Source: Dillenia suffruticosa
Lineage: Eukaryota; Streptophyta; Magnoliopsida; Dilleniales; Dilleniaceae
Direction of reading: 5' to 3'
Assembly (NCBI GenBank): GCA_033439265.1
Contig: JAVTVX010000010.1
Span: 8,122,001 to 8,186,000 of the forward strand
DNA: 64,000 nucleotides
Below, piece after piece: positions 1 to 64,000 of the stretch. The notes under the pieces were generated by a model, which was not told where the DNA came from, ran no database searches, and saw only the letters and a list, made by a program, of their open reading frames with translations. The translations under genes and the position numbers were made by a program. Every line of letters begins with the position of its first letter. The first letter of the stretch is position 1.

Positions 1-845
1 GTATAATAGATGGTAACAAGTGGTAATAAGTAATAACTAATATTTCTCAACGTGCATGGTGCATGGTAACAAATGGTATATTCAAATTATAAGAAGTGGT
101 AATAAGTAATAATCCTTCTGTGCAGATGATAACGAGTGACAAGTGGTATATTTAAGTGGTAACAAGTGATAACAAGTTTGAATAACAATACAAATATATT
201 ATTATTACAAAATAATTGGTTTTTATATAAATATTTAAGTGAAAATTATATTTAATCTTTGTTTAAATTTAGTTAAGCAACCAATGCAATTTGCAATTAT
301 AATTATTTAATTATATGTTATGTAGTAATTGGAAGGTTATAATACATATGGACATAAGTTAACAAGTGAATGTGGAACTAAAAATAAAAATAAGAGTGTG
401 TAGAGAAAAAGGAGAGGATAAATATCTTATTTTTTATTTTTCATTAATATAATAAAATAATAACTACCAACATAATAAAATAATATTAAATATAATTTAA
501 ATAATATTAAATATGAGGTAACATAATTAATTATATCATTACATTTCATTTCATAATTTCATCCTCAATTATAAAATCAAAAATTAAATAAGTATTGTGA
601 TTATGTGGTATAATAAGTATTATTGGTATAATTATCACTATAATAATATAATAATGATATAATAACAAAAGATATAATAAAATATATTAATATTAGAGTG
701 ATAATGTAGTAATAAAAGAATGTAATAATAAAAAAAAATGTTGTCACAAATAAAAAAATATTTGTGTGTGGATGTGTACTAATGATAATGATAAAATGGA
801 GGTAAAGGAAAAGTAGGTAAAGAAAATGATAATATTTTCCAAATT

Positions 846-855
846 GTATATATGC

Positions 856-893
<38 letters not shown>
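846..893. repeat. (TA)n(TG)n microsatellite
   Basis: An alternating TATATA run passes into eleven or so TG dinucleotides. It lies in the AT-rich stretch 200-1140 upstream of the TNPA-like gene, in which nothing else is recognised. Confidence 0.9.
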
Positions 894-1139
894 CGAGTCA
901 TTGCACCACTCCTCTAAATTTCTAATTCTCAGCCAAAATCACATTTCTATAAAAAAAATTAAACTATGAATTAATTAATATTATTAATTTAAATAACGAA
1001 ATAACTACAATGAAGTAAGAAATGTTGTGAAGTTTTAAAAAATGGTAAAATATTAAAAAATGGGGTAATAAATAAAAGTGTGAAAAAAGCGGGAAAAAAT
1101 TACGCTATAAATTATTATTCAAAATATCAAAACTTTTCT

Positions 1140-1265
1140 TTCCCTCCAAAACCTCTCTAAATATATTATAAATCATTCGTCTCTTTCCCTCCAAAACTCT
1201 TCAAATATATATTAGAAATCATTTTGCCCTCCAAAAACTCTCCAAATATATAACAGAAATCTTTC
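1140..1265. repeat. Three tandem ~40-45 bp repeats upstream of TNPA-like gene
   Basis: Units begin with CCCTCCAAAA at 1142, 1187 and 1227 and each continues with CTCT..AAATATAT..AGAAATC. They sit 200-330 bp before the start codon, so they could be promoter or 5'-UTR sequence. No TATA box can be chosen with confidence because each unit contains an ATATAT run. Confidence 0.7.
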
Positions 1266-1472
1266 CGCTTGTTCCATCATAAAAACTCTCCTCTACTCGA
1301 TACCTCTCCTCCTCTCAAAACTTTCAAAACTTCTAACTCAACCAAAATTTTATTAGGTCCTTAATCACTATAATATATCTCCATTGCTGAAAAGGTAATC
1401 ATTTTTTTTTAATAAAAAGTTGGTTGTACTGTTTTTAAAAAAAATTTTAACTTTTTTTAGATTGTGATAAAT

Positions 1473-3107
1473 ATGGGACGAACTAAACGACGGATGATTA
1501 TTGTGGCTGATCACGAAGAATCACAACCATCCCAAGAACAGGTTGAGTCTGAAGAACTCCAGTCATCATCCCAGGATGTTACCCCAGGTTTGGTTAAAAA
1601 ATAAATACATTTTCGTGAGGTGATTAATAATTATCTATTTCTAATTTTTTATTTTTAACAGTTGTCAAGAAATGTAGAGGGCCAACGCGATGTCAAGATG
1701 TTTGGGACTTAGAAAAAGGAAAACGAATGATGGTTGAAATGAACGAATTAAATCAACCAATAGGAATTGATGGTACAATTTTTACCAGATTTCTGGGCTC
1801 TATAGTCAGAGTGCATTCCATTGCTCCAATAAACTATAAGACTTGGCGTGATATGCCAATAGAGTATAAAGAGGATATGTGGAAAATTGTACAGGTATTT
1901 AGTTTTATTAATTGTTTAATGGTTAATAGTATAAATGAAAATTAATATACCTAATTTTATTTTATTTTTTGTAGTCAAAGATTTCTTTCAATCCACTCAG
2001 AGATGAGACTAAAAAATGGGTTATTGCAAATCTGTGTGACAAATGGAAAAGTTTTAAAAATTCTTTGAAATCAAAGTGGTTCGATGATTCACTTGGAATA
2101 GAAGAAAATATCAAGAGAATGAGAGATGATAGGGTTGATCCAAATCAGTACAAGGAGCTTGTTACTTTCTGGTTGAGTGACAAAGGAAAGGTACAAATTA
2201 ACAATTTCTTTTAGTACTCTGCTCACTTGTATTCTAATATTTCTTTTTTTGTGTTAGGAAATTAGTCAAAAAAATTCAGAATGTCGTGCAAAGTTGACAG
2301 ATCCACATTGTTTAGGATCTAAATCATTTGCCAAACTCATACATGAAAAGGTATATTTCTAATTAATTTACTGTATAATATTTCAAATACTTCAAAGTAA
2401 ATCTCTAAACCACTTTTATCATCACAGACGATACAATCTGGGATCAAACCTTGTAGAGCTGATCTTTATATTACCAGTAGAACCAAATCAGATGGCAGTT
2501 TAGTTTCTATGAAAGCAACAGAAGTTGTGGTATGGATGACTATTTTTATATAATTCTATTTCATATGTTTATGGATATTAATGTTTCATTATTACTTCTT
2601 CTGATGATGACAACAGGAAATGATGAAAAATGGAATGAAGTCTATTGAAAATGAAGAAGGGCAATTAGAAAATGGGAATTTATCTTGGAAAAATGATACT
2701 GTATCTAAAGTTAAAGGGCCTGATTCGAGAGGAAGAATCAGATGTGTGGGAAAAGTTACAACTCCATCACAACGCCTGCATTCAACCATATATAATGGAG
2801 ATGTGACTATTATGATAGAACGATTAATGGAACAGAATCATAATCTTACTAATTTGGTAAGCAATGTTCTTATGCATGTTGTGATGCATGCCGAAAGTCC
2901 ACAGCAAGATGGATTGATAAATCTGGTTAATGAAGCAAGGCTTGTTGGTGTTCAAGTAAGCTTTCACCATAATCTTACTAATTTCATTTTTATCTTTAAA
3001 TAATAATTCAAATTATTTGTATTATTAGATTCCTTCAATACCATCAGATGCTGGGAGTACACAAAGAAGCGAACCATCATCATCACCACTTCACTCTATC
3101 CCAAGAG
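1473..3107 (+). CDS. TNPA-like CACTA accessory transposase gene (plant transposase, Ptta/En/Spm family), 7 exons
   Basis: Exons with GT-AG borders and continuous frame: 1473-1587, 1662-1894, 1975-2190, 2258-2350, 2428-2529, 2617-2955, 3029-3107; together about 392 codons without a stop. The start is the ATG of MGRTKRRMIIV. Family landmarks in order: RGPTRCQDVW near residue 44, NELNQPIG, TWRDMPIEYKEDMW, a KKWVIANLCDKWKSFK segment, SECRAKLTD, ADLYITSRTKSDGS, and the conserved WKNDTVSKVKGPDSRGRIR..GKVTTPSQ stretch in exon 6, as in Pfam Transposase_24. A short leucine/asparagine-rich tail follows. The protein would bind subterminal repeats and help the TNPD transposase. The last exon is not settled: reading through after 3107 soon meets a stop, and a further acceptor near 3220 also gives a stop after about 35 codons. 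The open frame and clean splice sites suggest it is young or recently active. Confidence 0.78.
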
Positions 3108-3594
3108 GTAATATTTTCATTTATAACTATTTTTTATAATGTACAAATATTCATTTCATTATTTCACTGGTTACTGGTTTTTATGAATAGATTGAAGGAA
3201 TCTACTATCTTATAAATAGATTGTACTGGATTTGGGAGTTCAATTTTTAAATTCTGTGATGGTAACATTTTTGGCAACTTCATCACATACTGCTGTTGCT
3301 GCTGGTGGTGGTGCTGGTGGTGTTGATGGATCTGCAAATTATGATGATGACATTTTTTGCGAGAGAAGAACATCTTATATCTTAGAACAGGACATGTGAT
3401 CTTTTTTTTTTTTAATGTATCCATCACTTTCATTTTCATATATTTTATATTATTTTTGTGATCAGTGTTATTTTTGTGATAATCAAAATTAATCTTCCTA
3501 CAAAAATATTTGTCTACGATGATGATGAATCAGTTACAACCAAATAACTTTTCTAGCATTTTGGTCCTAAATAATATTTTTTCACACACCTGTA

Positions 3595-3735
3595 GTAATT
3601 GAGAGTAAGTTATAGTAAGATATAGTAAGATGAATAGAAATAGTAATTTATAGTAATTTATAGTAAGTTATAGTAAGACATGGTAACTGAGAATAAAGAA
3701 AATAGTAACATGTAGTAACCGAGGATACATATGAT
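3595..3735. repeat. Subterminal TATAGTAAGT-type short repeats
   Basis: About ten imperfect 9-11 bp units of the form TATAGTAAGT / GTAGTAACCGAGGATA are strung together downstream of the TNPA-like gene. They lie toward the transposon end and may be protein binding sites. Confidence 0.65.
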
Positions 3736-3956
3736 AACATATGATAATTGAATCTTAATTCCTTTTTTTTAATAAAATTAGTAATTGTTCTAATACTTTA
3801 CGAAAAATTATTTAATTTTCTGTGTGCAACAAATAATAAAAACTTAATTAGTACGTATCCAATCATAAAATAATAACATTACGAATATTTGTGATACTTA
3901 CATAGATAAATAGTAATAAGAATTCTTAATATATGGTGACCGACGAATTTTTTTTT

Positions 3957-4330
3957 AACCGATACAAGAAATAACAATTCTTAACCTTTAAGGTAACCGA
4001 CAATAAATATAGTAATATTTTCTAACACGTGATAACCGATAGGTAGGTAGTAACTTTTACCAATATTTTTTAAACCGATACAAAATAATAACAATTCTTA
4101 ACACTTATGTGATCGAGGATAAATGTAGTATTATTTCCTAACATATATGATAATCGATAATAATAAGTAGTAACTTTTACTAACGTTTTTAAACCGATAC
4201 AAAATAATAACAATTATTAACACTTATGTAACCGACGATAAATCTAATATTATTTCCTAACACAATGTAATAACCGACGATAATAGGTAGTAACATTTAC
4301 CGACGTTTTTTTAACCGATACAAGTCAAGA
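3957..4330. repeat. ~118-bp tandem repeat, about 3 copies, CACTA subterminal
   Basis: AACCGATACAA recurs at 3957, 4073, 4192 and 4313 (spacing 116, 119, 121). Each unit runs AACCGATACAA..ATAACAATTCTTAACACTTATG..ACCGACGATAAAT..TATTTCCTAACA..GATAACCGAT..TAGTAACTTTTACC. The motif TAACCGA occurs two or three times per unit in both orientations and is a candidate TNPA binding site for this family. Confidence 0.85.
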
Positions 4331-4527
4331 CAATTTCCCAACACTTTTTTAACTGTCCGTATAGGTCTGAACATGCTCCAACGGTGACTAGAACCGTAGG
4401 GAGAGACCAATCCCGACTAGTGTATAGCCAACTGAAGATGCATCCGTTGGAGAAAATTCTCTTAACGGTTTTATTAGGTTTACCACACGGTTTTTGACCG
4501 TCTGCATAGAGCATTTATTTTGTAGTG

Positions 4528-5170
4528 ATTTTAAAACGTTTTATGAGAAAAAAATGTCAAAATAATCATTATATATTTCTTGTTATAATTTTATAATTTA
4601 ATTAATAACGTATAATTTTTTTTTAAGAAAAGCAATAAAATTAGAAGAAAGTAAGGAACTTACTAAAAAGAAAAAAATATAAAAATACTCCATAAACTTA
4701 AATGGAACACAACAACCTTCTAAACTCTTTTTTCGTTAAAATTTGTTGTTAAAATCATCTTTGTGGGACTTGACTACAATAAAAAATGATTTATTTATTT
4801 ATTTTACTTTAATTATTTATAAATTAATTGCATATTAATTTTTTATCTTTTTTACAATTTTAGTTTTCTCTCTCCTTCTTTTCTTTCCCTCTTTTCCTTC
4901 ATTTTTCCTTGGACAACCGGATACCATCCCTCCCTCCCTTCAACCTCTCTCTACAGTCTTTGTACTTGCTCTCTCTTACCCCTAACTAAACACATGACGG
5001 CATGTGTCATCATCATTTTTGTCTTCTTCATTTTCATCGCAACCACAGTAACACCCTATCTACTATTAACACCCAAAAATTCTTATTTTTCAACCTTTAG
5101 AACCTGCCTCAAGACCTCCAAAAACTATTTATACCTTCAATTTCAAGATATCTCACCAAAACTTGATTAT
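4528..5170. other. Intergenic, no gene recognised
   Basis: AT-rich DNA with a pyrimidine-rich stretch at about 4860-4980 (CTCTCTCC, TTTTCCTTC runs). A 60-codon frame at 4994-5176 has no recognisable homology and low-complexity composition, so it is not called. Confidence 0.6.
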
Positions 5171-5408
5171 TGTTGACTGTCCGCCATTAAAGACGGTCAC
5201 AAGGTAGCTCTTCCTTCAAATTCAAGCATGAATCTTGAGATTTTCGGGCCACAAAGTTCGTGACTTTAAAAATCATTTTCTATTACAATTTGGAGTAAAT
5301 TCTAAAGAGAAATGTGAAGAGAAAACTGAAACTTATTACCATTAAAAAAATGTTATATACAGAAGGTTTATTATTTATATACGTGAGCAAGCAATCGAAG
5401 AAATGAAT
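5171..5408 (-). mobile_element. Left part of an old minus-strand Copia 3' LTR, split by a younger insertion
   Basis: Read on the minus strand this piece continues the LTR that begins at about 12851 (TGTTGAG..) and ends in ..TCAACA at 5171, giving short inverted ends TGTTGA/TCAACA. It contains a TATATAAATA box (minus strand, about 5377-5386) and a CT-rich U5-like stretch. The LTR would be about 260 bp without the insert. The joining is inferred from the flanks of the younger element. Confidence 0.5.
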
Positions 5409-6029
5409 TGTTGGATCATTAATCCAATATTGGATTTATATGTTAAAATAATTATGTATTGCATACTATCAATCTCATAAGATAAGTTCATATGAAAGTG
5501 ATTTGGTAAATTTAAAAAATTCAGTAATTTGGTTTTAAGTATCTCAAAGAATATAAAAATAAATAAATGTGTAGATACCAATGGATTTTTACTATTTATG
5601 ATGGGTTAAATAGGGAATGTTTAAGGGTGACTTAAGAATAGCATGAAAGTTATCTAAATTCAAGTGAATCGGGTAAAATAACTTGAATAATCTAAATAGA
5701 CAAATTTTAATTATTAATTTGGAAGTAAAGTCATCCCTACAACTATAAATAAGGGTTATGGTCCCTAGATCAGTAAATTACTCTTCTCCCTAATACTTCC
5801 ATCATATAGAGAGATTTTTGTGAGAATACATTTGACCAGGAAGGCCGTGGTTGGGATTCTACCCAGACGAAGGTCGAATCAAGTTTGTATTCTATTAAGT
5901 TTTCGGCTATAGAGTCAGGTACATTTCCATCCAATTTGGATTTCAGTTTTTTTTTAGTTATTAAGTTTTGATTCCGATAATTTAACACGATATTTGATAT
6001 ATTTTTGTATCAAGTAATTTTTCCCAACA
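5409..6029 (+). repeat. 5' LTR of Copia element
   Basis: 621 bp, begins TGTTGGATCATTAATCC and ends TTTTTCCCAACA. About 64 substitutions and a small indel separate it from the 3' LTR by eye. Confidence 0.92.
5744..5751 (+). promoter_or_regulatory. TATA box of Copia LTR
   Basis: TATAAATA in the context CAACTATAAATAAGGGTT, about 335 bp into the LTR. The identical motif is kept in the 3' LTR at 12542-12549, in an otherwise 10%-diverged sequence. Confidence 0.6.
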
Positions 6030-6031
6030 AG

Positions 6032-6043
6032 TGGTATCAGAGC
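6032..6043 (+). other. Primer binding site (initiator Met-tRNA type)
   Basis: TGGTATCAGAGC begins two bases after the 5' LTR. This is the standard plant Copia site complementary to the 3' end of initiator tRNA-Met. Confidence 0.9.
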
Positions 6044-7820
6044 CTCTCGTATTTGAATCATCGGGATTTTTCTGTATATCTAAGATTTATTATGATTTTA
6101 GTATTTTATGATTTTTTTTTATATTTTGGTTTTCGGGAAAAATATATATATACATATATACATATGTATATGTATATGTATATGTATATATGTATACATA
6201 TGTATACATATGTGTATCTATATATATATATATATATTCAAGTTTTTTTTGTGGATTTCAATAAAGGAAAATGTTATGGAAAATTTTTTATTTACAGTCG
6301 ATTTTCAGTTCTTATTAAAAGTCGACATCCAGTGTTTCCAAAAAATTGAAAATTTTTTTTATCAAAATCAACATTTGGTACTTTAAAAAGGGTATTTTTT
6401 ATCACAAAAAAAAGAGGACTTTCTTTTTTGTGTGAAACAGAATAAAAAAATGTATAAATTATGATTCCGAGAATACAGGAACATGGCAAGTACTTTTGGC
6501 AAATATATATATATATATATTTTAGGAAAGATAATTTTTCTTTTAAGAAAAGTTCTTTATTTTTTTTATACAAGAATCTTTGTTATCTATCACTTTTCTG
6601 GACAAATATTTTTTTTAAAGGAAATTGATTTTTTTTTTGGTCCCATCGACTTAAAAAAAAAAAATTTAAGGAAACTTTTATTTTGCGAAACAAAAAAAAA
6701 AGAAAATTTTCAGATTTTAGTTTCCTTTTTTGTTAGAATGATATCCCAATTTCAGTATAAAACTTTCAGATTCCAATAAAATGAAACTTTTCTTTTATTG
6801 CAAATTCACGTCACAAAAAAAAGGGGGATATGGGCCATTTTGGGTCCAAACAGACTCAATTTTGGGTGTAAAACGTTTTGAAACTCATTGGACTCAATTG
6901 AATCCATTTTCATACTTATCATTCTTTACTACCTCTTTTATATTCAAAATTGGTCATTCTTTTAGTATGTGATGGCATGACATGTTTAGGAAAGTTTTAT
7001 CAACAAAACGGAGATAAGTCTAACGTTGGCTGGTTCTTAAGCAGTTATAAATGAACTCACCACCTACCTGTGAACTTTCCTGGTGTCCTCTGCTACAGAA
7101 TAGGGATTGGCCAAGTTTTGGATCAGTTGTGGGCAAAAGATTAAAATTTTGGTTTTATGCCGACAACGAAGGTATAGGGATGGAAAAAAAAGATAAAGGA
7201 GACAGATTTAATAACATTGGGTTTCCTTTTTCGGGCCTAATGTATAGTTTATAAGATTGGGCTTTAAATGGCCCAATCCTCCAGATATTGAATTCATCAG
7301 GATAAAATTGAAATTTTTTCTAATTACGGATATTATTCAAATACGAGTATGGTTTTGTATATATTTCGAGATATATTAATTGAAGCAACATGTCACCAAA
7401 GTGATATCTTTTGTGGAGATTAATTTATTTTTGGGATATAAAAGGTTGTGTGTATACAATTCATGTGGATACTGATCGGCCCAAATGAAGGTCCGTATTT
7501 GATAGAATTGCATGTGCACATTGTGGTAATAAGTGCGTGACAATTTTTTGATTTTTTCATGTGATCAATTCATTGGCCCAAAGGAAGATAGTTGGTTGAT
7601 ATGCTCTTATTGTCAGTGTTTGATTACTACATTAAGATGTCATTTACAAGTTAATTATTTTATCTAAAAATAAAATATTAATGGAGTTATCGGTATCTTA
7701 TGATGAGAATTTCTCATATTTGACTTTATTTGGTTTTAAAGTTCCGTTTGAGTATATATTGATCATCGTTTTCTATTTTGACAGTTAACACTATTTCCAC
7801 CAACATCAATACCCAACTCA
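6044..7820 (+). other. Long untranslated leader of Copia element, with AT microsatellite
   Basis: No domain is recognisable in this 1.8-kb stretch between primer site and gag. It holds an ATAC/ATGT-rich microsatellite at about 6143-6236 and many T and A homopolymer runs. Open frames here are low-complexity and not called. Confidence 0.6.
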
Positions 7821-7839
7821 ACTCTATTCCATGTTGAAT

Positions 7840-8590
7840 GGCTCAAAATTCAAATCATTGTGAGAAAATCTTCTGATTGTTCTTGGGGTTATGAATATGG
7901 ACTTTGCGTTAAGGACCGACTGTTCTTCACCAATTACATATAAGAGTACATTTGATGAAAAGAGGGAGTTTGAAAGGTGGGAGAGATTGAACCGCATTAG
8001 TCTCATGATTATGAAGAAGGCCATTCCAGAAAGTTTTAGGGGCACTATATCTGATACTATTGCTATAGCTAAGGACTTCATTGCTGATATTGAAAAAAAG
8101 TTTGGCAAGAATGAAAAGTCAGAATTGGTACACTTTTGGCAAATCTTGTATCAATGAAGTATAAAGGTCAAGACAATATTAGGGAGTACATTATGGAGAT
8201 GTCTCATATCGCTACAAAGTTAAGAGCACTAAAGCTTGATCTCTCTGAGGACTTGCTTGTATATTTGGTTTTAATATCTCTTTCGGGACAGTTTAATCAG
8301 TTTAAAATGAGCTATAATTGTCAGAAAGAGATTTGGTCTCTAAATGAGTTTATCTCTCACTGTGTCCAAGAAGAGGAATGGTTGAAGCAAGATCGGACAG
8401 AAAGTGCTCACCTAGCCTCGACCAAAGGCAAGAAAAGGAAGCTCGCTAAGGATGTTGCAAGTACGACACCTCAAAAGAAGCAATAAAAGGTACCGGGTGA
8501 ATCGAAAAAGAAAGAATGTTTTTTCTGCGGTGCCGAGTGACATAGAAAGAAGGAGTGTACCAATTATCACGCCTGGCGTGTAAAGAAAGG
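7840..8590 (+). pseudogene. gag region of Copia element (broken)
   Basis: The reading begins MAQNSNHCEK at about 7840. The segment FDEKREFERWERLNRISLMIMKKA and later ELVHFWQILYQ / DNIREYIMEMSHIATKL match the plant Copia gag (UBN2-like) domain, and a CX2C..H..C zinc-knuckle region follows near 8518-8570. Broken copy. Confidence 0.8.
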
Positions 8591-8591
8591 T

Positions 8592-9095
8592 ATGCCTCTA
8601 TTTTTGGTTTATTTTGAAATTAATTTAATTTCAATACCAGGACATACTTGGTGGCTAGATTCCGCTGCAACCACTCACATCAGTGTGTCCATGCAAGGTT
8701 GCCTAAATTACCGACTGCCAAATGATGGTGAAAGATACATCTACGTAGGCGATGGCAATAAGGTTCCAGTTGAAACCATAGGACGGTTTAGATTATTGTT
8801 AAGTACCGGATTCTTTTTGGATCTGCATGAAACACTTATTGTACCGTCTTTCAGTCAGAATTTGATTTCTATTTCTGTATTGGACAAATTTGGTTTTACC
8901 TGTTCTTTCGGAAATGAGAAAGTTAATTTGTTTCTTGATTCAAAATTAGTTGGTTCCGATTCTTTATTGGGATCCGATAATCTTTATTTACTTGATACTG
9001 TAGCTTGTTTTAATGAAACTCTGCATACTGATACTCGAAATGCAAGACGCAAATTAACAAATGAGAATTTCTCTCGTAATGGCGCAAAAGATTAG
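8592..9095 (+). pseudogene. Aspartic protease region of Copia element (broken polyprotein)
   Basis: The frame contains WWLDSAATTHIS, the plant Copia protease active-site region (usually DSGATxH), followed by YVGDGNKVPVETIG and LHETLIVPSFSQNLISISVLDKFGF, the pre-integrase segment. Part of the same broken polyprotein. Confidence 0.85.
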
Positions 9096-9847
9096 GTCAT
9101 ATCTCCAAACGGAGAATAGAGAGAATTGGGTCAGAAGGAATTTTTAATTCCCTTGATTTCACAGACTTTGACTTTTGTGTAAATTGTATAAAGGGTAAAC
9201 AAACTAATAAAAGGAATTATGAGGCCAACAGGACTTCAGACGCCTTAGAACTGATTCATACGGATATCTGTGGACCATTCCCTTCGGGTTCTTGGAATGG
9301 TCAATGATATTTTATCACGTTCATAGACGATTATTCAAGATATGACTATATTTATCTCTTTACAGAAAAGTCCCAATCTCTAGATTTGTTCAAAATTTAT
9401 AAAGTTGAAGTTGAAAACCAACTCGACAAATGAATTAAGAAAGTTAGATCTGACCGTGGTGAAGAATACTACGGCAGAAATGATAGATCAAGTGAATAAC
9501 ATTCATGACCGTTTGCTCACTTTCTAGAGGAATGCGGTATCGTCCCACAGTATACCATACCTGGCTCACCCGCCATGAATGGTGTTGCTGAACGACAAAA
9601 CAGGACTCTTCAAGATATGGTAAGAAGCATGATTGTTCATTCTGCCTTACCCAAGTCATTCTGGGGGAGGCACTCAAGACTGCAGCATACCTTCTAAACA
9701 AGATTCCTACTAAGACAACTACCAAAACCACTATGAACTTTAGACTGGCAGATGTTCTAGTATGAAACATTTACACATTTGGGATTGTCTAGCAGAAACT
9801 AGGCCTTTTAGGCCCAATGAAAGGAAACCGGATGTTAAGACTATTAG
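9096..9847 (+). pseudogene. Integrase region of Copia element (broken)
   Basis: The zinc-finger H..H..C..C segment (HISKR..F..CxxCxKGKQT) lies around 9090-9210. The catalytic core follows, with IHTDICGPFPSGSWNG, FITFIDDYSRYDYIYLF and GIVPQYTIPGSPAMNGVAERQNRTL-like pieces up to about 9640. Broken copy. Confidence 0.82.
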
Positions 9848-11795
9848 TTGCTATTTGTAGGATACTCTGAAAAATCTAAGAGGTATAAATTTTATGATCC
9901 CACAAATAAGGTCATTTTTGAGTCAGAAAATGCCTGGTTCTTTGAGAATGTTAAGTTTGCGGGGAGAGATATGGTTAGAGACATTATTTTTCAAGAGAAA
10001 TATATTGATATTTCTACAGGTGTTAATGGACTTGACCAGATTTCTAACCCTGATCCTGTTCAAAACACAATAGAGTTAGACAATGTTGGAGAATCCTCCA
10101 ATTCGGAAGAACAAACTCTACCACCTAAAAAATCTATGTTATTAAGAAGATCCACTAGAGAAAGAAGAAATGCAATTCCGGATGATTATATTGTATTTCT
10201 TCAGGAACATGATGTTGACATTGGAGTGATGGAAGATGATCTGATCAACTTCCATCAAGCCATTGAATGTTGTAACTCCCAAAAGTGGATCGATGTCATA
10301 AATGAGGAGATGAAGTCCATGAAGGACAATGACGTTTGGGATCTCGTCCCATTGCCTGAAGTAGCAAAACTCATTGGTTGTAAATGGATATTTAAAACTA
10401 AAAGAGATTCGAAAGACAATGTGGAGAGATATAAAGTTTATCTTGTCGCAAAAGGTTTCACACGGAAAGAAAGTATCGATTATAAAGAGACTTTCTCTCC
10501 AGTTTTTTCGAAAGACTCTTTTAGGATTATAATGGCATTAGTAGTGCATTTTGATCTTGAGTTACACCAAATGAATGTAAAGACGGCGTTTCTCAATAGT
10601 GACATTGATGAAACGATCTATATGTTGCAACCAGAAAACTTTGTGCCGGGGGATCCAAAAAATATGGTTTGCAAACTTAAAAAATCCATCTACGGACTCA
10701 AGCAAGTATCTCGACAATGGTATTTTAAATTTTATCAAGTAATCATCTTTTTTGGTTTTGAGATGAATTTAGTTGATAAATGTATATACCATAAGTTCTG
10801 TGAGAGTAAGTATATTTTTCTGGTTTTATATGTTGATGACATATTGCTTACCAGTAATGATAAAGACCTATTATATGAAACCAAGATCTTTCTCACTAAA
10901 AAATTTGAGATGAAAGACCTTGGGGAAAGCTCTTTCGTATTGGGCATTCAGATACACCAAGATCGTTCTCAGGGTATTCTGCAATTGTCTCAAAAGGGAT
11001 ATATTGAAAAGGTCTTAACGAGATATGACATACAAAATTGTAAATCAGGTGATACCCTTATATCTAAGGGAGACAAATTTAGTCTTAAACAGTACCCCCA
11101 AAATGATATTGAGAAACGAGAAATACAAAAGATTCCTTATACATCAGTAGTAGGAAATCTGATGTATGCTCAGGTATGTACGCGTCCGGATATTACGTAC
11201 ATTACAAAAATGTTGGGCAGATACTTAAGCAATCCTGGAATGGACCATTGGAAAGCTGTCAAACGGGTATTGCGGTATCTACAGAGAATGAAGGAATATA
11301 TGCTCACGTATCGGAGGTCAGAACGATTTGAGATCACTGGGTATACTGACTCCGACTTTGCGGGATGCCAATATAGCATTAAATCTACAACAGGCTATAT
11401 CTACATGCTGGCGGGAGGAGCTATTTCTTGGAAGAGTGCTAAACAGTCTCTTATAGCATCTTCCTCAATGGCAGCAAAATTCATAGTGTGTCATGAGGCA
11501 TCCAACCATGGAATATGACTACGAAATTTTGTCACGGGACTGCGGATAGTGGATAGCATTGATAAGCCACTCAAATTATTTTGTGACAACAAATCGGCAG
11601 TCCTATATTCAAAAAACAACAGGAGTTCGACAAAGTCCAAACACATAGACATCAAGTTTCTGGTTGTTAAAGAAAGAGTACAGAGTGGTTAAATATCTAT
11701 AGAACATATAGGAACAAACTCCATGATTGCGGATCCGCTTACAAAGGGTTTGCCACCCAAAGTATTCCTTGAGCATGTTGCTCTATGGGCGTAAT
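9848..11795 (+). pseudogene. Reverse transcriptase and RNase H of Copia element
   Basis: A 556-codon frame is open from 9848 to 11518. It starts in the integrase C-terminal part (LFVGYSEKSKRYKFYDP), passes a linker with LRRSTRERR, and enters the RT domain (WIDVINEEMKSMKDNDVWDLV; GCKWIFKTKRD; LHQMNVKTAFLNSD; LYVDDILL). The RNase H part follows (TGYTDSDFAGC, SAKQSLIASSSMAAKF), and RNase H homology continues to the KHIDIKF region at about 11655. The whole element is nonetheless a broken copy. Confidence 0.9.
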
Positions 11796-12206
11796 GCCGC
11801 TTAAGGATATATAGTTTTAGTGGGAGTTTATAAATTATGAATGTTCTATTGATGAAAAGTTTGAGTTAATTCTGCAGAAATAAAGATTCAGTTTTTATTC
11901 ACTCTAATTTGATATGATCTCATTAAAGAGGACCAGTTGGTAATAGGTATGTCAAAGATCACATTGCATAACATTTTCATGCTATGCATCCATATCATGA
12001 TCCATGTCATTTGATTATATCAATTTACGTGACCATTGAAGGTTTAGTTGTGAAATGCAACAAAAGCTACCTTAATTCTAAGTTGATATAATTAATGGAC
12101 GGAATTGATTGTAGATACATTTCAGTATTGACAGAGAAGTTGAGTTCATTTGATTATTTACCAATTATACAATTATAAAATCTCACATACAGCCCAAGTG
12201 GGAGAT

Positions 12207-12830
12207 TGTTGGATCATTAATCCAACATTGGGCTTATATGTTAAAATAATTATATATTGCGTACTGTCAAACCCATAAAATAAGTCCATATGAAAGTGAT
12301 CTGGTAAATTTGAAAAATTCAATAATTTGGTTTTAAATATCTCAAAGGATATGGAAATAAATAAATGTGTAAATATCAATAGATATTTACTATTTATGAT
12401 GAATTAAATAGGGAATGTCTAAGGGTGACTTTAGAATAGTATGAAAGTTACCTAAATTCATGTGAATAGGGTAAGGTAACTTGAATAAGCTAAATAGGCA
12501 AATTCCAATTATGAATTTGGAAATAAAGTTATCCCTACAACTATAAATAAGGGTTATGGTCACTGGGTCAGTGAATTACTCTTCTTCCTAATGCTCTCAT
12601 CATATAGAGAGATTTTTGTGAGAATACATTTGATCTGGAAGGCCATGATCGGGATTCTGCCCAGACGAAGGTCGAATCAAATTTGTATTCAATTCAGTTT
12701 CCAGCTATGGAGTCAGGTACACTTCCATCCAACTTGGATTTCAATTTTTTTATTTTAGCTATTAAGTTTTGATTCCGATAATTTAACACGATATTTGACA
12801 TATTTTTGTATCAAGTAATTTTTCCCAACA
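12207..12830 (+). repeat. 3' LTR of Copia element
   Basis: 624 bp, preceded by the polypurine tract AAGTGGGAGA (about 12196-12205). It begins TGTTGGATCATTAATCC and ends TTTTTCCCAACA, followed by AGAAT. Confidence 0.92.
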
Positions 12831-15150
12831 AGAATAAGTTATAACTCAACAAATCTAACTAACTCCCCCTCAAGATGGACTGCAAATATCTTTAACAACC
12901 ATCTTGGGTAATAAAGGCAGCAAGGAAGAGGCTAGAAGTGGCTTGGTAAAGACGTTAGTTAGTTAATGTTAAAACCTAACAGGCATGAGCTTGATATAGC
13001 TAGCTGTAATTTTGTCATGTATGAAGTGACAATCAATCTCAATGTGCTTGGTCTGTTCATGAAAGATCTGATTAATAGTGATATGGATAACAACTTGATT
13101 GTCCCAAAAAAGCATAGCAGGTTTTGAAGTATCTAGGTGAAAATCTCATAGTAGTTGTTTCAACCAAACCAACTTACTAGTAGTAGCTGCTAAAGCTCTA
13201 TATTCAGCCTCAGCGAATGAATGAGAGATGGTACTTTATTTCTTAGCCTTCCAAGAAACCAATCTCCTAAGAAGATAAAAAACCCCATTGTAGATTTCCT
13301 TGAGTCTGGACCAAAAGGCAGTAAGTTGTAAAGTCGAAAAAGCAAAGAAAAGCAAGCCTTGTCCTCGATGAGATTTGAGATAATGAAGGAGATAATGAAC
13401 TACTTATAAATGAGGAAGGCATGGTAGAGACGAATTGGCTTAGCTTATGAACAGTAAAGGTAATGTCCGGTTGAGATAATGTGAAATATAACAGGTGGCC
13501 AATGAGGCACCTATATTGAGAAATGTCCTGGAGTGGTTCACCAATAGATGCTTCTAGCTTGACATTCAGGTCCATAGGAACCAAAGTCAGTTTGGCAGCT
13601 AGACAACTTGCATCGTCAAGAAGCTGTAATGTATATTGTCGTTGGCAAAACACAATTCCCTTGATTGAACGAGTTATCTCAAGACCCAGAAAATATTTGA
13701 GCTTCCCGAGGTCCTTAACTTGAAATGTGTGCTCAGAAACTTCTTTAATGAGTCGATGACCTTAAGTGAAGGACCTATGATTATAATGTCATCAACATAC
13801 ACCAATAATGCCACAAAGGAAGAACCAAATCCTTTGGTGAACAATGAATAACCTAACTTTGATTGAGTGAAACCAAACTGCAATGGGGATTGAGTGAACA
13901 TTGAGTTCCATTGCCTCGAAATTTGTTTGAGACCATAAATGGATTTATGTGGCCTACAAATGAGCTTCCCTGTAGTGCTTGTAGTCTCCCCTCATTTGGT
14001 ATGGTCTAGAGGAAGATCAATGTAGATTTCTTCGAATAGGTCTCTATTTAAAAATGTATTATTGATATCTAATTGAGTTAGGTGCCAACCTAAACTCGCA
14101 GCAAGTGCTAATAAGACCTTGACCGTGACTAACTTAGTTATAGGGGAAAAGATTTCAACGAAATCAACTCCCTCTTGTTGTGTAACCTTTGGCTACTAAA
14201 CAAGCTTTATAGCATTCAATTGATCCATCAGCCTTATGTTTGATTTTATAAATCCACTTGCAACCTATGGTATGTTTTCTAGCAGGTAAACGTAGAATAG
14301 ACCAAGTGTTATTAAGTTCCATGGCATCCAATTTAGCACGCATTGCCTCTTGCCAATAAGGAAACTTGACTGCTTGATGATAAAACGGAGGTTCATAATG
14401 CGATGATACGGTTAAGACAAATTTTTTGTAAGTAGAAGAAAGGGAATCATATGAAATATGGTTGGTAGTGGTTATAGGACTTTGGAAATTTTGGTTTTAT
14501 TTGTGGTGGAAGGGATTAGTAAATTGCAATGATATTCAACTAAGTAATTTGGTTGGTCGAGAGGAACGTTTGAGTGAGTTATGTTGTGGTTATGAAATTT
14601 CAATTTGGTGCGGTTGAGATGATTCAATAGTTAAATCTTGTGATAACTCATTGAGCTCTGTTTGGTGTTATCTTGGTTCTGTTAGAGGTAATTGAGTGGG
14701 TGTTTCAATTGATAGTAAGGGTAGCACACGATTGGGAAAAGGATCTTATAGTGAATCAACCTTTGTGATGGAATGAAATAGAAAGACCTCTTCATGAAAT
14801 ATCACATCCCGAGATATATGTCAAGTAATCTGTAGCCTTTGATGCCCGGAGGGTGCTTGAGAAAGACAGATGCCCAAGCCCAAGGCTCAAATTTTGTCCG
14901 CTAAGAGGCAAATGCCAAGCAACTAAAGACTCTAAAGGTAGAGTAATCGATTTTGGCTTTGTGAAGGACCTCAAAGGTGTCTTGTGTTGTAGTAGAAGAG
15001 ATGAAATTAGATTAACCAAGAAGGTGATTGTAAGGATGCATTCAGACCAGTAAACAATGAGACTCTTTACCGAAGCACATGGTATAAAAACATCTTTACA
15101 TCTTCCATCAAAAAAATAAAAAACCACTTTACATCATTGCAACTTGGCAA
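12831..15150 (-). mobile_element. Old Copia element fragment, minus strand, heavily broken
   Basis: On the minus strand the order from right to left is: integrase end (about 15130-14790), linker, reverse transcriptase (ALLVYVDDIIIIG near 13800), the LTLVPMDLNVKLE / YRCLIGHLLYFTLSQPDI segment (13653-13440) and RNase H (about 13260-13200). Then comes the polypurine tract TTGAGGGGGAG (about 12861-12871), with the LTR beginning at about 12851. Only the 3' half is recognisable. It carries many breaks and is clearly older than the Copia element inserted in its LTR. Confidence 0.85.
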
Positions 15151-15647
15151 ATATCATATAATCCAATCCTTAGTTTTAAGTAATCATGACAAAAAAAAAA
15201 AAAAGAAACCTCCTCCGAGTAATTGGCAAAACAACATTGTGATAAAGAGGTTTAACGTAGAGATTTGGGGGCTTATCCATTTATAGGTAAGAGAAAGACA
15301 CCCACAACTCAATGGTTCATTCACCATTGGACAAAAAAATCAAAATAATAAAATAAAAAATTTAACCACAAGTAAAAACTTGAGAAAAGCATTTGCAAGC
15401 ACTGGTTGCAAAGTTGTATATTTAGAACAAAGTCAAGATTGTGAACTTCATAGAGTTCAAAACACATCTTATCCCAAAAAAGAAATTTGGAGTTCAAAGC
15501 ATACAAAATAAACTTAAAAATTTACTGTATAATAACAATGTACAACCACCCTAGAAAGGACTATTTGCTTGAAAAGAAGACGAGAAGGCAAATGAAAGCC
15601 CACAGAGCAAAATCTACTAAAGTTACAACTAAATAAACTCCTAGAAG
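15151..15647. other. Spacer between old Copia and SGT1 pseudogene
   Basis: AT-rich, with an A-run at about 15190-15204. It may include the 3'-UTR of the SGT1 copy (minus strand, just left of 15648). A 61-codon minus frame at 15321-15506 has no recognisable content. Confidence 0.5.
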
Positions 15648-16004
15648 CTAGTATTCCCATTTCCTCATCTCGATACCGTCAGGTGCACTTCTCTTCACCT
15701 TCTTTGCTCCCACTTCTTTCCAATTTGTGGATAGCACCATCCCATTCGATTCAACCTATACAATAGAACCACATCACTAAATAATTGAATACTCCATCTA
15801 GCAAACTTGATTATTTTCAATATAACTTTTCACAAAAACAAAATCCTTATTCTCAGTTTTTCTGGTTTGCATATTTTATTTTTGGTGCATGTGTTGAGCT
15901 CTTATTTTCTTATACCATGTGTACGGGTGGTTATGGTGGGAATTAAGAATTTGTTAAATATCACGTGACACTGTTTTAAATTTTCCTTTTTTATGACCAT
16001 AGGA

Positions 16005-16185
16005 TAAGAGAGGGTGAATTTTGACGTAATGGTGGAGTTACTCCTCTGGTGACCTCGAGGTGGTGTGGAAATAGTCTATTTGCAAAATATGCAAGGGAAG
16101 GCTGCGTACATATACGCTCTTCCTTTTCTTGCACCCATACTAAGCGAGGCAGCACTTTGTACATTGGGTGAGTCTTTTTTTTTTT
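16005..16185 (+). mobile_element. Au-type SINE insertion in last SGT1 intron
   Basis: The body matches the plant Au SINE layout: a tRNA-like head (GTGACCTCGAGG), then GGAAATAGTCTATTTGCA, AAGGGAAGGCTGCGTACATA and a 3' end CACTTTGTACATTGGGTGAG followed by a T run. Flanking target duplications are visible: TTATGACCATAGGATA at 15991-16006 and TTATGACCAAAGGACA at 16186-16201, differing at two positions. The T run at 16174-16187 is the SINE tail. Confidence 0.8.
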
Positions 16186-16449
16186 TTATGACCAAAGGAC
16201 AACAGCACGAAATAGCCAACATCATAAACAATCAACAAACTTTGGAGCCCAGGACTATGTTTAAGGATAGAGGATGGTAGAAGGTATGAATTGATTCGTC
16301 ATACAAAAGATTTCTTCATGGCTCTTCTAGTGTCCTCATCAGCATCCCAGTATATGTCACGGAAAAATTTGTTCCAAGCCGCATCTCCATCTAGCTTTTC
16401 ATCCTTTTCCTGAAATTAAAATTACCAAGGGGCTAAAGTCTCATTTGAA

Positions 16450-16484
16450 TGTAAATAAATATAAATAAATAAATAAATAAATAA

Positions 16485-16520
<36 letters not shown>
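16450..16520. repeat. (AAAT)n(AT)n microsatellite
   Basis: Runs of AAAT pass into a long AT dinucleotide array, in the SGT1 intron next to the donor of the 16598-16528 exon. Confidence 0.9.
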
Positions 16521-16522
<2 letters not shown>

Positions 16523-17358
16523 CATACTTCCTTCTTCACTTGAGCTTCCAGCTTATCCCAATCAACTCTTCTTGGTTTTAAAGATTGGTTGTTGGTCTCT
16601 GAGATTCACCACCTGCAATAATTGATCAGAAACGGTGAAAGATCCATCAAAGAGAAACCCACAACGCTGATGCAATATAACCATTCTCAAGTGTGTGGGC
16701 TACAGAACATAATTTATAAGAAAAAGAGACCTGCAGAACAAAGAACTCTCATGGGCTATATCAAGCACCATGAAGGTCTCTCCGGATGTGAGAAGTGCCT
16801 AAGATATTCATGGGTGTTGGATACATTTATCATTGCACTCTGAGCCACTTTAAACTAACTAAAGGAGTGGAAAATTTCTGACTGAGCTACATTGTATCTT
16901 CAAGTAGTTAAGGTCATGACTACATGACTACCAGATACAATGTTATGAATTTCAAGAACCTAAATTTCTTCCAATTATATAAAATCATAGTTCAAACTTA
17001 CCAGAAGGGAATCATTATGATTGAAAGAGTGTGTATAAGAAAGGAAATTGTTTCATTATAGTGCCATCAGTTTGCCTAAAACATGTCCACTTACCTGGAC
17101 CATTCAAACATAACATGCTCATCTTTGCTTGATCGAACAAAAGGAGTACAAGGCTTATGACCTACCTGATGTCATACTAATCTACTGAAGAACAGTGTTT
17201 TCCCTGCTGAATTCAAGAGACGTCCAGAATATTGCATCAGCTTTTGCAAGGTGGATTTCAACTTTGGTGGATAATACATCATATCTGCACTTGGCAGGTA
17301 CTATCTGTTTGTCACACAACAAACACCAAAACCATGATAGTGTTACCTAAGTTACATC

Positions 17359-17840
17359 CAATGTTATTAAAACCGGACCGAATCGTCAGTTCAACCGGTT
17401 CAATCCTTCTTATAACAATTTTAATGTCCGGTTGAATAAAAATACCGTTTTACAATTGAACCGACGATTTAACCGCGGTTCAACCGTGAACCGAGGTTGA
17501 ACCGTCGGTTTTAAAAACCGCGGTCTAGGGTTAAAACCTAAAAAAATATTTTTTTTAAGATTTTTTTTTATTTTTTTTTATTTCTATGAGATGTGAAACT
17601 ATCAATTTTTGATATTATGATTTTAATTTATATTTTATATGACTTTATAATTTAGTTATTTAGTTCTTTTTTATCAATATGAGTTTTAAAAATAATTATT
17701 GATTATATATATATATATATATATATATTTAATTATTATTAAAAAATCAGCGGTTCGACCATATTGATCCACGGTCCAATCGGTTCAACCATATTTTTGA
17801 ATTTTACGGGTCAATATGCGGTGCGGTTCTGATAACATTG
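17359..17840. mobile_element. hAT-type MITE (482 bp) in SGT1 intron
   Basis: Perfect 8-bp target duplication GTTACATC at 17351-17358 and 17841-17848. Inverted ends: CAATGTTATTAAAACCGGAC on the left and, reverse-complemented, CAATGTTATCAGAACCGCAC on the right. The subterminal region is rich in ACCGCGGT/GAACCG palindromes (17395-17530), and the middle is AT-rich with a TA array (about 17706-17728). No coding capacity. An 8-bp duplication with CA..TG ends fits hAT. Confidence 0.85.
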
Positions 17841-20800
17841 GTTACATCCTATTTTTGAGAATTTCAATGACTGAAAAATTACAAAAATAAATAAATAAAT
17901 AACATGGCTTGCTGCTTTCTGAACCAATATGGAAATACTCTCAACTTATTCTCAAAAATACAGAAACATTGTCCTTCTAGCCACTGAAGATTCTCCATTG
18001 GCTAGCTCAATGAACTCTTCTCAAAAAATTAATATATCAATAACATATTCTCTATATGAGAATGAACATTATGAAGTTCAAGCAGATAAAGTAACATGCT
18101 GTATATACTGGGATATTTATATGTTTTCAGAACCATAAAGTTTTGAAAAGTACCATCTGCTCAAAGGAAATGATCCCTTCAAAGCAAAAGAACCATAAAA
18201 TCCATCTGTATGCACTACCTTTCCAAATAGACGAGGTTGGAAATGATATGTATCTTCCCCAGGAACATCAATAGAAACACTCAGCTACAAAGACAAAATG
18301 CAGGAACTAGAAGTTACCATACAATCAGCTTATCATCTTCTGCCCACAAAAGAGAACAATAAACTCAAACATAGAACATAAAAACAAGCTTCAACTTGAT
18401 AGGAAACATACTATTTGTTCACCAAAGTCAACAAGTATTTAGGGGGAATCTAAAATTTCAACGTCACAACAGCACCTAAGCCTGTGAAAGTGAAGCTAGC
18501 GAAACATAAAACATAACACAAAAATATATAAAGTACTTACTATATATTTAAATAAAACTTACCTGTACTTCGGTTTTGCTGATTGGGCAAATTTCACCTG
18601 TTTCATGTCATCCATCGGCTTAACATTATTTGCAGGTATGACTGTTTCATCTAATGATTTGACTTCAGGAGGAGAAACAGTGCTCATGGGAGCATTGTCT
18701 GGCACTTGACTTGGTAGAGCACCACTCTCCTCTGAATAAACATATGAAAATTATTCACAAAAAGATCAAGTATATCAAACATGGGAAGTCAAATTCCCCA
18801 AATAAAAAGTCTCCTTTATATTGAAACTACAAATAATTTCCTGATATACACTCGGAAAGAGGAGACTTTCAATTTGTTATTTGTAACACGGGGAAAAAAT
18901 GTAGCATCAAGACCAAACCAACCCACCAAACTTTATGCCAAAAAATTCAAATGTTAAGCGCAATGGAAGCCGGGTGAAAAATTCCAATTGATGGAATAAG
19001 CAGAAGAGATTTACATATTACAAATAAACAAGACAGAAAACTATTTCTCCACCTCACCGAACCAAGTTGGCTTAACATTTTCCTTTTTTTTGGATTTTTT
19101 TTTTGGGGGGGGGGATTGCTCTCTTACCAATAGCATGCCAAACGGAGGGGGGATAAAACGAAGTAATACAATCAACAAACAAATAAAATACAAATTATTA
19201 AAAAAAAAAAAGGAATCACCAGTGCAATTGCATTCCCAGCTTTTTATGAAAGTAAAACTTGAGCAGGAAATCTGCTAAGCACATGCAATAATATCTTAGT
19301 TATATCCCAAGTTTTAACTGTTCTGAAAACAAAGGGTTGGACTATGGCCAATCACTGACTTAGAAGAGAGAAAGTTGAAGTTCTTTAAAAAGATATATTT
19401 TTCCACAGGGCTGGAATAACCATAGTCACAGAAAGCTTCCAACTCTAGCGAGAGGGAGGACCAAAACATGTACCACAGAATAATCATAATCAAACTTATT
19501 GCGAAGCTTTTACCTTGGCAGAAATGAGAATGTTTGCCCCAGTATACATGAAAATACTGACTTATCATTTGAAGGGTGATGATGAAGAAACTAACTCATC
19601 ATTCGATGAGCAAAGAAGGGAGTATAAAAGTTTGAGACTTTATGGTCCTTCGCATTTTAAGAGAAATTAAATTTTTTCATAGGAAAAAAAAATGAAAATG
19701 GAGGAAACATCGAACACAAGCCCACAAAAGCGTTAGAAGCTGATAAAACCTAGTCAAGGAAAACCGGACTGAGCAACACCACTAAAAAGTTTCTCAAACT
19801 CCTGTCTTTCAGTCTTTGGGTAACAATCTTCATATGCCAAAGAAGATTATACTAACCAAGATGACTAAGTGAGGCATAAAGGGCTATCAAACCATATGAA
19901 TACTACTGGGGACATTCTTAAACGAAGAGGCTCAGCATGACATAAAGTGACTTTTTAATCTGAATTTTTAAAAATATCATAAGAATATGATCTACGAATT
20001 CCATCAAAATTCCATACAACTATAAAATATAGCGATGACAGTCTAGGCTGGAAGTTCACATAGGGAGCCATGCACAATAAAGCATCTTGAATGCTTTCCA
20101 GATAGATTTAGAGAAGAAACGTGTCCCATGGCCAACTAATTAAACAAGGAATCACATGGGGAAGAGAAAAAATAAAGACAATTAAGTAACTAAACCAATA
20201 GAAAATGACAACTCCTAAAAAATTGACAGCTTCAAAACCGAAATATTCAATTCTTCAGTCATTTATAAAGCTAAATATCTCCCACGCTGAAGATTTCCTT
20301 GTCCTTGCACAAAACAGATATCCCATGGAGTTAGTAGCCAAAAATTTAGTCATGCAAGACTTCAATGAGAATGTTCTGCATTATCTACTACGCCATGGAC
20401 CGAGAATAGAATTTCACTCTTGAAACCAGAAGCTAAAGTCACCATTTAGTCACCACCACATGGTATGGGTATTAATAGGGCAACTTGTAGTTTAATAGAA
20501 ACACAACTCTCAACTGTGGATTGACTATAAATGAAAAATAAAAAATAAAGACTGAAATGGAAACAGGAACACAAATTGAGCAGTTTGTATCAGAACCATA
20601 GGACGAGAATATAAGAACCCACATATCAGCATGATATACATACTAACCAGCAATCTGATCTTCACATTCTTTGATCATATTTGCAAATCTTGAATCACTG
20701 GTGCCAATGAAGCACCTGTTTCCAGGGCTACCTTGGCAGTCTCATACTCCTCAAGTTTGATACACGCAGGACTAGAGACAGAGAAGACAGAGAAGACAGA

Positions 20801-20916
20801 GTGAAATAAAGAAATAAGTAAGGCATTCTACTCGAAATCATACTTCCAAACTTAATCATTTAGTCAAGAAAGAAAGATAAATCAAAATAATGCACATAAT
20901 TTAATTGCATATATCA

Positions 20917-20972
20917 AGAGAGACAGAGACAGAGACAGAGACAGAGACAGAGACAGAGACAGAGACAGAGAG
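20917..20972. repeat. (GAGACA)n hexanucleotide repeat
   Basis: About nine tandem AGAGAC units in an SGT1 intron. A shorter related stretch (GACAGAGAAGACAGAGAAG) lies at 20776-20800. Confidence 0.9.
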
Positions 20973-23074
20973 CAAAGAAGCATAATCAAAAGGTCATTTA
21001 CTTCTCCAAGATGGGAGGAATCAGGTTATTTGTACCTGTAGCAAACTTTCATTTGGTATGCTCCAAAGATAAAAATCAGGCAAATTTCACACTTTTGGAA
21101 AGGAAAAAAGGATTAAATTATATAACCATTCGCTAATGGAAAGGTACAAGATATGCTCCACAAAGAGATAGTCCTTTCTATTTGTTGAGCTTATAAGTGC
21201 AAATTCTCCTAGTGGTTGATTTTGACCTAGAAATTGGTCGGTCTTCAAATGAACATACTGTAGGGTGAAGAGTCAAACAAGGCGTACAGGGTACAACCTT
21301 CAATATTTTGATACCCCAAATCAATTACACTTATTTCAAAGGATTGGCCAATCTCAAAAAATGGAACATGTACTAAGCCATACAAGAAATCACCCTGATC
21401 TATTACTGGTTGGTAGAAATTATACCAAACTAACAAAGAAGGCTCCTCAACATTGGCAAGACTATTTTGGCTAGTGACAGCCGCAGTAACACAGAAATGG
21501 CGGTGGCCTTGGTGTTCATGGCTAATTAAAACATTGCGAGAAGCTGCAATGACTGGTCACTTCTGCATAGCAGTACCAGCAATAGAAATAACTTGATTTG
21601 GTGGAAATTGTAGCAATAATCACTGGAAAAGATTTATTGGGAACAATTACGCAGCTACTATGGTGACGATAAGAACATATCAATGGGATATTTCAAAGCA
21701 TATGCCCAGGTGCTGGTAGCATCCCTAGCTACAGCAATGTTCATTGTGTTAGATAATCGCTTATGAATTCCAAAAGGTCTTAACCATATACCATGAATGT
21801 CTTGCACAAGTCCAGACATGAATTCCAAGCAACTGAATGTGGCCCTCATTCGACATGAAAATACAACCACAAAGAAAATCATTTTTATAATGGCGCCACA
21901 ACTTTCCTCACACGCATCCTCAACATCACTTAATTTCCCTATGCTAGGATAATGTAATTAATTTCAGGAAAGATGGTTAATTACTCACACTAGACAAGCA
22001 TTATAACTCCCTCCCCACAAAAGGACAAACAGCAAGTATTAAAGGCTACTACTAATGATAACAATTTCCTATTGATGCCTTCAATAATCATTTTTGTCTT
22101 TATCATTTCTTCGAAACTTGTGAGCCACTCGAGTAAAATGCACATATATGATTTCTCTATAAACAACAAAATCATTAGCATGAAAAACAAAAGGATATGT
22201 ATGAGAATTTTCATTCCACCCCTTTTGGCAATGTAAAAGTAGAGTCCAACCAGAGCATCCAATAAGAATCTGTCTAACCATCGTTCGCTTGGCAATTTTG
22301 GTGGAATTCCAGTTCAACAAGGTTGTGCCTGAGTAGACAGTGCTTTCAGAAAGCAATTTAGGTATGATTAGAGAGATTAAACAGAAATACTAAGCTGCAC
22401 TCTATATCTGGAGATAACAGGTTGTCAGCCCAAGGCAGGGGGTGATAAAACAGCAAAAAGAAGGCTAGTCAAGATAATCCCACTCGTAATGTTTTGGTTA
22501 ACATGCAGGGTATGCAATATAAGAAATTTTTAGGGGACAGAAAACACCTTTCTTTTTCTGGATATGTTCTTCAAATCCCTTCATTTTGGTTCCCCAGCCT
22601 TTTTCTTTTTGGGCCAGTGACACACTGTGGACCACTTTGCTATTCTAGTTAGAACACTAAGCTGTTCAGAAGCATAACCTTTGGTGCTCCTTCTCTTTCC
22701 CCATAAAATAAATAAACAATGCTCTATAAATTTTTAGATTATTCAAGTGAGACAAACAAAGTGGCATGAATTCCACAAATGCAAAGGAATTTAGGAAACC
22801 AGAGTGCAAATGTAGAACACTATGGAAAATTTTTCACTTTATCTATGCAGCTTTCCTAGAAAGTCCATAAAAGCTACATAATTCCAAAGCTCAGCAGATA
22901 AACTTCAAGCCAGTAGATAATGAAATCCTTCCATCATGATGCAAAACGCTAAAAGTCCAAATGTTTTGATTTGGGTTCCAGAATCCAGTTCCAGCATTGA
23001 TAACTTTGATGGAACATAAAGTCAGATACGCAGCATGTAAAGAAGTACGTCCATTCAAGTGCAAGGTAACTCAC
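20972..23074. other. Large SGT1 pseudogene intron, otherwise unrecognised
   Basis: This 2.1-kb sequence separates two TPR-region exons. Frames at 21265-21474, 21658-21882 and 21990-22356 show no motif I recognise and are probably chance. No inverted ends or target duplications were found. Confidence 0.5.
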
Positions 23075-23144
23075 CCTTTGCGTAAGTATGCTTTAGCCAT
23101 TGTAGGGTCCAGTTCAATCGCTCTATTGGCATCAGCTACAGCCC

Positions 23145-24886
23145 CTACACAAAAATGCAGCAAAGATAATGACTATTGCAGAATCAATCTCAGGATTGCT
23201 TGATGCCACAATTTAAAATTGCATAGTTCAAGTTATGCACATGTTAAATCTCAGATGGTCTAGTGTTACCGAGAAAGTACCAGTATTTTGTATAACTCTC
23301 TCGGTTAAACCACCCAATTAACCGAAAAAGTATTGATACTTTGTGGAGGTCTCAAAGTTAAATCTCTCAGTCTCTTGGTGGAGTTGTCTCGGTCATATTC
23401 TCTCGGTTGAGTCTTTGACCTTAAAGCAAAGTATTGGTACTTTGTGTTTATTTTTCTATAAATTCTATTTTTCATTTCAAATAAATTTTCTCAATGAAAT
23501 ATAATTTTAAATACTTAAATTTATATAGTTGATCTTCCCAATAACCTAAAAAGAACATATTGGACACTTTGTACAATTTAAAGGTGTAAGAGAACTACTA
23601 AAAAATATTAGAAATGGGTTTGAAGATAAAAGAAAAAGTGAGATTTTAGAACCCACGAGACCCAAGCATTTCACTCCATTTTTTAAACTATTCCTCTCTC
23701 TTTTCCCAAACCCAATCGATTCACCACCAAAACTCAAGATCAATGATTCCAAACTACCCATCCAACTTCCGAAAGTTATATTTTAGACTTGATTTTGGAG
23801 AAGAGTTTGAGAATCTAGAGTTGTCACAAAAATGGAAGAATGGGATTCGGTGTAACCCAAACAGAAAGGATTCTTTGGAAAGAAAATCAAAATATTATAA
23901 TTTTTTAAATTATTGTAAAATGATCTAGAAAGGGTTCTAAAATGTTGGAGTATAGATGAATGGCTTTCATACACCGTGATCATCAAGATAATGGCACATT
24001 ACTCTCCTCAACTAATCTGTATGATACATTGGAATTGCAGGTCAATTTACCTTACTTAGAGAGAGATAGAGGAGAGAGAATGAGAGAGTAATACAAATCC
24101 CCGATTTTATGATCCTTTTAATAAAGAGAGAGAGAGATCATCAAAGTGTTTTGGTCCAACACACCCTAATTCACCGATAACACATCACATGTCCAACTCA
24201 CTAACAACAAATCACCTCTTGCCAAGTGAAGGAAGATCAAATTTGAGGTAGCGGGGTTCTTCACGCTTATATGTATATGGTTAATAAGGGTTTGGTGGAA
24301 CTATTAAAACCTTTTAAATCATTTTTAAAACTAAAGAAAAATGGCTGCACACTCCAAAGAAATAAATGGATTTTGAGAAATAAACAAGCAATTCACTCAA
24401 ACAAAAGGCAACATCGATCCAAGAATTTCCAATGAACCCAAGGGGAAGAGCATTTCGCTCAAACAGAGCACAAATGAAGGAATTTTGGACAAACATAGGA
24501 GCAAATTCAAGATCTACTACCATTGTAAGAATCAAGTGTGGATCAATATTAATAAGACAAATGATCAATGCAATAGATAGTCAAAATTTTAAAATTATCA
24601 ATGAGGCCATTAGAATCGGTAGGACTCTGATACTGTGAAAGCTATTATACTAAACTATTTTATAAATGAGAGATAAAAAAATAGAAATTTGAGTTTTGTA
24701 TTTAATTATGTGATTTGGGTTAACATACTGCAGGTATATATACATGAGATACCCTAATATATATATGGCATATTTATCATGATTGGGAGAAAATTTGTTA
24801 TGAATAAGTTAACAATTCTTTTGATTTGTAATCAATCACACAACTAAATAACCTAATGATTCGTTGGATCTGTGTTCAATCACATA
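23145..24886. other. Region upstream of truncated SGT1 copy; no gene recognised
   Basis: The missing SGT1 first exon (N-terminal TPR) was looked for on the minus strand and not seen. At 23260-23460 the palindrome-like AAGTATTGRTACTTTG recurs three times among CTCTCGGTTA motifs. A GA-rich stretch lies at 24056-24140. Frames at 23546-23986 and 24314-24638 are shadows of AT-rich DNA. Confidence 0.55.
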
Positions 24887-24899
24887 CACTACAAAAAGT

Positions 24900-25520
24900 T
24901 ATTATTTAGCCACAGTATTAGCGAGGAAAAAAATGAACAAAAGTTATCGCAAAAATGATTTGTGACAAACAAAAATCCGTGGCTAATTTGGTGTCGCAAA
25001 ATTTAGCAATGAAAATTTTAATATTTTGTTGCAAATTTGTAACAAAACATTTAGATGGCAAAGTTCATCGCAAATTAGCGACGAACAAATTCATCTAAAA
25101 AACTGTGGCTACTTAGCGATGAAAAAATTCATCGGTGATTGGTCACGAATTTTGCGATGAAGGTTTAGTGACAAACTTAATAACGAAAAGTTAGCAATGA
25201 ATTTAGGGATGAAGACTTAGCAACGAACTTAGCGATGAAAATGTAGCGACGGGAATTTAGATATGAACTTTGTGACAAATTGTTAGTGGTGATTTTAACG
25301 ACGAACTTAGAGAGAATTTCTTAGTGACGAATTTATCAACAAAAATTTAGCAATGAGCTTTATGAAAAACTTTTATCCACGAGCTTAGTGACGAAATTTT
25401 AGTAATAAAATTTGCAAAAAAAAATGTAGCAGGGAATTTCGGGGTGAAAAGTTAGCAACAAATTTAGCGATAAACTTTTTGCGACGGATTTTAGCCATGA
25501 ATTTAGCAACAGAATTTTTT
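24900..25520. repeat. Subterminal repeats of CACTA element (3' end)
   Basis: Degenerate units of the form TTAGCGAYGAA / CGTCGCTAA every 15-30 bp, both orientations. The motif is the same as in the other GCGACGAA-type CACTA elements in this window. Confidence 0.8.
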
Positions 25521-26794
25521 ATGTTTCGAAAAAAATTTTGAAGTGTTGAATTTAATCAACCACCAAAATCTTGCCTTAAACAAGATCCATATTTAAATCA
25601 TCCGGCCTTAAACTTTGTCCACCTAAAATCCTCATCCACACATCCAACCTTAAAACTGAATTTAATTATCCAGACGGAAGCCTTAAACAAAAAAAAAAAT
25701 CCATCAACATGAATAAATATTTATCAACAAAAGTGGAAATTACAAAAACAAAAAAAAAAATCAAAATACATAAATATCCATGATCAAAAGCTTTCAAATC
25801 CGGAATAAATATCCTGTCAACAAACATACATCAATAAACGAAACCCTCATCAATAATTTAATCATCATTGTCCTACTCATCATCTAAAAGGTCATCATTG
25901 GGCCCATCATTTGGTTGATTAGTGGGAGGTGGGAAAGGAGGAACTTGATTGAGTAAGATTTAGGAGTTGCAATATGAATTGTGTTTGAGACTCCGATGAC
26001 ATATATTGCTCATTGATGGCTTTGATTTTTGTCTTTTTTGTGACTTGAAAGTTTCGTATTGCTTTTTGACTGCTCTTACACTACAAAAAAACCAGCTTTT
26101 AGCCACAAATTTAGCGACAAAAATTTAATAAAAATTCGTTGCTAAAACGTTAGAGACGAAATTAGCGACGAAAAATTTTTCGTCGCTAATAACGCGTCGC
26201 AAAAATTTAGCGACGAAAAATTAGAAATTCGTCGCTAAATTTAGCGACGAATAATTTTTTGTCGCTAAATTCGTCGCAAAATTAGCGACGAATTCCAAAA
26301 TTCGTCACAAAATTAATTAATTAATTAATTAATATATATTAATATTTTATTTTATTTAATTATTTTTCAAATTTAGCAACGAATTCCGGAATTCGTCGCT
26401 AATTTTGCGACGACTTTCGGAATTCGTCGCAAAATTAATTAATTTTTTAATAAATATATATTAATATTTTATTTTATTATTTTTCAAATTTTGCGACGAA
26501 TTCCGGAATTCGTCGCAAAATTAGCGACGAATTCCAGAATTCGTCGCAAAATTAATTAATTATTTAATAAATATATATTAATATTTTATTTTATTTAATT
26601 ATTTTTCAAATTTAGCGACGGATATAAATTCGTCGCTAAATCCGTCGCTAAATTAGCAATGAAAAAAAAAATGCGCTCCCGCCTGAACCCCACCCGCCCA
26701 CCCACCCGAGCCAGTATCCGCCCGCATGTTCGCCCGAGCCGGCGCCCACAAGCCCTCCCTCACTTAATTCTTGAAAATGTCTACATTTTGCTCC

Positions 26795-26860
26795 CACCAT
26801 GGTTCGAACCCTTGCACTTCTGTAAACGTTTAAGACCCTGTAACCATCAAGCTAAATGTT
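26795..26860 (-). other. tRNA-like segment (A and B boxes) with adjoining GC-rich block
   Basis: On the minus strand: A-box-like TTTAGCTTGATGGTTAC (about 26841-26857) and B-box-like GGGTTCGAACC (26801-26811), spaced as in a tRNA. A GC-rich stretch (26670-26765, CCGCCC/GAGCC repeats) follows downstream of the B box. No full cloverleaf is apparent, so this is not called a tRNA gene. The same segment occurs in other CACTA elements at 38805, 56418, 52765 and 57081. Confidence 0.6.
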
Positions 26861-27129
26861 AGTATTTGTTATAAGTTTTTTTTTTTTTTACTTATTATCT
26901 TTCTTCACAAATTTCTAATAATAATAAAACAATATAAAATAACAATTTATTATAAAATAATAAAATATTAGTTTAAAATAAAATAATAAAAGATAAAAAA
27001 AATAATAATACTATTTTTAAAAAAGATAAAATAAAAATAAAATATAAGATATTAATTAAAAATAATAAATGTGATAATTATATTAAAATAAAAAATAAAA
27101 AATATATATTAATATTTTATTTTTTTTTA

Positions 27130-28560
27130 TTTTTTTTCAAATTTTGCGACGAATTTGAAAATTCGTTGCAAAATTTGCGACGAATTTAGAATTCGTTGCA
27201 AAATTAGCGTCGAATTTAGAATTCGTCGCAAAATTAATTAATTATTTAATAAATATATATAAATAAATTTATTTTTTTTCAAATTTTGCGACGAATTCGA
27301 AAATTCGTTGCAAAATTAGCGACGAATTTAGAATTCGTCGCAAAATTAATTAATTATTTAATAAATATATATTAATTTTTTATTTTTTTTTCAAAATTTG
27401 CGACGAATTCCGAAATTTGTCGCAAAATTAGCGACGAATTTATAAATTCGTCGCAAAATTAATTAATTATTTAATAAATATATATAAATAATTTTTTTTT
27501 TTCAAATTTTGCGACGAATTAGAAAATTCGTTGCAAAATTAGCGACGAATTTAAAATTCGTCGCAAAATTAATTAATAATTTAATTAATATATATTAATA
27601 TTTTATTTTTTTTTTTATTTTTTTTTTCAAATTTTGCGACGAATTCGAAAATTCGTGGCAAAATTAGCGACGAATTTAGAATTCGTCGCAAAATTAATTA
27701 ATTATTTAATAAATATATATTAATTTTTTATTATTTTTTTTTTTTTTTCAAAATTTGCGACGAATTCCGAAATTTGTCGCAAAATTAGCGACGAATTTAT
27801 AAATTCGTCGCAAAATTAATTATTTATTTAATAAATATATATAAATAATTTTTTTTTTCAAATTTTGCGACGAATTAGAAAATTCGTTGCAAAATTAGCG
27901 ACGAATTTAAAATTCGTCGCAAAATTAATTAATTATTTAATTAATATATATTAATATTTTATTTTTTTTTTCAAATTTTGCGACGAATTCGAAAATTCGT
28001 TGCAAAATTAGCGACAAATTTAGAATTCGTCGCAAAATTAATTAATTATTTAATAAATATATATTAATTTTTTATTTTTTTTTATTTTTTTTTCAAAATT
28101 TGCGACGAATTCCGAAATTTGTCGCAAAATTAGCGACGAATTTATAAATTCGTCGCAAAATTAATTAATTATTTAATAAATATATATAAATAATTTTTTT
28201 TTTTCAAATTTTGCGACGAATTAGAAAATTCGTTGCAAAATTAGCGACGAATTTAAAATTCGTCGCAAAATTAATTAATTATTTAATTAATATATATTAA
28301 TATTTTATTTTTTTTTTCAAATTTTGCGACGAATTCGAAAATTCGTTGCAAAATTAGCGACGAATTTAGAATTCGTCGCAAAATTAATTAATTATTTAAT
28401 AAATATATATTAATATTTTATTTTTTTTTATTTTTTTTTCAAATTTTGTGACGAATTCCGAAATTTGTCGCAAAATTAGCGACGAATTTCTAAATTCGTC
28501 GCAAAATTAATTAATTATTTAATAAATATATATAAATAATTTTTTTTTTTCAAATTTTGC
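27130..28560. repeat. Satellite-like array: three ~116-bp monomer types in a ~350-bp higher-order repeat
   Basis: About twelve monomers, each made of TTTTGCGACGAATT..AATTCGTYGCAAAA, then TTAGCGACGAATT..AATTCGTCGCAAAA, then AATTAATTAATTATTTAAT plus an AT/T-rich spacer. Three variants alternate strictly: type a (GAATTCGAAAATTCG, at 27293, 27641, 27985, 28331), type b (GAATTCCGAAATTTG, at 27405, 27762, 28107, 28453) and type c (GAATTAGAAAATTCG, at 27516, 27872, 28218). Same-type spacing is 344-357 bp. Confidence 0.9.
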
Positions 28561-30399
28561 GACGAATTTGGCGACGAATTTCCGGTCGTCGCTAAATTAG
28601 CTACAACTTTTTTTTCGTTGGAAATTTCGTTGCAAATAGCGACAAAAAAAGTTTTCGTCGTAAAATTCGTCGCAAAATTGAAACGAAAAAAATTTGTCGC
28701 TAAAGTTCGTCGCAAAAAACGTGTTTTTTTGTAGTGTTATTTCTTCATTCTTCTCTACAAGTAGATTTTTCAATTGGCTCAATTCTTTGATCATTTGGTC
28801 CTCAAGTCGTGTTCTCCTTGAAGCAGCCACATTGGTAGATGAACTGGTACTGGTGTTTGTATATTGCCTTGACAAGGACCCTATCCTGAATATTCTTCTT
28901 TTTTTTATGCCACCAGATGCCTCCACCCACAATGCGATATCAACTGATGGCTCAGACAAAGCAACACCACCATCACTACTAGAACAAGCCATCAGAAATA
29001 AAGATGAAAATACACATGAATTCATATACGTAGGTACCATTAATATTAAAAGCACTTAGCATTCTATTTTCCATAAATTTCAAAGCATCCTCTTACGCAC
29101 CTTAATAGTTTTAGCTCGCTCACCGGTCCATGTCTTATCATTTTTCTGAAATGTCCGTTCAAGTATGGCTGTATATGTAGCTTCGATTCCCATTTCATCT
29201 GCTTACAAAATATAAATATAAAAAAATTCAATGATCAGCTTTGTACTAACATCAACATTCGTCTTCATTCATATGTAAGTTGCTATAAACACTACTTTTA
29301 AACATACAAATGTCTTATGCAAACCATGATGCGGTATCATAGTCAAACGAATAGGATATGAAGTATAAGTAAATTATTTAAATACTCAGTTCGATCAATA
29401 GAAAAAAGTAAATGAGTGATTGAATTAAATTTAACTATAATGTATTTAACACACTTACCATTTTTTTCTATACTTGGCGACATTGATAGAGCCCCCACAT
29501 AGGTGGTAGAGCTTTCACCCGAATTAGAAACTTTATTCTTCTTATTTTGTTAACTCATTTGCTTGTTCTTTTTAGTTTCCCAATGCCTCTTTATCTTGGT
29601 TCAATTTTCATCTGTAACAAAATTAGACTTTTCTTGACTTCCTTTTACTTTATTCATAACACTTCATATATGATCTCCAACTTTCTTGTGAAAAATTCAT
29701 TTTACTTCATGTTCCTCAGTTTCAACCCACCTGAACTTCCACTGCAATTAATAAAAAACAACCAACTTTATTTATATTGAACTTAGTTGGTGAGAGAATA
29801 AAAGGATAAATCTTACCTTAAATTCATTGCTCCACAAATCTTTAACTGCTTTTGGAGTTCTAGTGTAACTGATCTACTCATCCCGCCAATGGTTATCGAC
29901 TATTTTATTAAGTTACCTCACAACATACATAACATTTGAGAATTTGCAAACAAGTTACAAATAAATTTGATTTTTATGATAGTTAAAAGAACGATATTAA
30001 ATATAATTTTAAAAAATAAGTACTCATGAATCTCCACATGGGCATATCAATACTCGGTTATCTTCTTCACATGTGATTCCCTTATCATTTAACTGTTGCA
30101 CCGAAGAAGGTGGAATTGAAGGTGTTGGAACTGAAGATGATTCAGTTCGCATGTGCAAAAGTTGTTTAGGGTTAGACGAAGGGGAAGAAGATGGGGAAGG
30201 GGACAGGGAATCAGACAACTGTACTCCATTCAAATAACATTCCATACGTTGAAAAGTCATTTATCGTCCAAAGAAGAGCAACTTTCATTATAAGTGTTTG
30301 ATGAGTACGGACATCATAGGTTGGAACACCTTCATCCCATAGTTGTTATAACTCCGCAATCAATAGTTACATATAAACATCTATTAACATTTTCGGATT

Positions 30400-31588
30400 T
30401 TACAGGTAAGGAACAATCAATGTAAAAAACATATAAGATATTTCCATACACATCTGGTAGAAGATTGTACGGAGTTAAGATAATTGGTTAACATGAATAT
30501 AAAGCAAACCCATCAGCACGGAGACCTAACCTAGCGTTTCGTGGTTCTTTTGCAAACTCGAGATATGATCTATCAAAATGTTTCCATGCCTCTGTATCTT
30601 AAGGATGATACATTAGACCCTCTTCTGTTTCATGATTTGCATGCCAAGTCATGTGTTCAGTAGTGGCCTGAGATGCATAAAGCCTTTGCAATCTAAAAGT
30701 TAATGGCAAATAAAATATTTGCCTATATTGTTTATGCTTCTCATTACGACTCGGCTTCCTGCAAATCTTGTATCTAGAATGGTTACAGAATTTATAAAAT
30801 TTTAAAATTTCATCATCCCTCCAAAATCATATACAACCCTAACTACATACATCAATCCTTACAACTGGAAGATCTAAGTCTTCCACAATCTTGTTCATAT
30901 TATAAAAATCACTTGACATGTTATCGTGAGACATTGCTACTCGCATTACTTCAATGAAAGAGTTGAAGCAGCTCTCAGACACATTATGCTCTACTTTGAT
31001 ATTTAACTGTATTGATGTCACCGATAACTTAGTATGGCTATCACAACCTACCCACAAAGGTTTATCTGCAACTTTCAAAACTTCCCAAAACTGGTTAGAT
31101 AAAAAAGTTTTATTATTCACATTCTTATCAACACCTGGTACTTCTACCTCTTCCTATGGTGAGACATAAGTAGTATACATTTGTTCGAAAGTTGGAGCAA
31201 AACTAGTACTTGCATTGTTCGATTCTGACACAAAATTTTGACCACTGGCATTAATTATCATTGTTTGATTTGGGTTCAATTGGTCATAATAAGTACATTC
31301 TCCTCTAGCTGAAAATTGCTTACTTCTTTGATATTCTTCATTAGATATAAACTGTTCACCGTGACAAATCCAATTATAATAATTTGGAGTAAAGTCAAAT
31401 CTAGAAAGATATTTTCTAGCTTTATCACACACATGAAACTTACTGTTACTACACTTTTTACACGGATATTTTAACTTATTCTCATCCATGAACTCAACGT
31501 TTCTACTAGCAAAGTCCAAAAATTGTTCCAACCAGATGCAAAACTCATCAGTCAATTCTCGACATTTAGATAACTTCTTACTATGCAT
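30400..31588 (-). pseudogene. TNPD (TNP2-type) CACTA transposase, decayed
   Basis: The frame 31588-31154 encodes the N-terminal transposase-associated domain: LTDEFCIWLEQFLDFA, YPCKKCSNSKF near residue 60, then FTPNYYNWICHGEQ. The frame 31120-30839 continues into the TNP2 domain start (FWEVLKVADKPLWVGCDSH; TKLSVTSIQLNIKVEHNVS; NKIVEDLDLPVVRIDVC). Further left, pieces corresponding to the WHA..M.HP.D.EAWKHFD..Y..FA..PRN.RLGL.ADGF stretch are visible in shifted frames down to about 30480, and the rest of the catalytic domain is absent. TNPD is the catalytic DDE-type transposase of CACTA elements; this copy cannot make it. Confidence 0.82.
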
Positions 31589-31969
31589 CTAAACTGTATC
31601 TTTTTTCATTTTGTCTGGATACAAATTAATGAGTTATAAAATAAGCAAAATATTAAAAAGTCTTATAACCAAGTAAAGAAATTATAATTACCAAGCAAAC
31701 TAAGGTTGTTCATTGCAAAAAGTAGGGAAATTAAACATTGAGTGTGGAAGATGAATGAACAACCAAGTAAATATGCTCTTAGGGAGTGTCTTTTTTTTTG
31801 CTTGCTTTCTCAAACATGGCACTCAAAGATAGAAGAACCTGCAAATCTTGTAGCTGCAGAACTTGTACATAAACTAAGCCGTTCTGGTCCAGGGTTTTTA
31901 CAATCTCAATGTGTTCATTACCAGCAAACAGAAATCCTATTTTAGGTTCAGAGGTTGTCCGCAAAGAGA

Positions 31970-31972
<3 letters not shown>

Positions 31973-32005
<33 letters not shown>
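31973..32005. repeat. Poly(A), 33 bases
   Basis: Uninterrupted A run. It could be the tail of an old retroposed sequence lying to its left (about 31740-31972), but no matching target duplication was seen. Confidence 0.85.
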
Positions 32006-32009
<4 letters not shown>

Positions 32010-33126
32010 AGCTCAATGTCTTCACCACCCAGGTTTAAATAAACAACTAGAATAGACCAGCTAATTCAGCTAGACCCAGGTTTAATCTCACTTAAACATA
32101 TCTCTTTGCCCAAGCTGAGCCCAATATCAAGCCATTAATCAGTTAGACCTGCCTATTGAAATGATTTATTGGCTTCCTTGTTAGCAATATACTCTTAATG
32201 CATGCTAAGTATTAATCAATATAGGACCTTGAAGAGTAAAAGTTAATGGAGCATAGGAACTATAATAAAATCTAGCCAATTGAGCCGGACCAGACCAGCT
32301 TAATCAAAATTTTGCTTAAGTATGATCCAAATATTAACTTGGCAAAAGTAACACAGCTGATCTAACATCATGCCAATATTTATAGCCCAGGCGAAATGAT
32401 GTCAGCAGTGCTGCTTGGGTGGCCAAGTAGGCAGATGCCCACCAAAGTCAGGGTGCTAACAAAGAGGATCATCGACTAAAAAACACAAGTAATGTTAAAG
32501 AAATTTTTATAAACAAAAGGAACAAATGAATTGCAGGGCCTTTGCTCCTATAAGGAGCAAGTAAAGATGATACTCTAGTGAAAAAATCATGTGAATAACA
32601 ATAAGGTGACATGGTACATGTAGAGTCAAATTTATAGGACACCATTTATTAAACTTTACTACACAACAGAATTACCCATTAAGATTAGGACAAATGTTCC
32701 CCCAACTGGAAGTAAAAACACATAGTAATTTTTTTAGAGAAATTTTCATGTTGAGATGAACATGGATTAATTTTTAGAATTATAAATGCATAGTTATTGT
32801 TGAATTTTATTTAACAGAGTTGAATTATATATTTATTCCTTGTTCTTTTCTCGAATTCTACGCTAGAGGCAGAACAAAGAAGCAAGAAAAAGGAATTGAA
32901 AAAGAAAATTGATGAAACCCTAATTTCATAAAAGACAAAGGAACTGCAAATGTTATACAAGAAAAAGGTACGAATGTCGCAGCAACAAATTCAATCCGGG
33001 AGGGCAAGAAAAACAACAGATTGATGAAACCCTAATTTCATGACAAAACAGAGAGAAAGTGACGGATTGATGTAACCCTAATTTCACAACACAAATTATA
33101 GTGAAACCCTAACCATTTAACAAAAC

Positions 33127-33127
33127 T

Positions 33128-33160
<33 letters not shown>

Positions 33161-33186
33161 GGGGGAGGGAGGGAGGGAGGGAGAGT
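33127..33186. repeat. (GA)n(GGGA)n microsatellite
   Basis: GAGAGA array followed by five or so GGGA units, in the presumed 5' leader region of the CACTA genes. Confidence 0.9.
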
Positions 33187-34109
33187 CAATACCTTACGAA
33201 CGGAGCCGAAATAGACTTGAGCTTTGTCGGAGGAGTTTACTTCGGTAGAGGAGCGAACAGAGGTTGTGGAGAGAAGCGATGATCGGGTTTTTTTATCGAC
33301 TCTGCAAGAAAAGCGATGAACAGACTCGAGTTTTGCGTTGAGTAGAAGTTGTGGAGAGAAAGCGAACCAGACTCAAACTTTGCAATGAACAGGCTTTCCT
33401 TTTTGGGTTTGGGAGCAAAATATTGGCCACATTTAGACGCGGATTCAGTCACGGAACTCTTTACTACAAAATCCCTATTTGTAACAAATTAGTCACAAAT
33501 TTAGTTATGAATCCTTATTTAGCCACGAAATCTGTGACCAACAGTTAAAAAAAATATTTATGTTAAAGAGTAATTCTATTTATTGGGATTCATGTGATCC
33601 TTTCCTAATATATTGTAGCATCACATTATTAATCTAAAATTTAAGCTTTGTCGATCATTGGCTTTCCTTTTTTGTTAATGGGGTTATACTGTAGTATGAG
33701 GCGAAATATCATTTTAATAGGCCTTAAGTCGAGTCTAACTCGTTAGATCAAGGTCATAAAAAATTTTAATTATTTTCTAGCATAAACCACACGTTGGTCA
33801 CCACTAAATCTAACTTAAGTTGGGTTGGAATCTCAAAAAACAAATCTCTCATAACACATATTTTCTTCATATACCATACACAAATCTCACCTAAAAATTT
33901 TGCACCTCATGTCGAAAGGTTTTTTTTTGGATCAAATTTTTAAACAAAATATAAATTCATTGCTATTTTGCATATGGGAATAGTTAGGAATTGGTTAAAC
34001 TCTTTATTATCGAAAGTGATCAATTTGATGAGAATTGTAATATTCACTACATATTCAAATCTATTCATTTATCGTAATACGGTTTGAGAGAAAGACACGG
34101 TTAAATAAA

Positions 34110-34888
34110 ATTGGACAAAAACTACAAATTAACGACGAAATTAGTGATGAGCATATTGTTTGTTGATAATTAGCAATGAATTAGTAACGAACAAAAATTT
34201 CTTAGCTAACCTAGTGATGAATTTAGTGACAAACAAGCATATCATGGCAAATTAACGACAAATTTAACCAATGAAATTTAGTTACAAAATTAGTGATGAA
34301 TATTTCGCGATGAAAATATATTTTTATAATTTTTCTACCTCATTTTTTGTGACGAACAATGTTTGTGGCAAATTAATGACAAATTTAGTCATGAAAATTT
34401 AGGTACAAAATTAGCGACGAATTTTTAGCCACAAACAGACTTTCATGACAAATTAGCGACGAATTTACTATTTATGAAAAATTAGCGATAAATTTAGCCA
34501 CGAATATCTAGCTACAAAATTAATCACGAATTTTAGCAATGAAGATATTGTTTGTGGTAAATTAGCGATGAATTTAGCAACAAAAATATTTTTTCATAAT
34601 TTTTTACCTCAATTTTTTGTGATGAGCACTGTTCGTCGCAATTAGCGATAAATTTTACAATGAAACTTTTTTGTGGTTAATGATCGATAAATTGAGTAAC
34701 GAAAACTATTTGTTGGAAATTTTGTCATGCCTTTGCGACAAATTAGAATTTTCATCGCTAATTAGCGACGAATTATTTTTTGTAACAAACTTTGTTGGAA
34801 ATTAGCAACTAAACCTTTTTGTCGCTAATTTCATTGCAGATTAGCGATGAAATTTTTTCTTTTGCTAATTGCGAACTTTTTTGTAGTG
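34110..34888. repeat. Subterminal repeats of CACTA element (5' end)
   Basis: Repeated TTAGCGACGAATTTAG / AAATTCGTCGCTAATT units, many decayed, up to the terminal TTTTTTGTAGTG. Confidence 0.82.
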
Positions 34889-35029
34889 ATAAATTAAACT
34901 TGATGATTTTTTATTTGTGTTCAGTCACATAACTATGTGACTGAATTAATTAATATGATAATTCTTTTGATTTGCATTCAATCGAATTTGTACAATTGAG
35001 TTAATTATGATATCGACCTTTATGACGAT

Positions 35030-35520
35030 TCTGGTTGCTTGTTAATTACAGTAGGAGAGTTGTGGGGCCTTCTTTATGGTTTTGTTCCTAGCTTAGGACT
35101 TGGGTTTTGGGTTAGTTGAGTGGAAATGGACTCAAATCAGCCTTAGTACTAGTGAACAATGAAGTGAAGTCTAGTACTCTATCAAGCATCGTCACAGAGT
35201 GCAAAAGACTGACAAAATAGAATCGAATTTGCCACCTAAACCATGTTTACAGAGAAGCCAACTCAGCTGCGGATTGGCTTGCAAAGAGAGCTTGTAAGGA
35301 ACCAATTGACATTAACTCCCTTGAAGATCCCCCCAAAGATTTGCTTGGAATCCTTAAAATGGGCTACGCGGGTACTGCCTATGCTAGAAATGTTTAGTCC
35401 GCTATATCTACTTTCTGCGCCTGTGTAAGGGCCTCCAATTGGTCTCTCCTCTGTTTATTTGTTGTCTCTGTTCCTAGGGCTGTCGGCCCACTCTCTGAAT
35501 AAAGTCAGTTAATGGTATCA
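35030..35520 (+). mobile_element. LINE 3'-end relic with RNase H domain
   Basis: The plus strand reads, in broken frames, GELWGLLYGF, then LVNNEV..STLSSIVTECKRL, then NHVYREANSAADWLAKRACKEPIDINSLEDPPKDLLG (35238-35345) and a stop after GYAGTAYARNV. This is the plant LINE/RVT_3 RNase H with its typical REANSAADWLA motif. A CTAGGGCTGTCGGCCC motif and AATAAAG follow (35476-35506), as in LINE 3' ends. 5'-truncated, with in-frame stops upstream; no poly(A) tail is left. Confidence 0.68.
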
Positions 35521-37971
35521 ATCTGGATTAATTAATTAGAGCTTGGGGTGGAATTTAAAATATATATATTCCAAAGAGTTGAAAAGTGTATAAGTAGAAA
35601 TACCCTATTATCTGGAACATTTATCTCTTAAACAACAAAAAAGTAACCAAGGTTGAGTGATGGCCTAGTGCATATAACATAGTAACATGACTGTATTTGG
35701 TTCCTACATGCAGTTTGGTCTAAATAATTTGGTATTTACAATTAAAATTTCATACATTTTCATAATTAAGAGGCTTGAAATCTAATATATTGTTTAGTAA
35801 ATAGCCATTTTAGCAAACAAATCAAAGCAGTGTTGCTCATAGAAACATAGTTAGCAAACAAATTTGGACATTCATTACCTTTTATTAAAAGATGTCCCAA
35901 ACACACATGCCTATTCCGAACCATCAAAACCTTATTATCAATCACTAATTGCTAAAGTCGATTGGATATTGTAACCAAAAAAAAAAAGTCGATTGGATAT
36001 CACTTGGAATAAGAATTTGGAATATGAAGTTGATCGCTTCTAAATCAAGCAATAAACCATAGAAACATTTTCCCAAGTTAAATCGATTGTTATCAATTTC
36101 TTATTATGTTAGTTGCAACTCCAAAATAACAAGAAAATTCCCCTTTCAAATGCCCAAAGACCCTTTGTAGAAGACTGATGGGGTATAATTGATGAAGAAG
36201 GGTTACGAAGGAAAATAAAGAAAAAGAAGCTAATTTGAAGCATTCATCAAAGAGGGAAAGGATGGACCGAAGCGCTCTTATATTAGCATGCAGGCATATG
36301 GATTTTAGGATTTATTGCATGAATTTTCTGGAGGCGAAGTCAAATTTTTTCTCTTATGTGCATGTGATTTCAAGGAAAATTGAACTTTGTTTTGGAAATA
36401 TTAAAAATTCCCAACATTGTTGACTTATTTCTAATATTTAGGAGTAATCTTTTAGAAAATTTGGTTTTTATAATCTTTTGTTTTCGGCAATTTTTTTAAA
36501 TCAATCAGAATATTTTCTTTTAATTAAATCTTTTCTTTTTAGTAGCTATCGAGATTCAGATTTTTTTTAAAAAAAAATAGGATATCCACTCTCATAAAAG
36601 AGGCATAAAAACCCTACGAGAATACACATTTTGTAGTTTATTTTCTACATAATTTATTTATTTTTGTTCGTTTGTTTTTCTTTCATGTTTTGTTTCTAAT
36701 TTTCTTTTTTAATTGAAAGCTAGTGGAAACTTTGATTCATGATGTTGTAAAATCTAATTGTACTCAATCATTCAACAATCATAGGTATTTGCTTAACTTT
36801 TACTCTTTAGTGTTCAAAAATTATTTTGGCTTTTGTTAAATAGAATGGCCATTATTTGATAATTCTAAAATAATTATAGTCAATTAAAACAACAGATCCA
36901 TAATTATTTGTTAGTTTTAATGAAATAGCATATGAAATAATTTCACGCCATCACAAGTAGGGTTATCTATGTCATGAAATTAAGTAATAAAATTTAAATA
37001 AACCTGATTGAGTGTTTGTTAATTCAAATTAGATCTCTCAAGATTTTAAAACTGTTAAAATATTAAATCCTAAAATCTTCTCTAGTATTGTCTTTTAATT
37101 AGAAAAATAATTAAAAAGTTTCTCTTAATTATGAAATAGTAAGAAGAGATTGGTTATTATGCGGTTGTTGAAAACAATAATCAATTTATTTATGTATTGT
37201 TGAATCTAGAATCAATTGATTGAATTAAGATGGAAATAAATCATTCGACTAGATTATTTTACTTTGATATTTATTCCTTTGATTTTGCCTCATTTTATTT
37301 TACCTTTATTATTTCAATTTTGCTTTATAATTTAATTTTTTGATTAATTTAAGTTTTATTAATTTAAAGACCTGATGTTTGGATTCAAGTGTGATTGAAT
37401 CCAAGACTTGAAGGAGGGAGGGGGGGAGGCGATTTTGTTATCTGTTTTAAGTGTCAAGCATAGAACGGGCCCAAGGCGTATGGTCAACTTTGAGGGTCGT
37501 AAGCAAAGCCCCACCTTTATTAATTACTTTATGGATATGTGACCACACAATATTCTAAGATGAGATGAGTTCATATGTGCTCCATCTAGAAGTCCCGTGT
37601 GTGTAAGGATTAAAATATTGATCTCATTTTGATTCTCTCTCTCTCTTTCACACCCCCTAGAACTTTTATTTTGTGATTGGTTTCACATGTATTGACATAG
37701 TGCTGTCGGCGAAACATGGATTTCTAATTGGAATAGTCACAAACGCACGCGCATATAGTCTTACGCAAATGCAAATATTAATCATTATCATGTAAGATCA
37801 GTGACAATATATTATACAATTTTAATCAAATTTTTAAATTTAAATATTTAAAATAAAAAAATAAATGTAAGAAGAGTTAGTGATTAAATTAGATTTCACA
37901 ATATTCAAATCGAATTAATAACGTAATTCGGATATCGATGGTCAAAGAAAAAAATCTACGCAAATATCATA
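35521..37971. other. Intergenic, no gene recognised
   Basis: AT-rich non-repetitive DNA with a G-rich stretch GGAGGGAGGGGGGGAGG at about 37413-37429. Frames such as 36235-36423 have no recognisable content. Confidence 0.55.
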
Positions 37972-38519
37972 CATTACAAAAAAATAGGTTTTTAGTCACA
38001 AATTTAATGACGAAAATTTTAAAAAAATTGGTCGCTAAAAACATTAGCGACGGATTTAGCGACAAAAAATTTTTCGTCACTAATAACGCGTCGCAAAAAT
38101 TTAGCGATGAAAATTAGAAATCCGTCGCAAAATTTAGCGACGAAAATCTGAAATCCGTCGTTAAATTTAGTGACAAATAATTTTTTGTCGCCAAAATTTG
38201 TCACAAAATTTAGCGACAAAAAATTATCCGTCGCTAAATTAGCGACAGAAAAAAAATCCGTTGCTAAATTTAGATACGAAAATCTAAAATTCGTCACTAA
38301 ATTTAGCGATAAATAATTTTTATCGCTAAAACCCGTCGCTAATTTAGAAACAAAAAATTATCTTTCGTTAAATTAGCGACAAAAAAATTATCCGTAACTA
38401 ATTTAGCGATAGAAAAATTATCCGTCGCTAATTTAGAGACAAAAATATCCGTCTCTAATTTAGCGACGAAAAAAAAATCCGTCTATAATTTAACGACGAA
38501 TAAAAAAATCCGTCGTTGG

Positions 38520-38866
38520 TTCCAAATTCGTCGAAGAACGCGCCCTGCACACCTGAGCAGCACTTGCCTGCAAGCCACGTGCCTGGACGCCCCGCCCACT
38601 CGAGCCAGCACCAGCTTGCAAGCTACCTGCTCGCCTGAGCTAGCACCTCGGCCTGCAAGCGCGCCCTCCCGCCCCCGAGCCAGAGCCAGCACCCCCATCC
38701 TCACTTCCCCGGCCTGCAAGTGCGCCCTCCCGCCCCCGAGGTAGAGCCAGCACCCTGTCCTCACTTAATTGCTGGAAAATGCCTCCGCATTGCCTCCAAA
38801 GTAATTCGAACTTCGAACTCCTGCACACACATCAACCTGTAAAAGCATTTAACCACCAAGCCAATG
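38520..38866 (-). other. tRNA-like segment plus GC-rich block (first module of the element)
   Basis: Minus strand: A-box-like TTGGCTTGGTGGTTAAATGC (38844-38863, near TRGYNNARNGG), B-box-like GGAGTTCGAAG (38811-38821), GGAGGCAATGCGGAGGCATT, then the GC-rich block 38520-38760. Within the block a 61-bp unit starting GGCCTGCAAG is tandemly doubled (38650 and 38711). The AT-rich strip beyond the A box (TTTTTTACTTATTATCTTTC) is also shared with the module at 26795. Confidence 0.6.
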
Positions 38867-39434
38867 TTAGTATGTGATATAAATTTCTTTTTTTTTTTTT
38901 ACTTATTATCTTTCCTTCACATTTTTATAATAATAATAAAATAATATATAATAACAATTTAAAATAATAAATATAATATTTTTTTACTTAAACCACCAAC
39001 CTAAAATAATATTAATTAAAAATAATAAATATGATAATTTTTAATAAAATAAAAAAATATAAAATACTAATTTACAATAAAATAATAAATTAATTAAAAA
39101 ATATATTAATATTATATTTTGTTTTCTTCTTTTTTCTTTTATTTTATTATTTTATTTTTATTTTTCATTTTTATTTTATTTTTTTAATCAGTTTAAAAAT
39201 GGGGTATCTTAATAATATAAAATTATAATTATTAATAAATTATAATATATTAATAATTTAAAAAACTATATATTTAATCACAAAATATTTTTATTCAAAT
39301 ATATAAGTAAATATAATTATTATATATAAGAAATTTCAAAGAAAAAAAAACCCAAGTAAGAGGAAGGAAAAAAAAATGAGAATAGAAAAAAAATGAGGAG
39401 GAAGAAAGAAAAAAAAAATACTTACAAATAAGTC

Positions 39435-39740
39435 TTAGGGTGGTCCATTGGTTGACACATTCTCCGTTCAAATCCGAGTTCCAAGGTTCAAATTTCTTCA
39501 ACAGCATTTTTTTAACATTATTTAGCATTAAAACAATGAAGGGCGGGCGCCCGAGCGTACGCATGGGTGCTAGTGCATGCATGCGCCCCAGCAGGCGCGC
39601 CTAGGCGCACGCCCCTGACTGTGGGCTGGCACGCACGCATGTGCGCCCACGCAGGCGCTAGTGCATGCATGAGCGAGCCACCTAGGCGCGCGCCCCTGAC
39701 TGCTCCCAGCGCCCGCGCAGCCTTGCGCCCAGGCCCGCCG
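39435..39740 (+). other. Second tRNA-like segment plus GC-rich block, opposite orientation
   Basis: Plus strand: GGGTGGTCCATTGGTTGAC (39438-39456) as an A-box-like stretch and CCAAGGTTCAAAT (39481-39493) as a weak B box. The GC-rich block 39540-39740 follows, with repeated GCATGCATG and CCTAGGCGC motifs. Weaker tRNA likeness than the other copies. Confidence 0.45.
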
Positions 39741-40139
39741 AATTAATATTAATTAAAAAATATTATAAATGATTTGTATTATTGAATAAAATAATAGAAA
39801 TAAAATAAAAGGTACCTATACAATAATAAAAAATATTAAATAAAAGAAAAAAAGAAAAAAAATAATAAATTAATTAAAAAATATATTAATATTATTCTTA
39901 GAAAAATAAAATATAAAAAAATAAAATAAAATGTTATTTTAAAATATTATAACAGTTTATATGGTTTTAAATAATATAATTTAAATAAAATAAAATATAT
40001 GGTCTTTTTTTAAGATTTAAATAATATTATTCTTTAAAAAAATGAAATATAATATAATAAAATAAATTGTTAAATTAAAATATTATAAAATAGTAATATG
40101 ATTTGTTAATATAAATTAAAAAAATGAGATAAAACTGAT

Positions 40140-40265
40140 TCAGCGACGACATTGGAATCCGTCGTTGAAACAGCGACGGACTTGGAATCCGTCGCTGAAA
40201 CAGCGACGGACTTGGAATCTGTCGCTAAAACAGCGATGGACTTGAAAATCCGTCGCTAAATTACC
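40140..40265. repeat. ~30-bp palindromic tandem repeat, 4 copies
   Basis: Units CAGCGACGGACTTGGAATCCGTCGCTGAAA recur four times with minor changes (starting at about 40141, 40170, 40200 and 40230). Each unit is itself an inverted repeat (CAGCGACGGA..TCCGTCGCTG). Confidence 0.85.
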
Positions 40266-41736
40266 GACCGATAAAATTCATCGTCGCTAAATTAATTTTT
40301 TAATTTAAATATTATATTAATATTATATTTTATTTAATTATATATAAAAAATTTTACTACGGATTGAAATTCTTGTCGCTAAATTTATCGACCGGAAACA
40401 AATCTATTGCTAAATTAATTTTTAATTTCAATATAACATATTAATAAAATAAAAATAAAAATAAAAATAAAATAAAATTCTATTTAAAAAAGATTAAATT
40501 TTGTGACGGATATAAAAATTTGTCGCTAAATTAGCGACTGATATAAATTCATCGCAAAATCAGTTACTAAATTTGCAACGCATATAAATTCATCGCTAAA
40601 TCCGTCGCTAAATTAGCAACGGATTCTTTATTCGTCGCTAAGTTACCGATGGATTTCTCGATCCGTTGCTAATTTAGTGACGGATTTCTAAATCCGTCAC
40701 AAAATCCGTCGCTAATTTAATCCTTTTTTTATATAAATTTGTATTTTATATTTTGTTTTCTTCTTTTTTCTTTTATTTTATTATTTTATTATTATTTTTC
40801 ATTTTTATTTTATTTTTTTGAATCCATAGAATAGTTTAAAAATTGATAGTCGTCTAACCTAATTATCCGTGCCATCCAATGATAAATGAAGATAAACAAT
40901 TGAACTTTTAAATACGATTGAATTATATGAGAGAAACGAACGGATATAGAAGATGAAAAATATAAATGGTGAACTCCACAACCATGACTTATTTAAAATT
41001 GTCTGTTACATATTTATTCAATTATTTATTTTTGTAAATTCTCAGTTTATTAAAAATTATAATATTTATTATATATTTAATTCAATTTCGTTATTCAGAA
41101 TTAGTTAAAACGGGGTCATGGTTAAAAATATTTCCTAATAGAGTATAAAAAAATTTAGTTGTGAAATTAGTCTTAAATTTTGAAATATAGATAATAAATT
41201 AGCGACGAATTTAGTCACGAATATTTTTTTTTGGCTAATTAGCGACAAATTTAGCTATAAATATTTTTTATTGCTAATTAGTGATGAATCCAGCCACGAA
41301 TTTTAGATTTCATTGCTAAATTTAGAGACAAATATTTTTTCGTAGCTAATTAGCGACGAAAAATTTTTGTAACTAATTAGCGACAGAATTTCCCACGAAA
41401 TTTTTTCGTTACTAAATTTAGCGACGAAAGTTGTCACGAACTTTAGCTACGGATAACTGTATCCTTGGCAAAATTTAGCCATGAAATATTATTCGTCACT
41501 AATTAGCAACAAAATTTGTAACGAAATATTTTTTGTCGCTAATTAGCGACGAATTTAGTCACGAAAACTTTTTCATCACTAATTAACAACGAATTTAGTT
41601 ACGAATTATGTGTCCGTCACTAATTTAGCCACGACTTTCTTTTTGTCGCAAATTTTGTGGCAAATTAGCGACGAAAAAGTTTTTGTCGCTAAATTTGTCT
41701 CAAAAATCCGTGATAAAACTGTGTTTTTTTGTAATG

Positions 41737-43406
41737 ATATGTGACACTTGCAAACCATAGGTTCCACCCGGAATATAGGGTGATCATATGTATCTATATG
41801 ATTAGTTATAATATAGATTAATAAGTAACATAACTAAGCACAAACTTTACTTGTTACTTTTAATCTTAGTTTATATGATTTTCTCTCTCTCTCTCTCTCT
41901 CCCTCTCTCTCTAAATCATGTTTCCGAGATTTTTGCCAACTTATAAGACTAAGACTGGAGCATAAACAATGGAAAATGCCGCCCAATCACAAGACTACAA
42001 TTATTTTATATTGGTCTAGTGGATTGCTTATCCTTTTCAATCAATAATGTAAAAGAACTTATGGGGCTCAAAAAAAGTAAATGGAAATCATTGAGTAATT
42101 AGGAATAAATAAAAGAAGACGCGCAAAATACAAAATCTAGACTAATAATTTTTCGGGGTACAAAGATATCAAATCATTAAGTTAATCTAAGATCAAATCT
42201 CATATTTAATATGAAAATAATGATATTTATATTGAGTAGGTTAATTTTGTCAAAAGAATAAGACACCATAGACGTGGGACTAGTCAAAGTTGGAGCATCT
42301 CTCCAAACCCTGCACCAAAGGCAAAGGAAATGCGATTGGATGATTGCCTAGTTCACCTTGACAAGTCCACAAGGGCGTGCTCGAGTTGAGTGAAGTAAAA
42401 TGCCAAAGCTGGTTCTTCCAAAGAACATTTTTTAAATTTCTTCCATGATCGAGCCATGCAATTCCAAGTTGCAAGATCACACCATCGAATCATAGCTTAA
42501 ATGAGATTTTTAATTGCCCATATCCTTTTTTAATTTCAAGAGAGGATAATAATTGCACGACATACTTGTCAAGTTAGGACTGTTGGTTTCTCCTCGGATC
42601 TATAAATTTTACTTTACTTTTTACTTTTTATTTATCGTCTATTAAAACAAGATATTTAAAATATGACTTGCTTCTGAAATTAGACTTTTCTCCTCTTGTT
42701 AAAAAAAAAAAAGACTATTTAATGGAGTGCCAACTGATCTCTTAAATTTTAGCCAGAGAGAACCTGTAAAAAATGGAAAGAGAAATTAGGCAAAGTCATC
42801 AGTCATCCCTTTAAATCCTGAACAGTGAGACCTTTTTTTTTTAATACAAGCATCCATAACCACATTTTCTTTCTTTAATAAAATGATTTTGAGTTCTAAT
42901 AATTTTAATTTATTTAATAATTATATAAAAAATTTATTAATTTTATAGTTCTAAATTGATAAACCTCATAATTAACAAAATTAAAAAGACAACTTTTTAT
43001 GAAAAATGATGTTAAATTTTGATAATTATAATTAAGAAGACTTAAAATTTGAAAAGAAAATTAGCATAGGCTACTTGTTTCAAGATTACAAATGGACAAA
43101 ATTATTGAATTGATTGTTTGAAATGAAATATCAATTGAAAATGTTATAGCAGCATTACATGAATTTTGGACCATGTATTCAGAACTTTTTTTAAAATAGA
43201 ACTTGATGTAAAAAATTAAAGTTTGTTAAATAAGTAATAGTAGTCGACCACACGTATTATATAATATGTAATATTTTTACCATTATCAGAGTTTGTCGGG
43301 TGAATATATATATCTATATATATATATATAGAAACCAAGTACGTAGCCGCAAAAACATACCATATAATTATAGCACAAAATAATAAACAAAACTATTTAT
43401 AAATAA
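41737..43406. other. Intergenic, no gene recognised
   Basis: Includes a (CT)n stretch at 41882-41912 and an AT array at about 43303-43330. A 66-codon minus frame at 42280-42480 lies in a stretch of more even base composition (42240-42490) but shows no motif I can name. Confidence 0.55.
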
Positions 43407-44079
43407 TGTTACATAGTGTTGGTAATAAATTTGGCTCCACAAATGATAGTTTTGTTGACTCGAACAAGATGACTGTCCATTTGTTGATCTTGATTAATGA
43501 GACTTGCAAAAGATTGGCGGATGGTACTTTGGTGGGGAGACTGATACTTAAATCGAGAAACAGACTGAAAAAGAATTCCATAATGTCTTTGTGTGCAATA
43601 TGTAAGTTCAGATACTGTACTTGACCTGTTGTTAATGATATATGTACAGTTTTCGTGTATGAGTTTTGTAGCAAATCAAGGCATTAAAACTCTAATTTCC
43701 TTATGGAAATGTTTCGAGATTCTCAGGTACTTAACAAAATTGTAATAGATTCAGAGTCTTACCAGTTGGGGAAAGTTTCAGATCGTCAGGGGATTACTTT
43801 CCTTATTGGTGAGGATTCAAAGATTTCTAGGCTTGTTACGACATGCCACTCCTCGTGTCTTATAGGAAAATGAATATTATTCCAAGTTGACCAAATATTT
43901 AATATCAAAAAGATTCGAGAGTCGATCAAGTAGCTATAGAGAAAGATTTGGATGGTATGCATTGAGAGGACGGGGCATGTCCCTTGTAAATGGCATGTTT
44001 TGGTTCATTTTAGTGCATTTCTCCATTGGGCCTTGAGCTTATGTCTCACACTAATGGTCCTTTGGACCACGCTCCATCA
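43407..44079 (-). repeat. 3' LTR of Gypsy element
   Basis: On the minus strand it begins TGATGGAGCGTGG at 44079, just after a polypurine tract AAGGAGGGGGA (about 44084-44094), and ends CTATGTAACA at 43407. It shares stretches such as TGTTGACTCGAACRAGATGA and CTTGATTAATGA with the 5' LTR. Confidence 0.75.
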
Positions 44080-45019
44080 CTTGTCCCCCCTCCTTGTGTC
44101 GTTTTAAGGAAAACAACATAAAGAGTAAGTTTAAAGATCACCATTTGAAAGGTCATGACGCTATTAGGAGGTAATCACCAAATAAATAACTCTTGAATAA
44201 ATGTCATGTAGGAAGTTGGAGAGTTTGAACTCATTTATTATGCATGTCTTTCATTGGGACGTTTCAGTTGCTTAGAGTCATAAAGATCACGTCTCCATGA
44301 TTATAAACAGAAGAGGAGATTTCAGTACCTTTTCTAAGTGATTTTAACTGTTCTGAGAGTGATTTTACAAGTTCCTTCTCTTAAGAGTCGGTGCTTCTCA
44401 GAGACAACTTGAATATGGGTTTTGAACCACAAAACCTGATGCGATAGAAGACTTCTGCCAATACAAAGATCCATCAAGAATGACATTGCCAATACAAGGG
44501 TCTATCATGACGTTCGGGGTCCCAATATTACAATGGAATCTATCGGAGTTCCTCGAGGATCCTGGCTTTGGGTACAAAGAAATCTTAGTTTGGACAAAAG
44601 AGATCTTTATTTGTAATGGAAGCTCTCTTCTCAAGGTCAAAATCATCATCTAGCCCCCACGTACAACAGGTGACTGAGGATTCTTCCTCATCCTTTTTCA
44701 GGTCGGGCGACAAGAGGAGTTGGGAGATTGGAGGAAGCCAAATGATGGAGGTGTGAAATTTTGATGCATATTTTTTTGTCTTTTTTTGGTCATCTCCAAC
44801 CCTTTTCAAAATTCTTTTCAGCTTCTCTTGTAAAAAGTTTTTTAATTTTTCTTCTAATTGTATGATGTCTCTTTTACATTGTGTGAAATTTTATATTTCT
44901 CGTTTCATTTGTATTTACTCTGTCTTGTAATAATATTGATAAATAAATTTCTTGTCTTTCCTTCTTGAAAATTGTACTGCATGTCTGTCCTATACCTATG
45001 ATGTGAAACATTTGAATCG

Positions 45020-45515
45020 TTCAGATGGCCTTTGGTCAGTGAGTTCAACATTTGTGATTTTAATAAAAAACATTGGTTGTGTTTACCCGTCAGGGAGTTA
45101 TGTCTCTTATTGTCAACAGTTATGTTTGGTAGGGTATTCAATCAGGAGAATTTAAATGATAGGATGAGTTGTATTTACCTGTCGGAAGATATATCCCTTA
45201 TTGATGACACGCTACGCTCGGTATGATATTTAATCGAGAGAGTTCAAATGATAAGATAGGCTGTGTCTACCCATCTATCCATCGGAAAGATGCATCTCTT
45301 ATTGACGATATGCTACGTTTCGTAGGATATTCAATAATCGAGAGAGTTCAAATGATAGAATGGATCTTGTCTACCCTAGGTGAGATACATCCCTTATTGA
45401 TGACACAATACGTTCGATAGAATATTCAATTGAGAGGGTTTAAACGATAGGATAGGTTTTGTCTACCCATCGGGGAGATGTATCCCTTATTGACAACACG
45501 CTACATTCAGTATAT
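45020..45515. repeat. ~95-bp tandem repeat, about 5 copies, in Gypsy 3' region
   Basis: Units contain CTTATTGATGACACGCTACG, then GATATTCAATYGAGAGAGTTCAAATGATAG and GTCTACCCATCGG-like text; the first of these recurs near 45108, 45199, 45302, 45398 and 45490. The unit length varies from about 87 to 103 bp. Confidence 0.82.
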
Positions 45516-45659
45516 ATATAGAAACAGAGCATTTGGTTGATACGTCAATGTAGCAGGATAAAGGTCTTACTTGACTGATCGGCTAAATAAGTAACAGAGC
45601 ATGTTTCCACGAGAAAATGACAATCATTATTGATAGTAAATACGTAAAATGTAAATTTT

Positions 45660-48600
45660 TAGAATTCCAAGTCCTGGACACGATCGAGCTGTTTAGACGA
45701 TTGAGACGATATGTCTCCAGTCAAATTTCTGAGTGTATCCGATAAAGATCTTCCCAGTCGGGTGCTAGTTTTCTCCTGATTGAGGTTGACCGATTGCCTC
45801 TATCTTCCTTAACACCATATCCCTCGGCTTGAACATTATAGTCCTTACTCACCTGTTGTAGTATCTTGCCATCTATTATTAATAGGTTGTCATTTGAATA
45901 GACGCGGTTTCTCATAGTTTGGGGGGCAAATCTAACCATTCACGTATGTTAGCTCATTCCGCTCATGCTCATATTGATCTACTTGAAGTGAATGGATGTC
46001 AATTTCAACTGGTATCATTGTCTCACGATCGCAAATTAGGATAAACGGCATTTCTCCCATCGCCCTTCGAGGCATTGTTTTGTAGGCCTAGAGGATGTTG
46101 TAGAGTTCCTCTACCCAGCAACCTTTGACTTCAACCAGTACAGCCTTCAGTCCTTGTAGGATTATACGGTTCGTTACTTTGGTGAGATTGTTAGTCTTGA
46201 GGATATACGACTGAATTGAAACGATGTTGAATTTTCAACTTGCTGTAAAAGTATTGAAAACTTTTGTTGTCAAATTGTTTATCATTGTCGGTAATCAGAA
46301 TGTGGGGTATGCCAAATCTGGTGATGATGGATGTCCACAGGAAATTTTACATCTTACCAGTAGTGATCTGAACTAACAGTTCAAGTTCTATCCACTTGGT
46401 GAAGTAGTCCATGACCACAACTAAGAATTTCTACCGTCCATAGCAAGAAGGAATGGCACTAGAATGCCCATTCCCCATTATGCAAAAAGCCATGGGATTG
46501 CTATTAGGCAGAGCTCGGTAGAGGGCTGTCTAGGTAGTGATGAGAAACATTAACACTTGTTGCATCTTTCGACATAGCCATCCGTATCGGTTTTCATGGT
46601 GGGCCAGTAATACCATTGTTGGAGAGCTTTATTTGCTAAATTTCGAGCGCTTAGGTGATTGCCACGTATCTTCTCATGGACTTCTCTGAACACATAATTA
46701 CCTTCCTCAGACGTCAGATATTTTAGTTACAGATCAATATAGGATTTCTTGTAGAGATCCCCATTGATAATGGTGTAGTGGGTCCTTATACTTCAACTTA
46801 GCAGATTTGGAGGGTGAGCTTGGTAGTTATTCATACTTCAAATAGGCTTTTATGGGATCCTTTCGGCTTGATGAACTATTCGTTGACAAGATCTGCTTAG
46901 GCTCTTCAACACCCAGGTATGGCAAGCTTTCTATGTAAAATGTTTGGCTTGTCGCCACCAATTCAGAGCTGGGAGATTTTTGTATGCCTGTTTTAATGAA
47001 TTTGTCCACCGTCTCTCGTAACTTAGTAGATACTCTGCCATTATTGGTTCCTTAGTTTTGTAGATCCCTTTATTCTACTCGACGATTAATTGACTGTCAA
47101 TGAAGACTCGTATGTTTTGGGCCCCAGTGATGCCGTGATTCGTAATCCGGTCAAAAATGTTTCATATTCAGCCTGATTATTTATTGTTCGAAAGTCAAAA
47201 TAGATAGCATACGCAGTTTTAAAATCGTCCAATCTCACACGAATGAGTCCGGCTTCGCTTCCTAAGGAGTTCGGTGACCCATCTATATGGAGGGTCTATT
47301 TGGGCAGTGAGTATTCTTCTCAGTTATTAGCAGGGGTTTGCTCGGTGAGTGGCAAGGGTGTGCATTTGAGGATGAAATTGGGGAGGGCTTAGCCTTTGAT
47401 TGCTGGTCCCAGTTGATATTCGATATCAAATTTGCCTAACTCAATACTCCACTTGACGAGTCGATCTGAGATATCCCTCTTCTGTAGAATATACTTTAAA
47501 TGTTGATTGGTCAGTACTACAATGGTGTGTGCTTGGAAGTAAGGTTGGAGGATCTGGCGATTATGACTAGGGTGAAGACTACCTTCTCTATAGTTTTATA
47601 ATTAGCTTCCGAGTCTTAAAGTATACAGCTGACATAGTATATTTGCTTCTGTAAGGTGGATTCCCATATTACAAGAACAAAATAGAGTGCTCAGTGAAAG
47701 ATAGAAAGGTAAAGATAGAGTTTCTCACCTAAAACAAATCGAGAGAGGAGCGGAGGTGATATGAGATGCTTTTTGAACCGTTCAAATGTTGCTTGACACT
47801 CTGGTGTTTATGCGATTTTTTGCAACTAATTCAAAATATCATAAAAGGGTTTATATTTCTCTCTCACTTTCAATTTGAACTGGTTTAGAGTTGCAATCCT
47901 TCCCGTAACCGCTGTATTTCTTTTACTGTCCTCGGTGATGCCATGTCCAATATGGCTTATATCCTCTTCGGATTCACTTTAATTCCCAGTTGGTAATAAA
48001 GAAGCCTAAAAACATTTCAGAAGTGATTCCGAAGATATATTTTGTTGAGTTGAATCTCAAGTTATAACGTTCTAACGTTTGAAATGTCTCTTCCAAATTT
48101 GCGATGTGATTTCGCTCTTGACAAACATGTCATCAACATAAACCTCCACGTTTTTGTCAAGTTGTTAGCTAAAAAACCTTGTTGAACACAACTGCTAAAA
48201 GGTTGCTCTAGCATTCTTTAGGTCGAGTGACATAATTTTGTAGCAACAAGTACCAAATTCTATAATAAAATTGGTTTTTTCTTTGTTTTTGGAGGCTATA
48301 AGTATCTGGTTGTAGTAGGAGTACGTGTCCATAAAGCTTGAGAGTTGATGACCTAATGAATTATCTACTAATTTGTCGATATTGGGAAGTAGATAACTGT
48401 CCTTTAGGCACACCTTATTGAGTTTTGTGAAGTTTATACATATCATTCACTTGTTATTAACCTTTTTTACCATAACCATATTAGTCAACCACTCTAGATA
48501 ATCTACTTCTCGAATACACCCTACCGCTAGAAACTTCTGGACTTCCTCGTGTATTGCATGCTGACATTCCGTCGTTAATACTCTTTTCTTTTGCTTAACA

Positions 48601-49050
48601 GGCTTACAATTGGTATTTACAGTCAGTATGTGAACTACAACTATCGGGTGAATTCCTAACATGTCTGTTGGGGACCATACAAAAACTTTAAAATGTCGTT
48701 AAAGACAATCCACAATTGCGTTTTGGATGGGTGTTCGTAGGTGGCGCCAATTTAGACCGTTTGGCCATGTACATCCGTTATGAAAACTTCGATTACTTGA
48801 TCTCCAAGTTGAGATTTGAATCGGTGTTCGACATCATCTCTAAGCTCTAATATTTCTACTAATAGAATTTCTTTCTCTGCTTTGATGGTGGGGACAGTAG
48901 AAGGGTTGACGTCACCATGAAGCATTACAAACCTTCAGGGTGTCTTGAATTTGATTTTCATGTACCTTGTGCTTGGTAGTGCTTCGAGACCATTCAAACT
49001 AGGATGACCTAGGATGGTGTTGTAGGGGAATGAGAGTTTCACCACATGAA
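45660..49050 (-). pseudogene. pol region of Gypsy element (protease, RT, RNase H, integrase), broken
   Basis: Minus strand, right to left: NTILGHPSLNGLEALPSTRY (protease-RT linker, about 49030-48970); CQHAIHEEVQKFLAVGCIREV and then CINFTKLNKVCLKDSYLLPNIDKLV with LSSFMDTYSYYNQI (RT, 48662-48195); RNase H in about 47700-46950; and integrase with FLVVVMDYFTKWIE (about 46430) and FGIPHILITDNDKQF (about 46290). Broken copy. Confidence 0.85.
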
Positions 49051-49420
49051 AAATGATTCTGGTAGTAGCATGGTAAGGAGGCGTTCCTAAGATTACGATA
49101 AGTGAAATGGTATCTTCCGAATATATACACTAATCAGTGAATCCTTTTATGGGTCCATCAAAGGGTTGAAAATGAGATGGGGCAAAACTTATCCGTTAGA
49201 AGGTGTCCCAAAAGAAAAGGGCTCAATTTGCTCCTTGATTAACGAAAGTCCTTTTAACGAGGTAGGTCCTTTTCCAGCGGTGATGATTAGTAGATCGTCT
49301 CTGTCAGTGTCAACTCCTATTACATCGTTGTCATTGAAACCGATGGTTGGCATTTTTCTCTTAATTGATGCCATGACTATAAAAAGAAAGGGATGGTAGT
49401 AGCAACTTGGGAAATCAGTT

Positions 49421-50102
49421 TGTTCCCATAGATTATGCAAATCTATTGGAGGTATGTTTAACTCCACAGATAATAGTTCTGTTGACTCGAACGAGATGAC
49501 TATTTGTCTGTCGATCTTGATTAATGATACATGCAAAAGACCACCGGAGCGTGTTTCGCAGGGGAGACTCCGATACTAAAGTCAGAAAGTGATTTTTGAA
49601 AGCAGAAATAGACTAAATATATGTAAGTTCAAACAGCATATCTAGCCTGTTTGTTTAATGATATATATACGGTTTCCAAGTATGAGTTTTATATGCATTC
49701 AAAGCATTAAAACCCTAGTTTTCTTATAGAGGTGTTTTGAGATTCTCAGATACTTAACAAAATTTTAAGAGATTCAGAATCTTACTAGTTGGGGAAAGTT
49801 TCAGTTCATCAGGGGATTACTTTACTTATTAGTGAGAATTCAAAATTTTCATTTCTTGTTACAAGATAATGTTTCCCTTATCTTATGAAAAGATGAATAT
49901 TATTCTAAGTTGATCAAATATTAAATATCGAGAAGATTTGGGAGCTGATCAGGTAGCTACTGAAAAGGGTTTGGTTAGTATGCACCAAGAGGACGGGACA
50001 TGTCCATGTAAATGACATGCTTCGGCTCGTTTTACTATATTTTGTTTATTCGATTTTGGATTTATGTCTTGCACTAATGGGTTTTTAAATCATACTTTAT
50101 CA
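49421..50102 (-). repeat. 5' LTR of Gypsy element
   Basis: Minus strand begins TGATAAAGTATG at 50102 and ends CTATGGGAACA at 49421. Matching stretches with the 3' LTR include GATTCTCAGRTACTTAACAA and CTAGTTGGGGAAAGTTTCAG-like text, in the same order. Confidence 0.75.
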
Positions 50103-52220
50103 CATAGTTTTGTCTTAAAAATAATATTATATGTCACATCTGCAAATCACTGTTTTGTCATGTCTCAAAATGAAAAGTTTAAAAGGATGTTATGATTGAT
50201 GCAAAGCATTATCCATATACCATGCACAAGCTTTATACCCAATTGTCGTGTTCAAAGACCAAAGTAGGACATATAAATAAATATATATAATTTTAAAGTT
50301 GATGCTAAATGATAAAATCTTAATTATAAATAATTTATAAAATTAAAAATATAAATGATTTATATTTTATATTTTAAGAGTACTTCTAAATTATTTTCTA
50401 TTAAAAAATTGATATATTATATTAATGTTACGAAAGTTAGGATTACACTAGATAGTCAAACCTCTGAATTGAAATTGGTTTGAAACTAAAGATAAAATGA
50501 TATTAATTTAATAAAAAAATGGCATTAATATGATCAGTTAAGTTTTATTGATCGAAAATAATTTAAATTAGATGATTATAAAATAAAGATTATTATTATT
50601 TTTAATTTAAAAATTAAGATTTAGACAACCTAATAGATGTTGAACAAATACGCAGGCGAGAAATGAACATTAAAGAAGTAATGTACTTGCACTTAAATGA
50701 GGAGATCTTGCGAAAATCCAAGCATATGTGAATACATGGCTGCATCTCTGAGGCACCGAAACAATGAGGCTGTCAAACTTGGAAGACCTTCCGAGATGAA
50801 TCGAGTGACACCCTAATTCTCATGTACGCCCCTCAACCCGAAGAGTACAAGCAATACAAAAATTTCAGGATGTCATAATAGCAACATGTCAAGTGCATGT
50901 GAGTTTGTAGATGTGGGTAGATGGGGGAAGAGGTCTTTTGAGGGCAAAAAGGCTACATGTTTGATAGCCTTGAATGCATTTTTTGTTTGGATTCAGAGCA
51001 AACATAGTTGTATTGCATAGTGTTCGTGCTTCTATTGTATATTGTATATGGCCTTTTGATGAATCACTTGAATATATTGTGTTTCATTTGTGAAGGAAAA
51101 AAAAATGAACTTTAAATTTAGAATGACATTTTAAATTCTTTTTGAAATACGTTGTTAGGTTTGTCTGATATTTAGAAAGTAGAAGGCTTTTTCGCGTGTT
51201 AAGTTATATTATTTGTCTTATTTAGATTTATATTTTATTAATAAAAAATAACTCTACTAAATATTTTATATACAACCCTATTAGGAGTCAAGCCTAAAGG
51301 AACGTGCCTAAAGAAAAAAGGTTGTCCTAAACACTTTGGGATGCTATAATTTTCTCTAGTTCTAAAGAGTAAATAGAGAGTTTTGGAATTCATAAGAGGG
51401 TGTACCATGGGTATTTGAATTTGAGTTGATTTTCAAATTGAATCTTGCTACTTATATTGGTTTATTTTCACGATAGGAAGAACTTGGGTCTCTTGTGGAA
51501 GTTGTCAAAAGGGTGGTGAGATGTTTGACCAGCAAGTTGCATGCGAAAAAAATGTTAGATAAAACTCGATGGTGGAGGCCCACAAGTGGCTGAGCACTTG
51601 AACCACTTAGTGAGATTCTTGGTCAACTCATGAAAAATTGATGATGAAGACAAGGAGCTTGCTTCTTTCACTCCCTAGTGAGAACTGCATGGAAACGTTG
51701 TTGCGTGGGAAAGAAATAATGACCATGGAATAGGTACTGTTAACGTTGGTAGCTCATAATACTCCACGTAAATCAAAATTTGGTAATAGGTATTAATGAG
51801 GTTGATTACTTAATCTTACGGTGGAGGATCTCTGTAATGTTAATTTAGATCTAAAGTTAGAAGTTTGGACAATATTAAATTAGATCTAAAGTAAGAAATT
51901 TGAATGATATTTAGTATTTCAGATGCAAAAGATATGGGCACCTTAGGTGGGATTGGCATAGGAAAAAAAAAAAGATAAAAGCAAAAAAAAAAAGCACTTG
52001 AAAGAGTAGTCCACGTGGAACGATAATAGAAATGTTTTCTCGTCTCCAAAAGCACTTGTGTCATGAAAAAAAAAAAGAAAAAGAAAAAGAAAAAAAGGAT
52101 CTTGAATGACATTTCTTCTTGTAATGGTTTATGTTAAGACACCTTATGTCACTCATGTACGCTTTAGAAAAAGAATACCTTAATTGTTTATATAAAAAGC
52201 ATGACAGCTAAGTTGAAATT
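50103..52220. other. Intergenic, no gene recognised
   Basis: AT-rich. A more complex stretch at 50640-50880 has no open frame of note. At 51305-51360 a ~56-bp sequence (GCCTAAAGAAAAAAGG..ATAATTTTCTCTAGTT) resembles 58301-58356. A/AAG-rich runs lie at 51960-52100. Confidence 0.5.
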
Positions 52221-53579
52221 TACTACTAAAAAATAAAATATCAATGACAGAAATATCTGTTATTAATAGTAAAGATTTTGTTATTAAGGAATATTAGTGA
52301 CGGTCGCTAATTTTGTCGCTAAAAACCTCCGTACTAAATATTAGTGACGGAAGACCATCGGTTGCTAAATTTTTTAACAGATTAGCAATGGAATATTTCT
52401 GTCGCTAAAAATTTTCATCACTAATCTATCATTAATTTCAAACAATATGTAAAACTATCAGTAACAAAAATATTCTATCACTGATTAGCTTTACATAATC
52501 CACTAGCGCCCGCAAGTTCACCCATGCTGCCCACTAGTGTACCCGCCAACTCCCTGTGCCCATAGGATGAAAACCTTCACGCTAAATATTAACGATGGAA
52601 GACCATTGATCGTTAAATTTTTCAACGGATTAGTGACAAAATATTTCTGTCGCTAAAAATTTTGATCGCTAATCCGTCACTGATTTCAAGTAATATGTAA
52701 AACTAATCCGTTGTTGATTAGTGGGCGCCCACCTTGCCTTCTTTTTTTTCCTTTCGAAAAGTGTCATCACGCGGACTCGAACCTGGGCATGCAACGAGAG
52801 TTTGAATTATGATAACCACCGTGTCATAATGTCATATCTAATCATTTTTTTATTTGTTATCTTACTCTCACTTTTTTTTAAGAATAATAAAATAATATAA
52901 AATACAAATTTATTATAAAATAATTGAATAATAAAATGCTAACTTAAAATAAAATAATAAAAATTTAAAAAATAAAACAATATTATTCTTTAAAAAATAA
53001 AATATAAAAAAATAAATAAAATGATAATTTAAAATATTATAAAATAATAAATATGATTTGTTAATATAAAATAAAAATAAAAAGAAAATAAAAGGAAAAT
53101 AAAATAAAATAATATAAAATAATATAATATATAAAATGCTAATTAAAAAAATTAAGTTTAGCGACGAAAAATTTTCGTTGCTGATTCATCACTAATAGTG
53201 TTACATAGTTTCTGAAATTAGTAACCAATTAACAACGGAAAATTTTTGTCATTAATTTGTCGCTGATAGTTTTAGATAGTTTCTTTTTTCTTGGTTTTTT
53301 TATCCTAAACTAGTACATCGATGGATTAGCGACGGAAAAAAATCCGTCACTAATTTCCGTTGCTAATCCCTCATTAAGTAACAATATTTCTTCCAGTTGC
53401 GACCGATTAGCTACGAAAATATTTTTATCATAAATTTCCATCACTAATCTATCGATAATTTTTTTATTTTTTTTTATTTTGTAACGTCTGACGATAATTT
53501 GTCGTAATTCCGACACTATTTACGATGAAATTTTTCCACCACTAATTTTCCATCATTGATACTTTGTTTTCTTGTAATG
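52221..53579. mobile_element. Short CACTA-type element (1359 bp)
   Basis: Left end TACTACTAAAAAATAAAATA at 52221; right end reverse-complements to CATTACAAGAAAACAAAGTA (53579); both continue TCAATGA. The target duplication is ATT at 52218-52220 and 53580-53582. Both terminal heptamers deviate from CACTACA. The interior has ATTAGTGACGGA/TCCGTCGCTAA repeats, GC-rich patches (52500-52560, 52720-52735) and a tRNA-like segment. No coding capacity. Confidence 0.8.
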
Positions 53580-54030
53580 ATTAATGGTAATTCAACTATA
53601 GGAGTCATGAAATGTAGGTCCGTAAAAATTAAAATGTTTGAGATCACTTTGAAGTGAGTTGTTTATATATATATATATATATATTTATTTATTTATTTAT
53701 AATCAATCAGTATTTAAAATCATATTCTGATTAATTCATTTCGAACGTTGTCAGATCCAATTTAGAGAAAACATCTTATAATATAATATTTTTCATTTTC
53801 AAGTTTTGAATATAAAATTTGATTATAAAATTTAACACTTTTTTGTCTATTAAGTCTATTGAAATCTAATATTTTTGAATTTGTTAAACTTCTAAATTTA
53901 TAAGTACAAAACAAAATTGGGTGAAATTGTAAGGATAACTCGTAGTTGCATGGTCCTTATGATTCTCATGAACAGAAATACAAGCCTTTTTTGAGGTGCC
54001 AAACTTTCTTACATGAGTTGTATTATCTTT
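52763..54030. repeat. Duplicated segment, copy 1 (element right half plus flank)
   Basis: Matches 57081-58286 in direct orientation, at about 90% or better by eye over the stretches compared. It covers the right part of the CACTA-type element and about 450 bp of flank beginning ATTAATGGTAATTCAACTAT. A TA array at 53665-53690 accounts for part of the length difference. Confidence 0.85.
52765..52840 (-). other. tRNA-like segment with consensus B box
   Basis: On the minus strand GACACGGTGGTTATC (about 52813-52828) is A-box-like and GGTTCGAGTCC (52773-52783) is an exact match to the pol III B-box consensus. The spacing is tRNA-like. A GC-richer patch (GTGGGCGCCCAC, about 52722-52733) lies downstream of the B box. 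Confidence 0.6.
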
Positions 54031-54116
54031 CATTTAATTTTTTTTTATTTAGAAAAGTGATAACTCTATAAATAATTTGTATAGTAAAGATGCCAAGACA
54101 AAAGAAAATTGCCTAA

Positions 54117-57080
54117 CACTACAAAAAAAACACGCTTTTAGTCACGAATTTTCGTGACAGAAAAAATTCGTCGTTAATTTGTGACAAATTTAGACACGAA
54201 AAAATTTTCATCGCTAATTTGCAATAAAATTTGCGATGAAAAAGAAGTTGTGGCTAAATTAGCAACGAACACATTATTCGTGACTAAATTCGTCGCTAAT
54301 TAGCGACAAAAACGTTTTCGTGGCTAAATTCGTCACCAATTGGCGACAAAAAATTTTTTGTTACAAATTTTGTCGCTAAATTTTGCCACAGATACAGTTA
54401 TCCGTAACTAAATTTAGCGACGAAAATAATTTGTAACAAATTTCGTCGCTAAATTTAGTAACGAAAAAATTTCGTAGCAAATTCTATCGCTCATTAGTTA
54501 CAAAAGTTTTTTATCGCTAATTAGCCACGAAAAAATATTTGTCTATAAATTTAGCAATGAACTCCAAAATTCGTGACTAAATTCGTCACTAATTAGTCAC
54601 AAAAAATATTTGTGATTAAATTCGTCGCTAATTAGTCACAAAAAAGTATTCGTGTCTAAATTCGTTATTAATTTATTACCTATATTTCAAAATTTATGGC
54701 TAATTTCATAACTAAATTTTTTCTATACTCTATTAGAAAATATTTTCAATATTGTCCCCTTTTTTAACCAATTCTGAATAACGAAATTGAATTAAATATA
54801 TAGTAAATATTATAATTCTCACCAAATTAAGAATTTTCACAATAAATAATCCAATCAATTTGTAACAGACAATTTTCAATAAGTCACGATTGTGGAGTTT
54901 ACAATCCATGTTTTTCATTTTCTACATCCGTTCGCTTCTCTCATATAGGTCAATCATTTTTTAAAGTTCAATTGTTCATGTTCATTCGTCATTATCATCA
55001 ACAAGGAAGATAATAAATGATATATCCATCTTTGACGATCCATCTCGTTTGGCAAGTATATCAAATATTAGTTTTTAGAGAATGATAACAATAATACGGA
55101 TGGCTACTATTAGGCGGCTATCCATTTATAAACTATTCTATAGTTTCAAAAAAATAAAATATAAATGAAAAAAATAATAAAATAAGAAAATAAAAAAAAA
55201 ATAAGAAAATAAAATATAAAATACAAATTTATATAAAAAAAGATTAAGTTAGCGACAGATTTAGCGACGAATTTATAAATCTGTCACTAAGTTAGCGACG
55301 AATTGAGAAATCCGTCGCTAAGTTAGCGATGGATACAAAATTTCTCGCTAAGTTAGCGACGGATTTAGTTACGAATTTATATCCGTTATTAAATTAACGA
55401 CGAATTTTCAAATCTATCGCTAAATTTAATTTTTTTTCATTAGAATTTTTTTTTATTTTTCTTTATATTATTAATTTATATTAACAAATCATATTATTAT
55501 TTTATAATATTTTAATTTAACATTTTATTTTATTATATTATAGTTCATTTTTTTAAAAGAATAATATTATTTAAATCTTAAAAAAAAAACTCAATGAACA
55601 AATCAATTTATTATGTTATAATATATTTTAAAATAGCATTTTATTTTATTTTTTTATATTTTATTTTTCTAAGAATAATATTAATATATATTTTTAATTC
55701 ATTTATTATTTTATTTTAAGTTAGCTTTTTATTATTTTTTATTTTATAAAAAATTATGATATTTATTAATTTTCATTAATATGTTATATTTTATTTTTTA
55801 GCGATAGATACGGAATCAGTCGCTAATTTAGCGATGAATTTTCATATCCGTCGCTAAATTCATATCTGTGGCTAAATTAGCGACGGATTTCAAATCCGTC
55901 ACTAAATTTAATATTTTTTTAATTAGAATTGTATTTTTTTTATTTTTCTTTTATTTTCTTAATTTATATTAACAAATCATATTATTATTTTATAATATTT
56001 TAATTTAACATTTTATTTTATTATATTATATTTCATTTTTTAAAAGAATAATATTATTTAAATCTTAAAAAAAACCATATGAACAAATCAATTTATTATG
56101 TTATCATATATTTTAAAATAGTATTTTATTTTATTTTTTATATTTTATTTTTCTAAGAACAATATAAATATATTTTTAATTCATTTATTATTTTATTTTA
56201 AATTAGCATTTTATTTTTTTATTTTATAAAAAATTATGATATTTATTATTTTTAATTAATATTATTTTAGCTTGGTGGTGATATGTTTTTACAGATAATA
56301 AGTAAAAAATTATCATATTTATTATTTTTAATTATTATTTTATATTATTTTATTATTATTAGAAAAATGTGAAGGAAAAATAATAAGTAAAAAAGAAAAA
56401 AGACAGATACTAATATTACACTTGGTGGTTATATGCTTTTACATATTTATGCGTGCGCAGGAGTTCGAACCACAGTGGAGGCAAAGCGGAGGCATTTTTT
56501 AGGAATTAAGTGAGGGCGGGCGGGTGCTGGAGCGGGCTAGGGCGGGTGGTTGGGCTCGCATGCAGGGTCCTGCAGGTAGGAGCTCGTCTTGCTGGGGGCC
56601 AGTCTAGGCACGTGCGCTCACTTGGGCATTTTGAATTTAGCGACAAATTTGAAATCCGTCGCTAAATTAGTGATGGACTTTTTTTTCATTGTTAATTTAG
56701 TGACGGATAATTTTTTGTCGCTAAATTTTGGGAAAGATTTTTGCGATGAAAAATTATCCGTCGCTAATTTAGCAAAAATTTTTAGGTTTCCGTCATTAAA
56801 TTTTGCAACGAATTTTTTTATGTCGCTAATTTAGTAACCGATAATTTTTCATCACTAAATTTTGTGACGGATTTTAGCGCCGAATTTTAGCTTTTTGTCA
56901 CTAAATTTAGCAACGAATTTTTTTTCATTGCTAATTTAGTGATGGATAATTTTTCGTCACTAAATTTTGTGACGGATTTTAGCGACGAAAAATTATGCAT
57001 CGCTAAAACGGATTCCTATTTTCCGTCCCTAAAATTTTGTGATGCGTGATTGGTGACGAAAAATTTTTCATCGCTAATAT
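54117..57080. mobile_element. Non-autonomous CACTA element, right end lost at a chimeric junction
   Basis: Left end CACTACAAAAAAAACACGCT at 54117 after TAA. It is an inverted relative of the element at 37972-41736: 54117-54990 corresponds to 41736-40830, palindromic blocks lie at 55240-55440 and 55795-55910, AT filler follows, then the tRNA-like/GC-rich module (56418-56630) and GCGACGAA repeats to about 57077. There the homology to the other element's terminal region breaks off, some 110 bp short of a terminus, and the sequence becomes the duplicated segment copy 2. Confidence 0.8.
56418..56635 (+). other. tRNA-like segment plus GC-rich block
   Basis: Plus strand: CACTTGGTGGTTATATGC (56419-56436) as A box and GGAGTTCGAACC (56460-56471) as B box. 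GGAGGCAAAGCGGAGGCATT and AATTAAGTGAGGG follow, then a GC-rich block (56515-56635). A partial copy of the A-box part (TAGCTTGGTGGTGATATG) lies at about 56268-56286 without a B box. This is the clearest match to the module at 38520-38866. Confidence 0.62.
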
Positions 57081-57862
57081 GTCATCACGTGGATTTGAAA
57101 CTGGGCATGCAACGAGAGTTTGAGTTGTGACAACTACCATGTCACAATATCATATCTAATCATTTTTTTTACTTGTTATCTTACTCTCACATTGTTTTAA
57201 GAATAATAAAATAATATAAAATGTAAATTTATTATAAAATAATTAAATAATAAAATGCTAACTTAAAATAAAATAATAATGATTTAAAAAATAAAATAAT
57301 ATTATTCTTTAAAAAAATAAAATATAAAAAAATAAAATAAAATGTCAATTTAAAATATTATAAAATAATAAATATGATTTGTTGATATAAAATAAAAATA
57401 AAATAAATAAAAAAATATAAAATGATAATTAAAAAAATTAAGTTTAGCTACAGAAAATTTCCATCGCTGATTCGTGGCTAATAATGTTACATAGTTTCTA
57501 AAATTAGTGGCAGATTAACAACGGAAAATTTTCGTCATTAACTCGTCACTGATGGTTTTAGATAGTTTCTTTTTTCTTGCCTTTTTTACCCTAAATCAGT
57601 ATACCGATGGATTAGTGACAAAACAAAATCCGTCATTAATCTCTGTTGGTAATCCCTCATTAAGTAACAATATTTCTTCTAGTTGCAACCGATAAGCGAC
57701 GAAAATATTTTTATCGTTAATTTCCATCATTAATCTCTTGATAATTTTTATCTTTTTTATTTTATAACGTCTGAGGTTAATTCGTCGTAATTCCGATACT
57801 ATTTATGATGGAATTTTTTCGTCACTAATTTTCTGTTATTGATACTCTGTTTTCTTGTAGTG
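57081..57862. mobile_element. Right half of a second copy of the short CACTA-type element
   Basis: Corresponds to 52763-53579 of the element at 52221 and ends in a canonical TTTTCTTGTAGTG at 57862, followed by ATT. Its left half is missing. It includes a tRNA-like segment on the minus strand (57081-57150; B box GTTTCAAATCC, mutated). Confidence 0.8.
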
Positions 57863-58286
57863 ATTAATGGTAATTCAACTATAGGAGTCATGAAATGTGG
57901 GTCCATAAAAATTAAAATGTTTGAGACCACTTTGAAGTGAGTTGCATATATATATATAACAAATTAGTATTTAAAATCGTATTTTGACTAATTTATTTCG
58001 AACATTGTCGGATCAAATTTAGAGAAAATATCTCCTAATATAATATTTTTCATTTTTAAGTTTTAAATATGAAATTTAATTAAAAAATTTAACACTTTTT
58101 TATCTATTAAGTCTACTGAAATCTAATATTTTTGAATTTATTGGACTTCTAAATTTATAAGTACAAACAAAAGCGGGTGAAATTGTAAGGATAAGCCGTA
58201 GTTGCATGGCCCTTATGATTCTCATGAACGGAAATAGAAGCCTTTTTTGGGGTGCCAAACTTTCTTACGTGAGTTGTATCATCTTT
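57081..58286. repeat. Duplicated segment, copy 2
   Basis: Direct copy of 52763-54030, including the flank ATTAATGGTAATTCAACTAT at 57863 and ending at TTGTATCATCTTT (58286). Beyond this point the two copies differ, and copy 2 runs into GCCTAAAGAAAAAGG, the sequence into which the CACTA element at 54117 inserted in copy 1 (GCCTAA). Confidence 0.85.
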
Positions 58287-60999
58287 AGTTGAAAGAAAAA
58301 TGCCTAAAGAAAAAGGTTTTGAGAAACACTTTATGGATTCCATAATTTTCTTTAGTTATTTTATGGAGAAGAGAGATTTTTTTAGGATTTGTGAGAGTGT
58401 GTACAAGTAACATTTGGCTTCGTGGGTTTTTCAAAGCATTACTACTTTGTATGCTTTGTTTTTATAATTAAAGAATTTCATTCTCTTATGAACGTAAATA
58501 AATGATATTGAAACACATAAAATATTTGTCTCCCATTATTTATTTTGATTTGATTGTAAATGTTGTATTTATGTTTTATTTTTGAGTTTATTCTCAAAAT
58601 GACTTAATTTTCTTGATTATTTTTTTGAGTTTTTGTTCATCTAGAGTGACACCGATGGTTTACATTCCCTTGTACCACTTCCTTTTTGGCATCCAGATTC
58701 CTATACTATTTTTATTTTCACGGGCCAGCCATAGATATGCTAAAAATTCCGGTTCTAAATCAAAATCGAATCAAACGATGAAAAAAAAATAAAATATAAG
58801 AAATATTGTAAAATCCGAAATTGAAACAAATTTAAATCAGTACCAGAAGTGTCCTAGTCTAGAACCAAAATCAGCCAGCAACCATATGGTTCCGGAGCTA
58901 TAACCAGAAACATCAACCTAGTTTTAGTTCTTTTCCGTGCCAAACCAGAATTGTCCACCTCTAATTTGATTTAAAAAAAAAAAAAAAAAAACTTGGGTAT
59001 GCCTAACAAGCTTTTAGATGGAATTTCAAATCTACTAACGAAAATTTGAGTCCCAAGCAAATTTTAAGATAGAATCAATTAATTATAATCACATATATAT
59101 TTTTTTATTTTAATAAAAAACTTAAAAATTTAAAACTATATAATATAGATAATATCCTTATTACAACTCTGTATTTTTGTTAAGACCTACTACATGGTCC
59201 GCCCGCATCTCTGTATATCTCTGTTGTTAAGTAGTTGAAACATGAAAATTGCTAGGAGCGGAAGAGGTTTCATGAATGCCCAAAGAATGTTGAAATGAAT
59301 GTAACTTGAAAGAAAGAACACAGGGAAGAATTAATGAACATTGTTACATAAGGAACAAAAGTTAATGAGAAATAAATAATGACTTAATGAATTATAATTT
59401 CAAAGTTGCAATATGGTAAAGAAAAGCTCTTGTGAGTTAAATGAGTTATAATTTAACTGAATTATAATTTAACTGATATCGTTTATTTTCTCATTTTTTG
59501 AGATTTTGAATAAAAATGATTAAAGAAAAGGAAAATTTTTTTCTCTGAATTTTGGATCGAATTCAAGCTCCCTAGATTTTTTTAAAGATAAATATCATTC
59601 CTCAATTTAAAAAATCTATGACTTCAGTCATTTTGTCCATGGTATGTTATGTTAAAGGGATGTGTTTGCCTTAAAAAAAAATTAAAAAAAAATCCTTAGG
59701 AAAATTTGTATTTGATTCAAAATTTGTGGGCAAGTTTACGTTTTCCCAAAAGAAAAATGGTAATATTATTTGAAAGAGAGTTCGTAGATGCCCAAAGGAA
59801 GTTAAAAGGAATCCGACTTGAAAGAAGGAACAAATAATGAACTGAACTTTTTTTTTTTTTTTTTTGGGTCACATCACAGAAAGGGAACACCTCAACAATT
59901 TAAAGTACATTTCGTTTTTCTTTATTAGTGTGGACCTCCGATGCTCAATAATGCTCCTATCTTTGTGTATAAATAATTAATAACAAAATCATAATTAAAT
60001 TCAAAGGACTCCTCACGGTGCCCCCAAACCGAAAGGTTATAAAATAAAACAAAAAAAATATTTTATAATAATATAAATAAATATAAAACTATAAAAATTT
60101 TTATATAAATATTAATTATTTTATATAAATAATAAAATAGATAAATTTTATAATAAAAATCTAGAATGATTAAATATATAATTTTTAATTATAAAACTAT
60201 TAATTAGAATTATGATATGAGGATAATAGTGATAACAGATGATGTCACTTACTAATAAAAAATCCATAATGGTTTTTTTTTTTTTTTTTTAATAATCTTT
60301 TATAGTTGGTGTCTACAAAGATAAGTCTTAGTGGAGATTTTATTTTTTAATACAAAATAGGTTCGATCTTTCACCAGAAGATGGGAGATATTCTATTTAT
60401 TTATTAGGCAGGCCTACATATAAATAATCTCAATATCTTTAACTTAGACATGTGTAATTTTTGAATTATTATATCAACAAATTTAATGATGAATATCAAA
60501 CCTAAAAGTGATAAGATTGTTAGCATCATTAATAAATAAAAAAAGAAATATGATAATCATCAGGGTTTTAGAAGATATCATAAGTTATGAAAGATACAAT
60601 AAAAATAGTTCATGGTTTGCTATGTTAGAGAGAGGATTTTTGAGACAGCTACTTGTCAAGATTCAAGCACACGTGAAGAGCTGCTACATCTGAAATCCGA
60701 ATGCTAGGTTCTAACCCCAAACATTTCTCTTCTCTTTACAATCTGTATTTTTGTTACATTTTATTTGATTTATTTTTATAATGTGATTTAATTGAAATAA
60801 AAATTGCTACAGTGATTGAATAAATTCAGTTTAAATTAAGAAAAAATTTTCAATATAAAAGGCTATTGATATATTCAGATTTTTAATTATTTTTTTTAAA
60901 AAATAATTACTATTGATAAAATTCTATATTTCTTATAAGATATTTTTATTTTAGTAAAAATTGTCACAGAATGAATAAAAAATGTCATAAATATCAATA
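58287..60999. other. Intergenic, no gene recognised
   Basis: AT-rich, with A or T homopolymers at about 58973-58990, 59850-59866 and 60270-60290. Apart from the possible small hAT-like relic at 58732-58963 nothing is recognised. A 61-codon frame at 60508-60693 has no known motif. Confidence 0.55.
58732..58963. mobile_element. Possible decayed hAT-like MITE
   Basis: The outer sequences are imperfect inverted repeats: TAGATATGCTAAAAATTCCGG on the left and, reverse-complemented, TAGAGGTGGACAATTCTGG on the right. The interior is rich in GGTTCT/AACCAGAA-type repeats typical of such elements. No clear 8-bp target duplication was found. Confidence 0.35.
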
Positions 61000-61692
61000 T
61001 GCATGAGGATTATAAAAGATCTCTTGATGAACCAAATGAGCATGTCCATAAGTTGAAGTTTTCACTTTGAGATACTATATATCGAATATTTTTCATCGTA
61101 TAATTTAGTGGTATCACGGCAATAAGGGATATAAATTTAATAAAAAAATAAAATGAATAGAAAAATAGAAAAAACAGAAATATTACTTGATAGATTTCAT
61201 ATTGCAAACCAAATACAATAATGATTAAAAATAATTCGAGACAAAAGAATCGAATGTACTTTCGGCTATTTTCGATTCCGACGATTTTTGATAATTGCGA
61301 TAGTACCAAAATAACGTACACAAATCTTCTAAACCATCACTTGCTCTCAATAGATGGTGTTGAGATTTAAACTTTGGATTTAGAGACTCAATACACTAGG
61401 AGGGGGTTTATATAGGCTCTCAACTATAAAAAATGCTTAAAACCTCATAATTGTCATTTTAGAATATTGCTGGTCATAATGAAAATTTAATCAAATATTC
61501 ATAACGGAAAACAAGATTAATTGTGTGGAACTTTGAATGGAACACCTAAATCCAGCCAAATGCATCCCAATTCAAATCCCTTTAATTCTTTATCACATTT
61601 AATTATTTTTTTGGTTATATTTTCCCATTAACTTTATTTTGAATGTATTAATTCATTCATTGGATTTGAATTCAAAAAATAAATTCTTAACA
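61000..61692 (-). repeat. 3' LTR of minus-strand Copia (outer end approximate)
   Basis: Minus strand begins TGTTAAGAATTTATT at 61692 and has a TATATAAACC box (about 61401-61410). The outer CA end could not be fixed, so the left limit is a guess within about 200 bp. Confidence 0.6.
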
Positions 61693-62104
61693 TTCTCCCA
61701 CTTGGCCCAACAAACCGACTTGAAATCAAAATCAAGTCAACTTTGTATGAAAATAGAGTACATGAATCATGGCGATAAGTCCTCTAAAAGCGAATATTGT
61801 TTTCTGTATACTACAATGCATTTCATTTCCTAACCTTATGGTGACATTTACTTTATGAATAAATTTATATTTATTCAGGATCCAAACTTGATTAATTTAT
61901 TTCAAGACAATAATATGTACAAAATTTTATTGAGAAAATTCAACTCTGAGTTTCATTTAAATAAAACAATAAACTCATATTTACAACATGATCTCTAAAC
62001 CTATTTGGTGGCATGCCTTTAATTAATGGATCGACCAACATACAATCAGTGCTGATGTATTGGATTATAACTTTATTTTCCAACACTCTTTCTCTAATGG
62101 CTAA

Positions 62105-63420
62105 TTACTTTATGTCGATGTGTTTACTTCGACTTCTACTCTTATCATCCTTAACAAAAAATGCAGCAGCTGAATTATCACAAAATATACATAATGCTTT
62201 AGGTATAAAATCTAAAACTTTAAAGCTGGATATGAAACTTTTGAACCACACCACGTGTGACGTAGCCTCAAAATATGCTACGAACTGAGCTTCCATAGCA
62301 GAGGTCGTTGTCGATGTCTGCTTAACACTCCTCCATGATACAGCTCCACCGGCCATCATAAAGATATAACTTGACGTTGATTTTCGGAAATCAACACAGC
62401 CGACAAAATCCGAATCTGAGTACCTGTCCACTTCTAGATTGTCAGTTCTTCTATATGTAAGCTTGTGTTTTTTGGTACTTTGTAGATATCTCAACATCTT
62501 TTTTGCTGCCTTCCAATGTTCTAAACCCGGTTACTTTGATATCTACCTAACATCTCTACAATATGTGTTATATCAGGTCTTATACAACCCTGTGTATACA
62601 TAAGACTTCCAACAACGAAAGCATATGAGATGTTAACTATTTGTTCCCTTTCCAAATCTATCTTAGGGCATTGGTCTAATTTGAACTTATACCCTTTGAC
62701 AATCGAGTTATACTTGGTGAACAGTTCTCCATCCTATATCTCTTAAGAACTTTATTGATGTAAGTCTCTTGAGATAGTCCAAAAAACTTATGGAATCTAT
62801 CTCGATATATCTTTATGTCGATGACATAAGATGTATCACCTAAATCTTTCTTCTCAAATTTCTAAGAGAGGAATTGTTTCATCTCATAAGCATCCCCTTA
62901 TTATTGATGGCAAGTAGTATATTATCTACATAAAGGATAATAAAATAGAATCTACTCCCACTGACCTTGAGGTATATACATTGATTCACAATGTTTTCTT
63001 CAAAACCGAATGAAGTGACTACATTGTGGAATTTCAAATATCACTAATGGGAGGCTTGTTTCAGCCCGTATATGAATTTCTTGAGCTTGGACACCAAATG
63101 CTCACTACCGCTAGAGGAGAATCCTTCAGGTTGACACATTTAAATCTCTTTCTCTAGTTCCCCATTAAAGAAAGTTGTTTTCATATCCATTTGTTGCAAT
63201 TTTAGATCGAAATATACAACAAGTACCAGAATGACGCGGAGGGAATCTTTATTGGATACTAGAGAAAATGTCTCCGAATAGTCGATTCATTTCCTTTGGG
63301 TAAATCCTTTAGCAACAAGTTTGTCCTTGTATTTCTCAATATTGCCCAATGAGTTTGTCTTAGTTTTGAAAACCCATTTAACATCCAATGGGTTTTACCC
63401 CATTTGACAACTCTATAAGA
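62105..63420 (-). pseudogene. RT and RNase H of minus-strand Copia element
   Basis: The RNase H frame (62497-62105) reads MLRYLQSTKKHKLTYRR, then YSDSDFVGCVDFRKSTSSY, AMEAQFVAYFEATSH and RSKHIDIK. RT homology continues on the minus strand to the right, including the region that corresponds to YVDDILLA at about 62930 and the KWVF-type segment near 63380. Part of a broken polyprotein. Confidence 0.82.
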
Positions 63421-64000
63421 TCCCATACGTCGTTGCTTCTCATGGAGTCCATATCATCTTTCATGATGTTAAGCCATAAGTTCGAGTTCTTAGAACTTAT
63501 GGCTTGTGAAAACATTTCTGGGTCCTCTACTACTCCAACGTTATAGTCAGACTCTTGAAACTATACCACATAGTTATCAGATATAGCTGACCTTCTTGCT
63601 CAGCTAGATCTCCTTAATGTAGGTTCAATATTCTCCGTAGAAGAAGGTTGACTAACTTGATCTTGGTTAGCTGTTTGTGGAATTTCTTGGTTATCACCCA
63701 TACTCTGATTTGTGTCCATAGACACTTGAGAGTTATTATGGACGACAACTAACTTGGTACTTGAACTTGATGAGATACTTGATGAGTCTCTTTTAGGAGT
63801 TAACTCTCAAAAGTTATCCCTCTCACTGACCAAGTCATTCTCTAGAAATCTTGCATTTCTAGATTCCACAAATCTAGTATGGTAGGATGGACAATAAAAC
63901 CGGTATCGTTTGGACCTTTCGACATAACTGACAAAATATCCATTTACGGTCCTGATATGGTTTAAATGTGTGTAATATTTACAATTGATTTTGTATTATT

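Follow-up and report, generated by a model that had tools for sequence, protein, structure and literature searches.

Six segments of a 64,000-nt stretch of the Dillenia suffruticosa genome (GCA_033439265.1, JAVTVX010000010.1, positions 8,122,001-8,186,000, forward strand; hereafter the window) are, by sequence comparison, copies of one homologous module, in which an AT strip comes first, then a tRNA-like core containing an A and a B box, and finally a GC-rich stretch past the core. We give a probability of roughly two in three to the reading that this is a shared, tRNA-derived module carried as cargo by CACTA elements, a figure that covers the cargo and is separate from any activity; an origin of the core from a tRNA gene is itself likely on the features described below. 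The copies fall into three types, I (segments at 26795, 38805 and 56418), II (52765 and 57081) and III (39435).

Homology is the decisive test of the reality of these segments. Two profiles, one for type I made without the 39435 copy and one for type II, each matched all six segments at an E-value of 0.01 or better and matched nothing else in the window, in line with the original observation of a shared module, and the same profile search of the reversed window gave zero matches. The single extra profile row in the window search was the GC block adjoining 38805. Matches of the type I profile to 26795, 38805 and 56418, and of the type II profile to 52765 and 57081, are true by construction. The informative cross matches between profiles had E-values from 4e-18 to 4e-8, and those of the type I profile on 57081 and of the type II profile on 38805 came mainly from the AT strip and had a composition bias that equalled or exceeded the score.

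The A/B pairs lie where they had been predicted, including the exact B-box consensus at 52773-52783, which together with its own A box scored 16/18 with a spacing of 32 nt. The pairs at 38863(-) and 26854(-) scored 14 with a spacing of 33. Five places in the window reached a score of at least 14, four of them on modules (two overlapping, at 52.8 kb) and one off-module, at 7108(+); in 40 block shuffles the mean number of such places was 0.8 and the maximum 3, and a score of 16 was never reached. The boxes at 56418, 39435 and 57081 scored 12-13, values equalled in 52, 21 and 3 of 100 shuffles of the same stretch, respectively, so that the boxes of 56418 and 39435 taken alone are within chance. 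Among the genome copies described below, every single type II copy (30/30) scored 13-17, which at most 5 of 100 shuffles attained, and for 9 of 23 type I copies at least 7 of 100 shuffles attained the box score.

Three type I elements lie in the window. E1 (26079..28736, minus strand) is a complete non-autonomous CACTA element of subfamily Ib with the TSD TTA, ends CACTACAAAAAAACC / TTTTTTTGTAGTG and a TIR match of 13/13. It sits nested within a larger CACTA element that carries an ORF with PF13963 and has termini unlike those of E1, and it is 92% identical over 2.35 kb to the element at genome locus L032. Its core (26800..26854, minus; A box 26844-26854, TAGCTTGATGG; B box 26800-26810, GGTTCGAACCA; spacing 33) was matched by the type II profile at E 4e-18; the AT strip ahead of the A box spans 26866..27136 (minus) and the GC-rich block past the B box, seen in the sequence, 26671..26765. 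E2 (37972..41736, minus) is likewise a complete CACTA-type element, with the TSD ATA, a TIR of 13/13 and termini that now read CATTA/TAATG, and holds two modules in divergent arrangement. The main one (38809..38863, minus; A box 38853-38863, TGGCTTGGTGG; B-like box 38809-38819, AGTTCGAAGTT, adjoined by a second GTTCGAA) was matched by the type II profile at E 2e-8, mainly in the AT strip, and its GC-rich block (38540..38766) is partly a tandem array of a unit of about 61 bp. E3 (54117..57079, plus) has the left end CACTACAAAAAAAAC; its right end was lost at the junction with C2, a type II copy described below, so that its end is approximate, and the terminus search found no valid pair of ends and no CACTA TIR. 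E3 is 78% identical over 2.1 kb to the element at L038, and its core (56418..56472, plus; A box 56418-56428, ACACTTGGTGG; B box 56462-56472, AGTTCGAACCA), with a GC-rich block at 56505..56640, was matched by the type II profile at E 4e-17. Elsewhere, L047 carries at 6751-6954 a degraded type I-like module with a damaged A box and no remaining B box, within a candidate 3923-bp element with a TIR of 11/13 and a TSD; it stands outside the counts given here.

The second module of E2 is the type III copy (39441..39495, plus; A box 39441-39451, TGGTCCATTGG; B box 39485-39495, GGTTCAAATTT; spacing 33, then a T-run), which both independent profiles matched at E ~3e-8. A GC-rich block follows at 39540..39740, and the enclosing segment (39079..39895) has an exact 37-bp direct repeat at its edges (39079-39115 and 39859-39895). 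A consensus of six type III copies reads TGGTCCAGTGG and GGTTCAAATCT, 15/18 with a spacing of 33 nt.

Type II is represented by C1 (52221..53579, minus), a non-autonomous CACTA element with the TSD ATT (plus strand) and decayed termini that match the family ends at 21/24 and 19/24 positions. Its core (52773..52826, minus; A box 52816-52826, TGACACGGTGG; B box 52773-52783, GGTTCGAGTCC) was matched by the type I profile at E 1e-10. C2 (57080..57862, minus) is a truncated copy, 85% identical to C1 over 1.27 kb, whose core (57091..57144, minus; A box 57134-57144; B box 57091-57101) was matched by the type I profile at E 3e-8, mainly in the AT strip. As C1 and C2 share the outer flank attaatgg, one arose from the other by local duplication, and the segment at 57081 is thus a local duplicate of C1 and not an independent copy. 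The GC-rich block, which had been expected after the B box in complete modules, is clear in types I and III and weak at 52.7 kb.

The module has many relatives of all three types elsewhere in the genome, in accordance with its expected presence in other family members. The genome candidates for the three types numbered 558, 851 and 613 (the last for type III); 40 were scored per type and the best-scoring 30 of 40 (type II), 20 of 40 (type I) and 5 of 40 (type III) were used as loci, a choice that biases the sample towards window-like copies. The 23-copy type I set consists of 20 loci plus E1-E3, without the type III module of E2, and C1 (L001) and its duplicate C2 (L028) are counted among the 30 copies of the type II set. 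In 14 of 21 type II copies the two termini were found together with a 3-bp duplication, the other 7 of 21 being not demonstrably inside a complete element; the best terminus matches in the 14 were 15-23/24 on the left and 16-23/24 on the right, those of L037 and L045 barely above the next-best site. The element alignment of type II kept 17 of the 21, omitting L049, L044, L042 and L040, whose ends were unclear. Among type I copies, E1, E2, L032 and L038 have both termini and a 3-bp TSD, as found by a search that retained only end pairs with a TSD, and match the CACTA TIR at 13/13 (12/13 in L038). Moreover, subterminal repeats with TTAGCGAC and GTCGCTAA motifs are present in E1, E2, E3, L032, L038 and the type II consensus. 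The termini and duplications of these copies bear out the proposal that several CACTA elements carry the module and that it spread with them. In CACTA elements the transposase acts on the termini and subterminal repeats in a cut-and-paste reaction and, for non-autonomous copies, is provided in trans; for this reason the module would be mobile. In a non-exhaustive inspection confined to the 10-kb context of 20 type II loci, no module with its own target duplications was seen outside CACTA elements.

Comparison of E1 with L038 showed 34-65% identity in most 100-nt bins, against 73-87% at E1 nt 1601-2000, which hold the AT strip and the core, and 82-83% in the last ~150 nt. These two type I families have therefore diverged over most of their length, yet have the AT strip and core in common. 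The GC-rich block is similar in composition and not clearly so in sequence (49% in the E1-L038 bin 2001-2100). The AT strip ahead of the A box proved common to the modules, as had been proposed: between types I and II it aligned with a score of 81, compared with 47 for the best of 500 shuffles. The score of the cores by themselves was reached by 8 of 500 shuffles. By identity of the type I and type II consensuses (AT strip 50/63, A box 9/11, B box 7/11, spacer 12/32), the AT strip is the best-conserved part, the short A box excepted. Within families the conservation of the boxes is no higher than that of the spacer (type I: A 0.81, B 0.90, spacer 0.79-0.87; type II: A 0.80, B 0.74, spacer 0.78-0.88).

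The consensus of the 30 type II copies has an exact A box (TGGCNNAGTGG) and B box (GGTTCGANNCC) at the tRNA spacing of 32 nt; the majority consensus reads A TGGCATAGTGG and B GGTTCGAGTCC, 54 nt end to end, and agrees by eye with 18/18 positions of the Galli consensus. The B box of the 17-copy element consensus, GATTCGAGTCC, differs at one position. Types I and III have imperfect boxes at 33 nt. A run of TTTT or longer lies 11-12 nt past the B box in 29 of 30 type II copies, with an A-run about 10 nt further on, and a T-run between the boxes occurs in 1 of 30. The type II consensus pairs at 6/7 acceptor positions (7 pairs in 2 copies, 6 in 16, 5 in 9 and 1-2 in 3), and shifting the register by 1-5 bases leaves at most 4 pairs; the type I consensus pairs at 1/7. 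Neither ARAGORN nor Rfam recognised a tRNA in the segments, Rfam also with E raised to 10 for the stretch in the window and for 20 type I loci. Rfam at that threshold returned 64 matches in 24000-60000; plant miRNA families on subterminal repeats gave the strongest, and no core was matched. Core RNAs folded no better than shuffles and gave no cloverleaf. As for a parent tRNA, the nearest of 18 tRNAs compared were a Val for type II and a Pro for type I (each 1/300 box-preserving shuffles), a likeness that is marginal outside the boxes and too weak to name a parent.

We propose that an ancestral CACTA element would have captured the core from a tRNA gene, and that the core was then inherited inside non-autonomous elements, diverging into at least three module types. 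Most likely the core represents a present or past type 2 pol III promoter, i.e. a putative TFIIIC binding site. The type II layout, with near-perfect boxes and TTTT 11-12 nt past the B box, fits such a promoter, and a transcript of ~75 nt ending at this TTTT would be predicted; actual TFIIIC binding or pol III transcription of type II is a tentative possibility, and that of type I is less probable still. In type I, 21 of 23 copies have a T-run 21-22 nt past the B box. In 22 of 23, TTTT already occurs in the interval between the boxes, an arrangement that speaks against a pol III transcript of full length and makes pol III activity of this type doubtful.

The module may also be a passive passenger, a tRNA fragment caught once and kept as inert filler, whose boxes persist only through a few master elements. 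This reading shares its origin with the preferred one, differs from it in function and falls slightly short of even odds. The equal conservation of boxes and spacer within families and the TTTT between the type I boxes would suit it, as would the fact that CACTA transposition requires no transcript from the non-autonomous copy. However, it accounts less readily for boxes that agree between types I and II better than the spacer does, and for an AT strip and core that rank with the best-preserved portions of elements diverged in most other parts. A more distant reading dispenses with a tRNA altogether: maize Spm has a GC-rich control region, and the AT strip and GC block could be old CACTA regulatory DNA in which chance A/B-box motifs became fixed. 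The conservation of the AT strip between types, the negative Rfam result and the weak likeness of the cores by themselves are what this would predict. The term downstream control region appeared in no paper among the matches listed in our literature search. It is nevertheless unlikely, given the exact or near-exact type II consensus boxes at tRNA spacing, the two other types with boxes at 33 nt, the T-runs past the B box and the canonical acceptor pairing of type II.

The capture had originally been ascribed, tentatively, to either a SINE or a tRNA, and the tRNA-like module spread with CACTA elements is the part that stands. An ancestral SINE inserted in a CACTA element and carried along since would explain a tRNA-like head with A and B boxes and the type II A-run, and the genome does contain a SINE, at L045. 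However, the type II core in the 17-copy consensus lacks a flanking 7-base repeat and no SINE body or poly-A tail common to the types was seen, while the true SINE in L045 has a 15-bp duplication and poly-A, so that the SINE reading is unsupported; furthermore, the upstream homology extends through the AT strip and on into the A box. We regard this as the least probable of the explanations.

Internal pol III promoters are typical of RNA-copied elements, and a tRNA-promoter-like module in CACTA elements is unusual. Judged by titles and abstract openings, no paper among the matches listed in the open-licence literature reports one. Tgmt*, a soybean element of the CACTA (En/Spm, CMC) kind, resembles the elements described here in its CACTA termini, 3-bp target duplication and repeated subterminal motifs, as far as the excerpts of PMC2613891 go; a term search of that source returned 0 occurrences of tRNA, whereas here an A/B-box module occupies the interior, with an AT strip on one side and a GC-rich stretch on the other. 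The TRIM retrotransposons Helenus (tRNA-like, also in plants) and Cassandra/Ajax (5S-like), described as TRIMp3 (PMC10886601), are comparable in being non-autonomous mobile elements with a presumed pol III promoter derived from a small-RNA gene by proposed capture. These, however, are LTR retrotransposons copied through RNA, with an obvious use for a pol III promoter, whereas CACTA transposition is DNA-based and does without a transcript. MER6, a Tc1/Mariner MITE with a V-SINE body, is also a DNA transposon that spreads SINE-derived cargo; in the excerpts of PMC6887750 its similarity extends over the body and tail of the SINE but not over the tRNA-related head. Plant SINEs derived from tRNAs, such as that in L045, share the A box, B box and tRNA spacing, but the module was found without its own target duplication or poly-A, and its boundaries are CACTA termini.

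It is conceivable, if rather speculative on sequence features, that in this CACTA lineage a tRNA-gene promoter, once captured, still functions as a TFIIIC/pol III site, a DNA-transposon counterpart of Cassandra and Helenus, where TFIIIC occupancy might perhaps provide open or insulated chromatin and access for the transposase. In any case, such modules can be misannotated as SINEs or tRNA pseudogenes in plant genomes, and a tRNA-like promoter carried as cut-and-paste cargo would raise the testable question of its use, be it insulation through TFIIIC, access to chromatin, small RNAs or no use at all.

Every segment predicted to carry a tRNA-like module (an AT strip, a core running from A box to B box, and a GC-rich block) was inspected directly in the sequence, which comes from a plant genome of 596 Mb (C10:8122001–8186000), and A/B-box pairs were graded out of 18 against the Galli consensus. 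Scores of at least 14/18 were found at five places in the 64 kb, four on modules (two overlapping at 52.8 kb) and a sole one, at 7108 (+), off them; 40 block shuffles gave a mean of 0.8 such places and a maximum of 3. The top pair, at 52826 (−), scored 16, attained in 0/40 block shuffles. The remaining three predicted places scored 12–13, equalled for 57081 in 3/100, for 39435 in 21/100 and for 56418 in 52/100 shuffles of their own stretches. Box pairs lie at the predicted places, but by box score alone those at 56418 and 39435 fall within the shuffle range.

Homology is a stronger test than box scores. Self-comparison of the window separated the modules at 26795, 38805 and 56418 (type I, in elements E1, E2 and E3) from those at 52765 and 57081 (type II, copies C1 and C2). 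From the genome, 30 type II copies (C1 and C2 included) and 20 type I copies were retrieved, the best-scoring of 40 scored for each type. At an E cut-off of 0.01, the type II profile and a type I profile made without the 39435 copy (E2b, inside E2) each matched all six predicted places and no others in the window, and neither matched the reversed window. Each profile was built in part from window copies belonging to its type, so only cross hits are informative: type I matched C1 (1e-10), C2 (3e-8) and E2b (3e-8), and type II matched E1 (4e-18), E3 (4e-17), E2 (2e-8) and E2b (4e-8). For C2 and E2 the match is mostly AT strip, with a bias at least equal to the score. These cross-type matches bear out the prediction of one shared module. 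With E2b included, a type I profile detected type II modules at E ≤ 1e-5 in 19/20 of the fetched 10-kb loci, all except L048. Between the type I and II consensuses the AT strip scored 81 (top of 500 shuffles, 47), and the core alone gave a weak match, attained in 8/500 shuffles.

The stretch common to many of these 20 loci was the ~1–1.3 kb around the module; beyond it, sharing was limited to some minor stretches and to an additional type I module in each of L032 and L038. The type II element measures ~1.1 kb (951–1359 bp among 17 aligned copies), with termini near CACTACAAGAAAACAG..TATCAG, and runs from terminus through TTAGCGAC-type subterminal repeats, AT strip, A box (~nt 691) and a GC-richer stretch to further repeats and terminus. 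Among C1 and the copies from the 20 loci, 14/21 have a best-match terminus at each end and the same 3 bp duplicated on either side, the exceptions being L033, L049, L032, L044, L042, L039 and L040. The outer flank of C1 recurs at C2, which marks C2 as a duplicate rather than an insertion. Their flanks indicate local duplication around E3, and within 54117–58286 E3 and C2 are joined through loss of the right end of E3 and the GC side of C2.

Type I elements exceed this length (2658 bp for E1, 3765 bp for E2, 2724 bp for L038 and 2419 bp for L032). All four have matching termini and a target duplication, in a search that retained only end pairs with such duplications; E3 keeps its left end, the right being lost beside C2. 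Carriage of the module by several CACTA elements, as predicted, is thus seen in the 14 type II copies and in these four. E2 (37972–41736) has CATTA/TAATG at both ends instead of CACTA/TAGTG, which may reflect either decay or a variant form of the terminus. E1 lies within a ~10-kb CACTA element (24887–34888; ends CACTACAAAAAGTT.. and ..TTTTGTAGTG, flanks ATA) with an ORF for the transposase-associated domain PF13963 (31154–31588, −); outside E1, no module was matched in this host element. A candidate 3.9-kb CACTA element (L047:4515–8437; TIR 11/13, TSD TGA) holds a degraded module at 6751–6954, with the AT strip retained, the A box damaged and the B box lost. Subterminal inverted repeats at 26197–26279, 38120–38250, 40507–40696 and 56689–56775 match MIR6297 and MIR9563, two miRNA families of plants, with scores under the family cut-offs (E down to 7e-6), which suggests that these families may derive from CACTA ends. 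The window also holds a Copia-type LTR retrotransposon (5407–12832), whose ~628-bp direct repeats (5407–6031 and 12205–12832, 89% identical) enclose an ORF with PF07727 reverse transcriptase, and a ~630-bp direct repeat (43435–44057 and 49462–50080, 75% identical), possibly the LTRs of an old retrotransposon.

The weak segment at 39435 (+) belongs to a further genomic repeat, a third module type (40 scored of 613 candidates). Five fetched copies, the best-scoring of the 40, and the window copy together give the consensus TGGTCCAGTGG, 33 nt, GGTTCAAATCT and a T-run. E2b is oriented divergently to the main module of E2. The same arrangement, with a type I match 0.5 kb off, is seen at C16:20682472 (−) and C8:8090161 (−), both among the 40 listed places. 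An exact 37-bp direct repeat flanks the E2b segment, and AT strips may therefore be a route of module exchange.

In the 30-copy type II consensus both boxes are exact, 54 nt from start to end, and acceptor positions are paired at 6/7; one B-box base differs in the 17-copy element consensus, and single copies are damaged (scores 13–17). A T-run follows the B box by 11–12 nt in 29/30 copies. Tests of the core as a recognisable tRNA went against it: ARAGORN and Rfam, the latter over window sequence and 20 type I loci, gave no tRNA match, folding was ordinary, and likeness to the nearest among 18 compared tRNAs was marginal. Type I has imperfect boxes at 33 nt spacing, with scores attained in at most 5/100 shuffles for 14/23 copies but not for the other 9, and a T-run 21–22 nt past the B box in 21/23. 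TTTT lies between the boxes in 22/23, so putative pol III transcription should be impeded. As a control, the SINE at L045:729–960 has a tRNA-like head, ends in poly-A and is flanked by a 15-bp target duplication; a further box pair at L033:7759 (−), TGGCCTAGTGG / AGTTCAATTCT, scored 15 without matching the module profiles and is perhaps a different tRNA-derived repeat.

Within families, boxes decayed much like spacers, as expected for dead copies. Type I and II consensuses agree at 9/11 and 7/11 box positions, 12/32 in the spacer and 50/63 in the AT strip. E1 and the L038 element are 34–65% alike in most 100-nt bins, and reach 73–87% over E1 nt 1601 to 2000, 82–83% in the last ~150 and 73% in bin 1101–1200, with just 49% in the GC-rich bin 2001–2100. 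From both comparisons, AT strip and core were preferentially kept or exchanged, and the predicted GC-rich block is alike in composition but not clearly in sequence. As turnover of subterminal repeats depresses identity elsewhere, this retention is no proof of constraint.

Among known relatives, the retrotransposons Helenus, Cassandra and Ajax carry presumed pol III promoters, proposed to have been acquired by capture (PMC10886601), and MER6 is a DNA transposon holding a SINE body without the tRNA head (PMC6887750). Among the matches listed from the open-licence literature, no tRNA-like module was found in any CACTA element. The tRNA-like module is real and is shared by a number of families of non-autonomous CACTA elements, in which it is most probably a segment of a tRNA-gene promoter that was captured and then spread as their cargo.
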